Positions 1 through 64,000 of a DNA stretch of 64,000 nt are shown in pieces. Below the pieces are notes generated by a model that ran no database searches, was not told where the DNA came from, and worked only from the letters and a program-made list of their open reading frames with translations. The DNA is from Acetobacter persici JCM 25330 (GTDB lineage: Bacteria > Pseudomonadota > Alphaproteobacteria > Acetobacterales > Acetobacteraceae), in contig NZ_BAJW01000007.1 in assembly GCF_000613905.1 (NCBI RefSeq), positions 1-64,000 on the forward strand. Reading direction: 5' to 3'. The position numbers and the translations under genes were made by a program. Within the stretch, counting starts at the first letter, position 1; every line of letters starts with the position of its first letter.

Positions 1-2415
1 CCGCAAGAGCCGCGAGAAGCGCCTGCGCTTCCGCCGGGCCGCTCTGGCGGATGCGGTCGGTAATGGTCTGGAACAGGGGTGCGGTCTGCTCTGACGGACG
101 CCCGCCTGAAGAACACTGCTCTGAAGAATGCTGGGGTGAGCAGGCATAAACGGGGCCACCCGGAACGGGGTCCATCTGCCCGGAAAGACCCTGAGCACTG
201 TCTGGCTGTGGCGTGTCTGCCTGTGGCGCACAGGCCTGAAGAATTGTCTGGGCGAGAGTCTCGGCCTCGGGCGCGGTCTGGCCAAAAATATGCAGGCCAT
301 CACGGATTTGCAGATCTTTCACATCACACAGATACGCATCCAGACGGGCGAGGGCTTCGGCCTCATCCTCCTCACCGGGGCGGACACCACTTTCTGAAAG
401 CACGCCGGTCCGGGCAGCTTTTTCCAGAATCTCCTTACGGAGTAATGCACCACGGCGCGGGTCCAGCCATCGGCCTCGGCATATTCATCAATCAGCCGTT
501 CCAGCGCCTGCATTTCGGGCGAAAGGTCAACCTGCCGGACCGGGGGCGTCATGTGGCCTATGGTCACGGCCCCGAGCCGCCGTCTGGCGGTGGCGGCCTC
601 ACCCGGATTATTGACAATAAACGGGTAAATAACGGGCAAAGACCCCGTCAGCACCGCAGGCGCGCAGGCGGCGGAAAGGGCTGCGGCCTTGCCCGGCAAC
701 CATTCCAGCGTGCCATGCGTGCCAGATGCACCAGCGCATCCAGCCGCCGCACGCTGCGCAGCCACAGGTAAAACGCCACATAAGCGTGGCAGGGCGGGAT
801 ATCCGGGTCATGATACCGGGCTTTCCGGTCGGCCTGCCGCCCACGGTCCGGCTGCACGGCAAGCGTCAAATGCCCCAGTTCCAGCGCGCGCAGATGGAAC
901 GCGCCTTCCTGCACGCATGGGTCCTGCTCCGGCGCACCCCATGCCTGCGTGACGGACGCCATAAACCCGGCATCCAGCTCGGCCGCCAGCGCATGGTATG
1001 TGGGAAGGCTTATCAGCGGGCGGGGTGCCGTCTGGGCCAGCAGAGTTGTGAGGGTTTGTGCGTCTGGCAAAGGCGCTGGCCCGGTCTGATACCCCTCCGC
1101 CCGCAGCAGAGCGAGGATGGAGGCCAGACTGGCAAACCCGTCCAGCCCGACGGCATGGGCCACGTGCCCCGTCTCCCGCGCAAGCCCGGCCCCCGGATAG
1201 TCTGAGAGGATAATGCCAACCCGCTTCTGCTCCGGGGCCAGATGCCGCAGGCGTGCCCATGCCAGCGCCCGCGCCACGGTATGCCGGATACCGGGCAGAT
1301 AAGGCGTGCGGGCAGCAGGCAGGCCGGGCGGCGCATCCTGCCGGAAAGAAATGGGGAGTGTTGCGATGCTGCCATCCAGCTCTGGCAGCACGGCCTGCAT
1401 GGCGAGGTCCGACCGGGAGAGACCGCGCGGGCTGCGCGCCCATACCTCCTGCGTCGCCCCCGGCTGGAGCAGTTGCAGGATAGGGGCCCCGGCAACCGCT
1501 AGCGGAGAGTGCCCCTGCGGGGTTCTGGAAGAAAACAGGGTCGCGTTGAGGACACTATCTGGCTGAAAGTTTCTCAGCGCATCGGCAACGCCACTGGCAA
1601 CGGCAGGGTCTTTAAGAGATGTGACAAACAGCATCTCCACCCCGCAGCCCTGTGCGGCAAGGCATCCGCCAGCGCGTCCAGCGCGGCGATATCTCCCACC
1701 ATCAGATGGGCACGGTAGAAAATCAGTGTGGCCCGCAGCGTGCGGTTTGCTGGCAGAGGAAGAGAATCCTGACTGAGTGTTGCTGCATCTTCTGTTTTAA
1801 GATCTGTGCGTGCTGCGACTGTGCGATACACTCCCCACAGCGGCAGGGGTTCCGGCTGTGCGCCATCATCGCGTGTTGCCCGGCGAGGCTGGCCATCAGG
1901 CGCAGGGCATGCTCCATATTGTGAGCGCCGCCATACTGAAAAAACCCGTTCAGTCGCCTGCGTATTTCACCCGACACAGTGGAGAGTTCCGCCAGACGGC
2001 TATCATCCGACAGTGGGGCACCGGCACCCGGCTGGGGCCGGGCTTCTCCGGGGAGCAGAGCCAGCGGGATATGGTGCGCCCGGCACCATGCCGCGAGTTC
2101 CTCAGCGCCATAGCGCCAGTAATCCAGCCCGCCGAGCAGCCGCACCACCACACAACGGGCCTGCGCCAGTGTGGTCTCCAGATACAGATCGACCGACATG
2201 GGGTGCCGTAGCCGGGCAAGGCTGGTAACCTGAAGAGAGGGCAGCGTCTCTCCCTCTCCGCGCGGCCCGGCCTTCATCCGTGCCTGTGCGTGCAGCAGGC
2301 CGAGCAGGTCACTTTCCGTAAAGGACAGGACAACGAGTTCCGCCGGAGGCAGGCCGAGGTCTTCCGCCACATCCTGCTCATCCAGCGTCCGGCTGTCCCG
2401 CACAAGGAGGTGCAT
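1..2415 (-). CDS. cobN: Cobaltochelatase subunit CobN (C-terminus beyond window)
   Basis: Large ATP-dependent subunit that inserts Co2+ into hydrogenobyrinate a,c-diamide in aerobic cobalamin synthesis. About 805 residues are visible. The start MHLLVRDSRTLDEQD lies 16 bases after the cobW stop. Family hallmarks are AHLMVGDIAALDALADAL, VLPELDGSIATLPISF, YHDPDIPPCHAYVAFYLWLR, GTHGTLEWLPGK and FIVNNPGEAA. The frame breaks near 1870, 1661, 722 and 467. Each is repaired by adding one base (for example restoring a third G before CACGCATGG), so I treat the gene as intact. Near the window edge (about 75-220) a Ser/Gln/Pro-rich stretch interrupts the usual sequence. It is the third gene of the riboswitch-led operon; CobS and CobT are not in the window. 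Confidence 0.93.
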
Positions 2416-2431
2416 GGGGGCTGGCCGCTGC

Positions 2432-3491
2432 TTAACCGGCAGACGTTGCGGACGGATCTGCCGCCAGCGCTGCCGTAATCGCAGCCTGATCCAGCCCTTT
2501 CTGCCCGATGACCACAATACGACCGGTGCGGGCCTCCTGCGGGGTCAGAGGGCGGTCAAACTCATGCCGGAAGCGGGTGCCGACACCCTGCACCGCCAGC
2601 CGCATGGGCTTGCCCTGCACGCTGGCAAAGCCCTTCATGCGCAGGACGTAATACCGGGCCGCCACATCCTGCAACAGGGTCAGGAAGCGTTCCACGGAAA
2701 GCTGCTCCGGCACGGTGACGACGAAACTTTCAAAATCATCATGCTCATGCTCGCCATCTTCCGCATCATGGTGCGATGGACGGGACTGGAGATCGGCCTC
2801 GGCTTCCGCCCCCAGACCCAGCAGCACGGCGGGGTCCACCTTGCCATCCTGCGCGCGGATGATGCGCACTGGGCGCGGGCAGAGGGTTTTGATCTCTGCT
2901 TCCACCGCATCAAGCTGTGCGGCGTCCAGCAGGTCCGTCTTGTTCAGAACAATCAGATCCGCCGCGTTAAGCTGGTCTTCAAACACTTCCGCCAGAGGGT
3001 TGTCATGATCCAGTGAGGGATCGGCCTCGCGCTGTTTTGCCACGGCCTCCGGATCATCCGCAAAGCGGCCGGAGGCAACGGCGGGGGCATCCAGCACCGT
3101 GATGACGCCATCCACCGTCATGCGGCTGCGCACGGTGGGCCAGCCAAAGGCTTTAAGCAGCGGCTTGGGCAGGGCAAGGCCGGAGGTTTCAATCACCACA
3201 TGTTCCGGCGGGTCGACCCGGTCCAGCAGGGCTTCCATCGTGGGCAGGAAATCATCTGCCACGGTGCAGCACAGGCAGCCGTTGGTGAGTTCAACAATAT
3301 CATCCTCCGGCAGCCTTCCACGCCGCAGCCGCGCAGGATTTCTCCATCAATGCCCAGAGAGCCGAATTCATTGACCACAACGGCAATACGGTGGCCCTGC
3401 GCTTTTTGCAGGATATGGCGCAGGAGCGTGGTTTTCCCCGCCCCCAGAAAGCCGGTGATGATGGTGACGGGAACGCGGTGGATGCGGTCAT
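2432..3491 (-). CDS. cobW: CobW-type metallochaperone GTPase
   Basis: G3E-family P-loop GTPase of the COG0523 group, which delivers metal; genes next to cobN are taken to supply cobalt for B12. It shows Walker [10 protein letters not shown] near residue 15, the metal motif NGCLCC (family CxCC), the nucleotide-specificity motif NKTD, a His-rich stretch ([14 protein letters not shown]) before the C-terminal CobW_C domain, and the family end [11 protein letters not shown]. About 353 residues, normal length. The start overlaps the upstream stop as ATGA, implying translational coupling. Frame breaks near 3470 and 3313 are each repaired by one added base and restore continuous CobW sequence. Confidence 0.93.
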
Positions 3492-3952
3492 GACGGCTCC
3501 TGTTCAGAGACTGTGGCCTCAGGGTAGAGGGTAGCGGGCACGCGGCCCAGAATCATATCAGAAAGAGAGGCCGGGCGGCGGGACGGCATGACCGTCCCTT
3601 TGGCCGAGGCCGCATAGAGCCGCGCATAGGCCAGAAGATCTTCCGCCTTTTCCGGCCCCAGATGGCCGAGCAGCCATGTCCAGCGGCCCGGCATGGCAAT
3701 GGCCGCCGTACACCCCCGGTCACACGATGCCAGACAGGAAACGGGACGCAACGTGACGGGGCAGTCCTGTTGTGAGGCCCCCAGCAGGGCCGTCAGGCGG
3801 TCCAGCAACTGTGCTCCCGGAGGATGATCCATGCCGGGGCCGCCGCGCCGGCAGGTGGTGCAGACATGCAGCACCGGACCTTCTGCCACGGCAGGCGGCG
3901 CGTGAGAGGACGGGCCAGAAGGCGTAGCGGAATGCGGAACAGACGCAGGCAT
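3488..3952 (-). CDS. DUF1636 cysteine-rich protein of the cobalt/B12 operon
   Basis: A 154-residue protein with a CxxC motif (CTTCRRGG, about residue 31) and a second cluster [13 protein letters not shown] (about residue 73). This is the pattern of DUF1636, a small putative metal or Fe-S binding protein usually found with B12 genes. It is the first gene after the cobalamin riboswitch and overlaps cobW by four bases. A thioredoxin-like ferredoxin fold is known for related proteins, but no enzymatic role is established. The start is preceded by a T-rich stretch, with CGGGAA as the only Shine-Dalgarno-like sequence. That sequence can pair with TCCCG upstream, so start access may be regulated. 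Confidence 0.8.
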
Positions 3953-4127
3953 AAAAAATTCCCGATCAGGCGCCGCTCCGGGAGGATGCGGCCCTTAAAC
4001 GGAGTGCATGCACAGTGCTCCTGCAGGCACAGGAGTGATGCGCCAGCCCCGCGCACCCTCGCCTTCCGGGCACCCCGCCGGACACGACACCTCAGACAGC
4101 CGCCCGCCCCGGAGGGCAGCGCGGATG
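3953..4127 (-). promoter_or_regulatory. Leader between cobalamin riboswitch and DUF1636 start
   Basis: No gene is visible. The leader holds two inverted repeats: CTCCTG/CAGGAG at 4018-4035, and TCCCG/CGGGA ending at about 3959. The second lies directly before a six-T run and the start codon. It could sequester the weak ribosome site or act as a short terminator. This is the likely expression platform, read by eye only. Confidence 0.4.
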
Positions 4128-4370
4128 ATGGCAGGTCTCCTGGCTTGTGTCGTGCGGGTCTACGCGGAAGAACCCGTGCAGCCTGCGGGTCCGGCGGCCT
4201 TCCCGGCCCCTTACCGGAGCCGGTGGCATGGACCTGCCCGCCCAAAGCGGCAGGCCCATAGCGGACCATGCAATCACTTACAGTTGCGGGGGCAGCGACG
4301 GCCTTGCAGCGGATGCTGCGCACCGGTCTTCCCTTTTCATCTCGCGGGACACCATCATGCGGCAAGCATC
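4128..4370 (-). ncRNA. Cobalamin riboswitch
   Basis: On the minus strand the sequence runs through the ordered conserved elements of the B12 aptamer: GGTGTCCCGCGAGATGAAAAGG, GCTGCCCCCGCAACTGTAAG, a central GGGAAGGCC arm, GTAGACCCG, and the B12 box AAGCCAGGAGACCTGCC at 4130-4146. It sits upstream of DUF1636-cobW-cobN on the same strand, so adenosylcobalamin would be expected to repress the operon. Confidence 0.95.
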
Positions 4371-4452
4371 GCATAATACCGGTATTTTTCAAGCCGTAAG
4401 CCGGGCACTTTATGAGCAGACCTGTTCTGCCAGAGGGTTTGCTCAGTTCCCC

Positions 4453-6055
4453 TCATTGCCCCTTGGCAGGCGGATTCACCGGCTTGCTGTCACCCCGCAG
4501 GTTTTTGACCTGCTCCGGCGTGACGTGGTGATCTCCGGAGCCGAAGGTGGCGGTCACGTAGTTCACCAGTGCGGCAATTTCCGCATCGCTCAGGCGCTGC
4601 ACGTTGGACTGACCATCAAAGCCCGGCATAAAGGCATGTTCCTTGCCCGCCGTGCGATCCACCCCTTTCAGGATGGTCATGATCAGGTTGTCCGGACGGC
4701 CTGCGCCCACTGTGGAGTTGGCAAACAGGGAGGGCACATAATGGTCTTGCGTGCCAGCCCCGTCCCGCCCGTGGCAGGCAGCGCAGTTGGCATCATAGAT
4801 GTGCGGGCCATCCATTTCCGCCAGATCATCAATCCGCTGCGGGCCTTTGGTGCGGATATCCGGCTCGTTCACCGCCTTGCCAAATGCATCACGCGCGGTG
4901 TGGTCGGCCTCATCCTCCATCGGGGCAACCTTGAGGATAAAGGCAGCCAGTGCGTGCAGGTCCGCATCCGTCAGGTGGCTGGTGCTGTGCTCCACGGCTT
5001 CCGCCATGGGGCCTGCGGCCTGCGCACGGCCCGCCACATGCCCGGTGCGCAGATACGCCACCAGATCCTCCTCACTCCACGAACCGATGCCGCCGGTTTT
5101 GCTGGAGGTGATGTTGGGCGCGTACCATGCGCCAAGGGACGTCCCGGCCAGATAATGGTCCTGCTTTTCACTCAGCATGAAGTTACGCGGGGTGTGGCAG
5201 GTGCCGCAATGCTCCAGCGCGTTGGCCAGATAACGGCCCCGGCGGAGCGGATCATACGTGCTGGAATCCCCGGTTTCCGGCGTTTCCTTACTGGCGATGA
5301 AGTTCCACGCATCATGGCCGGACGGATGCTGGCCGGGAAGGACAGATTTGTCTCTTCCTGCGCTTCCGCCACCGGTTTGACCGCATGCATGAACCACGCA
5401 TACAGGGCCTTCACGTCCTGATCCGTCATGCCCGCGTAAGACACGTACGGCATGACCGGATACAGATAGGACCCATCCTTGCGCACGCCATGCCGCACGG
5501 CATTTTCAAAATCCGCTTCCGTATACCGGCCAATTCCGTGGTCGGGGTCGGGGGTGATGTTGGTGGCAACCACCTGACCCATCGGGGTGGCAATTTTCAG
5601 GCCACCCGCAAAAGGTTTCCCGCCCGGTTTGGTGTGACAGGCCACGCAGTCCGCTGCTGTCGCAAGGTAGGCACCCCGCGCCAGTTCAGCATTCCCAGTC
5701 TCCGGCTGGGCCGGCGCCCTGTTCCAGCCTGCGCTGAGGCGGCGGAACCCTGTGCCGGAGCGGGTACGGCTGTTGCGGGCTGGGCGTTCCCGGAAGGCGC
5801 GGATGCGCCACTGGCAGGGCGAGGAGCCGCGGCCTGCCCCGGCAGGAGCCGTTTTTCAGAGGTTGGCGTGTGGTCTGATGTTTTCGCATCAGATCCCGCA
5901 ACGGGCTTCCCCTCTTCCGCCACAGGCGCGGGCACTGTGGGCTGGGCGGCCGGTTTGTCTGCTGAGGTAGCGGCGGCCCGCGGTGCGAGCGCCACACCAC
6001 CAAGGGCTGTTCCGGCAATAAGAGCGGAACACAGGAGAGTTCTGAAATCAGGCAT
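4453..6055 (-). CDS. Tri-haem cytochrome c subunit of membrane-bound FAD dehydrogenase
   Basis: Electron-transfer and membrane-anchoring subunit that passes electrons from the flavoprotein to ubiquinone on the periplasmic side. There are three CxxCH haem sites: CVACH (about residue 137), CGTCH (about 283) and CAACH (about 424). A signal peptide (LLCSALIAGTALGGVALAP) is followed by about 100 residues rich in Ala, Pro and Ser before the first haem, which makes the protein (about 534 residues) longer than typical 440-480 residue relatives. The start ATG lies inside the last codons of the flavoprotein (8-base overlap). Frame breaks near 5718 and 5310 are each fixed by one base. Confidence 0.9.
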
Positions 6056-7683
6056 GAAGCAGTTCTTTTTTCAGCGTATCTGCAACACGCAGCGCCAGCG
6101 CTGCGACCGTCAGAGTGATGTTGCCCGTGCCCACGGTTGAGAAAACTGAGGAACTGGCAATAAAGAGGTTCTCATGGTCATGCGTCCGGCAATGGCCGTC
6201 CACCACGGAATCTTTCGGGTCCGTGCCCATGATGGTGCTGCCGGAGGGATGATCCTGCGGGAAGTAACCCGGTGTCCACTGTTCATCCGTGCCATGCATC
6301 AGGCCGATCAGCTCTTTGAACACCTTGCGGGTGTGGTCACAGCTTTTCACGGTATACTCAGGCAGTTTGTAATAAACATCCGGATGCGGGATGCCGAGAA
6401 TGTCCTTGTTGGTCTTGCTCAGCGTCAGGCGGTTGTCCGGGTCCGGCAGGGCCTCGTTATGGCTGAACAGACGCACGGTGTGAGAGGCCAGATAACGGAT
6501 CTGTTCTTCCAGATCTCGCCCGACATAACCTTTGGAAATGGCAAGCTGGGTGGCAAGGTCCACCTGATTGTCATCCACCATATGCACCAGATACGCGCCG
6601 CGCTCATTCCGCCAGTCGCCATCACGGAAATTGTCGATCACGTTGGTCTCCAGCGGACCACGGCCGGGCCAGAGGCTTTATCGCCACTGATAAACGTCAC
6701 CTGCACGCCGGTATGGTCCATCATGTTCCGGCCTACATGGCCTGAACTGTTGGCAACGCCATCCGGGCTCTGCTCATCAGCAGAGACCAGCAACAGTTTG
6801 GCGGTTTCAATACAATGCGCGGCAATCACAAAATATTTGCCGGTGACGCGGTGGGAGTTTTTATCCGGGTCATAATACTGCACGGCGGTCACGCGCTTGT
6901 TGGCGCTGTCCCGCTCGATTTTGTAGACCACGGCGTTGGGGATGAACTTCGCCCCGGCGGCCTCGGCATGGTATACGGAATAGCTGCCGTTATACATCGC
7001 CCCGATGGGGCAGATGGGCATGCAGTTATTATGGCCCTCGCACGTCGGGCGGCTGTCATACGGGCGGGTGTTCCGGGCCTGCGGCTCATGCACCACACGC
7101 CAGGGCGTTTTTTCACTGATCAGCTCGCGGAACTGCTGCGCGGCGTAGGAGATGGGCAGCGCATCCATCGGGTAAGGCTGTTTGCGCGGAGAGCCGAGGT
7201 CCTCCTTGGCCGGGTCCGGCCCGCAGACGCCCATCATCACTTCCGCCTGATAATAGAACGGCTCCAGATCCTCATACTTCAGGGCCCAGTCACGCCCCTG
7301 CCGTAGCGGGTTTTCAGCTCAAAGTCCGAGGGCAGGTAGCGCCATGCGCACCCGGCCCAGTGCCATGTCGTGCCGCCCATCATGCGCAGGTAAACCTGCT
7401 GGTAGGCTTCCGCATTGGGGCCGGACGTGTGCAGATAATCATTCGGCGTGATCTGGTTGGGCGGATGTCTGGCCCACGGCACCGCCGGAAAAGGCCCCTG
7501 ATAGGAGGGCTTGTTTTCCAGATTACGGAAATTTTCTACAAAATGCTGGCGGTCCACACGGGGGCCTGCTTCCAGCACAATGACGGAAATTCCGGCACGC
7601 GCGAGTTCATTGGCAATGGACGCTCCGGCAACACCGGACCCGACAATGACAACATCGGCGGAGAGAGTCTGTTCAGAAGGCAT
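6048..7683 (-). CDS. GMC flavoprotein, large subunit of sugar/polyol/sugar-acid dehydrogenase
   Basis: FAD-dependent catalytic subunit, about 545 residues. The N-terminal dinucleotide fold is VVIVGSGVAGASIANEL (residues 9-25). A GMC substrate-side region contains HPSGSTIMGTD, and the C-terminal FAD/active-site block is DHENLFIASSSVFSTVGTGN. With the S-L-C gene order and a small subunit of the FAD-sorbitol-dehydrogenase type, likely substrates are sorbitol, 2-keto-D-gluconate or gluconate; sequence reading alone cannot choose. Fructose dehydrogenase is less likely because its order is S-C-L. Frame breaks near 7296 (GGGG run) and 6665 each need one added base. Confidence 0.88.
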
Positions 7684-7702
7684 ACGGCTGATATTCCCGC
7701 TC

Positions 7703-8350
7703 TCAGGTCGGTTCTACGACGAATTTCGAGGGTGATAGGGCTGGATGCCCTGTGGGACGGTCTACTTCCGGCGGCTGAGTGGTCCAGTAGAACGGGCCGC
7801 CCGTGGCGTAGGTTTTGGGGTAGACGGCGTCCTTCGTGATGTCGAACATCAGGGCGGAGCGATAGACCACCACCTTGCCATCCGCCACACCCCGGTACCA
7901 GCCGGTCAGGATATCATGAATTGCGTTCTTCAGAGCCGGGTCCGCCTTTTCCGCTGCGGCGGCAAACGCGGTGGCGCTGGAGAACTGCTCTTTGCTCATC
8001 AGATCATGCAGCGCGCTGATCTGCGCCTGCCGCCCGGCATCGCTCTGGACGATTCCTGCATAGAGGGCATTCCCGATACGCAGGTCCAGCGTGGGGCGAT
8101 CCGTCAGCAGGCGAGAGAGCGCCATGAACTGCGCTGCTACCGGGTCTGCGCCCTGCGCAGGGGCGAAAGAAGGGGCGGAAGGCGCATCTGCCGCACCCGC
8201 AGCCCCGCTGGCAACGCCATATGTGACGGCCGCCCCCATGCCTGTCAGCAGTACATCGCGCCGGGACATCCGCAGTAATCTGGCCATCCGCATTGCGTTG
8301 GGCGAGACATTTTGCAGACTGACGGGCGCACAGGGCCAGTCTTTCTTCAT
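7703..8350 (-). CDS. Small subunit of FAD dehydrogenase, Tat-exported (FAD-SLDH family)
   Basis: 215 residues. It has a twin-arginine signal (SRRDVLLTG, about residue 29) followed by a hydrophobic stretch and Ala-X-Ala sites, then the conserved pattern FMALSRLLTDRP ... ILTGWYRGV ... YRSALMFD ... FYWTTQPP. This matches the membrane-bound FAD D-sorbitol dehydrogenase small-subunit family rather than the gluconate 2-dehydrogenase subunit-3 family. Such subunits have no cofactor, assemble with the flavoprotein and carry it out folded through Tat. The start is preceded by AAGGACCAACC. It is the first gene of the S-L-C operon, 19 bases before the flavoprotein. Confidence 0.85.
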   Translation of the reverse strand: MKKDWPCAPVSLQNVSPNAMRMARLLRMSRRDVLLTGMGAAVTYGVASGAAGAADAPSAPSFAPAQGADPVAAQFMALSRLLTDRPTLDLRIGNALYAGIVQSDAGRQAQISALHDLMSKEQFSSATAFAAAAEKADPALKNAIHDILTGWYRGVADGKVVVYRSALMFDITKDAVYPKTYATGGPFYWTTQPPEVDRPTGHPALSPSKFVVEPT

Positions 8351-8670
8351 GGTTGGTCCTTTTCCACAGTGTACATAACCGGGCGGACCATCAGCCTGTG
8401 AAGAGCCATGGTCCTTTTTGTTATTTCATCAGGGTTTAAGTCTATAAAGACGTATCCGGCAGGCTTCCAGCCTGAAATTCCCGCGCTTCGGGATTTCTCT
8501 CAGATGATATTTATTCTCAATTAGACAACATACTCCTGCCATTTTTACAGGAGCACCTTTTTTCTGTTACGGATCTTCTTGCTGGACGGATTTTTCCCCG
8601 CCGTTTTTTATATGAAACACCTCTCCGCTCCGCTTTATTTCAGATTGCTCTGCACAGGACTGGTCTGGCC
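8351..8670. other. Divergent spacer with hairpin and AT-rich control region
   Basis: 320 bases between the dehydrogenase operon (minus) and the small HTH-like gene (plus), with no gene visible. It holds an imperfect hairpin (GAAATTCCCG/CGGGATTTC, about 8474-8497) and an AT-rich section (8500-8560) suited to promoters, with a Fur-like site listed separately. Confidence 0.5.
8505..8519. promoter_or_regulatory. Candidate Fur-type box
   Basis: TGATATTTATTCTCA, or TGAGAATAAATATCA on the other strand, matches the 7-1-7 inverted repeat TGATAATnATTATCA with two mismatches. It lies between divergent genes and could serve either. This is a motif comparison by eye. Confidence 0.35.
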
Positions 8671-8940
8671 ATGACGCCCTCTGAAACACCGACAGCATCC
8701 CTGATCACCTTCCCCGGCCGGACGGTGCTCTCCCGCCCGGACGCCTCGCGCTATCTGGGGATCGGGCAGAATGCATTACTTGTCATGGCGCTTCTGGCCT
8801 GCGGGCCACGCAGGATTTCGGGCAACGGAAAAAAGCTCTACCGGGAAGAAGATCTCGACCTGTTCCGCCAGAAGCTGATCAGCACCGTGGGCGTTGCGCA
8901 GGCGGACGCGCCTTACAGAAAAGCTGAGCCGGACGCCTGA
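8671..8940 (+). CDS. Small excisionase/MerR-like HTH protein
   Basis: 89 residues. The pattern LSRPDASRYLGIGQNAL (about residues 19-35), followed by KLYREEDLDLFRQKL, resembles the winged helix of excisionase/MerR-type small DNA-binding proteins, where an HTH is followed by a Y-R/x-E-D-L motif. No phage or transposon genes are nearby, so a recombination role is not indicated. It may act as a local regulator. It lies opposite the dehydrogenase operon and upstream of a tiny membrane peptide. Confidence 0.55.
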   Translation: MTPSETPTASLITFPGRTVLSRPDASRYLGIGQNALLVMALLACGPRRISGNGKKLYREEDLDLFRQKLISTVGVAQADAPYRKAEPDA

Positions 8941-8966
8941 CCATACCAGCCGGGGCAGACCCGCTG

Positions 8967-9068
8967 ATGCGCCTGCTGGTGCGGCACCTGATCAGGCGAC
9001 GGATGATCCTGATCACGCTGTGGGGCATGGTGCTGCTGGGCGGGTTTATGAGCCTCACTCTCTTCTGA
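8967..9068 (+). CDS. Putative 33-residue membrane peptide
   Basis: The frame starts MRLLVRHLIRRRMILITLWG and ends in a Leu/Phe-rich tail. It has a basic N-terminus followed by one membrane-spanning stretch (about residues 13-33), giving the charge pattern of an inner-membrane peptide with its N-terminus in the cytoplasm. It begins 26 bases after the HTH-like gene, so the two could be co-transcribed. No clear ribosome site and no known family. Confidence 0.35.
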   Translation: MRLLVRHLIRRRMILITLWGMVLLGGFMSLTLF

Positions 9069-9177
9069 ACAGCCCTCCCCTGCGGACGATATTGACCGGC
9101 CGATGGGGTCTGTTATATTGCTGCCATTATATTTTACATGTCAAATATTCCCACCCTAACAAAATAGAGGTTTTCCG

Positions 9178-9648
9178 GTGCCTCAGTACGGCCTGCCTGC
9201 TCTGGATGATTCCGCATTCAGCTCCATGGCGCTCACTTTTCGGGTCATGCGGCTGGCGGCGGTGTGGCGCACGCGGCTGGAACGCGCCTTGCGCCCGCAC
9301 GGCATGACCGTGGCCGTCATGCGGCCTCTGGCCTACCTGATGATGATGCCAGAAGGCACCACGCAGCGAGATCTGGCGCTGGTGATGGATACGGACTGCT
9401 CCGCGCTGGTGCGGGTGCTGGACCTGCTGGAAAAGGAAGGGCTGCTTTCCCGCACACCCGACACGCAGGACCGCCGGGCCAAATGCCTGAGCCTGACGGC
9501 GGCGGGGCGTGAAAAATGCGCCCTGTTCCATCAGGTGGCCGGCGAGGTTGAACTGAGCATGAAGGAGGGCCTGTCCACGCAGGACGCACAGGGACTTGTG
9601 GCGCGGATGGATGCCCTCCTGACCACCGCTCACGCTCTGCCCACCTGA
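9178..9648 (+). CDS. MarR-family transcriptional regulator
   Basis: 156 residues with the winged-helix MarR layout: dimer helix, then TTQRDLALVMDTDCSALVRV (recognition helix), LEKEGLLSR and the wing TPDTQDRRAKCLSLTAAG. I chose a GTG start, preceded by GAGG nine bases upstream; no ATG fits as well. It lies 23 bases before the FUSC exporter. MarR proteins next to such pumps usually repress them and release on binding an aromatic acid. Confidence 0.88.
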   Translation: MPQYGLPALDDSAFSSMALTFRVMRLAAVWRTRLERALRPHGMTVAVMRPLAYLMMMPEGTTQRDLALVMDTDCSALVRVLDLLEKEGLLSRTPDTQDRRAKCLSLTAAGREKCALFHQVAGEVELSMKEGLSTQDAQGLVARMDALLTTAHALPT

Positions 9649-9671
9649 CGCCGCCCGGAATAGCCTCCGCC

Positions 9672-11900
9672 ATGTCCCGCAGTTTTTCAGACACGATCCG
9701 CCGCCTGATGCCCGCCCTGTTTGCCGAGGATGACCAGTGGCAGGCCACGCTGAGCACCGCCGCCTATACCGCACGGGTGTTCCTGTGCATTGGTATTGCC
9801 CTGTTTCTGGCCTTTATGTTCCAGCTCCAGTCCCCCATGAGTGCCGCCACCACGGTGCTGATTGTGGCAAACCCCACTGTGGGAGCCATGGTTTCCAAAA
9901 GTGTGTGGCGTGTGATTGGCACCGTGATTGGCGCGACCATCAGCGTGGGCGTGATGGCAGCCTTTGTGCAGTCTCCGGTGCTGTATTTTGCAGCACTGTC
10001 CGCGTTTGTGGGGCTGGCCTGTATGGTGGCCACCTTCCTGCGGCTGTTCCGCGCCTATGCCGCCGTGCTAGTGGGGTATACAATTGTCATTGTTTCAGCC
10101 CCCGCTTTTGCCAACCCGGAACATATTTTTCTGGCCGCTATGGGGCGGCTTTCCGCTGTGACAACCGGGGTGGTGACAACCGCCTTTGTGTTCATGCTCA
10201 CCTCCCCGCACAAACCCAGCCGTGTGCTGACGGCGCTTGGTGATGCGTTCCGGGAAACGGTGCGCCATGCCTTGTCTTTTCACGCAGCGGAAAGCCAGCA
10301 CGCCACCCTTGCGGATGCGACGGACCACGCGGCAGAACAGATTGAACGTCTGGAAAGCACCGGACCGGCTCCCTCCTTCCGGGCGTTGCCGCCCCCGCTC
10401 TATGATAGCCGCAGCCGCCTGCTGGCGCGCATGGCGGGGCTTGGCCCGGCGATTGAATACGCCGCCGCGGATGACCGGGACATGCAGGCGCGCGTCAACC
10501 GCCTGCGCATTTGCCTGAGCCGCCTGACCGGCCTGATTGTGACCTATCACCCGTACTGGCTGAATCTTTCTCTGGCCAACGGAGCCTCCTGCGCGGTGCA
10601 TCAGGAAGTTGCCGCCACGCTGGAACGCATTCTGGAGCTGACGGAAAAGCCCGGCTGGCAGGACGACCCGAAGCCTGTTTCCACCTGTATCCATGCCACC
10701 CTGCATGCGCTGGACCGTCTGGAGACTGAAACCCCATCCTCCACGGTTCTCGCATCACTGGACAATACGCGGGATGTGCTGGTGCAACTGGATCAGGCCC
10801 TGCATGACCTGACAATCCGCCGCCCCACACGGGCGCGCATGCCCCTGCGCCCGTATCTGGAATGGCCCATGGCCCTGCGGAACGGCGCGCGCGGCATGTT
10901 TATTGCGCTGCTGGCCGGGATGATGTGGTACGTGCTGCACTGGAGCACCGGGCCCATGCTAATGCTGTTTGTGGTGGCGGCGTCCAGCCTGCTGTCCACC
11001 ACACCGTCCGCCGCAAAAACCAGCCCGCTGATGGCCACGGGCACCGCGCTGGCCATTCCCGCCAGCTTTCTGTGCCACACGCTGGGCCTGCCACAGATTG
11101 ACGGTTATCCGCTGCTCTGGCTGACCATCTGCCTGTTTCTGCTGCCCGGTGTGTGGTTGCAATTCCACCCCCGCTACAGCATCGGGGCGTTTGGCTATGC
11201 GGTGTTTTTCACCATGATGCTGGCTGTCAACAACCCCATTACCTATGATGACCTGACGCTGACCAACAACTGGCTGACCATGGCTGTGGCCTGTGTGCTG
11301 CTGGTGCTGGTGTTCCGCGTCATTCTGCCCGCCAACCACCGGCTGGATGCCGCACGGCTTGTCTCTTCCCTCACCCGCAGCGTGCAGCGTCTGGCCCTTG
11401 CTCCGCAGAACCGCAAAGTGATGTGGGTGGCGTGGGAAGGCTTCCAGATTCAGAAAATCTCGCGCATGATGATGCGCTTTTCCTTCCTGACAGATGATGT
11501 GGACCGGCAGGGCTATACGGATGCCGCTTTTGCTGCTCTCTCACTCGGGCGGCTGATTGTGCGGCTGCGCTGGAACGCGGGCCACACCCTGCCCGACGGG
11601 CAGACGCATGACCTGCTGGAAGACGCCCTTGGTTCCTTCCGCTACCTGCACAGTGCGCCGCTCAAAACGGCAGCGGGGCTGAGCCTTGCGGCCCAGAAAA
11701 TCAGCGCCATTCCGGACCATGCCGGCACGGCACTGGCGCGGGACCGCGTGATTTCCTGCCTTGAGCAGGCGGCCTATATCATCCGCTCCGTGCCGGGCTT
11801 TTTTGACCGGCACGGGCCGCTGCAACTCACCGCCGACATGCCGGGGGCCAATGCCCCCGTCTCTGCCCTTGTGCCGCAGCGCAATATCCTCTTTGGCTAA
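9672..11900 (+). CDS. FUSC-family inner-membrane exporter (AaeB-like)
   Basis: 742 residues with the duplicated FUSC architecture: about six membrane helices at residues 30-180, a soluble domain at 190-400, a second helix bundle at about 405-560 (FIALLAGMMWYVLHW, LWLTICLFLLPGVWL), and a soluble C-terminus. The family includes the p-hydroxybenzoate efflux protein AaeB and fusaric-acid resistance pumps, so export of aromatic or organic acids is the likely role. No membrane-fusion partner (AaeA) is adjacent. It is probably co-transcribed with the MarR gene. Confidence 0.85.
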   Translation: MSRSFSDTIRRLMPALFAEDDQWQATLSTAAYTARVFLCIGIALFLAFMFQLQSPMSAATTVLIVANPTVGAMVSKSVWRVIGTVIGATISVGVMAAFVQSPVLYFAALSAFVGLACMVATFLRLFRAYAAVLVGYTIVIVSAPAFANPEHIFLAAMGRLSAVTTGVVTTAFVFMLTSPHKPSRVLTALGDAFRETVRHALSFHAAESQHATLADATDHAAEQIERLESTGPAPSFRALPPPLYDSRSRLLARMAGLGPAIEYAAADDRDMQARVNRLRICLSRLTGLIVTYHPYWLNLSLANGASCAVHQEVAATLERILELTEKPGWQDDPKPVSTCIHATLHALDRLETETPSSTVLASLDNTRDVLVQLDQALHDLTIRRPTRARMPLRPYLEWPMALRNGARGMFIALLAGMMWYVLHWSTGPMLMLFVVAASSLLSTTPSAAKTSPLMATGTALAIPASFLCHTLGLPQIDGYPLLWLTICLFLLPGVWLQFHPRYSIGAFGYAVFFTMMLAVNNPITYDDLTLTNNWLTMAVACVLLVLVFRVILPANHRLDAARLVSSLTRSVQRLALAPQNRKVMWVAWEGFQIQKISRMMMRFSFLTDDVDRQGYTDAAFAALSLGRLIVRLRWNAGHTLPDGQTHDLLEDALGSFRYLHSAPLKTAAGLSLAAQKISAIPDHAGTALARDRVISCLEQAAYIIRSVPGFFDRHGPLQLTADMPGANAPVSALVPQRNILFG

Positions 11901-11915
11901 AACAGGCGGACTTGG

Positions 11916-13090
11916 TTATTCCGTAACGTCCGCCGCGGTGCAGCCTGCCGGTGCGTTGACAGGGTTACAGCGGGCCACAGCGCCGTTGGGGAAAGAGACG
12001 GAGTAGTTATTCCACGGTGCGGTTTCAAACGCCGGATAGTCCGTGCTGATAATTTGCGCGCCGGACTGGAAGGCCGTCTCCCGGCGGGTCACGTCCCCCT
12101 GTCTGGCTTCCACCGTATTGGCATCCGAACGGGTTCTGACCAGATAACCCTTTTTCACCAGAGCCTGAATGGTCTGAAGAGCGGCTGCATTATCGACCGC
12201 CGCACTCCCGTTCCCGGCCTTGCCGACAAAACCTTCATTTGCTTCCGTAAACGCAGCGTCCGGGTCACCGGGGCGACCGTTGGTGAAAACAACGCGGCCA
12301 CGCAGCGCGGGGTGCCCGTCCACATACCGCGCGGTGTCATGCGGGCGATCAAACGTGAAAACAACCTTGCCGCGCCCAAACGCCAGAGCAGGCCAGCCTC
12401 GTTTTAAAACAGCGTCTTCCAGCGTGGCGTAAGAGCCGCGCACGTCATCCGGGGTCAGGATATTTTCCCGCCCGAAGACGGAGAGCAGTTCAGCATCCAG
12501 CTTGTCATACGTGGCTTTTGTAAACTGTTCCGGCTGAGTGAAGGGTAACTTCCTCCGGGTAGCGGCACGTCCTGCTTGGTTTCCAGATCAATATAGACAG
12601 GCAGGTGATTAGGATGCGCGTCTGACCATTGCTTGACCAGTGTCAGGCACTGGCGCAGCGGTTCACAGCTTGAACGCTGATCAATATCGACAATATGCAT
12701 GACCTTGAAGTCGGTGCCCTGCTTGTCGGTCGCATCGCTCTGGTCCGCATCAGGCGTGAAGCCTGCTTTTTTCTCCCATTCCACACCGCGCGGATGGGCG
12801 TAGCGTTTGCCGGAACTGTCAGCATAGATATCAATTTCAAGCTGGCGCACACCGCCATCCAGCTGCGCTTTCAGGGACCCGTGCTGGTAGTCCAGCGCGT
12901 CCGCCATTTCTGGTGACAGTTTTTTCAGCCATGCGAGTGTGGTGGGGGAAAGACTGCGCCGGTAGCTGTTGTGCGTACCAATAACCTGAATCTGGTTCAT
13001 TTTAAGTGTGTCATCCGCAAAGCTTACCGGGGATGACAGAACAGAAAAAGCGCAGAGAAGTGCAGGAAGCGCACAAAAAACTGGTTTCAT
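11916..13090 (-). CDS. Secreted Ca2+-dependent phosphatidylinositol-type phospholipase C
   Basis: About 391 residues with a signal peptide (KPVFCALPALLCAFSVLSSP). PI-PLC X-like core motifs follow: GTHNSYRR (catalytic His 1), RQLEIDIY (acid/metal) and KVMHIVDID (His 2). The second half carries LAFGRGKVVFTFD and, near the end, AQIISTDYP. This matches the bacterial Ca2+-dependent phosphoinositide PLC-like family. Natural substrates are unproven; glycerophosphodiesters or eukaryotic lipids are options. One frame break near 12550 (an A run) is repaired by one base. It is convergent with the FUSC gene, 15 bases apart. Confidence 0.82.
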
Positions 13091-13449
13091 GAAAACGTCC
13101 AATTTCAGCAGAATGGGAACGGGCTGGGTCTATGAGGGCCGCATAGCCTGCACGGAATAATAATGGAGCGGAATAAAGTAAAGAAACGGCTTCATAGTTT
13201 CATATTTATTTCACAAACCAATTTTTATAGAAAAAATAAAATAAATTTCACACTTTGTCAGAATAAACACAGATCAGAAGAGCTTTGTGAAACTTATATT
13301 ACGAAAGGAGAATCATTCTTCTATCCAGAAATGAATTTTTGTAAGGGGATACCCATTCGAAATTCTTATGACTGAAGAGTGCACATCATCATGCCTGTAG
13401 ACTTCAGTCATCTGGTGCTGCTCAAAACATGTGTCGGAAAAATCTTCTT
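13091..13449. other. AT-rich spacer upstream of TonB receptor
   Basis: Distinctly AT-rich compared with its neighbours, with runs such as AAAAAATAAAATAAATTT. No credible gene. It must hold the promoters of the divergent PI-PLC and TonB receptor genes. Confidence 0.5.
13307..13321. promoter_or_regulatory. Candidate Fur-type box upstream of TonB receptor
   Basis: GGAGAATCATTCTTC matches the inverted repeat TGAGAATnATTCTCA with three end mismatches; the inner GAGAAT-C-ATTCT is exact. It lies 129 bases before the receptor start, a plausible place for iron repression. Confidence 0.4.
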
Positions 13450-15789
13450 ATGAAAAAGACGCTTTTCAGGTTTGCTCTGTGCTGTGGCATCGCCTTTCCG
13501 TGCGAGGTCTGGGCAGAAACAGACACTGCCATACCCGCAGAGCAGAAGCCCCGGCAGGCACCGCATAAGGCCAGCGCGCCGCGCGCGGCCAAAGCCACGA
13601 AAAAAACCAGAGACCGTGCGAATTCTGCTCTGGAATCCGTGGTGGTGACAGCCCAGCGCCGGGCTGAAAACAACCAGACTGTTCCGATCTCCATCCAGCA
13701 TATTGATGGCAAAACCCTTGCCAACGCAGGCTATACCGCCCTGACTGACCTGCAATATCTTGCACCGGGTGTGCAGTATGACCCCACACAGGGCGCTGCA
13801 TTTCAGATTCGCGGTGTTGGCAGTGAATCTTTCGATTTTTCCAATGCAAAATCCGTCAGCGTTGTGGTGGATGATGTGGTGATGGATGCCCAGCGCGCCA
13901 ACGGGATGATTGGCATGGTGGATATCAACAATGTTGATATCATGATGGGCCCGCAGCACGCTGTTTGGCATGAACTCCACATCTGGCGTGATTGCCGTCA
14001 CGACCGGTAAGCCGGTGCTGAACAAGTTTACAGCCCGGACCAGTGCGAGTTACGGCGAGCATAATGAGCGTATTCTGAATGCAACCGTGAATATTCCGGT
14101 TGGCAGCAAGGCCGCCTTCCGTATTTCCGGCTTTGATAACGCGCAGGATGGGTTTGGCCGTAACGTCGTGCTGAACAAACTGGTTGGCTCTACCAATGAA
14201 TATGGTGGCCGTGGCAAATTCTATGTTCAGGCCATGGATAATCTGGATATTACCTTGCAGGGCGATTATGCCCACCACTGGGACAGCAGCGTCCGCACGC
14301 CGGTGGGTGGCCAGAGTGCTGCTGTAACCTCCGCCCTCAATTCTCTGGGTGTTTATCCCAACTCAAAAAATGCGGATACGGCTGACCCTATCTATGGGAA
14401 TATCGTTTCAGAAGAATATGGCGCGGCCCTGAAAATCCATACAAAAATCGGGGAAAACGACCTCAACTTCATCAGCGCATGGCGTCAGTCGCTCTATAAC
14501 AACAACACGCCGGTTGACCTCGTGCCGCTGGATGTTTCTGCCTATTACCCTTACAATTTTGGGCATCTGACGACGCAGAAATTCAGTGATGAAATTCGCT
14601 TCTCCTCCCCCAAAGGGCATTTTCTGGAATGGCTGGCCGGTGGCTTCTTCAACCGGCTTGACGCACGCCAGACCCAGTATCAGTGGGGCACAGCAGGCGC
14701 ACCGCTTTATGTGGATGGCGTTCCGGCCGCGAATTTGTACAATAACTCCGGCGCTGTGGGGTATAGCGGCAATACCTCCCTCTTCCAGTCCCGCAATGAA
14801 TCTCTGGCGGCATTTGGACAGTTGAAGTTCAATATTTCCCGCCATTTTGATATTGCCATCAGCGGGCGTTACACCCACGATAAAAATTCTCAGGGGCTGA
14901 GCTTTATCAATACGGACGCGCAGGCGGTCACGGGGTATAATCCCACTTTTACGCCTACCCATAACGCGCCTGTTTACCCGTGGGGCCAGATGACCGGCCA
15001 GAACTTCTCAGGCCGGATTTCTCCTGAATATCACTTCAACCCCAACGTCATGGCCTATTTTACCTTCTCCACCGGCTATAAGCCGCAGGGATTGCGTTTG
15101 TCGGTAATAATTACGACCCTTACCATAAAGAGACCGTGAAATCCTATGAAGCCGGGATGAAGTCTGAATGGATGCACCACAGGCTGCGCCTGAATGTGGA
15201 TGCCTTCCGCGAAGACTTTACCGACTTTCAGGCGACTGTGCTGACGCCTGTTCCGGCAGGGAATGGCACAACTATTCTGACAAGTGCGATCGGCAATGCG
15301 GGCGGGCTGGTCAGTCAGGGTTTTGAAGGCAATGTGGCCTATAAGCCTATTCCTGATCTAACATTATCCGGATCTGTTTCCTTTACGGATGCGCATTTTA
15401 CGGATTACGTTGCCAGCACAAAAGCTAACTATACCAATACCCGTCTGACCAATGCACCGGTCTGGTCCGCCAATGCTTTTATTGACTACCAGCATGACCT
15501 GACCCCGCATCTTGGTGTGCAGGCGCATCTTGACTACGCCTATCGCGGCACGACATGGACCGTAACCGGCCAGCCGGATTATTCCAAAGTTCCGGCTTAC
15601 AGTCTTGTCAATCTGCGCGTCAGCCTGCTGCCTCTCAACAAGCGGCTTCAGGTCGGGCTGTATGTGCGCAATATGTTCAACCAGTATTTCTCAACCGGCT
15701 ACCAGCTTTACGGGACGGCTGGGTATCTGCACTACACCTCACCGGATGCGCGCCGCACAATCGGCGGGTTTATTAACTTCAGCTACTAA
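13450..15789 (+). CDS. TonB-dependent outer-membrane receptor
   Basis: About 780 residues. Signal peptide MKKTLFRFALCCGIAFPCEV, a Lys/Ala-rich linker, TonB box-like ESVVVTAQR, the plug domain (QYLAPGVQYDPTQGAAFQIRG, VDIMMGPQHALFGMNST) and a beta-barrel with many alternating aromatic strands ending FINFSY. It imports an iron chelate or other large ligand; the fold resembles pesticin/siderophore receptors. I chose the second ATG because it begins a classic signal peptide. Frame breaks occur near 13961 (two bases missing or one extra) and 15089 (one G missing). Confidence 0.9.
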
Positions 15790-15816
15790 CCGGGAACAGC
15801 CAACCAGAGTGCAGGG

Positions 15817-16992
15817 TCAGCTTGCATGACCCTGCGGGCCAAGGCTCAGAACATGCGCCAGATGGTCCCGTTCAATTTCGAACGGGACATCCCAGCTTTC
15901 GCTGTCTTCGCAGAGTTTTCCGCGGATTTCGTAATAATCCAGTCCGCGCAGACCCGCGATAAAATAGAAAAACGTATCCGGCATGGTGCCGGGGGCCAGA
16001 TTGATCACTCTGGTCCCTTTGCGGCAGAACATGATGTTGGTCATGGCCGCCCCCATCACCCCCACAACACACTCCGCATTTTTAAAAAGCTTGATCTGTT
16101 CAAGGAGCGTCAGGTCAGCCGGGTCCAGACACAGAAAACCCTGCTCTTGCAGGAAGTCCATCAGACTGTCTTCATCCTTGATGCTTCTGGCCCGGTTTTT
16201 ACGGGTGAGATAGAGCTTGCGCACCTGCGCGCCGGGCACGCAGTCCACCATGGCGTCCGTGCGGGAAAAGGCCAGCGGAGACATATAGACGCCGTGATTG
16301 CTCAACCCGTCTACAAGCACCAGTTCTTTAAAAAAGGACACATCCTGCGGGCTCATGGGGTGATAGAGCGGCACAAAGCCTGTGCTCAGCGCCACACTAT
16401 CCCGCAGGACACGGGCAAAATTGCCACCCACCTGCGGCACGACCAGAGAACAGAGCGGTAAATGCTCTTCCGCCAGCCAGAGTTTTGGCAGCAGTTCCAC
16501 CATCCAGTGCCCGTAATTCTGCTCTCCGCGCTTGCGCAGCAGGAGGGAGGACGGGGTAACATGCTGCACGCTCTGCGTCTGCCCGGCCTGTAGAATCTGC
16601 GCAAGCCCTTGTGCGCACTCTTCCGGCGTATGCTGGGTGATACTCTCCTGCACCAGCTTTTTATCCTGCGTAAACACCAGACCTTCCTGCGTGACATACA
16701 CATCAAACAGTTTTGTCACCCGCACGCGGCCTGCGGGGAATGCGCAGGTAAACCAGCCGGGCCGCATGGCGTCCAGAATATGCGCGGGAACATAATCGGG
16801 GTTCAGCACACGCGGGGGGGCAAGCTGAAAGGCGGGAGACATGACTTCCGCCACGGACACCCTGTGCAGGCTCTGTATGTCTACCAGATCCACGCGTTCT
16901 GCCTCCTCACTGTTCCGGCACGCCAACTGTGATGCGGGTTTCAGGCTGTTTGCGCAACAGGCGAGCCTGATGTGCCAGCGCAATCTGCCCAC
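15817..16992 (-). CDS. Glycosyltransferase family 61 protein
   Basis: Up to 391 residues. GT61 (DUF563) motifs are present: NYGHWMVELLPKLWLAEEH, YLTRKNRARSIKDED and VVGVMGAAMTNIMFC followed by INLAP. Bacterial members add sugars to capsule or exopolysaccharide. The annotated start is a GTG; the first good ATG (MSPAFQLAPP) lies about 50 residues in, so the N-terminus is uncertain. There is no signal peptide, so it probably works on the cytoplasmic face. It is convergent with the TonB receptor. Confidence 0.85.
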   Translation of the reverse strand: MGRLRWHIRLACCANSLKPASQLACRNSEEAERVDLVDIQSLHRVSVAEVMSPAFQLAPPRVLNPDYVPAHILDAMRPGWFTCAFPAGRVRVTKLFDVYVTQEGLVFTQDKKLVQESITQHTPEECAQGLAQILQAGQTQSVQHVTPSSLLLRKRGEQNYGHWMVELLPKLWLAEEHLPLCSLVVPQVGGNFARVLRDSVALSTGFVPLYHPMSPQDVSFFKELVLVDGLSNHGVYMSPLAFSRTDAMVDCVPGAQVRKLYLTRKNRARSIKDEDSLMDFLQEQGFLCLDPADLTLLEQIKLFKNAECVVGVMGAAMTNIMFCRKGTRVINLAPGTMPDTFFYFIAGLRGLDYYEIRGKLCEDSESWDVPFEIERDHLAHVLSLGPQGHAS

Positions 16993-17079
16993 GCGCCCTG
17001 TTTGCAGAACTGTCTCTTGCCAAGCCAGCCCGTACCGTCACATCTTAAGGAAATATTAACATCTGGCATGGAGGGGCGT

Positions 17080-17528
17080 ATGATCCCGTCTTCCTTTCTG
17101 GCCAGCCGCCTTGGTTTTTCTCAGGTGCCGCTTGAAAAACCCGCGATGGCCATTCCCCACGCGCTTTTTGTTTTTCTGATTGAAAGCTACCTGCGGAGTC
17201 AGCCTTTTCATGAAGAGGCATATCTCCGCAGCAATCCGGACGTGGCGGAAGCCTCCGGGCCGGGCATATCCCGTCCGCCAAGGAACATTACGTAACACAG
17301 GGCTACTGGGAAGAACGGGATGGCGCCTGCCCGCCTTTTTGTGAGGACTGGTATCTGAGCCAGAATCCGGACGTTGCCGTTGCCGTCATGCAGGGTGAAT
17401 GTCCGTCTGGCGCGGCGCATTACACCCTGTATGGCCGCCGGGAGGGCCGGTGCCCCTGCCCGGAACTCGCGCCGCTTTATGCTGCATGGCAGGCTGTTTC
17501 CGCCCCTGCGCCTCAGCGCGCCAACTGA
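17080..17528 (+). CDS. Small protein with two tandem NPDVA repeats
   Basis: About 149 residues. The start has GGAGGGG seven bases upstream. It carries two copies of a unit of about 45 residues: EAYLRSNPDVAEA...AKEHYVTQGYWEERDG and DWYLSQNPDVAVA...GAAHYTLYGRREGR. This Y-L-x-x-N-P-D-V-A ... H-Y-x-x-x-G-x-x-E-G-R unit occurs in bacterial glycosyltransferase-associated and surface proteins; its function is not established. One frame break near 17252 (missing C) separates the repeats. It lies between a GT61 protein and an MFS transporter. Confidence 0.7.
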
Positions 17529-17580
17529 GCGGCTCCCCTCTGGCCAGAACGGTGCGGGCGTTATACGGTCTGCCGCATCC

Positions 17581-18742
17581 ATGAAAACCGATCGCACCTT
17601 TCTGCCCAGACTGACTCTGGCGCTTTTCCTCTCTTACCTCAGCGTGGCTTTGTCTCTGACCGCCGTGCCGGTGTATGTCATGTCCTGGCCGGGCTTTACC
17701 AACGTGCTGGCCGGTCTGGCGGTGGGTATTCCGTTTCTGTCCACCATTTTCACCCGCAATTATGCCGGGCAGATTGCCGATGCCTCCGGCGGGCACCGCT
17801 GCATGCGGCGCGGGCTGGTTTTCTATGCGCTGGCCTGCGGGCTGTGCCTGCTATCCACCCTGCCCGCTCTGCCTGCCATCGGGCGATATGGTGTGCTGAT
17901 AGCCGGCCGCCTGCTGCTGGGGCTTGGTGAGAGCCTGTGCATTGTGGGCATGATGGCTGGGGCATTGCGCTGGCCGGGCAGCCACAGGCAGGCCGGGTTA
18001 TGGCGTGGACCGGGGCCGCCATGTATGGCGCGTTTGCCGTGGGTGGCCCGGTGGGGCTGATTGTGTATCAGCATTTCAGTTTTGCTGTGCTGATGGGCCT
18101 CAGCGCGGCCCTCCCTCTGGCGGGCCTGCTGCTGATCAGCACCTTGCCGCCAGCCCCCCTGCACACCGGCCACCGGGAACCGTTCTGGGCCATTCTGAAC
18201 AAAATCCGTGGGCCGGGCATCGTCGTCGCCTTGCAGGGCGTGGGGTTTGCAGCCCTTGGCGCGTTTCTCTCCCTGCGGTTTTTGCAGGCCGGATGGTCTT
18301 ATGCCGGATGGGGGCTGACCTGCTTTGGCGCGGCCTTTGTAGGCATGCGGATGCTGTGCGGGCATCTGCCGGACAGGGTTGGCGGGCTGAAAGTGGCCCT
18401 GCCCTCTCTGGTGCTGGAAGCACTCGGGCTGGCGCTGATCTGGGGCGCGCCGTCTCCGGAAATTGCACTCGCCGGAGCCCTGCTGACAGGCGCAGGCTGC
18501 TCCATGGTTTATCCCTCCCTCGGCGTGGAGGTGGTGCGACTGGTGCCCGCCCCCATGCGCAGCACGGCCCTTGGCGGATATTCCGCGTTTCAGGATCTGG
18601 CTTATGCCGCAACCGGGCCACTGGCCGGGTTTCTGGCGGACCGCTCCGGCTATGCGAGGTGTTTTTACTGGGCAGCCTGTGCGCGCTGCTGGGGGCCGCA
18701 CTTGTGTGCCTGCTGATTGCGCTCAGGCCCCAGAACAGGTGA
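17581..18742 (+). CDS. MFS transporter (YfcJ/YhhS-like)
   Basis: About 387 residues and 12 predicted membrane helices. It shows the MFS loop NYAGQIADASGGHR between helices 2 and 3, RLLLGLGESLCIVGMMAWGI, and the second-half counterpart CGHLPDRVGG. The sequence is closest to the YhhS/YfcJ group of putative small-molecule exporters; the substrate is unknown. Frame breaks near 17956 and 18659 are each repaired by one base; the second restores the tail CALLGAALVCLLIALRPQNR. It is convergent with the hydrolase gene, 16 bases apart. Confidence 0.82.
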
Positions 18743-18758
18743 GGCTGCCGGGCTGGCT

Positions 18759-19781
18759 TCAGGCAGGCTGAAAGCAGCGGGCGACGTCTTCCTGACTGAC
18801 CTCCGCCGGGGTCGCGGGCTGCCACCGGGGGGAATTGTCCTTATCAATCAGCTTGGCGCGCACGCCTTCCACAAAATCCGGGCGGTGCATCATATGCCCG
18901 ACCAGCGTTGTCTCCTGCACAAAAGCGTCATCCAGTGAGGCCAGCGTGCGCGCCTTGTGCCATGCGGCCCATGTGACCTGGAGAGAAAACGGGCACAAAC
19001 GGGAGAGCGCATCCAGATCCTGTCTGGCAACCTCGCTCTCATCATCATCCAGATTATGCAAAACCTGCACCAGATCGGACGCAGCGTAGCATGTCTCCAG
19101 CGGGTGCGCCGGGGCGGCGGGCACAGGGCGCGCATAGGCTTTCAGCACAGCTTCCACCGGCTGCGTTGCCAGTTGCGCGACAACATCGGGCAACTTGTCC
19201 GAGGGGATCAGATAATCCGCAAAACCGTTCTGCACAGCCTGCATCCCGTCCATCCGCTCACCCAGCAAGGCCAGCCGCAGGCCGGAAACGCCGGGCATAC
19301 GGGAGAGGATCCATGACCCACCGGCATCCGGCGTAATGCCGATGCTGGTTTCTGGCATGGCCAGCACGGACCGCTCCGTCACCACCCGGTAGGACACATG
19401 CCCCCCAAGCCCAATGCCGCCGCCCATGGCAATCCCGTCCAGCAGCGAGACAATGGGTTTGGAATAGGCCGCAATCTGCCGCATGACGCGGTAGACGCGG
19501 TTGATTTTTGCAACGCCGGTTTCCGGCCCCTCAGCGCGGATCAGTTCACTCAGGGCGCGCAGATCTCCCCCGGAGCAAAAAGAACGCGGGCTTGTGCTGT
19601 CCAGCAGAATGAGCGTGATGTCCGCATCATCCCGCCAGGCTTCCAGCACGCGGGCTATCCCTTCCGCCATTTCCAGATCGACCGCATTCAGTCTGGCGGG
19701 GCGGTCCAGCCGGATACGGCCCACCGGCCCCATACGTTCGGTTTTGACAGTCGGCGTGCCGGAAAGGGCGGCTTCGGTCAT
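18759..19781 (-). CDS. Enoyl-CoA hydratase/3-hydroxyisobutyryl-CoA hydrolase-like protein
   Basis: 340 residues of the ECH_2 (crotonase) family. It shows the oxyanion-hole motifs RSFCSGGDLRALSE and DGIAMGGGIGLGGHVSYRV, the catalytic-side PETSIGITPDAGGSWILSRM, and the C-terminal helical domain of HIBCH (DFVEGVRAKLIDKDNSPRW). The likely reaction is hydrolysis of 3-hydroxyisobutyryl-CoA in valine breakdown, although no other valine genes are nearby. GAGGAAAGC before the ATG fixes the start. The same frame stays open for about 150 codons upstream, but that part runs antisense to the flavin reductase and is not coding. Confidence 0.87.
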   Translation of the reverse strand: MTEAALSGTPTVKTERMGPVGRIRLDRPARLNAVDLEMAEGIARVLEAWRDDADITLILLDSTSPRSFCSGGDLRALSELIRAEGPETGVAKINRVYRVMRQIAAYSKPIVSLLDGIAMGGGIGLGGHVSYRVVTERSVLAMPETSIGITPDAGGSWILSRMPGVSGLRLALLGERMDGMQAVQNGFADYLIPSDKLPDVVAQLATQPVEAVLKAYARPVPAAPAHPLETCYAASDLVQVLHNLDDDESEVARQDLDALSRLCPFSLQVTWAAWHKARTLASLDDAFVQETTLVGHMMHRPDFVEGVRAKLIDKDNSPRWQPATPAEVSQEDVARCFQPA

Positions 19782-19841
19782 TGCTTTCCTCTTATATTCA
19801 TGCACAAAACACTGCGTCTGGAGTGTGATGAAGGAGAGCAG

Positions 19842-20336
19842 ATGTTGGCGCTGGAAACCAGTACCTTCCGCAACGCCATGGCCAGACTTGGTGCTGCTGT
19901 TAATATTGTGACCACCGGAACGCGGGAAGACCCCGTGGGGTTTACGGCCTCCGCTGTCTGCTCCGTGACCGATACCCCGCCGACCCTGCTGGTCTGCCTG
20001 AACCGCACCAGCCGCGCACGGGCGGCCTTTGTGGTGGGTGGCCCGCTGTGCGTGAACGTCCTGTCCGGCACGCAGCAGGATCTGTCCAACCATTTTGCCA
20101 GCCCCAACAGCATGGCGGAGCGCTTTGCCATTGGCCACTGGACCACGCTGGCGACGGGCGCACCCGTGCTGGAAGAGGCCGTGGCGACGTTTGACTGCCG
20201 CGTGAGCCAGATTGTAGAAGTGGGCACGCATAGTGTGCTATTCGGGGTGGTGGAAGCCCTGCGTATGCACGAGACGGCGGGTGGGCTTGTCTATTTCAAC
20301 CGGGCCTATCATGCCCTGCCGCACACGGCACTTTAA
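19842..20336 (+). CDS. Flavin reductase-like FMN-binding protein
   Basis: 164 residues. Flavin_Reduct domain: FRNAMARLGAAVNIVTT, GFTASAVCSVTDTPPTLLVC, PLCVNVLSG and a C-terminal HALPHTAL. This is the pattern of NAD(P)H:flavin oxidoreductases that feed FMNH2 to two-component monooxygenases (HpaC, RutF). No partner monooxygenase is in this window. AAGGAGAGCAG precedes the chosen ATG. It diverges from the hydrolase gene. Confidence 0.85.
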   Translation: MLALETSTFRNAMARLGAAVNIVTTGTREDPVGFTASAVCSVTDTPPTLLVCLNRTSRARAAFVVGGPLCVNVLSGTQQDLSNHFASPNSMAERFAIGHWTTLATGAPVLEEAVATFDCRVSQIVEVGTHSVLFGVVEALRMHETAGGLVYFNRAYHALPHTAL

Positions 20337-20355
20337 TCTGACAGGACCCTGACGC

Positions 20356-20490
20356 ATGGCGCCTCGCCCTAAAATGGAACATGAAGATGATGTGCCGGTT
20401 ATTACCGTCCGGGCGCTGATCATCATCCATATCTGTCTGGCGTTGTTCATTCTGTTGTGGGGCTGGCTGGACTGGTCCCTGCCGCAGTAA
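20356..20490 (+). CDS. Putative 44-residue membrane protein
   Basis: A short acidic N-terminus (MAPRPKMEHEDDVPVITV) is followed by one hydrophobic helix (ALIIIHICLALFILLWGWL) and a short tail. It starts 20 bases after the flavin reductase stop, preceded by ACAGGACC, so it is probably co-transcribed. No family recognised. Confidence 0.5.
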   Translation: MAPRPKMEHEDDVPVITVRALIIIHICLALFILLWGWLDWSLPQ

Positions 20491-20524
20491 AGGCCGCAGT
20501 CGGGCCGCAGTAAGGCCGCTGCCT

Positions 20525-21316
20525 TCAGGCTTTTAGCCGCTGAACAAGCCCGACCAGCAGGAATCCCGCACCGCCCAGAAGGGCGATCCAGAAGGAGGTC
20601 GGGCAGTCTGTATACCATGACAGGCTCAGCCCGCCCCATGCTTCCGCCAGAGCCAGACCGGCTGCGGCCGCAAGCCCGGCCAGCGGAGACAGGCCAAGCC
20701 GCAGCACGGTGGCCGCCGGGGCCACCATAAGCGTAAAAACCAGCAAGACCCCGGTAATCTGCGCACATTCCGCCGTAGCCAGAGCCACGAGCGCCAGAAA
20801 CAGCACGTCCAGAGCCTGAAGGCGCACGCCTTTAGCGTCCGCCATTTCCGGTTGCAGGGTGGCGAACAGCAGCGGGCGGGCCATAAGCCCCAGCCCCAGC
20901 AGACACCCGGCGGACAGCAGCGCCAGCCAGCCCAGCATTCCGGGGCTGATGCCCAGAATATCGCCAAACAGCAGCGCCGTGGCCGCACTCGCCGAACGCG
21001 TCAGCAGGTGCAGGAACAAGGCCCCCACGCCCATTGCAACAGACAGAACAAGGCCGATCATCACATCCCGCCCGGCCACGCGCTCCCCGGCCAGACCCAT
21101 CAGAACGCCGGCTGTCAGCGCCCCCCCGGCCAGACCGGTAAAGGGTGACAGGCCAAGCATGAGCGCACCGGTCGCCCCGGCAAACCCCACATGGGACAGC
21201 GCATGGCTGGCAAACGTCTGCCCGCGCAGCACCAGAAACCAGCCGACCGGGCCACAGACCAGCGCAACCAGAAACGCCGCCAGAAAGGCCGTCCGCATGA
21301 AGTCATAGTCAAGCAT
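20525..21316 (-). CDS. znuB: Zinc ABC transporter permease
   Basis: 263 residues with about eight membrane helices and the ABC-3 family pattern: GPVGWFLVLRGQTFASHALSHVGFAG in the first third, then LLFGDILGI and the TGVLLVFTLMVAPAATVLRLG block. The start overlaps the end of znuC by eight bases. It is the last gene of znuA-znuC-znuB. Mn transport is an alternative, but the divergent zur and the Zur-like site favour zinc. Confidence 0.88.
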   Translation of the reverse strand: MLDYDFMRTAFLAAFLVALVCGPVGWFLVLRGQTFASHALSHVGFAGATGALMLGLSPFTGLAGGALTAGVLMGLAGERVAGRDVMIGLVLSVAMGVGALFLHLLTRSASAATALLFGDILGISPGMLGWLALLSAGCLLGLGLMARPLLFATLQPEMADAKGVRLQALDVLFLALVALATAECAQITGVLLVFTLMVAPAATVLRLGLSPLAGLAAAAGLALAEAWGGLSLSWYTDCPTSFWIALLGGAGFLLVGLVQRLKA

Positions 21317-22232
21317 GCGCGCCGCACCCTCCGCAGTCATGCTCCTGCAAGGCGGAGCCGCCGCCTTCCGCCACCACAAACACGCGGCCTCCGGCCCGCA
21401 CCACATCGACCGGCGCACCATACAGGGCTGTCAGAGCTTTGGTGGTAATCACCTCATCCACCGCGCCGAGCAGCGCACGGCCACGGGCCAGATACAGCAC
21501 ATGGTCCATCATGCCGAGCAGCGGATTGATATCATGCGCGGACATCAGCACCGTCATTTTACGCGTGCGCGCGAGGGTGTGAATTCGCTCTACCGTCTCC
21601 CGCATGCGGGCGGGGTCCAGACTGGCAAGCGGTTCGTCCAGCAACAGGACAGAAGGATCATCCAGCAATGTCTGGGCCAGCAGAAGGCGCTGACGCTCCC
21701 CGCCGGACAGCGCGGAAACCGGCCTTTGCGCCAGCTCCTGCGCATCCACAGCGGCAAGGGCGGCATCCACCGCCGCCCGACCGGCGCGACTGTACCATGG
21801 CAGACCCCAGCGTTGCCCGTGCAGGGCAGACGCCACCATGCTCCAGCCGGTAAACTGCCCGCCAACAAGCTTGCGCATCTGCGGCATATACCCCACCGCG
21901 CGGTTGCCGCGCCGCACGGGCTGACCGTTGATGAACAGAGCGCCCTGCACCGCAGGCTCCAGCCCCAGCAGAGCGTGAAACAGGGTGGTTTTCCCCGCCC
22001 CGTTGGCCCCCAGAACGCCGACAAAACTCCCCTGCGGGATTGCCAGACTGATCTGGCTCAGCACGACACGGCCACCCCGGGCCAGCGTCACATCCTTCAG
22101 GCAAATGCTTTCCGGAGCACGCTCCCCATGCGGAAACCCGCAGGAGGCATTGAGACGCACAGACTGGGCGGGGGCCTTGTCCGGCGCGCTCTCCGCTGCT
22201 GTGTCCGGCATAATGGAATGGCCTGACCTCAT
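21309..22232 (-). CDS. znuC: Zinc ABC transporter ATP-binding protein
   Basis: 307 residues. Walker A GANGAGKTT, Q-loop GYMPQMRK, signature ALSGGERQRLL, Walker B VLLLDEPLASLD and switch His in MSAHDINPLL. About 50 extra residues precede the ABC core, and the C-terminus ends in a His/Cys-containing tail (ALQEHDCGGCGAHA) that could sense metal. The start overlaps the znuA stop as ATGA. Confidence 0.9.
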   Translation of the reverse strand: MRSGHSIMPDTAAESAPDKAPAQSVRLNASCGFPHGERAPESICLKDVTLARGGRVVLSQISLAIPQGSFVGVLGANGAGKTTLFHALLGLEPAVQGALFINGQPVRRGNRAVGYMPQMRKLVGGQFTGWSMVASALHGQRWGLPWYSRAGRAAVDAALAAVDAQELAQRPVSALSGGERQRLLLAQTLLDDPSVLLLDEPLASLDPARMRETVERIHTLARTRKMTVLMSAHDINPLLGMMDHVLYLARGRALLGAVDEVITTKALTALYGAPVDVVRAGGRVFVVAEGGGSALQEHDCGGCGAHA

Positions 22233-23107
22233 GGCGCGGGCTGACCGAGCACCTGCGCAACCTGCGTCAGAGTGCTGTGCATCCATTCCTGCCAGTGGGT
22301 GTCGGGCGGCATGATCTCACGCACTGGCAGCACCGGCACCCCGGCACTGTGCGCCTGTGCAATCAGCCGCTGCACGGAGGGACGGTCCGCCTGTGCGTTA
22401 TAGGCCACAAACCGCACGGCATGCTGGCGAATATCGGCATCAAACTGCGCCACGGCGGAGGCTGGCGGTTCTACATCATTCATGACGGCCACCTGAAAGG
22501 CCTGCTCCTTCATCACCAGACCGAGGCTGTCTGCCAGCGGCGTGAAAACCGGCTCCGTGGCTGCCACAGGCTGACCCTGTACCTGCGCGCGCAGAGTGGC
22601 AACATGCTGCACGACACCCCCGATGGCAGCCAGAACCGTTTTGCCCCGCGCTTCATACGCGCTGGCATGCTGCGGGTCTGCCGCCTGACACGCCGCGATA
22701 AACCGGCTCACAAAAGCCGCGACGGCAGGCAGGTTATACGCCAGATGCGCGTTATCGCCCTCATGCCAGCCGGTCCAGCCGTCCGCTTTGATCATGGGCA
22801 CCGGAGGCCCGCGCCGGGCCTGCGCCAGACGGTCCAGCCAGGCATCATACCCCGCGCCATTGGCCACAAGCAGCGTAGCCTGCGCGACCAGCCGGGCATC
22901 CGCCGGGGTTGGTTCATACAGATGCGGGTCAAGGGTCGGGGTGTTCAGAATGGACGTGACGTGCATATCCGGCTCCGCCACCTGTGCGGCCAGATCCCCC
23001 CACGTATTTTCCGCAGCGACAACAACAGGCGTTTCCGCCGCCGTAGCAGCGCCATGCCACACACCGGCAAGCAGCAGGCAGGAGAGAACAGAGGCAGGAA
23101 AACGCAT
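22229..23107 (-). CDS. znuA: Periplasmic zinc-binding protein
   Basis: 292 residues. Signal peptide (VLSCLLLAGVWHGAATAA), then the cluster A-I binding-protein fold: VVVAAENTWGDLAAQV, TLDPHLYEPTPAD (metal His), GDNAHLAYNLP (metal His) and a C-terminal PVLPVREIMPPD. It lacks the long His/Asp-rich loop of E. coli ZnuA. It starts the znuACB operon and faces zur across 230 bases that contain a Zur-like box. Confidence 0.88.
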   Translation of the reverse strand: MRFPASVLSCLLLAGVWHGAATAAETPVVVAAENTWGDLAAQVAEPDMHVTSILNTPTLDPHLYEPTPADARLVAQATLLVANGAGYDAWLDRLAQARRGPPVPMIKADGWTGWHEGDNAHLAYNLPAVAAFVSRFIAACQAADPQHASAYEARGKTVLAAIGGVVQHVATLRAQVQGQPVAATEPVFTPLADSLGLVMKEQAFQVAVMNDVEPPASAVAQFDADIRQHAVRFVAYNAQADRPSVQRLIAQAHSAGVPVLPVREIMPPDTHWQEWMHSTLTQVAQVLGQPAP

Positions 23108-23201
23108 CAGGCTGATCCTTGTCGATCGGCTGGGCCATCAGGAACGGGAGCATCACACTTTAGACCGGGAAACACGACCGCAAGGGTGCCCCGGAAGAAT
23201 G

Positions 23202-23217
23202 TGATATTATAACATGA
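23202..23217. promoter_or_regulatory. Candidate Zur box
   Basis: TGATATTATAACATGA is an imperfect palindrome (12 of 16 positions symmetric) that resembles the alphaproteobacterial Zur consensus built on TGTTATATTATAACA. Its place between znuA and zur fits zinc-dependent repression of both. Confidence 0.55.
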
Positions 23218-23337
23218 CGCGTTTGACCAGAACCTGAAGAGCTGGTCTGTTTTGCGTTCACTCTCCGGCACGCGTAAGATAGCACTTCTCCTCAGGCCGG
23301 ACTGGGGATACACCGTGATTTCTGCCGCGCAGACTGT

Positions 23338-23909
23338 ATGGACCGCATGACCCCGACAGCGTTTTCCCCCGCCACAACAGCCCAGCTTGACCGCGCCGAT
23401 GCCCTCTGCACCCGGCAGGGCGCGCGCATGACGCAGCAGCGCCGGGAAATTCTTGGCCTGATTCTGGACGCACAGACGCCGGTAGGCGCGTATGACCTTC
23501 TGGAAAAAATCAAAACGCCGGACCGCCGCCCTGCCCCGCCGACGGTCTATCGCGCGCTGGATTTTCTGCTGGACCACGGGCTGATCCACCGGATTGAGCG
23601 GCTGTCCGCCTTTGTGCCCTGCACGCACCTGCTGCGTGACCCCCACACGCATAACCCCGACCACTGCCACGACCATGATCACGAGACATGCTGCATACGG
23701 CGCAGTTTCTGATCTGCAAGTCCTGCAAGGGTGTGACAGAAATTGCGGACTCCAGCGTGCTGAACACGCTGCGCGGCATCTGCCGGGAGCAGAATTTTGT
23801 CATGCAGGGGGCCTCTATTGAAGTGGTGGGCCTGTGTGCGGAGTGCGCCGCCAAAGCGCGCCCGACCCGCAAGAGCGCGCAGAAACAGGCCTCGCCCTCT
23901 TCTCCATGA
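23338..23909 (+). CDS. zur: Zinc uptake regulator (Fur family)
   Basis: About 190 residues. N-terminal Fur winged helix (MTQQRREILGLIL, APPTVYRALDFLLDHGLIHRI), a His-rich stretch (HTHNPDHCHDHDHE), then the structural zinc site cysteines in LICKSCKG and LCAEC. This Cys arrangement and the divergent znuACB identify Zur rather than Fur. One frame break near 23687 (GAGACATG should be GAGACCATG) is fixed by one base. The stop overlaps the next gene as ATGA. Confidence 0.9.
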
Positions 23910-24474
23910 CCAGAAAGCCGGGCCGCCCACCTGCGCAGTCTGACCTGCTGGGTGCGCCACCCGGACATGAGACTGTGGCGGCAGACCGCAAGACCAAGGT
24001 CCGCCGCACCGCACGGGCTGCGCGGCCCCGTTCCGAGGGCGCGAAAAAACCGGAATCCCCTTTGCAGGCCGACCTGTTTACCAGCCCGCTGCCGCCACGC
24101 CCGCGCCCACCCCGCACACGGTTTGACGCGGAAGAACTGCGTCTTTCCGTGGTCCCGACCTCAGGTTTTTCCGCGCAGGCGGCCCCGGATAGCTGGCTGT
24201 ATCTGGTGACGGACACGGAGGATGCCAGCCAGCTTCTGGACCACGGGCTGCCCCTGCGTAAAACCCACCCGCCTTTGCTGACGGAACGCGGCGGCGTAGC
24301 CACTGGCTGATGAAAATGACGGAAGACCCGCCGGGACTTTTCGCCACAACGCCAGTGGTGCTACGTCTGCGCCGCGCCATGGTGGCCGGGTGGCTGGAAC
24401 CAGACCCGGACCACAGCGCCGAATTTTCCGCTCCGTGTTATTTGCTGAGCGGAAGCAGACAGGAACAGGACTGA
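23906..24474 (+). CDS. Hypothetical protein coupled to zur
   Basis: About 189 residues. The first 80 are Pro/Arg/Lys-rich and likely disordered (GRPPAQSDLLG, PLPPRPRPPRTRF). The rest looks folded: DSWLYLVTDTEDASQLLDHG, LPLRKTHPPLLTERGGVAHW, VVLRLRRAMVAGWLEPDPDH, APCYLLSG. The opening L-Y-x-V-T-D ... I/L-L-x-x-G-L-x-L loosely resembles ADP-ribosyltransferase-like folds of the DUF4433/RNA 2'-phosphotransferase kind; this is a weak impression. It overlaps zur by four bases and precedes the asparaginase by ten. One frame break near 24300. Confidence 0.6.
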
Positions 24475-24484
24475 GCAGAGTATC

Positions 24485-25517
24485 ATGACAGCACACACGC
24501 AAAGCGACACGCTTCTGGCTGAGGTGACACGCGGAGGCCGGGTAGAATCCCGCCATTACGGCGCAGCGGTTGTCATGGATGCCTCGGGAAAAACCGTGTT
24601 TGCCACGGGCGATGTGGAGACACCCGTCTATCCCCGTTCAACAGTCAAAGCCCTGCTGGCCCTGCCATTGCTGACGGAAGGGGCTGCGGACAAATATGCC
24701 CTGCCGCCGGAGGCTCTGGCTCTGGCCTGTGCCTCGCATCAGGGCGAGCCTGCGCATGTTGCCGTGGCTGCCGATATGCTGGCCCGTACCGGCTGGGATT
24801 ACGGCGTACTGGAATGTGGCACACACTGGCCGCTGGATGCCCGCGCCACCCGCGCGCTAGCCGCCGCGGGGCAGGAAGCCTGTGCGCTGCATAATTGCTG
24901 CTCTGGCAAACATGCGGGCTTTATCTGCCTTGCCTGCGCCACCGGGCAGGACCCGGCCCATTACAGCCGCCCCGAACACCCCATTATGCAGACCATGGCC
25001 CGCACTCTGACGGATGTGACCGGCGTGCCCCACACCGACGCCAACCGGGGCACAGATGCTGCGCCATTCCCACATGGGCCATTCCGCTTTCCGCCCTTGC
25101 TCTGGGTTTTGCCCGTTTTGCCACGGGCACCGGCTGAGTGCGGACCGCGCTGCCGCCGCCACCCGTCTGCGGGACGCCATGACCGCCGCGCCCTTCATGA
25201 TTGCGGGCACGGACCAGTTTGATACGCTCGTCATGCAGGATCTGGCCCCGCGTGTGCTGACCAAAATGGGCGCGGAAGGTGTGATGATTGCCGCCCTGCC
25301 AGAAAAAGGTCTGGGCATTGCCATCAAATGTCGGGATGGCGGGGTGCGGGCGGCAGAAGTGGCCGCCGCAGCTCTGATTGCCCGCTTTGGGGGAGAAGAC
25401 GCTCCCGTTCTGAACCACTTTATGCGGCATCCGCTGAAAAACTGGAACGGGACCGTGGTGGGGGAACTCCGCGCAGCGCGTGAACTGGCCGGAGACAGGC
25501 TGCCAGAGGGTATTTAA
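24485..25517 (+). CDS. Asparaginase II family protein (Rhizobium type)
   Basis: About 344 residues of the thermolabile asparaginase (AnsA/Asparaginase_II, PF06089) family, which turns L-asparagine into aspartate and ammonia. It shows YPRSTVKALLALPLL, CASHQGEPAHV, HNCCSGKHAGFICL (conserved Ser-Lys and Cys), GTDGCAIPTWAIPL and LAPRVLTKMGAEGVMI. No signal peptide, so it is cytoplasmic. Frame breaks near 25058 and 25132 are each repaired by one base and restore the family motif. It is probably transcribed with zur and the upstream hypothetical gene. Confidence 0.87.
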
Positions 25518-26031
25518 AACTGGCGGTGGCTCACTCTCCAGTTGAGACTCTCGCTAAGAAAGGCTGAGAGAAAAAGCGCACTAAGCGCACGCAAACATGC
25601 CGGGCACAGGAAGACCTGCTTGCTGTGCCCGATGGCCTGCACGCCGGACACGCTCGGTTCACCGAAATCACCAGACCGATATCACAGAAGATGCGACGCC
25701 GTCTGGTTCTCAGACAGATGGTTGCAGCACAAGGCATAGTCTCTTCGCGGCCTGCCGGACCACGCGACCAGCCAGAACACGGAAAAAATTCAGTTTTCGG
25801 GAATCCTCACAGCGGAGGCAGGACAATCGTTAAGTTCGTGGACTTTCGTGATAACGAAATCAGAACAAAACGAAAACACACAACAGAAAACTCTGTGTCA
25901 TTTTAAACAAAAATCAGAAGATTTTCCGAGGGAGGAGCGTGCTTTGAAAGCCATCTGTCCGCTGGTATGCAGCGTCTGGCGGTAAAATATGACGGGTCTG
26001 GCCCCGTATATAGGGGCCAGACCAGAAAAAC
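25518..26031. other. 514-base spacer with a strong hairpin
   Basis: No convincing gene on either strand. It holds a perfect nine-base stem CGGGCACAG/CTGTGCCCG at 25601-25631 (13-base loop, no T run) and a six-base palindrome TTTCGT-GATA-ACGAAA at about 25847-25862 in an AT-rich section. A non-coding RNA or decayed gene is possible. Confidence 0.4.
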
Positions 26032-26751
26032 TTATTTCTTGCTGCGCGTGGTTTTGGAAGCCTTACGGCCCCGCGTTGCAGCCGGTTTGGCTGTCGCTTC
26101 AGCCGCTTCTGCAGCCAGACGGTCATAACGCTTCTGGCGGCGGGTATCCTGCACAATACGCAGTTTTTCAACAGCGGAGAGGCGCACCTTCTTTTCTGCC
26201 GGAGCCGCTTTAGCGCGCGGTGTACGAGTTTTGGGCGCAGCCGGAGCTTTGGTTGCCGCAGCCGTTTTTGCAACGGTCTGCTTCGGAGCAGCAGCCTTAC
26301 GAGTGGCCTTGACCGGCTTTGCGGCCTCAACAACCGCAGCAGCAGCCGGACGACGGCCACGACGAGCGGGGGCCGGAGCGTCCACAGCGGCTTCCGCAAC
26401 TTTGCGGCGGGGAGCGCGGGTTGCCGGTTTGGCCTCTGCAGCAGCAGCTTCTGCCGTCTTGCGCGGGGCACGGGTTGCGGGCTTGGCAGCGGCTTTTGTG
26501 GCGGTTGCTTTTTTCTTCGGCGCGGCTTCAGCTTTTGCAGCTTGGGCGCACGGGCCGGCTTAACGGCTTCCGTCACCTTTGCGGCAGCGACTTTGCGCGG
26601 CTTGCGGGCGGGGGCCTTCGGCGCAATTTCTTCTTCAACGGCCGCAATTTTTGCGGGGGTCTTACGCGTGCGGCGCGGGGCAGCAGGGGCTGCGGCGGCG
26701 GCAGATACGGTGGTCTTAGCCGTGGCGCGGCGTTTTTTTGGTTTCGCTCAT
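26032..26751 (-). CDS. Histone H1-like Ala/Lys/Pro-rich nucleoid protein
   Basis: About 239 residues after frame repair, starting MSETKK. Nearly the whole length is repeats of AKPATRAPRK/KAAAPK type, very basic and rich in Ala. A more ordered segment near the C-terminus (KVRLSAVEKLRIVQDTRRQK) precedes the basic tail KASKTTRSKK. This composition is typical of bacterial H1-like (HC1/HC2/AlgP-like) DNA-compacting proteins. GTGGAG precedes the ATG. Breaks lie near 26732 (a seven-T run; one extra or two missing bases) and 26540 (one missing). Repeat slippage could also be real strain variation. Confidence 0.7.
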
Positions 26752-27075
26752 TCAAAACTCCACTTTCACACCCGCCTGAAAAACTTCAAGATCTACAAAC
26801 GGGATTATAGAATTGCGTCTTTTATCTCTTTCAGGAAAGGCTCCTGAAAGGCGCCCCGATGACCTGAAACTCACGTCATTCATAACAAAAGCCACAGAAA
26901 ATGCAAAAAATACTTTAGAACCGAAAAGAATAACCCACGTTTTACAGATCAGCCCCCGGCCCCGCACACCCCTGCTCCGGCCATGCCTTCACGCTTCTGG
27001 CGGGTGGGAGTGGTGGTCTGGTGAACTCTCCGGTATTATCAGCGCATATCCCCAATCCTGACAGGAGCAGGTCTC
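26752..27075. other. Divergent promoter region, histone-like gene / mtnA
   Basis: 324 bases with no gene. It is AT-rich next to the histone-like gene. On the minus strand a TATAAT -10 lies at about 26804-26809, with a palindrome (listed separately) where the -35 would be. Towards mtnA there is only a ribosome site (CAGGAGCAGG). Confidence 0.45.
26828..26850. promoter_or_regulatory. Perfect 23-base inverted repeat near the histone-like gene promoter
   Basis: CTTTCAGGA-AAGGC-TCCTGAAAG is a perfect nine-base inverted repeat with a five-base centre. It lies about 77 bases before the histone-like start codon, overlapping the -35 position of a putative promoter. It may be a repressor operator or a leader hairpin. 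Confidence 0.45.
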
Positions 27076-28170
27076 ATGAAGATTAACGGCACGCCGTATC
27101 GCAGCGTCTGGGTAAATGAAAAAGACGGCTGGTCCATCCATATTTTTGACCAGACGCGCCTCCCCTTCTCCCTTGATATCCTGCGCCTGACCACGCAGCA
27201 GGAGGTTGCCCATGCCATCAGCACCATGCAGGTGCGCGGCGCCCCGCTGATTGGCGCTGTGGCCGCCTACGGGCTGGCTCTGGCCCTGCGGCAGGATGCC
27301 AGCGATGCCGCCATGGAAGACAATGCTGCCATGCTGGCCGCGACACGCCCCACAGCCGTAAATCTGCGCTGGGCGATTGACCGTATGCTGAACTACCTAC
27401 GCCCCGTTGCCCCGCAGGAGCGGGTTGCCGCAGCCTACGCGGAAGCTGGCCGCATCTGTGATGAAGATGCCGCCCAGAACGAAGCCATCGGCCGCCACGG
27501 GCTGGCGCTGATCCGTGAACTTGCAAAAAACCGCCCCGCAGGCGCGCAGATTAACCTGCTGACACATTGCAACGCAGGCTGGATTGCAACGGTGGACTGG
27601 GGCACGGCCCTCGCCCCCATCTACATGGCGCATGATGAAGGGCTGAATGTGCATGTATGGGTTGATGAAACCCGCCCACGGAATCAGGGGGCTGCCCTGA
27701 CAGCATGGGAGCTGGGCAGCCATGGCGTGCCGCATACCGTGATTGCCGATAATGCGGGCGGCCACCTGATGCAGCATGGTCAGGTTGATCTGGTGATTGT
27801 AGGCACAGACCGCGTGACCCGCACCGGAGACGTTGCAAACAAGATCGGCACCTATCTGAAAGCGCTGGCCGCACAGGACAATAACGTGCCGTTCTGGGTG
27901 GCGCTGCCCTCCACCACTATTGACTGGACTGTGGCCAATGGCGTGACGGAAATCCCTATTGAGGAACGCGCAGCGTCCGAGATTACCCATGTGGCGGGCC
28001 GAGGAGAAAACGGAGTGCAGACCCGTGTGCAGATTACGCCCGATGGCAGCCCGGCGGCCAACCCGGCCTTTGATGTCACGCCTGCGCGGCTTGTGACCGG
28101 GCTGATTACGGAACGCGGCTGCTGCCCCGCAACGGAGGCGGGCCTGCGCACGCTCTTCCCTGAACAGTAA
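27076..28170 (+). CDS. mtnA: S-methyl-5-thioribose-1-phosphate isomerase
   Basis: 364 residues. It isomerises methylthioribose-1-phosphate to methylthioribulose-1-phosphate in methionine salvage. Family motifs are MQVRGAPLIGAVAAYG, NLLTHCNAGWIATVDWGTAL (catalytic Cys), VDETRPRNQGA, TVIADNAGGHLM and IVGTDRVTRTGDVANKIGTY (catalytic Asp). The frame is intact. The rest of the salvage pathway is not in the window. CAGGAG lies upstream of the ATG. Confidence 0.95.
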   Translation: MKINGTPYRSVWVNEKDGWSIHIFDQTRLPFSLDILRLTTQQEVAHAISTMQVRGAPLIGAVAAYGLALALRQDASDAAMEDNAAMLAATRPTAVNLRWAIDRMLNYLRPVAPQERVAAAYAEAGRICDEDAAQNEAIGRHGLALIRELAKNRPAGAQINLLTHCNAGWIATVDWGTALAPIYMAHDEGLNVHVWVDETRPRNQGAALTAWELGSHGVPHTVIADNAGGHLMQHGQVDLVIVGTDRVTRTGDVANKIGTYLKALAAQDNNVPFWVALPSTTIDWTVANGVTEIPIEERAASEITHVAGRGENGVQTRVQITPDGSPAANPAFDVTPARLVTGLITERGCCPATEAGLRTLFPEQ

Positions 28171-28416
28171 TAGCCCGCCATGTTTTTTCAGGAGGGGGGC
28201 TTTTCAGGAGGACAGGCACACTCTGGTGCCGTCCTGCCCTTCTGGCTTACAAAGCCCACCTTATCCGCAGCACCGGCTTTGGCAGGCCGGGGCTGCATTT
28301 TTTTGTGCATACCCCTATGCGCGGCCCTTTTCTTGACGCTCTCCGGCCCGCGCCTGATAAACGCTATACGACGCAATACAGTCCGCGCCATGATGCCATT
28401 CTGAAAGGGCAAGAGC

Positions 28417-28922
28417 ATGTCTGAGACGATAGAAACCCCGACAACCCACTTTCTGGCGGCCCATGGCGTTGCCTACACTATGCATGATTACGACTACGTC
28501 TCGGACCCCGGAAAGATTGGCCTGCATGCCGCAGCCGGGATCGGGATTGATAATGAAAAAGTCTTCAAGACCCTGATGGTCGAGATTGATAAAAAGCAGG
28601 TGGTGTGTGCGGTTATTCCCGTGCATCAGAAAATGAACCTGAAAAAGGTTGCCGCCCTGTTTGGCGGTAAAAACGCCCGTATGCTGGGGGCGGAGAAAGC
28701 CGAGGCGCTGACGGCTTTCAGGTGGGCGGGATCAGCCCCTTTGGCTCACGCACGCAGGTGCCGGTGGTGTTTGAACAGAGCGTCCTGAAGCTGGACCTTA
28801 TGTATATTAACGGCGGTGGCCGTGGCCTTGTTGTCGGGCTGGACCCGGCGGATGCCCTCCGATGCGTCAACGGCCAGACGGCAGACCTGACAGTAGACCT
28901 AACAACAGACCCTGCGGCCTGA
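28417..28922 (+). CDS. ybaK: Cys-tRNA(Pro) deacylase YbaK
   Basis: About 168 residues of the YbaK/EbsC editing family. It hydrolyses mischarged Cys-tRNA(Pro) in trans with prolyl-tRNA synthetase. Motifs: EKVFKTLMVEIDKKQVVCAV (catalytic Lys in KTL), KKVAALFGGKNARM and VGGISPFGSRTQVPVV. One frame break near 28713 (GACGGC should be GACGGGC) is repaired by one base. Confidence 0.9.
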
Positions 28923-29095
28923 ACCCCGGAGACAGGTGAGGCGTGACGCCACACACGCGGCAAAAAGGAGACAGGGATGCGGTGAAAACAGCGTCTCCCT
29001 CTTTTCCGCCGCCGCCGGGCAGCTTATGCAGAACAGGTGAGCTCTTGACGGCAAGGGCTCCTGACACTCCGGGCATGCCGGAGGGATTTGTCTGG

Positions 29096-30016
29096 ATGGA
29101 GACGAGATTGTCACGCAAGCTCTCTGTTGCCCTGCTGGCCCCGTTATGCCTGGCAGCCTGCGCCGCTCAGCCCGCACAGGTGCCGGGGGCCAGCCCCACG
29201 CCTGCCACCACCGCAGGTGCTGGCACCGGAGGCTACGGGTACGGCTATTCCGGCCATGTGCCGGACTTTGCGACCCGGAATTATGAACCCTTTAACCGGC
29301 AGGATGTTGTGGCCATTGCCATGCGCGAGTGGCGTCTGTTTGGCAGCCCCGTAAATGATGATGACCCGGAGCTGCGGCCTGAACCCCAGATTGCCTCCGT
29401 CAAACCCGAACGGGCGCCCGGCCTGTGGCAGCGGGTGGGGGAATACTGGTGGATCGGGATGGACCCGGACGTGACGGAATCCACCTTTACCGGCAAACAC
29501 GATGCCAGCGGCCGCCTGACCAATTTTGTGCATGATGGCGACTATGCGTGGTCCGCCGCCTTTATTTCCTACGTGATGCGCGTGGCGGGAGCCAATAACC
29601 GCTTCCCGTATTCTCCCAACCATTCCACTTATATTAACGCTGCGGCCTCCGGGCAGTCTTCCGTCCTGCGGGCGCAGGACCCGGCAACCTATGTGCCCAA
29701 GCAGGGGGACCTGATTTGCGTGGGCCGTGGCCGCGCCAAGACATCCGTGCATTTTTCCAGCCTGCCGACGTCCTATGGCTTCCCGGCCCATTGTGGGTAT
29801 GTGGTGGCCACCAACCAGAACGGGCAGCCCTTTGGCCGCCAGCTCAGCATTATCGGCGGCAATATTGATGATGCCGTAGCGCTGACGCATGTGCCGACGG
29901 ACGCCACCGGCCACATCTCCGCCCCCAGCGGCGAGAGCTATGACTCACGTTACCCCTGGTGCGCCATTCTGGAAGTGCTGTTTGATGCGGAGGAAGAGCC
30001 GGACGCCGGGCGTTAA
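29096..30016 (+). CDS. DUF2272 lipoprotein
   Basis: 306 residues. Lipoprotein signal with lipobox LAAC (about residue 19), then a Gly/Tyr-rich linker and the DUF2272 domain: EYWWIGMDPD, WSAAFISYVMRVAGANNRFP, HSTYINAA, GDLICVGRG, HCGYVVATN and YPWCAILEVLF. The overall design resembles CHAP/NlpC-P60-like envelope domains, but the position equivalent to the catalytic Cys reads Ala (WSAAF), so peptidase activity cannot be assumed. The start was chosen at the ATG preceded by GGAGGG. Confidence 0.75.
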   Translation: METRLSRKLSVALLAPLCLAACAAQPAQVPGASPTPATTAGAGTGGYGYGYSGHVPDFATRNYEPFNRQDVVAIAMREWRLFGSPVNDDDPELRPEPQIASVKPERAPGLWQRVGEYWWIGMDPDVTESTFTGKHDASGRLTNFVHDGDYAWSAAFISYVMRVAGANNRFPYSPNHSTYINAAASGQSSVLRAQDPATYVPKQGDLICVGRGRAKTSVHFSSLPTSYGFPAHCGYVVATNQNGQPFGRQLSIIGGNIDDAVALTHVPTDATGHISAPSGESYDSRYPWCAILEVLFDAEEEPDAGR

Positions 30017-30116
30017 ACAGCCCGTACTTGTTATCCGGCTCTGAATACGACAGACTTCCTCCGATCTGATGCGCGCAGATGCGAGCCTGTTGAACGAAGC
30101 GAGAAAGTGCACCCAG

Positions 30117-31157
30117 ATGACTGAGAGCGCAAACCCCTCTGCCCGCCCCGGCTGGCACACTCTTTCCCACGATATGCCGGGGGCAGTGGGCGGCACGCCG
30201 CTTATCCGCCTGCGCAAGGCCTCTGAAGCAACCGGCTGCGAGATTTACGGCAAAGCGGAGTTCATGAACCCCGGTGGCTCCGTAAAAGACCGCGCAGCGC
30301 TTGCCATTATTGAAGACGCGGAACGCCGGGGCGTGCTGAAACCCGGCGGGACGCTGGTGGAAGGCACGGCAGGCAATACCGGCATCGGGCTGACACTGGT
30401 GGCCAATGCGCGCGGCTATAAGTGCATTATCGTGATGCCGGAGACGCAGAGTCAGGAGAAAATCGGCTTTCTGCGCATGATTGGCGCGGACCTGCGGCTG
30501 GTGCCTGCCAAACCATACCGGGATGAAGGCAATTACGTGCATGTCTCCCGCCGTCTGGCGGAAGAAGGCGGCTATGTATGGGCCAACCAGTTTGACAACC
30601 TTGCCAACCGGGAAGGCCACCGCAGCACCACCGCGCCGGAAATCTGGCAGCAGATGGGCGGTCAGGTGGATGCCTTTACCTGCGCCTGCGGCACCGGCGG
30701 TACGCTGGCTGGCACGGCCATGGGCCTGCATGACGCCGCCAGCAAGGCGGGCGTCAAAGCCCCCCGCATTGTGCTGGCTGACCCGGAAGGCTCCGGCCTG
30801 TATGGCTGGGTGAAAGATAATGATCTGTCCGTTTCCGGCTCCTCCATTACCGAGGGCATTGGCCAGTCCCGCGTGACGGGTAACCTTGAAGGCGCACCGA
30901 TTGATGATGCCGAGCGGATTCCGGACCCGGAAGCGCTGGACATTATCTACAGCCTGCTGATTGATGAAGGTCTGTCTGTTGGTGGCTCTTCCGGCATCAA
31001 CGTCGCTTCCGCCATCCGCACAGCCCGGAAACTCGGACCGGGGCACCGCATTGTGACGATCCTGTGTGATGGCGGCGCGCGGTATGAGTCCAAACTGTTT
31101 AACCCCACCTTCCTGCGGGGCAAAAACCTGCCGGTTGCCCCCTGGCTGGATCAGTAA
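30117..31157 (+). CDS. cysK: Cysteine synthase A
   Basis: 346 residues; PLP enzyme forming cysteine from O-acetylserine and sulfide. It shows the PLP lysine motif NPGGSVKDRAA (about residue 45), substrate loop EGTAGNTGIG, phosphate loop CGTGGTLAGTAMGL and GLSVGGSSGINV. The GTAGNTG form is common in the alphaproteobacterial CysK/CBS-like subgroup. The frame is also open 16 codons upstream; the later ATG keeps the normal length. Confidence 0.92.
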   Translation: MTESANPSARPGWHTLSHDMPGAVGGTPLIRLRKASEATGCEIYGKAEFMNPGGSVKDRAALAIIEDAERRGVLKPGGTLVEGTAGNTGIGLTLVANARGYKCIIVMPETQSQEKIGFLRMIGADLRLVPAKPYRDEGNYVHVSRRLAEEGGYVWANQFDNLANREGHRSTTAPEIWQQMGGQVDAFTCACGTGGTLAGTAMGLHDAASKAGVKAPRIVLADPEGSGLYGWVKDNDLSVSGSSITEGIGQSRVTGNLEGAPIDDAERIPDPEALDIIYSLLIDEGLSVGGSSGINVASAIRTARKLGPGHRIVTILCDGGARYESKLFNPTFLRGKNLPVAPWLDQ

Positions 31158-31180
31158 CCGGAAAACAAGAGGTCGTCGCC

Positions 31181-31771
31181 ATGCCGGTCCGCTCTCCCCT
31201 GCTTCCTTCGCGCAGCCTCTACCGGTGGGGTGCGCTGGCCGGAATGGCCGTTTGTCTCAGCGGATGCGGGAGTGCCCTTGTGGCGCCGGGCGCTGAGAGC
31301 ATTGTCGGCACATCCAGCGTCCATGCTCCGGCGGCAACAGGCACGCCGCCAGCCACTCCAGCGCTGGAGACGGGCTCCACCATTGCAGCCCCCTCCTCCA
31401 GCCAGAATGCGCTACAGGGGCATACGCTCTGCGCGTCCTTGCAGAGCCATGCGATGCTGAACATTACGCTACTCTTTGGGCAGACGCGCCCGCATGGAAA
31501 GGCAATTTCTGCCTCTGAATGGCGGGATTTTGTGAAAAACACCCTCACACCCGCCTTCCCCGCCGGACTTTCCGTGCTGTCCGCACAGGGCCAGTGGCAG
31601 AACCCGACAACAGGCCAGACAACACAGGAACCCGCCCGGCTGGTGATGATCCTGACCGAACCGACACAGGACGTTGCCACCCGGCTGCAAACCATCCGCA
31701 GCCGCTATAAGGAACAGTTCCAGCAACAGTCAGTCGGCGTCGTGGTGGCCCCGGCCTGCGTGGGGTTTTGA
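31181..31771 (+). CDS. DUF3574 lipoprotein
   Basis: 196 residues. The lipoprotein signal ends CLSGCG (lipid-attached Cys about residue 29), followed by a Pro/Thr/Ala linker and the DUF3574 domain: LLFGQTRPHGKAISASEWRD, TPAFPAGLSVLSAQGQW, IRSRYKEQFQQQSVGVV. Function unknown. It starts 23 bases after cysK and is likely co-transcribed; the pair ends at a strong terminator. Confidence 0.75.
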   Translation: MPVRSPLLPSRSLYRWGALAGMAVCLSGCGSALVAPGAESIVGTSSVHAPAATGTPPATPALETGSTIAAPSSSQNALQGHTLCASLQSHAMLNITLLFGQTRPHGKAISASEWRDFVKNTLTPAFPAGLSVLSAQGQWQNPTTGQTTQEPARLVMILTEPTQDVATRLQTIRSRYKEQFQQQSVGVVVAPACVGF

Positions 31772-31909
31772 GACGCCCGGTGAGAGACTGTTCAAAAGTC
31801 CAGAACTGAAAACCGGACTGGTCTTGTGGCGGCAAAATGCGGCTCCGCGGTTTGCCACACAGCCTGACATCCCTCTGCTCAAAACGCAGACCTTCCCCCC
31901 TTAAACGAC

Positions 31910-31963
31910 AAAAACTGCCCCCGGAGACATCCCTGAAAAGATGGCTCCGGGCGGCAGTTTTTG
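31910..31963. terminator. Bidirectional terminator between DUF3574 gene and guaA
   Basis: Long stem AAAACTGCCCCCGGAG / CTCCGGGCGGCAGTTTT with A and T runs on both flanks. It fits termination of both convergent genes. Confidence 0.85.
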
Positions 31964-32004
31964 CGTTACTCAGCGTCTGACCCGTTACGAGACGGGTGGA
32001 AGGA

Positions 32005-33605
32005 TTACTCCCACTCAATCGTGCCCGGCGGTTTGGAGGTGATGTCATACGTCACACGGTTGATGCCGCGGACTTCATTGACGATGCGGCCAGCCACGCG
32101 GTTGAGGAAGCCCATATCAAACGGGTAGACATCCGCCGTCATGCCATCGGTGCTGGTCACGGCACGCAGGGCGCAGGCCTGATCATACGTGCGGCCATCA
32201 CCCATCACGCCCACGGTGCGGACCGGGAGCAGGACGGCAAAAGCCTGCCAGATGGCATCATACAGGCCAGCGGCGCGGATTTCTTCCAGATAGACGCTGT
32301 CTACCTTGCGCAGCAGGTCCAGCTTTTCCCGCGTGATGTTGCCGGGAATACGGATAGCCAGCCCCGGTCCGGGGAAGGGGTGACGCCCGACGATAACTTC
32401 CGGAATATCCAGCTCACGACCCAGATCGCGCACTTCATCCTTGAACAGTTCACGCAGCGGTTCGACAAGCTGCATGTTCATGCGTTCCGGCAGACCGCCG
32501 ACATTGTGGTGAGATTTGATGGTGACAGACGGGCCGCCGGTAAAGCTCACGCTCTCAATCACGTCCGGATACAGCGTACCCTGCGCGAGGAACTGCGCGC
32601 CACCCAGCTTGGTGGCTTCTTCCTCAAACACTTCCACAAACAGGCGGCCGATGGTTTTGCGCTTGATTTCCGGGTCCGTCACGCCGTCCAGCTCACGCAG
32701 GAACAGCTCGGACGCATCCCGGTGCACAAGGCGGATGTTGAAGCGGCCACGGAAGGTTTCAATCACCTCCTCAGCCTCACCCGCGCGCATCATGCCGTGA
32801 TCAACGAAAATGCAGGTGAGTTGGTCGCCAATCGCTTCATGAATCAGCACGGCCGCCACGGAGGAATCGACCCCGCCGGACAGACCGCAGATCACCTTGC
32901 CGGTGCCGACCTGCTCCCGGATGCGGGCAATTTCCATATCCCGGAAGCCCGCCATGGTCCATGTGCCGGAGCAGCCCGCCACATTATGCGTAAAGTTGCG
33001 CAGCAGCGCGGCCCCGTGCGGCGTATGCACCACTTCCGGGTGGAACTGCACGCCATACAGGCGGCGGCCTTCATCCGCGATCACGGCAAACGGTGCGCCT
33101 TCGCTCACGGCCACAATCCGGAAGCCGGGGGGCAGCTCCGTCACGCGGTCCCCGTGGCTCATCCAAACCTGCTCGCGGTTGCCACGGCCCATGCGCCGCG
33201 GAACAGCGCGCAGTCTTCCACAATATCAACAAAGGCGCGGCCAAACTCGCGGTGGTCGGAGCTTTCAACCCGGCCGCCAAGCTGGAGGCACATGGCCTGC
33301 TGGCCGTAGCAGATGCCCAGAACCGGCACAGCCAGCTCAAACACGACCTCCGGCACGCGGGGAGAATCCGGGTTTGTCACGCTGGCGGGGCCGCCGGAGA
33401 GAATAATGCCGCGCGGCGCGAAGGCGCGGATGCGCTCTTCCGTGGCGGTAAACGGCCAGATTTCACAATAGACACCGCTTTCCCGCACGCGGCGGGCAAT
33501 AAGCTGTGTCACCTGACTGCCAAAATCCAGGATCAGAATACGGTCCTGATGAAGGGACTCGTCCAGTTTGGTGGAGGAAGCGGGGATGGTGGCATCGGCA
33601 GGCAT
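32005..33605 (-). CDS. guaA: GMP synthase (glutamine-hydrolysing)
   Basis: About 533 residues; XMP to GMP using ATP and glutamine. The class-I amidotransferase domain has GICYGQQAM (catalytic Cys) and VQFHPEV (catalytic His-x-Glu). The ATP pyrophosphatase P-loop is [13 protein letters not shown], and the dimer/XMP domain holds [16 protein letters not shown] and ends in [13 protein letters not shown]. One frame break near 33192 (CGGCGCATGGG lacks one base) lies inside the amidotransferase domain. As this is normally an essential purine gene, an error is the best reading. Confidence 0.95.
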
Positions 33606-33854
33606 GAGCTACTGTCTTTCTGGTCAGCGCCTGAGCGGCTTTCTAAACGACGGACAGCGACCACCGGGCAGAGCGCGGGAAGAGTGCGCCGGAGCGGGGG
33701 CGGCTGTATGCTAAAGAGCGCATATAAAACGGTGCAGCGCGGACGTCACCCTATAATAAGACTCTCCGCAGGATCATTTCATAAAGACAGGCTGTCGGAG
33801 CGCCCTCTGAACGGGGCAGGCAGCCCCGGATTTCTCTCTGACAGGAGCGTATTC

Positions 33855-34346
33855 ATGAATCCTTTCTCTCTTCTGCCCGGCATGCGGGTGCGCCACTTTG
33901 TCCGTCCGTCTGTGAGCCAGTCAGCGTTCGGGTCTGCGCGCGCCCTGCCGCTGACGGGTCTTGCCGTGCTGGCCCTGCTGTGCGGTGCGGCTGGCCCGGC
34001 TGCGGATGACCCGTATGGGGAATGGATCGGCACGCTGGTGGCCGAGAAAGGGCATAACTGCCCGGTCCACACCGTCTCGCTCATGCAGATCCAGCCCAAA
34101 CACATCACCTTCACACCGGAAATGGGGGCGCTGGTACTGCGCGGCGTGCCGGACAAGAAGACGCAGCATTATCATGCGCAGCTCATTTTACAGGATTCCC
34201 ACCACCAGCAGCTCCCTATGGTGTTTGAAGCGCATCCGGTGGGCGATACATTTGAAGGCGTTTACGGCACGCCGGAATGCCGGGCGCATGTCACGCTGAA
34301 GCGCCCCGAAGGCCGGGCCTGGAAGAACTTTATGGGGAATGATTAA
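33855..34346 (+). CDS. Hypothetical secreted protein
   Basis: 163 residues. A basic N-terminus and a hydrophobic stretch (LPLTGLAVLALLCGAAGPAA) suggest a signal peptide, followed by DDPYGEWIGTLVAEKGHNCP and a compact beta-rich domain ending MFEAHPVGDTF...RPEGRAWKNF-like sequence. Two cysteines (HNCPV, TPECRA) could form a disulfide. I do not recognise the family. ACAGGAG precedes the chosen ATG. It sits alone between guaA (divergent) and tRNA-Arg. Confidence 0.65.
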   Translation: MNPFSLLPGMRVRHFVRPSVSQSAFGSARALPLTGLAVLALLCGAAGPAADDPYGEWIGTLVAEKGHNCPVHTVSLMQIQPKHITFTPEMGALVLRGVPDKKTQHYHAQLILQDSHHQQLPMVFEAHPVGDTFEGVYGTPECRAHVTLKRPEGRAWKNFMGND

Positions 34347-34416
34347 AAAAAATCGCCCAGTGTGAATTTTGGGGGTTGCCACCCCCCGCGCCCTCGGCTA
34401 AACACCGCGTCAAGGC

Positions 34417-34493
34417 GCACCCGTAGCTCAACTGGATAGAGCACCAGACTACGAATCTGGGGGTTAGGAGTTCGAGTCTCTTCGGGTGCACCA
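34417..34493 (+). tRNA. tRNA-Arg (anticodon ACG)
   Basis: Full cloverleaf: acceptor GCACCCG/CGGGTGC, D stem GCTC/GAGC, anticodon stem CCAGA/TCTGG with loop CTACGAA (anticodon ACG), T arm with TTCGAGT, and encoded CCA. No integrase or duplicated 3' end is visible next to it. Confidence 0.97.
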
Positions 34494-34727
34494 CTTTCCT
34501 TTTTAAATTGTGATGCCGTTAAGATCCAGATTTTGTTCTGGAAATAAAGCGCGCCCTCTTGCCTTTACGGCTTGTGCCGGATGCAGACGATCTGGAAATC
34601 TTCTTCTTAAAGTCTGTGAGCCTGTATCCTGTTTTTCGGCTTAAGGCTTCTCTCGCTCCAGACGTCCGATGGCGGCATCCCTCGCAAAGAGCAGCCTTCC
34701 CCTGCTCTTCCCAAAATTTCTGAAAAC

Positions 34728-35714
34728 TTAACGGCTCTCCGGGGCCTGCTCCTGTCCGCTCGTCAGGCAAAGAGCCAGATGCTGTGCGAGTATTCTGCGT
34801 AACGCCTCCTGACCACCCTGCTGATACTGCTCATACTGCACACGCCAGTGCTGGCCCATTTCCGGTGGCAAATGGCTTGCCCGCAAAGCGTCCATGCCAT
34901 TCAGCAGCTTTCTCTCAATCTGCGGCATGGAACGGTACGGAAAATGCAGCATACAAAACCCCACATCCATCATCAGCCGGGTATGACCCTCCACCAGAGC
35001 AGGCTGCTCGACAAAATGGTTGCCCTGCCCTGTTGTCAGACCAAAACCTGTCCGGAACGCTACCTTTGTCACCTCCTCCCGCATTGCGGGCCAGACTACA
35101 CACTCTGTTTCCGCCAAAGAGGCCCCAAAGGGCGTAAGCCGATAAGGCGGTGTGCTGGTGACCAGTGCAGCCTGCGCCCAGTGGAACATCAGCAGCCGCG
35201 CCTCCGGGTCCGTCACCATGCGCGTAAAATCTTCCGCAGCATTCTGGCCCCGATGGCAGCAGGTGATAAATTCATCGGCATCAACAAAAAATATCCAGCC
35301 TGGCGGGTTGGCGTCATGCCGCAGGTAGGTCTCTGCAAACTGGTGCAGGGCCTGCATTTTTGCCGCCTGATAATAGGCCTTCTGATAATCCTGCGCGTAA
35401 AAAATATCCGCCTGAGGGGCATCTTTTCGGAAATGCGCGATAACCTGATCCGTGCCATCCGTGCTGTTATTATCGAGAATAAAAAACCGCCGGAACCCCA
35501 GCCGGTAATGGTGCCGTAAATTCAGCCCCAGACACTCAGCCTCATCTTTCACCAGCATCAGTAAAGCCGCATGCCGGAGCGCTGGAATAGTGACGTCAGA
35601 ACGCACCTGCCAATCCGGCCCCTGCCGCAACGCATCAAACGCGATATGGGCACGCTGGTTCAGACTGTTAAGAACCGTGACCAGTCCCGCATACGTGTTC
35701 ATCAGATTTTCCAT
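34728..35714 (-). CDS. Glycosyltransferase family 2-like protein
   Basis: 328 residues. N-terminal HAALLMLVKDEAECLGLNLRH, then FFILDNNSTDGTDQVI and IFFVDADEFI (the DxD of GT2-like enzymes), matching the Glyco_tranf_2_4 group often seen with surface polysaccharide genes. No membrane helix. The substrate is unknown. The promoter region is shared with the divergent ivy gene. Confidence 0.8.
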   Translation of the reverse strand: MENLMNTYAGLVTVLNSLNQRAHIAFDALRQGPDWQVRSDVTIPALRHAALLMLVKDEAECLGLNLRHHYRLGFRRFFILDNNSTDGTDQVIAHFRKDAPQADIFYAQDYQKAYYQAAKMQALHQFAETYLRHDANPPGWIFFVDADEFITCCHRGQNAAEDFTRMVTDPEARLLMFHWAQAALVTSTPPYRLTPFGASLAETECVVWPAMREEVTKVAFRTGFGLTTGQGNHFVEQPALVEGHTRLMMDVGFCMLHFPYRSMPQIERKLLNGMDALRASHLPPEMGQHWRVQYEQYQQGGQEALRRILAQHLALCLTSGQEQAPESR

Positions 35715-35801
35715 ATCCGCGTTTTATACTCTGTGTTTGAGTGTAACCGGTTTATAGTCATGGCGTCACCGTCTTACAGCGTTTTGACAGGAGCAATAAG
35801 A

Positions 35802-36215
35802 ATGAAAAAACTTCCCTTTATGATGATGGCTTTTTGCCTTGCAACACCCGCCTTTGCCCAGAGCACACAGACCTCGGCCGACCTGGCAAAAACTGCACAC
35901 TATCGCCATGCTTATCAGAGCATGACAACGCTACCGGAGTGGGTGACGCGCGCTGCCGCCACCTCGTCTCCTGCGGAAACGCTTAAGCAGAACGGCAAGA
36001 CGTATCTGGTCGGGCATTTGTGCAAACCGCATGATTGTGCAGACAATCAACTGGATGTTGTATTTTCTGACAAGGACAAGGCGACATGGGGGTTACTCTC
36101 CCGCCGCTACGGCAAAACACTCTACCAGATACCGCTGGGCGAACCCGACGCAGACACTCTGGCTGCCCTGACGGCCTCCTATAACAAAAACAACCCGGAT
36201 AATCAGGTAAAATAA
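35802..36215 (+). CDS. ivy: Inhibitor of vertebrate lysozyme (Ivy) family protein
   Basis: 137 residues with signal peptide MKKLPFMMMAFCLATPAFAQ, so periplasmic. It carries the Ivy inhibitory loop HLCKPHDCADN (CKPHDC, disulfide-closed loop that enters the lysozyme active site), followed by LDVVFSDKDKATWGLL as in Ivy. Ivy proteins block C-type lysozyme, and some also restrain the cell's own lytic transglycosylases. ACAGGAG precedes the ATG. It is convergent, 21 bases apart, with a lytic transglycosylase gene. Confidence 0.9.
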   Translation: MKKLPFMMMAFCLATPAFAQSTQTSADLAKTAHYRHAYQSMTTLPEWVTRAAATSSPAETLKQNGKTYLVGHLCKPHDCADNQLDVVFSDKDKATWGLLSRRYGKTLYQIPLGEPDADTLAALTASYNKNNPDNQVK

Positions 36216-36236
36216 GCTTTCTAAAATCTTTTCTGC

Positions 36237-37621
36237 TCAGCTATTGCGCACCGGAAAACACGGCATGGACCGGGCATGCAGAATCTGACAGACACCGGAT
36301 GCCTGCGCACCGCCGCTTGCGATAAGTTGTGCGCGATACATGGCCTTTCCAGACACAGAGACCGGCTGCACTGTGGGAGTTGTCTGCATGGAGCGTGACG
36401 CCAGAACACGGTTGACACGTTCCGCCGCGTGGCGTGCTTCCGCATAGGACGCAAATGCTCCGACCTGCACCGTTCCCCCTTTTCCGTTACGCGATGGCGT
36501 CTGCAAAGGGCGCGTTACGACTGCGGAAGACAGCACCGGTGGGTGGCTGGCTCCGACGGCGGTCGAATAGGAGGCGGGCAGCCTCAACATATGGTCCGAA
36601 GCGGATGCTGTCGTCGTATAAACTGCATTTTGCACGCGCGCAGGCGGCAGATTGCTGCTCTGCGTGAAGGACGGCGACGCATTGCGCTCCCTTACGGCAG
36701 GCTGGATGTCAGACGATAACGCTGCTGTCTGGACAGGAGCCGGTGGCGCAGGCTCCGCCAGCGGGGGCGCTTCCGCCTGCGCGACCGCAACGGGGGCTGG
36801 GTCAGGTGCTTCGGGCACAGGGTCGGGGTGCGGGATATCCCGGTCCATCAGGCAGGGGGCTGAGGGATCATACGCGGCATCCGGGTCTCTCAGGCAGCCA
36901 TCCGCGGTGCGGGAGAGGTCCGCTTTGGCATAATAGGCATCGGAAGATGCGACCTGCGTTATACTCTGCACCGGAACCGGCGCCCATTTACCCCGCACGG
37001 CCACACCGCCGCCCAGATGGGGTGTGATGGCCGCGACATAGTTTACCGTTTCATCCGGCAGATGGCGGCCATTATTCAGGTAATCATCCACCGGTCCGGC
37101 CCGGCATTATAGGCTGCCAGAAAGCCCGGCGCGCCGTAGCGGTCATACATCAGGCGGATATAGGCGGCCCCGGCCTGAATATTGTCTTTCGGGTTATAGG
37201 GGTCCTCCCCCAGACCGTACTGGCTCTGCATATCCGCGTAGGTGGCGGGCATAAGCTGCATCAGCCCCATGGCTCCGGCCCCGGAGGTTGTCAGCCCGCC
37301 ATTGAGATATTGTTTGCCGCCGGATTCCTGCTGCATGACGGCTCTGATCCACGTTTCCGGAATTGCGAAACGCCGGGCCGCCTGACGGATATAAGGCCCC
37401 CACGGGTCTTCCGCCGGGCCGGGGGCCCGATAGGCCGGATGCGTGGTCTGGACAGTGCCCATGTCATAAATAGCGTCTGGGTCATAGGCGGCATTCGGGT
37501 CATACACAGCGTGGTAGGAGCGGGCCTGCGCAGGCAGAAGTCCACCGGCCCCGAGCCCGAGGGCTGTAGCCAGCATCCACACTGCCCGTCTGGATGGTCG
37601 ATTCCGCACACTCTGCCTCAT
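36237..37621 (-). CDS. Lytic transglycosylase with C-terminal SPOR domain (copy 1)
   Basis: About 461 residues. Signal peptide, a Tyr/Asp repeat (YDPNAAYDPDAIYD), an SLT domain (WIRAVMQQESGGK with catalytic Glu, GAMGLMQLMPATY, YNAGPG), a long Ala/Pro linker, and a SPOR peptidoglycan-binding domain (GTVQVGAFASYAEARHAAER to the end). It cleaves glycan strands non-hydrolytically; SPOR targets septal denuded glycan. One frame break near 37096 (CCGGACC lacks a G) lies just after the SLT domain. It is a paralogue of the gene at 52428-53873. Confidence 0.88.
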
Positions 37622-37891
37622 ACCCTATGCACCCGGACCATGGGGCCTCTGGCCACGCCTGTTGATTGCCTGCTCCGCCGGAAAACCGTCTGCGCCCCCT
37701 AAAACATCAGGAACAGTGTTAAGGTTACTATTATGTCATTTTAATGAAAACGGCTCTTCTCAGCCTTCTGTCACATCTTCCGGCGGCTGAGCTGCCGCCT
37801 ACACTCAAACGTGAGTCCGCATCTGACAGCCTTGCGCGTTACGCATAGGACCATCCCACTCTGGGAATTAATCCTGTCTAAAGAGACGATC

Positions 37892-39489
37892 ATGTTTATT
37901 CAGCCTCTCGTGCCCGCAGGTCACTCTCTGGTTCTTTCCTTTATCCTTGCTGCCGCCCCCATTCTCACGACACTGGTTCTGATGGGTGTGCTGCGCAGGC
38001 CGGCGTGGCAGGCCACGCTGGGGGGACTGACTGTCGGGGTGATTATGGCTCTTACTGTCTGGGGGCTGCCAGCATCACTGGCTGTCGCCAGTATCAGCAA
38101 CGGGGTCATTTTTTCTTTCCTGCCGGTTATGTGGATTGCGCTTACGGCGCTGTTCCTTTTCAACATTGCCAAGGAAAGCGGGAGGTTTGATGCCTTCCGG
38201 CAATGGATCATCACGCATCTGCCCAATGACCGCCGCATTATGCTTGTGGTGCTGGGCTTCTGCTTCAGCGCAGCGCTGGAAGGGGTGGCCGGGTTTGGAA
38301 CGCCTGTCGCCATTACCAGCGCCCTGCTGATCATGCTCGGCTTTCCCGCGCTGGAAGCCCTGACCTATGTGCTGATTTTCAATTCCGCTCCGGTGGCCTT
38401 CGGCGGGCTGGGGATCCCTATTACCGTGCTCGCCTCCATCACCGGTCTACCCGCTGATACACTGGGCGCGACCATTGGCCACCAGATTGCACCGTTTGCG
38501 TTTTTCATCCCGTTTTATGTGATGGTGCTGTATGCGGGCTGGTCCACCCTGAGGCAGATCTGGCCGGTGCTGGTGGTTGCCAGCGGCAGCTTTGCGCTGA
38601 CACTGGTGGTGACATCAAGCTGGGTGACGTACAGCCTGACCAACGTGCTCTCCTCCTGCGTTTCTCTTCTGGCGACCATTGTATTCCTCAAACTCTGGCA
38701 GCCCACGCCTGACCCGGCGCATGCGATTGACGCCGCCATTCTGCAACAGGCTCCGCGCAAAGAGGGCGACTGGAACGGCCCGCACTGGCAGGGCTGGATT
38801 CCGTGGATCACGGTTGTTCTGGTTGTTGTAGTGTGGGATGCACTGCACATTGCCAAAATTGGCGCCATGCCCATCAAATGGCCGGGGCTGGACCATCAGG
38901 TCTTTATCTCCCTGTATCAGAAACCCTATGCGGCAGTCTGGAACTTTGAGCCGCTGGGCACTGGCACAGCCATCCTGCTCTCTGCATTGCTGACAGCCCT
39001 GTTCACCCGCCTTGCCCCGCGTAAAATCTGGGCAGCGCTGGTCACGACCGCACGGCAGGGCTGGCTGGCCGTCGTCACAGTAGCGCTGACGATTGGTCTG
39101 GCGTTTCTGATGAACTATTCCGGCATGACGTACACACTGGCTACGCCGTGGCATCCACCGGGGTCCTGTTCCCGTTTGTGTCCGTCTTCCTTGGCTGGAT
39201 TGCCGTGTTCCTGACCGGCAGTGACACCTCCGGCAACGCCCTGTTCGGCAACCTTCAGGTGGCAGCGGCGCATCAGCTTTCTCTGGACCCTGTGGTGTTT
39301 GCCTCCGCCAACTCCTCCGGCGGTGTGATGGGGAAAATGATCTCCCCGCAGAACATCACCACCGGCGTGGCCGTGACCTCCCTCAAAGGGCAGGAAGGCG
39401 TTGTGCTGGCCCGCACATTCAAACACAGCCTGTTTCTGACCATCTGCCTTGGCATCATGGTGGCGGTGCAGCAGTTTGTGATGCGGTAA
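37892..39489 (+). CDS. lctP: L-lactate permease
   Basis: About 532 residues and roughly 13 membrane helices, of the LctP (lactate permease) family. Motifs include SFLPVMWIALTALFLFNIAK, ALEGVAGFGTPVAITSALL, NSAPVAFGGLGIPI, FLTGSDTSGNALFGNLQ and ANSSGGVMGKMISPQNI. It imports lactate or glycolate with protons, fitting lactate-oxidising acetic acid bacteria. One frame break near 39139 (CTGGC should be CTGGGC). No lactate dehydrogenase or regulator is adjacent. Confidence 0.9.
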
Positions 39490-39505
39490 TCTGCTCCTTC
39501 ATCGT

Positions 39506-39583
39506 CCGGGGTATCACCGTTTGATACCCGGAAAGGCTGTAAAAAAGCCAGCGGGAAAATATCTCTTTCCGCTGGCTTTTTTG
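39506..39583 (+). terminator. Tandem hairpins and terminator after lactate permease
   Basis: A hairpin CCGGGGTATCA/TGATACCCGG at 39506-39531 is followed by AAAAAAGCCAGCGGGAAA/TTTCCGCTGGCTTTTTT at 39541-39582, a typical intrinsic terminator with runs on both sides. Confidence 0.85.
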
Positions 39584-39830
39584 CTGAGCATCACACAGAT
39601 CATCAAACACTGTGAAAGGTTAAGAAAGAACTGCCTGCCACAGGGGCGTATCTCTGTCTGGTGCAGGCCGTATCCTGACCGAACCTGACGATAATTTTTT
39701 CTGTGCAGTAAAATACTCTTTAGCAAACGTCTCGATAGCTCCAGCCACCACACAGAAGCTTCGTATCCTGCACAGTCGCAGTGCAAAGCTGGTGGGGAAG
39801 GAATTGGCAGAGCGTGCTGCTTCACCCCCG

Positions 39831-40055
39831 TCATTCCGGCCGCGTGGGACGTGAATGACTGATTGTCTTGCTCTTGGCAGGACGATCGGCACGATCATTT
39901 TTACGCAAAAAGAGAAAGACACTCTCCTGACGAACACCTGCAAGCAGGGTGCGCTCAAGGTCTTTTCGTTTGACGCAGGACGCAAAGGGAATGTTTGCAC
40001 GGAGCAGCCTCGCAACAGGCAGACTGTGCGTTAAAAACCATTCTGAATGGTCCAT
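39831..40055 (-). CDS. Possible 74-residue protein (doubtful)
   Basis: The frame starts MDHSEWFLTHSLPVARLLRA directly after the T run of the TonB receptor terminator. It has a basic middle (CVKRKDLERTLLAGVR). No ribosome site, signal or family match is visible. It may be chance; kept because the spacer is long and the composition is protein-like. Confidence 0.15.
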   Translation of the reverse strand: MDHSEWFLTHSLPVARLLRANIPFASCVKRKDLERTLLAGVRQESVFLFLRKNDRADRPAKSKTISHSRPTRPE

Positions 40056-40089
40056 AAAAAACCAGAGGAAAGATAGCTCTTTCCTCTGG
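40055..40089 (-). terminator. Terminator of the large TonB receptor gene
   Basis: Perfect 12-base stem CCAGAGGAAAGA/TCTTTCCTCTGG with a four-base loop and a six-T run on the minus strand. Confidence 0.9.
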
Positions 40090-40172
40090 CAAATTTGCAA
40101 CCCCGCAGGTCTGCGCTGGTGGAGAGATTACCAGATACCGTTTACGGCATCCGGAAACTCTCTTTTCTTCTC

Positions 40173-43100
40173 TTACAGAGTGACGTTCACGCCAAACTGG
40201 AAGGAGCGCATGATGGCCCCTTTTTCAGCCCATGAAGAGTTGTAAAGATAGGAGCCATACGTCCCGTAATCGGCAGGGGCACGGAAGCCCAGCAAGTTAT
40301 ACACTGTGGTGTAAACGCGCCATCTGTCGTTAATACGGTACGTTACGTTCAGATCCACATCCCACCAGTTTTTAATGTGGCACTGGTTGCTCGGGGCATA
40401 GGCGCTGCCAACGAGCAGGTTAGCGCTGTCAGCGCAGCTCCGGGTACCAACACCGTTGGTGTCTTCTGCCACGTTCTTGTACCCGCTGGTGTAGTAAACC
40501 GTCGGCGTAACAGAGAGATTTTTCCAGATAAAGGTGTTGGACCAGTTGGCGCGCCAGCGGGGCGTGCCGGAAGCCGAAACCGCGTTATACGGCGCCAGAG
40601 TGCCAGCCCAGTGCTGCACCTGACCATCAGGCATGGTGAGGTTAAAGGAGCGAACATACGTGGCCTGCCCGGTGCTGATCAGGCGAACATCCCGCAGGAA
40701 GCCCGGCAGACGCACATTGGCATTCACCTTCATATCCACACCATCTGTTACCAGACTGCGGGTGTTCAGATAAGCCAGATTGACCATATAAGGGCGGACC
40801 TGCCCTGTGGGGTTCTGGGTATCAATCACGTCAGGCGTGACGCTGGTGCCTGCCGGAACAGCGGCATCCCCGCCGCTCAGCCACGCATTGGCAATAGCCG
40901 TAGCGCCAAGCGGGTTCGGTGCAATGTAGTTGCTTTTTTTGATGTAGTAATATCCGAACGTGAAGTTCAGCCAGTCTGTGGGGCGAATAACGGCAGCACC
41001 TGTAAAGTTGGTTGAAATTTCCGGCTTCAGGTTTGGGTTACCAGCCGTATTCTGCCCAAGGTAGTACGGTTGCGCATAGCTGTTTGCCGTGCCGTTTGCG
41101 TTCAGATGCTGGTTGATAAAGTTCTGGTTGGTTACGTTATAATTTGTATACGCAACGTTCATGCCGTTGGTTTCGGCAAAGCTCGGTACGCGGAAACCAC
41201 GGGAGAACGTGCCACGTAGCGTCAACTGACGCACCGGCGTGAAGGACAGACCCGCTTTAGGAGAATAACGGCCAAACCCGCTCCCCTGTGCGTAATGGTC
41301 ATACCGGCCGGAAATATCGGCCTGTACCATTTTGTGGAACGGCAGACCCAGTTCCCAGTACCCAGCTTCAACCCAGCGGCTGCCAGCAGCGTTAAACGGG
41401 TTGATATACCCGACATACTGTGCGTCCGGATTATTGCGGTCATAGGGGTTGGCGCTCGGGTCGTTCAGAGCTTCGTACCGGATATTCCCGCCAATTGCGA
41501 GGTTTGCCATCCCGCCGGGCAGACGGAACAGTCCTTTGGACACATGCATGTCACCCGAATATTCCTGAGAACGGGCATTCATGACGTTTTTCGGCGCAAT
41601 GGAATTCAGAACTTCCTGACTGTTCTGCGTCGGGTCAAGGAAGTTATAGGTTCCGTTGATAATGGCGTTTTTGATACCGGCAATTGTTGGCGCACCCGTA
41701 ATGGTCTGCTGCAACATGGTGTTCATGCCGGTAAAGTTGACGTCATAATTCCAGTCTGAGCCCCAGTGAGAAGCCGCCGTGCCGTTATAGCGCACAGCAC
41801 CACGGAAGTTCTCGCTGAACTGCTGTGTTGTCGGAAGCAGATCACCAAATGTGTAATAAACCTGTTCTGGCACACCCAACGTATTATTCGGGTTGGGAGA
41901 ACCATCAGGCAGAGTAACCGGGATGGGAGTGCTCAGCGTATCCGCATTGCGGGACTGTGAGCGTGCACGCGCGGCATAGGGTGTGCCTGTATATTCAGAA
42001 AGCGCCTGAGAATACATGAACATTGATGTCAACTGAGACCGGGGTGTGACGTCCACGGTCAGATGCGCCGTAGCGCTGATACGGCGCAGAGACGGCGAAA
42101 TCTGGGCGTAATCATTCTCAGAATTCTGAGAGCAGGCCTGACTGGTGCCGGCAGCCCCCGCAACGGCCCCCGTCACAACAGACCCGTATTTTCCGCACCC
42201 GGCGGACTGATTGGCAAGCTGCCAGGCGCCTACGCCGCTTGTCCCACCATTACTGGGGCGGACAAGCGCCACAGGCGTGGGTCCAAAGTTATTGATGTTG
42301 CCTGCGCCATCAGAAACGTTTGTGATGCCGTTAATCCCGCCGATTCCGGAAAGATCTGACGTATTATAGGGATATCCAAGCTGACGGTTATAGATGGCGT
42401 CATCCTGCTGATATTCAGAGTTGACGTAGAAGTTATACCCATCGCGGTGCAGATCACCCACGCCGTAGGTGGCGTACAGCTTCTGGTGGCCACCAAAACC
42501 GCCCTGTGCCAGACCACCTTCCGCGTTGCCTTCAAACCCTTTGATTTCCTTACGGGTGTTGTAGTTGATAACGCCTGCGACCGCGTCAGCACCATAAAGA
42601 GACGATCCGGCGTCTTCCATGGTATCAACAGATTCCATGATGGAAGACGGCATCCAGTTGGTGTCTACAAAGTTGCGTTCACCGTCATCAGACAGCGGAT
42701 AGTAAGACAGACGCATGCCGTCCATCAGCACCAGTGTTGAATCGGTTGAAAGGCCACGCAGAGACGGAGCAGACGCACCGCCAGCAAACGCGCCATTTGC
42801 AGAGAAGGCGTTTGAGAGGGTCCCGGCGCCGTTGGACGAGAGGGACTGCAAAGCGTCCGTCACGTTGGCAAAGCCGCGGCGCTGCATGTCCTGACGCGAA
42901 ATATGCGTAATGGGGGACATGCTTTTAAGGTTAGGGTCTTTAAAAAGTGACCCCAGAACCGTAACGCTTTCCGGCTTACCGGCTTCCGTCGCAGACGTGT
43001 TGGCCTGAGCCAGAGCGGTGCGGGCGGTTTTGGTCTGGGATGCACTCAGAGGTGCCGCGCCTGTAGCCGCAGGCGCAGAGACCGGTGCTGCAACAGGAGC

Positions 43101-43319
43101 GGATGTTTTAACAGCCTTGGTCCGGGCTGCTGTTTTTTTAGCTGCCTTGGCATGAGACGGAGTGACCTGTGCCGTAGCAGAGGCACCCTGCGCCGCCTGA
43201 GCCAGAACGGGAAAACCCGCGGCGAGAACAGGCACAACATAAAGCAGTGAAAAAGACAGGGAAGCACGGTCTTTTTTAGAAAAACCTCGTTTTACAAGCT
43301 TGCGATGTCCGTGCGCCAT
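40173..43319 (-). CDS. Large TonB-dependent receptor
   Basis: About 1,048 residues from the ATG chosen here (MAHGHRKLVKRGFSKKDRAS); six codons more are possible upstream. The signal peptide is followed by an Ala/Lys-rich stretch of about 80 residues and a TonB box-like ESVTVLGSLF. The plug domain has PSLRGLSTDSTLVLMDGMRL and SSLYGADAVAGVINYNTRK, and the beta-barrel ends SFQFGVNVTL. Plug features (S-L-Y-G-A-D-A-V-A-G-V-I-N) match the large CirA/BtuB-like receptors common in acetic acid bacteria. The ligand is unknown. The frame is intact over more than 3 kb. Confidence 0.9.
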   Translation of the reverse strand: MAHGHRKLVKRGFSKKDRASLSFSLLYVVPVLAAGFPVLAQAAQGASATAQVTPSHAKAAKKTAARTKAVKTSAPVAAPVSAPAATGAAPLSASQTKTARTALAQANTSATEAGKPESVTVLGSLFKDPNLKSMSPITHISRQDMQRRGFANVTDALQSLSSNGAGTLSNAFSANGAFAGGASAPSLRGLSTDSTLVLMDGMRLSYYPLSDDGERNFVDTNWMPSSIMESVDTMEDAGSSLYGADAVAGVINYNTRKEIKGFEGNAEGGLAQGGFGGHQKLYATYGVGDLHRDGYNFYVNSEYQQDDAIYNRQLGYPYNTSDLSGIGGINGITNVSDGAGNINNFGPTPVALVRPSNGGTSGVGAWQLANQSAGCGKYGSVVTGAVAGAAGTSQACSQNSENDYAQISPSLRRISATAHLTVDVTPRSQLTSMFMYSQALSEYTGTPYAARARSQSRNADTLSTPIPVTLPDGSPNPNNTLGVPEQVYYTFGDLLPTTQQFSENFRGAVRYNGTAASHWGSDWNYDVNFTGMNTMLQQTITGAPTIAGIKNAIINGTYNFLDPTQNSQEVLNSIAPKNVMNARSQEYSGDMHVSKGLFRLPGGMANLAIGGNIRYEALNDPSANPYDRNNPDAQYVGYINPFNAAGSRWVEAGYWELGLPFHKMVQADISGRYDHYAQGSGFGRYSPKAGLSFTPVRQLTLRGTFSRGFRVPSFAETNGMNVAYTNYNVTNQNFINQHLNANGTANSYAQPYYLGQNTAGNPNLKPEISTNFTGAAVIRPTDWLNFTFGYYYIKKSNYIAPNPLGATAIANAWLSGGDAAVPAGTSVTPDVIDTQNPTGQVRPYMVNLAYLNTRSLVTDGVDMKVNANVRLPGFLRDVRLISTGQATYVRSFNLTMPDGQVQHWAGTLAPYNAVSASGTPRWRANWSNTFIWKNLSVTPTVYYTSGYKNVAEDTNGVGTRSCADSANLLVGSAYAPSNQCHIKNWWDVDLNVTYRINDRWRVYTTVYNLLGFRAPADYGTYGSYLYNSSWAEKGAIMRSFQFGVNVTL

Positions 43320-43422
43320 CAAATCTGATCCCAACATGGAGAAGCGTGAAACATTTTTTATAAAAGTCGTAATACTTTTAAAATCGTTTTTGCCCCGAAA
43401 CCGAAAGCCCCAAAATAGAACT

Positions 43423-43455
43423 GTGCAATATTTTGCATCTGAAATGATACATTTC
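43423..43455. promoter_or_regulatory. Two adjacent inverted repeats upstream of the TonB receptor
   Basis: TGCAA-TATT-TTGCA (43423-43436) and GAAATG-ATA-CATTTC (43441-43455) are both perfect inverted repeats, about 105-135 bases before the receptor start. They suggest operator sites. Neither fits a Fur box. Confidence 0.4.
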
Positions 43456-43625
43456 TGACACACTTCGCCTCTTCCACGTCATACGTAAAATGAAAGCTAT
43501 GCATTTTTATCATACCAAACCTGCTTTTATCAGATATCGTATACGTTTTAAGGGTTGCGTTCCCCCCGAATCGGATATGCGTTTCGCACAGGGCGCAAAC
43601 AGGCAGGTAGGTGGGCAGGCGGGCA

Positions 43626-43664
43626 CAAAAAAACCGGGGGAGCCGTAAGGCCATCCCGGTTTTT
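43626..43664. terminator. Terminator downstream of the ABM gene
   Basis: AAAAACCGGG/CCCGGTTTTT stem with a seven-T run on the minus strand, 25 bases after the ABM stop. Confidence 0.8.
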
Positions 43665-43688
43665 GAAGCGGTCAGAACTGGTGGCGTG

Positions 43689-43991
43689 TCAGAGCGCGGT
43701 CAGCGGCTTCAGCACATGCACGGCGGGAGGGGCTTCCAGAAGCCCCTCCACGCTGGCGATCAGCGTTTTGAAGTGCGGGGTTTCCATATGGTCATTCAGG
43801 CCCTGACGGCTGGTCCAGCGTTCCACAAACACAAATGTCTGCGGATCATCCTGATCCTGCTGCGGCACGTAGGACAGGTTGCTCTCTTCCGTCAGCGTCG
43901 GGGCGATACAGGCCTTCATGGCGTCCGCCACTTGTTGCTCCGCACCCGGTTTGGCTTTCAGAAAAGCGACGACGGTAATTTCTTCACTCAT
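43689..43991 (-). CDS. Antibiotic biosynthesis monooxygenase (ABM) domain protein
   Basis: 100 residues forming one ABM ferredoxin-like domain: EITVVAFLKAKPGAEQQVADAM, SNLSYVPQQDQDDPQTFVFVERW and HMETPHFKTLI. Related small proteins (YgiN type) act on quinones or as cofactor-free monooxygenases. GGAGAAG before the chosen ATG sets the start. Monocistronic. Confidence 0.85.
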   Translation of the reverse strand: MSEEITVVAFLKAKPGAEQQVADAMKACIAPTLTEESNLSYVPQQDQDDPQTFVFVERWTSRQGLNDHMETPHFKTLIASVEGLLEAPPAVHVLKPLTAL

Positions 43992-44071
43992 GGGTTTCTT
44001 CTCCACTCAGGTCAGTTTTAATTTTCAGAGCAGGCTCAGTGTAAGACGGTGGGGCTAAAAGTCAGCCCCTT

Positions 44072-45018
44072 TTACCAGGAACTCTGTGAGCCACCACCGC
44101 CGGAATCCCCACCACCGCCGCTAAAGCCGCCGCCGTTTCCGCCCCCGCCAGAGGAGCCCCCACCGCCTCCACGCCCGCCGCCACGACTTTGCAGAATGGC
44201 GGACAGGATATTGAGGCCGAGATTCAGGAAAAAGCTCCATTGAGCACTCCGCTCGGCCTGCACGTCCGGCGGCACATAGCCCCCCGGATACAGGGTGCGG
44301 CGGCGGCGCGCACGGCGGATCAGCCAGACAGGCAGGAGGACAAACAGCAGGCCCAGCACCACCAGACCCGTCAGGGCCTCCAGCGCATCGGTCCGGGAAT
44401 CCGGCTGCGAACTGGCGGCCGCAGTCCCGCCGATATCGGCGGGGTCGGCATGCGCCAGCACATCCGCCAGAGCGTCTACAATACCATTGACAGCCTGAGC
44501 ATAATGGCCCGCCTGAAGATCGGGTTTGGCGGCTTGCAGAATGTCATGCGTTTGCAGGTCAGTCAGCACACCTTCCAGCCCGTACCCGACCTCAATGCGG
44601 GACTGACGGTCCGGGATATCCAGCACCACCAGCAGGCCGTTATCCACGCCCTTTTTGCCAATGCCGGTCTTGTGGAAGGCCTCATTGGCATACAGGCTGA
44701 TATCATCCACATGGCCGGGCAGAGAGACCAGAATCTGCGGATTTCCGGGAAGCGTCTGGGAAAGCTGGAACAGTTTGTGGGACAGGGCCGCGTTCTCATC
44801 CGCAGAGAGAACGCTTTGCGGGTCCGTCACCCACTGGCGCAGCAGCACGCCATTGCTGGCAGGAGCTCCGCACGCGCATCGGCAGAGACAAACGGGGCAG
44901 GCCCTGCCCCGAACAGGACCAGCCCCAGAAGGGCCATCAGCCCGAACAGACGGACACGAAGGGCGCGCCGCAGCCCGCCCCCTTCTGGCCAGCGGAACAC
45001 GGGATGATCCTGCCGCAT
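44072..45018 (-). CDS. TPM-domain membrane protein (YgcG-like)
   Basis: About 315 residues. Signal peptide or first helix (GLMALLGLVLFGAGPAPFVS), TPM phosphatase-like domain (VTDPQSVLSADENAALSHKL, GKKGVDNGLLVVLDIPDRQ, RIEVGYGLEGVLTD), a membrane helix (GLVVLGLLFVLLPVWLI), and a C-terminal tail of Gly/Ser repeats ending SQSSW. One frame break near 44858 (CTGCCAGC should have CCC). It follows LemA directly, the usual LemA-TPM pair; the role is thought to be envelope-related but is not settled. Confidence 0.82.
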
Positions 45019-45044
45019 GCTGTTATGCCTCAACGCGCTGGTTT

Positions 45045-45638
45045 TCAGTGTTTGGAGAAATCAACAACCGGCGGGGTCTGGGCTTCCGGAGTAGCCTGAT
45101 AATAGACGCGCGCATGGTAGCCCATGATGCCCGCCACCAGATTACCGGGGAAGTGCATGACCGTCTGGTTATAAGAAAGAATAGCCTGCTGCAAACGCTG
45201 CCGCGCCACCGTAATGCGGTTCTGGGAGCCTTCAAGCTGCACCATCAGGCGCGTGAAGTCCTGATTGGCCTGCAACTGCGGGGACTGTTCCACAACGGCG
45301 TTAATCGCGCTGATTTCCTTGGCGTTGCGGGCCTGGGCTTCCAGAATTTTCTGCTGGAGGGTGGCGTTGTCCACCGTGCGCGGGTCAATCCGGCTCAGCG
45401 GCGTTTCACCGGAACGGGCGGCGGCGTAGTCTGTCAGGGTATCATGCTCATGCGTGGCATAGCCCTTTACGGTGTTGACCAGATTGGGGATCAGGTCAGA
45501 CTGGCGCTGCACCTCGTTCTGCAACTGGCCTGTCTGCTCCAGCACATTCTGGTCCGCCGCCATGAAGCGGTTATAGCTGGACCCGAAAATGGCCAGAAGG
45601 CCAACAATCAGAATCGCAGGGATGAGAAGCTTCTTCAT
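45045..45638 (-). CDS. lemA: LemA family protein
   Basis: 197 residues. One N-terminal membrane helix (LLIPAILIVGLLAIFGSSYN) is followed by the LemA helical bundle: QNEVQRQSDLIPNLVNTVKG, ISAINAVVEQSPQLQANQDF, LMVQLEGSQNRITVARQRL and YNQTVMHFPGNLVAGI. Topology puts the bundle in the periplasm. It is co-transcribed with the TPM-domain gene 26 bases downstream. Confidence 0.9.
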   Translation of the reverse strand: MKKLLIPAILIVGLLAIFGSSYNRFMAADQNVLEQTGQLQNEVQRQSDLIPNLVNTVKGYATHEHDTLTDYAAARSGETPLSRIDPRTVDNATLQQKILEAQARNAKEISAINAVVEQSPQLQANQDFTRLMVQLEGSQNRITVARQRLQQAILSYNQTVMHFPGNLVAGIMGYHARVYYQATPEAQTPPVVDFSKH

Positions 45639-45833
45639 CAGGAAATCCTTGGTAAACGCATCAGAACATATCCATTCCAGAGGAGCCTATACCCCCTCAC
45701 GGTTCTGTGTGTTGCTTCTCTTTACGCGAAAACATCCGGCAGATGCGAAATATTTCCTGCACAGTAAAAAGAACAGGGGAAAATCCGTCTCACATCTTGG
45801 AGGGAGAGGCCGCGTTCTTTATAATTCCCACCC

Positions 45834-46814
45834 ATGATTATCATCACCGGTGGCGCCGGTTTCATTGGCTCATGCCTTCAGGCTTCCCTCGCACAGCGGG
45901 GCGTGGAAACCGTGGTGGTGGACTGGCTGGGGTCTGACCTGAAATGGCGGAATCTGGCGGCCCATGCCCCCTCCCGCGTTATCGCACCGGAAGATCTGGA
46001 GGCGTTTCTGGCCACCGGCCCGAAAGTGGACGCCGTGTTCCATATGGGCGCGATCAGCGAGACCACGGCACGGGATGCCGACCTTGTCTGGCGGACCAAT
46101 GTCGCCCTGACCCAGACTCTATGGGACTGGTGCGCCCGCACGGACACCCGCTTTATCTATGCCTCCTCCGCCGCGACCTATGGCGCCGCCGACAGGCCGG
46201 AGCTGTTCTCGGATGATCCGGCGACGCTGGACCGGCTGACCCCGCTCAACCTCTATGGCTGGTCCAAACACACATTTGACCAGCATGTGATGGCCGGGCT
46301 GAAGAAGCACGCCCCGCAGCCCCCGCAATGGGCCGGGCTGAAGTTCTTTAACGTCTACGGCCCGAATGAATACCACAAAGGCAAGATGATCTCTGTGGTG
46401 AAGGTAAAGTATGATGAGGTGAAAGCGGGCAACCCGGCCCGTCTCTTCCGCTCAGACCGCCCGGACATTGCCGACGGCCAGCAGATGCGGGACTTTATCT
46501 GGGTGGGCGACGTGGTGGATGTCATGCTCTGGCTGTATGACACGCCCTCCGTCTCCGGGCTTTTCAACTGCGGTAGCGGCGTTGCCCGGTCCTATCTGGA
46601 TCTGGCCCATGCGGTGTGTGACGCCGCAGGCTGCCCCCGCCGCGTCGAATTTATTGCCATGCCGGACAGCCTGCGCGGGCAGTATCAGTCCTACACGCAG
46701 GCGGACCTCACGCGCCTGCGGGCGGCGGGCTATACAGGCACGTTCACCACGCTGGAAGACGGCATCCGCCAGTATGTGCAAAACTATCTGGCAACGGAGA
46801 ACCCGTATCTCTGA
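45834..46814 (+). CDS. hldD: ADP-L-glycero-D-manno-heptose-6-epimerase
   Basis: 326 residues. Extended SDR: NADP fold IIITGGAGFIGSCL, HMGAISETTARDADLVW, the catalytic triad region ASSAATYG and YGWSK (Tyr-x3-Lys), and KFFNVYGPNEYHKGKMISVV. It makes the heptose donor for the LPS inner core. The other heptose genes are not in the window. Confidence 0.93.
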   Translation: MIIITGGAGFIGSCLQASLAQRGVETVVVDWLGSDLKWRNLAAHAPSRVIAPEDLEAFLATGPKVDAVFHMGAISETTARDADLVWRTNVALTQTLWDWCARTDTRFIYASSAATYGAADRPELFSDDPATLDRLTPLNLYGWSKHTFDQHVMAGLKKHAPQPPQWAGLKFFNVYGPNEYHKGKMISVVKVKYDEVKAGNPARLFRSDRPDIADGQQMRDFIWVGDVVDVMLWLYDTPSVSGLFNCGSGVARSYLDLAHAVCDAAGCPRRVEFIAMPDSLRGQYQSYTQADLTRLRAAGYTGTFTTLEDGIRQYVQNYLATENPYL

Positions 46815-46900
46815 GTCCGCCTGCTAACCCACTTAATCTGTTGTACGGCCGGGTTTTTCCGCCTGACAGCCCTCTGATCTTTCGCCCCCACAGGACCTGC

Positions 46901-47748
46901 ATGCTGCCAGTTCTTCTCTTCCCGCAATTTGACCCGGTGCTGGTGCATCTGGGGCCGCTGGCCATCCGGTGGTATGCGCTGTCCTACATTGTGGGCATTG
47001 TGCTGGGGGTTTCCCTTCTGCGCAGGCTGGTGCCGCTTGCCCCCCGCGCCGCCACGACGGAACAGGCGGATGATTTTCTAGGCTGGGTGACCCTTGGCGT
47101 GCTGCTGGGCGGACGGCTGGGCTATGTGCTGTTTTATCAGCCGGGCTATTACCTGACGCATCCGCTCAGTATCCTGCAGGTCTGGAAAGGCGGCATGTCC
47201 TTCCATGGCGGCGCGCTGGGCGTGATTGTGGCCATGGCGCTGTTTGCGTGGCGCAACAAGATCAATTTTCTGGCCTTTGCGGACCGCGTGACAGTGGCTG
47301 TGCCGGTCGGGCTGGGGCTGGGGCGTATTGCCAACTTTATCAACGGGGAACTGTGGGGGCGGGAAGCCCCCGCCAGCCTGCCCTGGGCGATGATCTTCCC
47401 CAATGCCGGGCCCATTCCCCGCCACCCGTCCGAACTGTATGAAGCACTGACGGAAGGCTGCTGCTCTTCAGTGTCATGTTTCTTGTCTCCCGCAGGCAGA
47501 GCGTGCGGGAACGTCCGGGCTTTCTGGCCGGGCTGTTTCTGGCGGGCTATGCCTGTGCGCGCAGCTTTTGCGAATTTTTCCGGGAACCGGATGCATTTCT
47601 GGGCTTCCTGCCCGGCGGGGTGACCATGGGGCAGGTATTGTGCGTCCCCATGCTGGCCGCCGGTGTGGCGCTGATGCTGCATGCCCGCCGCAGCCCGGTT
47701 TATACCGGCCTGCCGGACCCGGCCCCCGCGTCAGACGCCGGGGCCTGA
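46901..47748 (+). CDS. lgt: Prolipoprotein diacylglyceryl transferase
   Basis: About 282 residues with seven membrane helices. It transfers diacylglyceryl from phosphatidylglycerol to the lipobox cysteine. It has the Lgt signature GLGLGRIANFINGELWGRE, MSFHGGALGV (conserved His), RHPSELYEALTEG and the C-terminal SFCEFFREPD. ACAGGA precedes the ATG. One frame break near 47457 (GGCTGCTG lacks one base). It heads the lgt - midA-like - pgeF - lipoprotein cluster, which makes functional sense for a lipoprotein gene at its end. Confidence 0.95.
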
Positions 47749-47761
47749 AGAGGCACGCGTC

Positions 47762-48842
47762 ATGCCCACATGCCCGCCCGATCCGCAGTCCTCGCCTGCT
47801 TCCTCAGCACCCCCCGCAGGGGCGGAGCGGCTGGACCATTTTATGGCGCGGGCCAATGCCCGGTATTACGCAACGCATCCTCTGCTGAGTGACTTTATTA
47901 CCGCGCCGGAAATCTCTCAGGTTTTCGGGGAACTTCTGGGCGCATGGGCCGCGACTGTCTGGGCCAGTATGGGCTGCCCCAGCCGTGTAATCCTTGCCGA
48001 AGCCGGGCCGGGGCGCGGCACGCTGATGGCCGACATGCTCCGGCTGATTACCGCCCGCGTGCCCGCCTTTGCACACGCGCTTGAGGTGCATCTGGTTGAA
48101 ACCTCCCCCCTGATGCGGGAGGCACAGGCAAAGGCGCTGGCGCCTTTTGCAGCCCGTGTGCCGGGGCTTGCGCCAGTCTGGCATACCGGCTGGACACTCT
48201 GCCGGATAATCCGCTGATTCTGGTTGCCAATGAATTTCTGGATGCCCTGCCTATCCGCCAGTTTCTGCACACACCCGCAGGCTGGCAGGAGCATTACGTG
48301 CAGGATGCCGCATTTTGCTGCGTGCCCTGCCCGGCCCCCGAGCTGCCGGATGGCCGCGCGCTGGACCCGGACTGCGTGGTGGAACTGTGTGAACCCGCAC
48401 TGGACATCGGCCGCCTGCTCGGGCGGCGTTTAGCGCACACGCCGGGCGCTGCCCTCTTTCTGGATTACGGCCATAACTCCAGCCTGACCGGGGATTCTCT
48501 GCAAGCCCTGCGCCACGCCCGGCCTGCCAGACCTCTGGACGCAGCAGGAGAGGCCGACCTGACCGCCCATGTGGATTTTACTGCTTTTGCCGCCGCTGCC
48601 CGGCAGGCAGGGGCGACCATCTGGGGGGCTGTCACACAAGGGGCGTTTTTGTGTGCTTTAGGGCTGATGGAACGCACGGAGCAGCTTGCCGCCCATGCCA
48701 GCCCGCAGGACGCGGACGCTCTGCGCAGCGGCGCGGACAGACTGGCCGCACCGGAAAAGATGGGGCATCTTTTCCGGGTGATGGCCCTGACATCCCCCTT
48801 ACTCCCATGCCCCCCGGCTTTATGAAAGGACCGGCTGAATGA
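47762..48842 (+). CDS. SAM-dependent methyltransferase, MidA/NDUFAF7 family
   Basis: About 360 residues of the COG1565 family; the mitochondrial member NDUFAF7 methylates an arginine of complex I. Motifs: HPLLSDFITAPEISQVFGEL, the SAM loop EAGPGRGTLMADML, VANEFLDALPIRQF and ALFLDYGHN. Frame breaks near 48187 and 48796 (C run) are each repaired by one base; the second restores the end MPPGFMKGPAE. The start is 13 bases after lgt, and the stop overlaps pgeF as ATGA. Confidence 0.88.
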
Positions 48843-49639
48843 CACCCGGCCAGACCGCTTCAACGCGCCCGTCCCCCCTGACCAGCCCCCTTCTAGCCCC
48901 CGCCCGGCACGGGTTTTTTACGCGGGAAGGCGGCGTGTCCACCGGGCCATATGCCAGCCTGAACTGCTCAACCCGCTCGGGGGATGATCCGGCCAATCTG
49001 GCGGAAAACCGCCGCCGCGTGGCTGCCTGTCTGGGTGTTGCACCGGAAAGGCTGCTGGGTGTGACCCAGATCCACTGCCCCCGCGTGATAACGGTGGAAA
49101 CGCCGTGGGCTCCGGGAGACGGTGAGCAAGCGGATGCGATGGTCACACGCCTGCCCGATGTTGCGCTGGGTGTGATTACGGCGGACTGCGCCCCGGTTCT
49201 GTTGACCTCAAAAGACGGCAGGACCGTGGGCGCGGCCCATGCGGGCTGGCGCGGCGCGCTGGCCGGGGTGCTGGAAGCCACGCTGGAGGCCATGCTGGCT
49301 CTTGGCGAAAGTCCGACAGAAATCCGCGCCGTCGTTGGCCCCTGTATTGCGCAGGAAAGCTACGAAACAGGCGAGGACATGCACGCCGCCATTACCTCGG
49401 CCGACCCGCAGGCCGCCCGGTTTTTCACCCCCGGCAAGCCGGGCCATTATCAGTTTGATCTGGCAGGCTGGTGCGTGTTCCGGCTGGAACGTGCCGGGGT
49501 TGGGCAGGTGGCGGCCCTTGGCGTGGACACACGGGCGGATGAGGCCCGGTTCTTCAGCCACCGGCGGCGCACGCTGGCCGGTGGTGGGCCGATCGGGCAC
49601 CAGATTTCAGTCATTGCGACAGGAGCGCAGAACGGATGA
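48839..49639 (+). CDS. pgeF: Peptidoglycan editing factor PgeF (laccase-domain)
   Basis: 266 residues of the YfiH/DUF152 family. The metal triad is visible in TQIHCPRVI (His), TADCAPVLL (Cys) and AAHAGWRGAL (His), with EGGVSTGPYASLN near the N-terminus and HRRRTLAGG at the end. It is known to remove wrongly incorporated L-Ser from muropeptides; polyphenol oxidase activity is reported for relatives. It overlaps both neighbours by four bases. Confidence 0.92.
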   Translation: MTPGQTASTRPSPLTSPLLAPARHGFFTREGGVSTGPYASLNCSTRSGDDPANLAENRRRVAACLGVAPERLLGVTQIHCPRVITVETPWAPGDGEQADAMVTRLPDVALGVITADCAPVLLTSKDGRTVGAAHAGWRGALAGVLEATLEAMLALGESPTEIRAVVGPCIAQESYETGEDMHAAITSADPQAARFFTPGKPGHYQFDLAGWCVFRLERAGVGQVAALGVDTRADEARFFSHRRRTLAGGGPIGHQISVIATGAQNG

Positions 49640-50595
49640 GCGGTTTTTTCCGCCACACGGCCCTTCCCCTCTCGGGCCTGATCCTGCTGAGCGGCTGCAT
49701 TGACATGCCGCATCCTTTTTCTGACCCCGGCAAGGAAGGCGCGCGACTGGCCGCCAATGCCCCACCCTCCCGGCTGGATATTCCAGTCCCGACCGATAGC
49801 CGGCTCTCGCCTGACGCTGCCAGACTATGGAGCAAGGATGTCGCGGCCGAACTGCTGCAACAGACCATTCCCGCCATGGCACAACCCGTCCGCCCCGGAG
49901 ACTGGTGGCTGAAAATGCGGGCTGACCAGCGCGGGGACCAGATTGTGCCGGTCTATATGGTCATGACCCCGAAAAATGAAGTCCGCGCCACGCAGGAAGG
50001 CGAGCCGCTTCAGGCTGCGCTCTGGACAGCCGCGGACCCGGCGACCCTCAGCCTTGCAGCACAGGATGCCGCCCCCAAAGTGGCCTCCGTGCTGACAGGC
50101 ATTCAGGCGGACGATATGGAAAAAGACCCGCACAGCCTGAAGCATCGCGCTGCGCGTGTTTACTTTAAAGGTGTGACGGGAGCGCCGGGTGACGGCAATA
50201 TCTCGCTCAGCCGGGCCTTTGCCGCGTCCTTCCGCAATACGGCCTACACGCTCCAGAACACGACAGAAAACGTGGATTTTACCGTCGCGACAACGGTCAG
50301 ACTGACGCCCGGCCCGGCAGGCACGACGGGCCACCCGCAGCAGCATATTGAAATTGTCTGGCGTGTAACGGACAAGAGCGGGAAGGAAGCCGGAGCCGCC
50401 ACGCAGTTGCACGATATTGAGGCGCACTCACTGGATGGCTACTGGGGTGACGTCGCCGTGGTGGCCGCACAGGAAGCCGCCGGGGCCATCCGCCAGATTA
50501 TCGACCGCTATTCCGGGCGTGATAACGCACCATTGCCGCCCCCGGGAGCTGGAACTGGGGCTGGGAAAGCCGCCGGAGAAAAACAGAAAAGCTGA
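49636..50595 (+). CDS. Conserved lipoprotein of the lgt-pgeF operon
   Basis: 319 residues. Lipoprotein signal with LLSGC (about residue 19), then a mature domain with SRLDIPVPTDSRLSPDAARL, PGDWWLKMRADQRGDQIVP, HRAARVYFKGVTGAPGDGNI and HDIEAHSLDGYWGDVAVVAA, and a Pro/Gly tail. The family appears confined to acetic acid bacteria and relatives (inference); function unknown. ATGA overlap with pgeF shows it belongs to the operon. Confidence 0.7.
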   Translation: MSGFFRHTALPLSGLILLSGCIDMPHPFSDPGKEGARLAANAPPSRLDIPVPTDSRLSPDAARLWSKDVAAELLQQTIPAMAQPVRPGDWWLKMRADQRGDQIVPVYMVMTPKNEVRATQEGEPLQAALWTAADPATLSLAAQDAAPKVASVLTGIQADDMEKDPHSLKHRAARVYFKGVTGAPGDGNISLSRAFAASFRNTAYTLQNTTENVDFTVATTVRLTPGPAGTTGHPQQHIEIVWRVTDKSGKEAGAATQLHDIEAHSLDGYWGDVAVVAAQEAAGAIRQIIDRYSGRDNAPLPPPGAGTGAGKAAGEKQKS

Positions 50596-50620
50596 AACAG
50601 TCTCAAAGATCTGAACATAA

Positions 50621-50638
50621 GAGGCACGACCGTGCCTC
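50621..50638. terminator. Short hairpin between convergent genes
   Basis: GAGGCACG-AC-CGTGCCTC, an eight-base stem followed by GTTTC on the plus strand; the T run is weak. Confidence 0.5.
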
Positions 50639-50660
50639 GTTTCTGCTCAGGAGAGAGACA

Positions 50661-52215
50661 TTACTGCTTTAGGCGGTCCTTCCGCACATAAACGTCAGGA
50701 ATACCGGGCAGCAGCGTATACTGTGTCTGCAAAAGCTGGACAACACAGCCCATGAAGTTTTCCGGCTTCCAGATCCCCCATACGGTCCAGTTATCAAAAT
50801 AAATGACTGGCGGAGGATTTTTAGGAAGATCAACACAAATATCCCGCTCATACCCCGCGACAGGACTTTTTGCATAATCCGCCTCCCACGGCAGATAGGC
50901 ATGATATTTTTTGATGGGAAGGCGGTCGGCCTCAATATAGACGTTTGGATTATAGGGAATAACCAGAATACGTTCATCAGGATGCGCGTATTCACGGATT
51001 TTCTGATCAATCAGGTTATCGCTTTTCTTAAAGGGATGAAAACCTGCCTGTTTGCGTTGTACATAATCCTCCCCAAAGGGCGTGGAAACAGCATGCAGGC
51101 CGACCAGTAGAGAACATGCGACCAGAAGAGCGGAAACTGTACTTAATTTGTATCTGGATTCATTCAGCCAATAGGGCACCATCTGGGCGACAAACCCTAA
51201 TGCCGCGACCACAAACGTACCATTCTGAAATGTTGTACCGCCCCGCGCATCCAGAGACAAAAGACCCGCTATAGCAATAAGCCCTGCGACTTTATAACGG
51301 GTCCTGGCGAGAAGAATCAGGCTTCCGAGCAGCAGGGAGCAGACCGCGAGTGTCTGGACCAGATTAGCCGGGAGAAGCGAAGGCCGAAGGCTTTTGAAAA
51401 CAGCGACAAACCCGAAGAATATAATGCGCATAATAAAATTGATTGCTAATAAAATGGTAAACGATAAAGCCTTTGAGATCTGCATAGAGCAGCATCCACA
51501 AAAGAAAAATCCCCAGCGCGCCTGCTGCGCCCAGAAGGCTGTAGAAAGCGTCTTTTCTATTCAGCTTTGCTGTCCGGCGACATAATACAGCCAGAAGAGA
51601 TAAGGTAAAAAGCGCAGTAACCGGGAGAAAAGAATAAGCCACAAAGGGCAAAAGGACCAGAGCCGCACCGCCCCCGACAGCCGCCCATTTTTGCACCGGT
51701 TTATCCAGAAGAGCAGGAACAACAAGCAAAGAGCAGGCAAGAACCGTCAGATTTCCGCCAAAAATCCAATACCCGTTCATATTGAGAGCCTGAACAATCC
51801 AGACCGGACCTAACAGACCAAGAAAGAGCGCCGGAGAAAGCAAACGCTCCCGCCATGAGGCCGCGCTGCTCACACAATACAGCCCGGTTGCAGAAATCAG
51901 GGTGATAAAGAGGGCATTCAGGCGAAACAGAAAGGCGTAGTGATATCCAACAACCTTTCCCAACAGCCATGTTGCGAAAAAGACCAGAGGACCATGGGCG
52001 TCGATATAGTCGCGGTAGAGAATATCCCCGTTTTCAATCGCCCAGCCGCCAATATCATGTCCGGATTCATCCCCAAAGGCATGATATCCAAATCCGTAAA
52101 ATACCTGTACCAGAAATATCAAAAAAGAAACAAGCGCAAAGAGTAGGATGTGATTTCTTCCAGATATCAGTGACTGTAAATCTCTGGCCCAGACATAACG
52201 CCCTTTATCACCCAT
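50661..52215 (-). CDS. Polytopic mannosyltransferase-like membrane protein
   Basis: About 517 residues with ten or more membrane helices (for example LLFALVSFLIFLVQVFYGF, LLSPALFLGLLGPVWIVQAL). A first periplasmic loop after helix 1 has Asp/Glu residues (YHAFGDESGHDIGGW, YRDYIDAHGP), as in GT-C glycosyltransferases that use lipid-linked sugars. The soluble C-terminus includes RILVIPYNPNVYIEADRLP. The substrate is unknown. One frame break near 51418: one extra base or two missing. Codon use is more AT-rich than in the neighbours, which may indicate transfer. Confidence 0.7.
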
Positions 52216-52311
52216 GATCTCCACTTAACCCTTTTCGACTAACATGGTCCTTTGAGGCATCCCCATACAGGCTCCCACCGTGAAAAGCTTTCTTTTTTGA
52301 AGAAAAAACGC

Positions 52312-52397
52312 CCACTTTTGAAAAGTGGCATAGTCATTTTTTAACCCACAAAAAAGACCAGCCCTGAAACCCAAAAGGATCAGGACTGGTCTTTTTA
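52312..52397. terminator. Palindrome plus bidirectional terminator
   Basis: CCACTTTT-G-AAAAGTGG (52312-52328) is followed by AAAAAGACCAGCCCTGA/TCAGGACTGGTCTTTTT (52351-52396), with A/T runs on both sides. It separates the transglycosylase gene from the downstream membrane protein gene on the same strand. Confidence 0.8.
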
Positions 52398-52427
52398 CCG
52401 TTTACGGAAAAGAACTTCGCTCTAACG

Positions 52428-53873
52428 TCAGGAGCGGGAAGAATCCGGAGAGACAATCACGCACCCGCTCAGGCGGCGGCAGGCGGCGACGGCATCTGTG
52501 TGGGACAGGTTGGTCAGGCGGGCGCGATAGAGGCGGCCTTTTTTGACCTGCACCGCCGCAACCTGTGCTTTGGCGCCGGACAGCGTGGCCTGATTACGGG
52601 CCTGCCCCGTGGCCTGCTGCGCCATGGACGCGGTATTGAACGCCCCGACCTGAATGGCCCAGTTGCGCGGTTCCTGCGCACGGGCTTTTTTGCTCAGCAA
52701 CGGAGCCGGTTCCGCCATTGCGGGGGAGACCAGATGGAATGACCGGCCACGGCTGGGTGTTGCGGCCGGGGTTACAGCGGCGACACGCAGCACATGCGCC
52801 TGCGTCGGAATAATGGGGGAAGACACCGTGGGAGACGCAGGCTCGGACTGCGTCTTATCCGCCGCATCTTCAACCGGCTCAGAGGAATCCACCGCCTGCG
52901 CCACCTGCACCGGCGCTTCAGACGCAGGGACAGAGACCGCACCCGCTTTGGCCATGCGCTGTGCCCAGACAGAGCTGACATCACTCCGCGTGGAAGACGC
53001 AGAAGCACGCGCCACAGGATGCCAGTCCGCCCCGTAGGACGGCGCGTCCGTACCGTTGCTTTCCGCCGCCTGCGCCACCTGCACCGGCTGGCTATCCGCA
53101 GGCAGGCCGGACTGTTTGCGCTGCCAGGCCGTGCGGACCGAACTGGTTTCCGTATTGGACTGCACCGGCTGGTAGGCCATGGCCATACTATCATGGCTGG
53201 CCACCAGCATATCCGCCTGAGAGCGATTGGCGGGCCAGATGCCAACAATACGGCGGCCGATGGAGGCCACATAATTCCGGGTTTCACGCGGCAGGGTGCG
53301 GTTGCGCGTCAGGAAATCCTCAAGCCGCCCCGGACCAGCATTATAGGCCGCCAGAAAGCCGGGGGAGCCATAAACGTCATACATCTGCCTGATATAGGCC
53401 GTGCCCGCCATGATGTTATCATGCGGGTCAAACGCGTCATCCCCCAGATTATAGGCATAGCGCAGAGAGTCATACGTGGGGGGCATAAGCTGCATCAGCC
53501 CCATGGCCCCCGGCGCGGAGGTGACAAACTGGCCGTTATGGAACAGCCGCCCACCGGATTCCTGCTGCATGACAGCACGGACCCACTCTTCCGGCACGTC
53601 AAACCGTTTGGATGCTTCCTGAATATATGGCCCCCACGGATCTTCCGGCGGGCCGGGCGGAGCGTAGTAGGAACGGGCGTGGGCACGGTACTGCGCGGCT
53701 TCTTCCGCAACAGGAATGGACGGAGAGCCATCGGTGCCGGGCTGCCCCGCACAGGCTGCCAGCAGCCCGAGCAGGCCAAGGGCCGGAGAGGTTTTTGCCG
53801 CACGACGCAGGGCCTTACGCCACCGGGGAGCAAGGGACTGATAAAACCGCAAGGGGGGTCGTCTGGATGTCAT
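52428..53873 (-). CDS. Lytic transglycosylase with C-terminal SPOR domain (copy 2)
   Basis: 481 residues, intact. Lipobox-like LGLLAACAG (about residue 41), then EDPWGPYIQEASKRFDVPEE and an SLT domain (WVRAVMQQESGGR, GAMGLMQLMPPTYDS, AYNAGPGRLEDFL). A long Ala/Val/Gln-rich linker has two VQVAQA-type repeats, and a SPOR domain (NWAIQVGAFNTASMAQQA to CVIVSP) ends the protein. Same architecture as the 36237-37621 gene, but predicted as a lipoprotein rather than a soluble periplasmic protein. Confidence 0.9.
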   Translation of the reverse strand: MTSRRPPLRFYQSLAPRWRKALRRAAKTSPALGLLGLLAACAGQPGTDGSPSIPVAEEAAQYRAHARSYYAPPGPPEDPWGPYIQEASKRFDVPEEWVRAVMQQESGGRLFHNGQFVTSAPGAMGLMQLMPPTYDSLRYAYNLGDDAFDPHDNIMAGTAYIRQMYDVYGSPGFLAAYNAGPGRLEDFLTRNRTLPRETRNYVASIGRRIVGIWPANRSQADMLVASHDSMAMAYQPVQSNTETSSVRTAWQRKQSGLPADSQPVQVAQAAESNGTDAPSYGADWHPVARASASSTRSDVSSVWAQRMAKAGAVSVPASEAPVQVAQAVDSSEPVEDAADKTQSEPASPTVSSPIIPTQAHVLRVAAVTPAATPSRGRSFHLVSPAMAEPAPLLSKKARAQEPRNWAIQVGAFNTASMAQQATGQARNQATLSGAKAQVAAVQVKKGRLYRARLTNLSHTDAVAACRRLSGCVIVSPDSSRS

Positions 53874-54101
53874 CGGGTATATCCGCCCTGCCCACGTGAG
53901 GAGGCACCACGGGCCAGCCGGGGATTCTCCTGAGAGTATATGGAAAGAATCTTCTCTAAGTCTCTATAACGCCAGCCTCTCTCATGCAACACATCATCCC
54001 TGCTTCCGCCACACGCCCGGCGGGCCAGCCCGCGCGAGCTGGGGCTCTGCCAAAGCGGGCGGGAGTTGCGGGCGGCGGCGTGATCGGATAGGCGAGAAAG
54101 C

Positions 54102-54953
54102 ATGATGGTCAGTTCCGGTTCTTCTGAACACACCCGCCTGCTGGACTCAGCACCACGCACGCGCTCGCGCATCGTGATGGCCTGCAAGGACATTGCGGAT
54201 GGCTTCCGGCTGTGGCGTCTGGCCGCAACGCTGGGCTGGCTGGATATCAGGCTGCAATTCAGCGGGTCCACACTGGGGCCGTTCTGGCTGACACTGACAA
54301 CGGCGGTCATGATCGGCTCCATGGGGTTGATCTATTCCCAGCTGTTTCATCTTGTTCTGAGAGACTATCTCCCGTACCTCTCAATTTCGATAATTCTATG
54401 GCAGACGGGTCTTTCCGCCTTAATTCTGGAAAGCTGTTCCACCTTTACCCGCGCCACAGAAACGCTGCGTTCCGTCAACATGCCCTACACCGTGCAGGCC
54501 CTGCGGACCATGATGCGCTGCGGGATTGTGTTCAGCTATAATCTGGTCGTGCCGGTCGCGGTTTTTCTGATTTTTGGCATCTCGCCGGGAGCAGACGTCG
54601 TGCTGGCGCTGCCTGCCCTGCTGGTCTGGCTGGTGGACAGCGTAGCCCTCTGCCTGCTGCTGGGCTGCGCATGTGCGCGCTTCCGCGATATTCCGCCCAT
54701 TGTTGGCAGCGTGATGCAGATTATCTTCTACATCACCCCCATTATCTGGGAGCCCAAGCAGGTGGGTGCCCATGCCTGGTGGCTGTATTTCAACCCCTTC
54801 TATTCCCTGCTGGAGATTGTGCGCAGGCCCTTTCTGGGGCAGATCCCCACCGCGACCTCCTGGCTGATTGCCGGGGGGATCAGCGTGTTTTTCTGCCTGC
54901 TGGCCCTGTTTGTCTTTTCCCGCTCCCGCAGCAAACTGGCGTTCTGGGTATGA
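54102..54953 (+). CDS. ABC-2 polysaccharide export permease (Wzm-like)
   Basis: 283 residues with six membrane helices: IRLQFSGSTLGPFWLTLTTA (the amphipathic start typical of this family), SISIILWQTGLSALILE, FSYNLVVPVAVFLIFGIS and IGSVMQIIFYITPIIWEP-like segments, and FNPFYSLLEIVRRPFLGQ. It exports O-antigen, capsule or teichoic-type polymers. Its stop overlaps the ATPase start as ATGA. Confidence 0.87.
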   Translation: MMVSSGSSEHTRLLDSAPRTRSRIVMACKDIADGFRLWRLAATLGWLDIRLQFSGSTLGPFWLTLTTAVMIGSMGLIYSQLFHLVLRDYLPYLSISIILWQTGLSALILESCSTFTRATETLRSVNMPYTVQALRTMMRCGIVFSYNLVVPVAVFLIFGISPGADVVLALPALLVWLVDSVALCLLLGCACARFRDIPPIVGSVMQIIFYITPIIWEPKQVGAHAWWLYFNPFYSLLEIVRRPFLGQIPTATSWLIAGGISVFFCLLALFVFSRSRSKLAFWV

Positions 54954-55798
54954 GCGGTTCTGTTTTTGACGCCGGGCGCGTCGCCTCCGGCACCTCCTCC
55001 ATCAGCATCCGGGATCTCTCTCTGGAATTCCCGATTTTTCATGGTGGCGCACGGTCCCTGAAAAAGATGCTGTTCAAACGTGGCAAAGCGGCTCTTGCCA
55101 GTTCCCGCAGCCTGCGCACGGGCGGGGAAGTCCGCATGGACCGTGCGGAGGGCGGGCCGGTTTATGTGCAGGCGCTGGAGAATGTGTCTGTCGAAATCCG
55201 GGCCGGAGAACGCGTCGGGCTGATTGGCCATAATGGTGCTGGCAAATCCACCCTGCTGCGGGTGATGGCGGGCATCTACATGCCGGATGCCCCCAATGTG
55301 CATATTCGCGGGCAGGTTGCGGCCCTGCTGGACGTTAATTCCGGCATGAACCCGGAGCTGACGGGGCGTGAAAACATTACCCTGATGGGCCGCCACAAAG
55401 GGCTGAGCACCGCACAGATCCATCAGCTTGAGCGGGATGTGGAAGACTTTGCCCAGCTTGATACGTTTTTAGACCTGCCGGTGCGGCTCTATTCTTCCGG
55501 CATGATTGTGCGGCTGGGCTTTGGTCTGGCCACGGCCATTACCCCGCAGATCCTGCTGATGGATGAATGGTTTATGGCCGGGGACTTTCACTTCCGGGAG
55601 CGGGCGGAAAAACGCCTGTCTTCCGTGGTGAATAATACAGATATTCTGGTGATCACCTCCCACGCGCTGGACGTGCTGGAAGAATGGTGCACCCGGCTGA
55701 TCTGGCTGGAAGGTGGGCAGATCCGTATGGATGGTCCGACGGACGATGTGCTGGCCGCTTACCGCGTGGACATGCAGGTGCCGGACAGCCAGAGCTAA
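54950..55798 (+). CDS. Polysaccharide ABC exporter ATPase (Wzt-like)
   Basis: 282 residues. Walker A GLIGHNGAGKSTLLRV, the Wzt-type GRENITLMGRHKG, a divergent signature LYSSGMIVRLGFGLAT and Walker B ILLMDEWF. About 50 residues before the Walker A region form the N-terminal extension common in this group. There is no C-terminal carbohydrate-binding domain, so chain export is probably not terminator-controlled. No polymer synthesis genes flank the pair. Confidence 0.9.
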   Translation: MSGSVFDAGRVASGTSSISIRDLSLEFPIFHGGARSLKKMLFKRGKAALASSRSLRTGGEVRMDRAEGGPVYVQALENVSVEIRAGERVGLIGHNGAGKSTLLRVMAGIYMPDAPNVHIRGQVAALLDVNSGMNPELTGRENITLMGRHKGLSTAQIHQLERDVEDFAQLDTFLDLPVRLYSSGMIVRLGFGLATAITPQILLMDEWFMAGDFHFRERAEKRLSSVVNNTDILVITSHALDVLEEWCTRLIWLEGGQIRMDGPTDDVLAAYRVDMQVPDSQS

Positions 55799-55877
55799 AC
55801 TGCGTCACGCTCCTGATCGTGCAGGATGACCCTGCACCAGATGATTTGCTGCCACAGGATGCGCCCTGTAAAGCTGG

Positions 55878-56246
55878 ATGGTCTTTCAGCCAGATTTCCG
55901 GGAACAGACCGTGCTTTTGCTCAAACCCTTTCTGATTTATCTGGCAGCAGGCTTTGCTGAAATTGCCGGATGCTTTGCGGTCTGGCTCTGGCTGAAGGAA
56001 GGCCGCTCCGCATGGCTGCTCCTGCCCGGCCTTGTCAGCCTGATCCTGTTCGCGCTTCTGCTCACCCGTATTGAGTCGGACTCCGCAGGCCGGGCCTATG
56101 CGGCCTATGGCGGCGTTTATATCACCGCATCGCTGGTCTGGATGCGGGTAGTGGAAGGCCGCACGCCGGATAAATGGGAAACTCTGGGGGCGCTGGTGTG
56201 TCTGGCGGGAGCGTCTCTCATTCTGCTGGCCCCGCGAGGCGCCTGA
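55878..56246 (+). CDS. YnfA/UPF0060 small membrane protein
   Basis: Up to 122 residues; family members have about 108, so a GTG at 55911 ([20 protein letters not shown]) may be the real start. Four membrane helices: [58 protein letters not shown] and [19 protein letters not shown]. Related to small multidrug resistance proteins; the role is uncertain. Confidence 0.85.
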
Positions 56247-56261
56247 GCAGACTGACGATAA

Positions 56262-56303
56262 AAAAAGGCAGGACCGGCAGAGTGTCTGTCTGGCCCGCCC
56301 CTG
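56262..56303 (-). terminator. Possible terminator of the Pit gene
   Basis: On the minus strand GGGCCAGA...TCTGCCGGTCCTGCC can fold and is followed by a T run. The stem is imperfect and lies more than 100 bases past the stop. Confidence 0.35.
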
Positions 56304-56416
56304 ATAAACGCCTTAGAGGCTGTTTTAAAGTCTCTTAGCGTTTCTGTAGTCTAACCCCCTGCCCGCAACACTGGGGCGCTGCGGACAGACTGACACAGGC
56401 AGAGAGCGCGCGCTGT

Positions 56417-57803
56417 TTACATGCTGATGACGTAAAACAGCGTCGCTGCAATAGTGATGGTAATGGGCAGCGTGAAGATCCATGCCAGAGCAATTTTGGT
56501 CAGCATCTTCGGGTTGATCCCGCTGCCAGAGCCCAGCATGGTCCCGGCAATACCGGCCGTGATGATGTGGGTGGTAGAGACGGGCAGGCCGGTATAACCC
56601 GCTGTGGCAATCAGGCCCGCGCCAACCAGTTCGGCTGAAGCGCCTGTGCAGGGGTGAGGTGCGTGTTCCCAATCTTCTCACCCAGCGTATGCACAATCCG
56701 CTTATAGCCGATCATGGTGCCAAGGCCGAGGCACAGAGCGCTCAGCAGACGCACCCACCAGGGGGCATATTCCACGGTCGGGCGCAGGGCACCGCTGATG
56801 TCTTTGGCGCTTTTCTTCTCGCGGCGGAAGCCTCCGCATTGGACGCAACAGACTTCAGACCTGCCAGAACTTCATAGATATCGGCGCGCAACTGAGAGGC
56901 CACAACCTTGGTGGGGTCCGTCGCCTGCAGGCGCTCGACAGAAGCCAGTGCTTCATCCCGCAGGCCGTCATGGTCATATTTTTGCAGCAGGGGGGCAGCG
57001 ATAACCGCCTGCGGGGCAATCTGCGGAATATGGGAGCCAGCATTCGGGCTGAGAGCAAATGTCGCCGGCAGGATGCCGATAATGGTCAGCATGATCAGGC
57101 CGATACTTTTCTGACCATCGTTGCTGCCGTGCGAGAAGCTGACGCCTGTGCAGGTGAGGATCAGCAGACCACGCACCCAGCCATGCGGGGGTTTTTCACC
57201 CTGCGGCGGCTGATACAGTTCCGGGTCCTTCACCACATGCTTCAGGATAAAATACAGGCCACCGGCCCCGATCAACCCCAGAATGGGGGAAATGGCCAGT
57301 GCGCGCAGCACCTTCCAGATCTGGGACCAGTCAACACTGTTGCCTAACCCGCGCGTATGCAGGAACGCATCCCCAATCGCCACGCCAATCAGCGCACCAA
57401 TAACGCAGTGGGAGCTGGAGTTGGGGATACCGAACCACCAGGTAAACAGGTTCCATGCCAGAGCCGTGCCGAACAGTGCGATCAGCATCGGGACGGCAGG
57501 GTCTCCGTTGGGGGGAGACAGCACATCGGCTGGCAGCAGTTCCACCAGCCCGTATGCCACGCTGATGCCCCCGGCCAGCACGCCGATGAAGTTCATCAGG
57601 CCGGACCAGATCACAGCCACGCGCGGCTTGAGGGAGTGGGTGTAAATAACCGTTGCTACGGCGTTGGCCGTATCATGAAAACCGTTAACAAATTCAAAAA
57701 CGCAGACCAGCAGAAAGCATGTGGTCAGCGCCAGAATGGAAAGCACCGAATACGGAGCAAAATGGAGCATGGGAACCAGTACCTGTGTTGCACTGAGTCG
57801 CAT
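56417..57803 (-). CDS. Pit-family inorganic phosphate transporter
   Basis: About 462 residues. The duplicated PiT signature is visible: FVNGFHDTANAVATVIYT in the first half and STTHIITAGIAGTMLGSG in the second, with GIPNSSSHCVIGALIGVA and SFSHGSNDGQKSIGLI. Metal-phosphate symport of low affinity. Frame breaks near 56823 and 56641 are each fixed by one base and recover the C-terminal third. A charged central loop (QKYDHDGLRDEALASVERLQ) separates the halves. It follows the CorA gene by 93 bases. Confidence 0.88.
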
Positions 57804-57896
57804 TAAGACCAGTTTTTTATTTTTTTCACCGGCCTAACAAAGAATTTCACAAAACCTTAACTGTCTTCATCTTGCGTTTTTCTTCCCGCATCCCTT

Positions 57897-58955
57897 TTAA
57901 AGCAGGCGCGTGAACTTCAGCAGCACCCATGTCCCCAGCATGATGGCAAAGCACAGGCCACCGGCTTCTACCGTGCCCCATGATCCATCCGTGAGGAACA
58001 TGCCCCCGGTATTCATGCCGAAAAAGCCGGTGACAAACGTGGCGGGCAGCATCAGCGTCGTGCCGACGGAAACGATATACAGCCGGTGGTTGGTTTCTTC
58101 CGCCTGATTGGATGTGAGTTCATCCTGCAGGGAGCGCGCGCGGTCCTGCAGGGCCAGAAGGTCATCCAGTGCGGCGTGAACCTGCCGCTGGGAGCGGTCT
58201 CGCAGATCATCTTCCGCCCATTCCGGCAGTTCCAGCTCTTCATCCCGGAAAATACGGTCCACCGGGGCCAGCACGCGCCGCAGTTCCGTAGACCGGCGGC
58301 GCACAAGGCCAAGCAGACCGCTCATGCGGCCCAGATCAGTATCGCGGTCCAGCATCAGCAGGACATCTTCCGCACGGTCGAGCTGGTCGTCCAGCCGGGC
58401 GAAGTCCCGCCGCAGCGTATCGGCAAATTCCAGCAGCGCGCGGTCCACCAGATTGGCGGGGGAGCGCGGCACAAGCCCGCGCCGGAGTTCATGAAACACC
58501 ACGCCAAGGGCGGGAATCGGGTGGCGGCGGGTTGTGACCAGCAAATCCGGCTGGAGGGCGAACCGCCATGTGCTGACATTGCGGTCATCATCTGTTGTGG
58601 TGTCATCAAAGGCGGGAAGCGCGCCAAAAACCGTCTCGTCCTCGCTATCCAGACGGATGCTGCGCTCAAGGTTGGTCAGCACCTGCCGCACTTCTTCCGG
58701 CAGGGAGGGAATGCTTTCAATCTGGGTGCGGGAGAGGGTGTGGACGATATCAAAGTGGAACCATGCCCACCCGTCCGTTTCCGCCAGTTCCGGCGGAAAC
58801 GCCCCGGTAAGCAGGCGCTGGGTGACAACCTCACGCTCAAGCTCCACCGGCTCATGCCCGGGGCGGCAGAAAATGGCCCAGATCAGGCCATCACGCAGCA
58901 GCGTACCGCCTTCCGAGATTGGCTCAGGCAAAGTGGAGGAGGCTGTTCCGGCCAT
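57897..58955 (-). CDS. CorA/ZntB-type divalent cation transporter
   Basis: 352 residues. A large acidic cytoplasmic N-terminal domain, a long helix (DLLALQDRARSLQDELTSNQ), then two C-terminal membrane helices with the GMN selectivity motif in TGFFGMNTGGMF. Whether it carries Mg, Co or Zn cannot be decided; ZntB-type GMN proteins look the same. GGGAG before the ATG sets the start. Confidence 0.87.
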   Translation of the reverse strand: MAGTASSTLPEPISEGGTLLRDGLIWAIFCRPGHEPVELEREVVTQRLLTGAFPPELAETDGWAWFHFDIVHTLSRTQIESIPSLPEEVRQVLTNLERSIRLDSEDETVFGALPAFDDTTTDDDRNVSTWRFALQPDLLVTTRRHPIPALGVVFHELRRGLVPRSPANLVDRALLEFADTLRRDFARLDDQLDRAEDVLLMLDRDTDLGRMSGLLGLVRRRSTELRRVLAPVDRIFRDEELELPEWAEDDLRDRSQRQVHAALDDLLALQDRARSLQDELTSNQAEETNHRLYIVSVGTTLMLPATFVTGFFGMNTGGMFLTDGSWGTVEAGGLCFAIMLGTWVLLKFTRLL

Positions 58956-59101
58956 CACTGAACTCCCTGTGTCCCGAAAGGGCGATCGTTGCCTGTCCCG
59001 TAAGGAAGCGCACCTGTCCACGGCCGGTCGCCGCAAACTTGGTCCGCTTCATATCACAGCAGACTTACAGGACCAAGGCTCCGTTCAGTCTGCAAGGCCG
59101 C

Positions 59102-59374
59102 TCAGCGCGGGCGCACAGGCCGGGCCGGACGACGGGCATCCCCACCGGCACGCGGGTTTGCAGCGGGTTTACGGGTGGGTTTGAGCAGCGGTGCGGCGGT
59201 AATTTCCGCCTCAAGCTGCGCAATCCGCTTACGCACGCTCTCCCGCAGGGCCGGAGAGGTGTGAGATTTCATGGCAGCCAGCGTTTCCTTCAGGTCCCGC
59301 AACTGTTTCTGCTTTTCCGGCAGGCTGCGGCGGATGGGCTGGTTGTCTGACATCTGACCATGAAAGGCACGCAT
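59102..59374 (-). CDS. Small coiled-coil/basic hypothetical protein
   Basis: 90 residues. Helical middle (SLPEKQKQLRDLKETLAAMK, RESVRKRIAQLEAEI) with heptad-like spacing and a Pro/Arg-rich basic tail (RAGGDARRPARPVRPR). The start is preceded by GGGAGAAAACCC; an internal ATG (MSDNQPIRR) is the alternative. Possibly a nucleic-acid-associated or adaptor protein. No family recognised. Confidence 0.5.
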   Translation of the reverse strand: MRAFHGQMSDNQPIRRSLPEKQKQLRDLKETLAAMKSHTSPALRESVRKRIAQLEAEITAAPLLKPTRKPAANPRAGGDARRPARPVRPR

Positions 59375-59552
59375 GGGTTTTCTCCCTTGAATATTCTAAC
59401 AGCCCTTCAGCAGCCACAGGCTGCCAGAGCACACAGACACACGCCCGCTCCTCCGGCAAAAAGGACCGGACAAGCGGGAAAAACACTATTTTTTATGTAA
59501 AGTACGCACAAAAACCCGTCTGGCAGGCTCAAAGCCTGCCGGGACGCCGTCT

Positions 59553-60620
59553 TCAGCGGTTGCGGAGGAGAATGTCCCGCAGGGCTGAGAGAAGCATCTC
59601 GCACTGCTGGTCCGTTCCAACCGTGATCCGCAGCCACGAGGATGTGCGCACACCCCGCAGATGCCGGACGATAATGGCGCGTTCCCGCAGGTCTGCCGCC
59701 AGTTCCGCAGCATCGCGGTCAGCATGGTGAACATAGACAAAATTTGCCTGTGAAGGCAAGACCTTGAAGCCCAGAGCCGCCAGCTTTGCAGACAGCGTTT
59801 TACGGGTGGTGATCACCTTTTGTACACTGTCCAGAAACCAGCTTTCGTCCTCCACGGCCGCGGTGGCCCCGGCCTGCGCGATGCGGTCCAGCGGGTAGGA
59901 ATTGAAGCTGTCCTTCACGCGGGTCAGCCCCTCAATCAGCTCAGGCTGCGCAAAGGCAAACCCCACCCGCGCCCCGGCCAGCGCGCGGGATTTGGAGAAG
60001 GTCTGCACCACCAGAAGATTCGGATAGTCCTTCACCAGTGCCACGGCGCTTTCCGCGCCGAAATCCACATAGGCTTCATCCACCAGCACAACCCGGTCCG
60101 GGTGCATGTCCAGCAGGCGGCGGACGTCATTCAGATCCAGCCCGATGCCCGTCGGGGCATTGGGGTTAGCCAGCACCACGCCGCTGCATGACCCGGCATA
60201 ATCAGCAACCTCAATGCCCATCTCCTCATTGAGCGGCACGAGGCGATATGGCAGGTCATACAGGCCGCAATAGACCTTATAAAAACTGTAGGTGACATCC
60301 GCGAACAGGATCGGCTCACCATGCGCGAAAAAGGCCTGAAAAGCGTGAGCCAGCACTTCATCCGAGCCGTTGCCGACGAACACATTTTCTGCCTTCAGCC
60401 CCACGCGCTCAGCCAGCACGGTGCGCAGGCGGGTGGCTTCCGGGTCCGGGTACAGGCGCATGCTGTCATCCGCCGCCGCCTTCATGGCCTCCAGCGCGCG
60501 GGGGGATGGCCCGTAGGGGGATTCATTGGTGTTCAGCTTGATCAGGTCCGCCATTTTAGGCTGCTCACCCGGCACATAAGGCGTCAGGCGATGAACAAGA
60601 GGACTCCAGAAACGGCTCAT
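59553..60620 (-). CDS. hisC: Histidinol-phosphate aminotransferase
   Basis: 355 residues from [20 protein letters not shown]. Class-II aminotransferase: [28 protein letters not shown], the PLP lysine block [20 protein letters not shown] and C-terminal [13 protein letters not shown] (Arg binding phosphate). It converts imidazole-acetol phosphate to histidinol phosphate. Paralogues acting on phenylalanine or tyrosine precursors are hard to exclude. No other his genes are adjacent. Confidence 0.9.
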
Positions 60621-60635
60621 GGTTGAAAACATCCG

Positions 60636-60670
60636 CAAAAAGAAAAGGCAGCCCCGGACGGAACTGCCTT
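60636..60670 (-). terminator. Terminator of the ankyrin gene
   Basis: AAGGCAG/CTGCCTT stem (60645-60670) followed on the minus strand by TTCTTTTT, between the ankyrin stop and the hisC start. It implies hisC has its own promoter or depends on read-through. Confidence 0.75.
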
Positions 60671-60712
60671 AACCCCTACTGATGCGTCTGAGCCTGAAAA
60701 GCCCGTGCGGCG

Positions 60713-61309
60713 TCAGCCCTGTCTGGCCTGCTGCGCTTTTATCAGCGCGACCAGTGCCGCGTTGCCCTGCCGCTGGGCCAGATCCAGCGCGTTCAGCCCC
60801 TCGCCATCCCGGTGGGTCGGGCTGGCCCCGGCGCCGAGCAGCAGCTTTGCCATATCATCCCGCCCGAACATGACGGCAAACATCAGCGGGGTGCGGCCCA
60901 CTGCGTTGGGCACATCCACCTGTGCCCCGGCATCCAGCAGCAGGCGGGCCAGTGGCAGAGAGCCTTTGAAGGCCACCCCCGCCAGCGCGGTTGCCCCTTT
61001 TTCATCCTGCAGGTCAGGCTTGGCACCACGTGCCAGCAACGTGCTGACAGCCTCCACATGGCCGTTATAGGAGGCCAGAATCAGCGGCGTGTAGCCTTTT
61101 TCCGCCCGCAGATTGGGGTCCATCCCCGCATCCAGAAAGCTGGAGAGCAGATCGGCCTCGCCTTCCCGCGCGGCATTGATGAAAAGGGCTTCCACCTGCT
61201 CTTGCGTGAAGTCCCCAAAGGCGGCTCCCGTGCCCGGTGCACCTGCGGGCTGCCCGCCCGGAGCCTGTGCACCAAGGGCCTGCGGGTCCTGAGAAGAAAG
61301 CTGTGTCAT
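60713..61309 (-). CDS. Ankyrin-repeat protein
   Basis: 198 residues, no signal peptide. A Pro/Gly/Gln-rich N-terminus (about 30 residues) is followed by roughly four ankyrin repeats: LLSSFLDAGMDPNLRAEKGY, TPLILASYNGHVEAVSTLLA, LARLLLDAGAQVDVPNAVGR and AKLLLGAGASPTHRDGEGLN. Cytoplasmic binding scaffold; partner unknown. In bacteria such proteins may protect or regulate enzymes. Confidence 0.85.
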   Translation of the reverse strand: MTQLSSQDPQALGAQAPGGQPAGAPGTGAAFGDFTQEQVEALFINAAREGEADLLSSFLDAGMDPNLRAEKGYTPLILASYNGHVEAVSTLLARGAKPDLQDEKGATALAGVAFKGSLPLARLLLDAGAQVDVPNAVGRTPLMFAVMFGRDDMAKLLLGAGASPTHRDGEGLNALDLAQRQGNAALVALIKAQQARQG

Positions 61310-61906
61310 ACCCGACCTCCGGAAAAATTCTTACAGAACTCAGACGCAGCGTCTGCCCGAGGCCTGACGGACCGGGACGTGCCGCAACTACTGATTTCTA
61401 GACTGTAAACCATCTCTATATCGTAAACGTCCCGGCCTGTGCAGCATTTCCTGACCATGGCGGGGCTGCTCTGCCGGACGCAGGGTCGGCCGGTGTTGCG
61501 CGCCACTTCGTACGTGGTGCTGCGCAGCCCTTTCCGCCACACCTCACGCGCAAGTGATGCCGCTTGTTACAACCGCGGGGCGTCAGACTTTCCTGCCCTG
61601 AAGCGGGGCGCAAAGGCTGCTCCGGCCAGTTTCAGCCCATCCCGCAGGTCCTGTTTTGCCAGCGGGAATAATCTTAAAAATGAGATTACCTGCCCCCGCA
61701 GGCAGCCCCCGCCTGCCCTGCTGCGTTGGGAAAGCAGAGGGTGGTCCTGCGTCTTAAAAGAAGCAGAAAAGTCTCACACCTGCTCTCTTGCCCAATAACG
61801 CCGGACCGTGTGAATGTGCATACCCCTGACGTCCCGCCGGGCTCTTCCGGTGGTGGGGTCTTACCGGGCCAGAACAAAAAACGTCCATTCTGAAGGATAG
61901 GTTAGC
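61310..61906. other. 597-base spacer upstream of transketolase
   Basis: No believable gene on either strand. Two structured spots: GCGGG-aa-TAATCT...AGATTA...CCCGC at 61662-61699, and a GAC...GTC stem with CCC-GCCGG/CCGGTGG-GGG at 61828-61860, 46 bases before the tkt start. It must also hold divergent promoters for the ankyrin gene and tkt. A structured RNA is possible. Confidence 0.45.
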
Positions 61907-64000
61907 ATGCGTGCCTCTTTTCCCACCCCTCTTCGCGCACCGGCCGGTCAGGAAGCCGGGGGGACGGCCAACCTCGATAACCTGTGCATCAACACCATCC
62001 GCACGCTTTCCATGGATGGCGTTCAGAAAGCCAATTCCGGCCACCCCGGCACCGCCATGGCGCTGGCGCCTGTGGCGTACACCCTGTGGCAGGACGTTCT
62101 GAATTACGACCCGGCAGACCCGCTCTGGCCCAACCGGGACCGCTTTGTTCTGTCCATCGGCCATGCCTCCATGCTGATCTATTCCCTGATCTATCTGGCA
62201 GGTGTGCGGCAGGTGAAGAACGGGAAGGTCACGAATGAACCCTCCCTGACCCTTGCCGACCTTGAGCAGTTCCGTCAGCTTGAGTCCAAAACCCCCGGCC
62301 ACCCGGAATACCGCCACACGACCGGCGTTGAGACGACCACCGGCCCGCTCGGGCAGGGCTGTGGCAACTCCGTTGGCATGGCCATGGCGGAAAAATGGCT
62401 GGCCGCGCGCTTCAACAAGCCGGGCTTTGAGCTATTCAACCACCATGTGTACACGCTGTGCGGCGATGGTGACATGATGGAAGGCATCTCCAGCGAGGCC
62501 GCCTCCACCGCAGGCCACCTCAAGCTGGGCAATCTGGTATGGATGTATGACGCCAACCGCATTTCCATTGAAGGCTCGACCGATATCGCGCTGACGGAAG
62601 ACGTCGCAGCCCGCTTTGCCGCCTATGGCTGGCAGGTGCTGGAACTGAAGGACGCGAACGATACCGCGACCCTGAAAGACCTGCTGGCGCAGGCCAAGGC
62701 CGAGACCGAACGCCCCACCTTTATTCTGGTCCATTCCGTGATTGCGTGGGGTGCGCCGCACAAGGCGGGCACCGCCTCCGCCCACGGTGAGCCGCTGGGT
62801 GCGGAAGAAATCCGTGAAACCAAGAAAGCCTATGGCTGGCCGGAAGACCGCAGCTTCTATGTGCCGGACGGAGTGCAGGCCCACATGCAGGACGGTCTGG
62901 GCGCACGCGGCGCCAAGGCCCGTGCCTCGTGGGAGGCCCTGCTGGCTGACTACCGCACCGCGCACCCGGAACTGGCTGCCGAACTGGACGCCATTCTCAA
63001 CGGTACCCTGCCGGAAGGCTGGGACGCGCAGATCCCGGTGTATGAGGCCAGCGCAAAAGGCACCGCCTCCCGCGCCAGCTCTGGTGAGGTGCTGAATGCT
63101 GTGGCAGGCCGCCTGCCCTGGCTGCTAGGTGGCTCGGCTGACCTTGCCCCCTCCACCAAGACCCTGCTGAAGGGCGAGCAAAGCTTCCAGCCCGCCGCAT
63201 GGGGTGGCTCCTACGCAGGCCGGAACTTCCATTTTGGCGTGCGCGAACATGCCATGGGCGCCATTGTCAACGGCATGGCGCTGTATGGTCTGCGCCCCTA
63301 CTGTGCAGGGTTCCTGATCTTCTCGGATTACATGAAGGCCCCCATCCGGCTTTCTGCCTGATGAACCTGCCGGTCACCTACATCTTCACGCATGATTCCA
63401 TCGGCGTGGGGGAAGACGGGCCCACGCATCAGCCGATCGAGCAGCTTGTGCAGCTCCGCGCCACACCGGGCATGACGACCTTCCGCCCCGGTGATGCGAA
63501 TGAAGTGGCCGAAGTCTGGCGCTACCTGATTGCCAAACAGGATGGCCCGGTGGCGCTGGCCCTCAGCCGGCAGGACCTGCCAACACTGGACCGCAGCCGC
63601 TTTGCCCCCGCCTCCGGCGTGGCAAAGGGTGGCTACATTCTGGCCGACAGCACGGAAACCCCGAAGGTGATCCTGATTGCCTCCGGCAGTGAACTGGGTC
63701 TGGCGGTGTCCGCCTATGAGGCCCTGAGCAAGGACGGCATCCCCGCCCGCGTGGTGTCCCTGCCGAGCTGGGAAGTGTTTGAAGCGCAGCCACAATCTTA
63801 CCGCGATACGGTGCTACCGCCGTCCATTACAGGCCGCGTGACCATTGAAGCAGCCTCCCCCATCGGCTGGGATCGCTATGCCGGTCCGACGGGTGAGATT
63901 ATTGCCATGCGTGGCTTCGGGGCGTCTGCTCCGGCCGGGCAACTGGCGAAGAAATTCGGCTTTACTCCGGACGCCGTGCTGGAAGCAGCGCGCCGTCAGG
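61907..64000 (+). CDS. tkt: Transketolase (C-terminus beyond window)
   Basis: About 698 residues are visible. TPP enzyme exchanging two-carbon units in the pentose phosphate pathway, which is central in acetic acid bacteria lacking complete glycolysis. Motifs: NSGHPGTAMALAP, GPLGQGCGNSVGMAMAEKW, TPP-binding CGDGDMMEGISSEA, FGVREHAMGAIVNGMALYG (catalytic Glu), and THDSIGVGEDGPTHQPIEQL in the pyrimidine domain. One frame break near 63358 (GCCTGATG should be GCCCTGATG), followed at once by correct sequence. The upstream ribosome site GAAGGATAGG fits the start. Confidence 0.95.

Follow-up and report, generated by a model that had tools for sequence, protein, structure and literature searches.

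The window, meaning here the whole stretch of 64,000 nucleotides that was analysed, belongs to a draft Acetobacter assembly of 236 contigs and 3.70 Mb, with a completeness of 91.45 and a G+C content of 58.8% (218579 bases of the assembly sampled). Its contigs include some as short as 506 and 2152 bases, and the largest one seen has 119499. Twenty-two genes of the window are interrupted by changes of reading frame. On the reverse strand, cobN (196..2415), which encodes a cobaltochelatase subunit and extends beyond the aligned part at its low end, is broken near 465, 725, 1663 and 1872, in each case with a change of -1. The adjacent cobW (2432..3491, reverse) carries a -1 change at 3309 and a net loss of four bases near 3470-3482, directly after the start codon. 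Three further genes are read in the same direction. A cytochrome c protein gene (4453..6055) is broken by -1 changes at 5309 and at about 5719, the second being -1 in frame within a divergent stretch. An oxidoreductase with weak matches to choline dehydrogenase (GMC-like) models (6048..7683) has -1 changes at 6676 and 7299, found with six of six references, and a phosphoinositide phospholipase C-like protein (PF16670; 11916..13090) has one at 12550.

On the forward strand, a TonB-dependent receptor (13399..15789) is shifted by -2 at 13957 and by -1 at 15086. It is followed by an unnamed protein without NCBIfam or Pfam match (16899..17528; -1 at 17254), an MFS transporter (17581..18742; -1 at 17953 and 18654), a Zur-like zinc uptake regulator scoring below the NCBIfam cut-off (23347..23909; -1 at 23692), an unnamed protein of 193 residues (23900..24474; -1 at 24299) and an L-asparaginase II family protein (24485..25516; -1 at 25058 and 25135). 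An unnamed protein encoded on the reverse strand (26032..26751) shows -1 at 26540 and +1 at 26739, near its N terminus. The Cys-tRNA(Pro) deacylase YbaK (28417..28922, forward) is broken at 28711 (-1), the GMP synthase gene guaA (32005..33605, reverse) at 33188 (-1), a lytic transglycosylase with an SLT domain (36237..37609, reverse) at 37090 (-1) and a lactate permease family transporter (37861..39489, forward) at 39137 (-1). A TPM-domain protein (44072..45115, reverse) has a -1 change near 44880, and the prolipoprotein diacylglyceryl transferase gene lgt (46901..47748, forward) has one at 47459. The list is completed by a SAM-dependent methyltransferase family protein (PF02636; 47762..48842, forward; -1 at 48188 and 48799), an unnamed protein (51003..52110, reverse; -2 at 51417), a PitA-like inorganic phosphate transporter (56417..57803, reverse; -1 at 56646 and 56819) and the transketolase gene tkt (61907..64000, forward; -1 at 63356), whose last residues lie past the end of the window.

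A first-pass annotation, made from the raw sequence alone, had counted about 34 breaks in 22 genes and had proposed alignment with a close relative as the check. The references for this check were proteins of A. cerevisiae LMG 1625, encoded on its syntenic contig and compared with the window by frameshift-aware protein-to-DNA alignment. This protein-level test replaced a first count based on DNA only, in which 142 non-triplet gaps in 53 genes proved to be mostly alignment noise (gaps in pairs or at unconserved ends). Among 53 candidate genes, 45 frame changes were obtained. Of these, 31 lie 45 or more residues away from the N terminus and in genes devoid of in-frame stop (29 of -1, 2 of -2); all 31 were already on the list. 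Most of the 14 changes filtered out sit close to over-extended starts or in small, dubious ORFs; the listed +1 is also among the 14. The listed places were cross-checked by protein alignment with six references. Eleven of them are covered by a single reference in the six-reference table, including 24300, where the A. cerevisiae protein was a manual addition; this change is -1 against both the A. cerevisiae and the A. orleanensis proteins.

With this approach, a frame change was recovered at 34 of 34 places, in 22 genes: 31 are -1 modulo 3, two are -2 and one is +1. Every covering reference finds the break at 32 places, the exceptions being 3470 (one of six references), which lies no more than seven codons past a conserved start, and 5718 (five of six). 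The announced 31 one-base losses are all -1 in frame, but only 29 are true single-base losses, since 3470 amounts to four bases lost overall and 5718 to a net gain of 17 relative to A. cerevisiae. Positions 13961, 26732 and 51418 had been given as +1 or -2: two are indeed -2, and 26732 is a +1 on which A. cerevisiae and A. orleanensis agree. The break placed at 44858 exists but maps nearer 44880. The aligned parts of all 22 broken genes are free of in-frame stops. The event totals vary with the filter. The 31 events of the window become 30 under the stricter filter (identity of at least 0.75 and length of at least 100 residues) used for the control and the survey described below, and a count of 32 includes two events past the window and leaves out 17254.

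Five relatives, filtered in the same way as the window, served as a control and contain no shift at all, versus 30 in the 45 genes kept out of 51 window genes (13766 residues). The genes kept in these relatives, largely the same from one to another, were 23 of 29, 12 of 12, 14 of 14, 12 of 14 and 12 of 15, with 7781, 4483, 4881, 4345 and 4283 testable residues respectively. Structural RNA was unusable for this purpose, as a 23S family search gave no match in this genome nor in two relatives.

Such breaks recur on each further contig of the assembly that lent itself to testing. At six loci sampled outside the window, 35 of the 108 genes kept are interrupted, by 41 shifts in total (35 of -1, 5 of -2 and 1 of +1). 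Over eight contig groups, every one of which has shifts, 250 genes were tested, 18 were dropped by the filters, and the remaining 232 contain 104 shifts (91 of -1, 11 of -2, 2 of +1; nine events have no clean placement), that is 102 losses for two gains. The genes with 0, 1, 2, 3 and 4 or more breaks number 150, 63, 17, 1 and 1, where a Poisson distribution by length expects 154.0, 57.9, 15.4, 3.6 and 1.0. Break density is higher in the window (30 in 13766 residues versus 74 in 58675 elsewhere), with an unadjusted p of 0.017 for a window that was not a random choice; heterogeneity among the eight groups does not reach significance (p 0.23). The remark that normally essential or central genes are hit is borne out well beyond the window, for rpoA, rpoB, rpoC, rplD, rplF, leuS and ileS are broken as well, ileS three times. 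The rpoB gene of this genome lies in three pieces and three frames, whereas 23 of 25 other Acetobacter genomes yield a single full-length rpoB match. In one other Acetobacter genome, rpoB is found in two pieces. The valS gene is intact, with one open frame of 917 residues; chance allows some essential genes to remain unhit.

Among the 84 cleanly placed one-base losses, 69 remove a G or a C and 60 sit in runs of two or three, in agreement with the early description of losses "usually in or beside a short G/C run". Normalised to 1000 runs, the losses amount to 6.47 in G/C runs of three (32/4948) and to 0.34 in A/T runs of three (1/2902), a 19-fold difference. G/C runs of four or more show no significant rise (5/1507, versus 32/4948 for runs of three; p 0.18). 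In a post hoc look, GGG flanked by A on its left and C on its right was hit most (11/637). A fixed, repeated error at the eight-letter context of two -2 losses was also considered and discarded, as only 2 of its 16 instances in the kept genes carry a loss.

Downstream of the breaks, there is no decay or relaxed selection. Protein identity amounts to 0.936 ahead of the first break, 0.935 past it and 0.933 in unbroken genes, and the share of mismatches falling at third positions is 0.810, 0.807 and 0.805 in the same order.

We conclude, with a probability of about 0.98, that the breaks stem from errors of sequencing and assembly, not from mutations of the living strain. Real damage is all but excluded, as losses of this small kind also interrupt genes that are indispensable to any bacterium. 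The error-prone assembly suspected initially is further supported by the assembly-wide occurrence of the breaks, their absence from the relatives, their near-Poisson spread and the unrelaxed selection. On this reading, one base, rarely two, is missing from the consensus about every 2000 coding bases, for the most part within G/C runs two or three long. Such a loss displaces the frame in the file only, and family sequence resumes at once because the real gene is intact. The breaks bring no new biology; they constitute a warning about the data. Roughly one tested gene in three (82/232) would look broken in this assembly, so that claims of gene loss, pseudogenes, core genome or split genes drawn from it would be wrong. 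Part of the low completeness may have arisen in the same way. The artefact had been spotted from the letters alone.

Granted an artefact, the errors are probably those of a flow-based semiconductor sequencer of the Ion Torrent PGM type. A different platform, either uncorrected long reads (Nanopore, PacBio CLR) or 454, is a possible but clearly less probable source. All three are known for one-base losses in a consensus, and those of 454 and Nanopore are expected to rise with run length, whereas the losses observed here do not rise beyond runs of three. The 236 contigs, many of them short, are also unlike a long-read assembly. On the other side, 454 is named beside Ion Torrent in the portion of the RefSeq report available (PMC7604302).

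Real and recent pseudogenes, in a strain that lost many genes through frameshift mutation, are very improbable. At 32 of 34 places the shifts do set the window apart from all the references that cover them, and several of the genes hit, such as the TonB receptor and the transporters, are dispensable in principle, but the RNA polymerase, ribosomal protein and tRNA synthetase genes are broken too. The mixture of insertions, deletions and stops, the relaxed constraint and the sparing of indispensable genes that mark pseudogenes were not seen: aligned parts lack stops, nearly all shifts are losses, constraint is unrelaxed, and the breaks fall over genes as chance predicts. There is an equally slight chance that a few breaks, for example in the TonB-dependent receptor, are true mutations or, far less likely, that pervasive frameshifts, those in RNA polymerase genes included, are tolerated thanks to a novel mechanism that corrects the frame during transcription or translation. 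A hypermutator strain that lacks mismatch repair and gathers frameshifts in runs is the least credible source: the losses do concentrate in runs, but such slippage is expected in both directions and to increase with run length, whereas losses outnumber gains by 102 to 2, runs of three are the most reliably hit with no significant rise above three, and a hypermutator could not break RNA polymerase genes.

Sequencing error being the preferred explanation, several known systems can be compared. The Acetobacter malorum CECT 7742 draft, sequenced by Ion Torrent PGM, is likewise an Acetobacter assembly in hundreds of contigs (331 contigs, 4.04 Mb and 56.78% G+C, versus 236, 3.70 Mb and 58.8% over 218579 bases here; PMC4919417); the window shares only 85% DNA identity with two A. 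malorum genomes. In the accessible part of a Listeria study by Ion Torrent, the affected runs have a mean length of 5.5 and adenine is most hit (PMC12046094), a pattern unlike that of this assembly and one that weighs against this platform. According to the portion available of the RefSeq report, Ion Torrent/Proton accounts for more than 50% of the genomes excluded for "many frameshifted proteins", in which, as here, one-base errors inflate the number of false pseudogenes (PMC7604302). The part consulted of the PGM study of Bragg et al. (2013, PMC3623719) offers both contrast and likeness. Insertions are commoner than deletions in PGM raw reads, unlike here, and only 29% of all high-frequency indels lie in homopolymers, two points against the platform; strand asymmetry is a property that an assembly cannot display. 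The strand-asymmetric high-frequency indels described there are, however, dominated by C/G deletions, 82% of them in runs of two to three, and the losses of this assembly, which favour G/C runs of three with no significant rise in longer runs, resemble them in being chiefly single-base C/G deletions and in lying mostly in such short runs (60 of the 84 cleanly placed losses).

The draft assembly of Acetobacter persici JCM 25330 comprises 3699133 bases in 236 contigs, with a completeness of 91.45 against 99-100% for most other genomes listed for the genus, and the window belongs to a contig of 73837 bases. Its closest relatives among the genomes compared are Acetobacter: the ORF at 9672-11900 (2229 bases) has a DNA identity of 87% to A. 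cerevisiae LMG 1625 and 84% to A. orleanensis LMG 1583, and nearly the entire window is syntenic with an A. cerevisiae contig. Genes of this contig were called where mismatches were over-represented at the third codon position, giving 53 candidates, and each protein was aligned to the window by dynamic programming with frame changes permitted at a cost. This produced 45 frame changes in 27 of the 53 genes (29 of -1, 4 of -2 and 12 of +1), almost all of the +1 cases being found in small ORFs of doubtful status or near starts placed too far upstream. After exclusion of N-terminal-proximal events and of genes with stops, 31 were left (29 of -1 and 2 of -2), every one of which had been listed in the first-pass annotation. 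The remaining listed places, 24300, 26732 and 3470, were each confirmed separately, with the weakest support at 3470.

The frame breaks observed earlier are thus confirmed: alignment to Acetobacter relatives finds a frame change at all 34 listed positions, in 22 genes, where about that many had been announced. Modulo 3, these are 31 of -1, 2 of -2 and 1 of +1, in agreement with the three places described as +1 or -2. The claim of 31 one-base losses holds for the frame but not everywhere for length, as 5718 (in a cytochrome c protein gene) and 3470 (at the start of cobW) are divergent stretches with net changes larger than one base. Among six references, those covering a given place agree fully at 32 of the 34, 5718 being flagged by five and 3470 by one. 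No in-frame stop occurs within the aligned part of the 22 broken genes.

Both A. malorum references reveal an additional -1 break at 8938, in a small protein of 132 residues (identity about 0.8), and two more are found past the window end on the same contig, at 68707 and 68889. An ordinary Cobalamin riboswitch (4113-4371, minus strand, 77 bits) lies upstream of cobW-cobN on the same strand.

The earlier reading of these breaks as products of an error-prone assembly is supported by several lines of evidence. With the same proteins and filters, 30 shifts are found in 45 kept window genes and 0 in five relatives, whose stretches share gene content and are not five independent samples. A. orleanensis proteins likewise give 0 shifts in 24 kept genes of A. 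cerevisiae DNA against 11 in the window, one of which, a +2 near 23190 flagged otherwise only by A. farinalis, may be spurious.

Indispensable genes are affected as well. The rpoB gene of the draft is in three pieces starting in differing frames (contig C222, 12108-12755, 13019-14008 and 13999-16227), and has a single full-length match in 23 of 25 other genomes of the genus, the exceptions being A. cerevisiae LMG 1625 (two contigs) and the Acetobacter assembly G005 (two pieces). In the latter (completeness 92), the pieces lie in different frames at C116:46628-50748; it is perhaps a second error-prone draft. Six further loci of the A. persici draft contain 41 shifts in 35 of 108 kept genes, including rpoA, rpoB, rpoC, rplD, rplF, leuS and ileS (three shifts); valS is intact. 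A cell in which the seven named genes with shifts were truly broken could not live, so at least the breaks in these genes must be absent from the living strain, and those of the window are of the same kind.

Across eight contig groups (232 of 250 genes), 82 genes carry a total of 104 shifts, at 0.48 per kb; 91 of the shifts are -1, 11 are -2 and 2 are +1. Genes with 0, 1, 2, 3 and 4 or more breaks number 150, 63, 17, 1 and 1, and a Poisson distribution by length expects 154.0, 57.9, 15.4, 3.6 and 1.0; important genes therefore show no evidence of being spared. The density is 0.73 per kb in the window and 0.42 per kb elsewhere (p 0.017, unadjusted), the difference across the eight groups not being significant (p 0.23); the window's higher value may arise because its breaks led to its being chosen, or from local read depth. 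Neither protein identity nor third-position bias differs between the stretches before breaks, those after them and unbroken genes, which indicates that constraint has not relaxed past the breaks. They add nothing new biologically, and gene-loss claims drawn from this assembly call for caution.

The losses lie usually in or beside short G/C runs, as first described: G or C is removed in 69 of 84 cleanly placed one-base losses, and 60 of the 84 sit in runs of two or three. With run length taken from the relative as a stand-in for the strain's own, losses per 1000 runs of length 1 to 6 are 0.15, 0.96, 6.47, 2.56, 6.99 and 0 for G/C, and 0.15, 0.46, 0.34, 1.22, 0 and 0 for A/T (p 6e-6 at length three). 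Within three-base G/C runs, A-GGG-C is the context most prone to losses (11/637 against 34/5701 over all contexts), a hint that errors in base calling depend on context.

From such features we infer a platform of the Ion Torrent PGM kind. In the PGM data reported by Bragg et al. (PMC3623719), strand-asymmetric high-frequency indels are mostly C and G deletions, and runs two to three bases long hold 82% of this class, a close fit to the draft. The raw reads described there differ, since insertions outnumber deletions, whereas 102 of the 104 shifts of the draft are losses; just 29% of all high-frequency indels fall in homopolymers. In the results given for Listeria (PMC12046094), Ion Torrent errors are in majority deletions, as here, but with a mean run length of 5.5 and adenine most affected, unlike the draft. 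An Ion Torrent Acetobacter draft (PMC4919417) is unlike this one in size, contig number and G+C. According to PMC7604302, Ion Torrent or Proton sequencing lies behind more than half of the genomes that RefSeq has excluded because many of their proteins are frameshifted.
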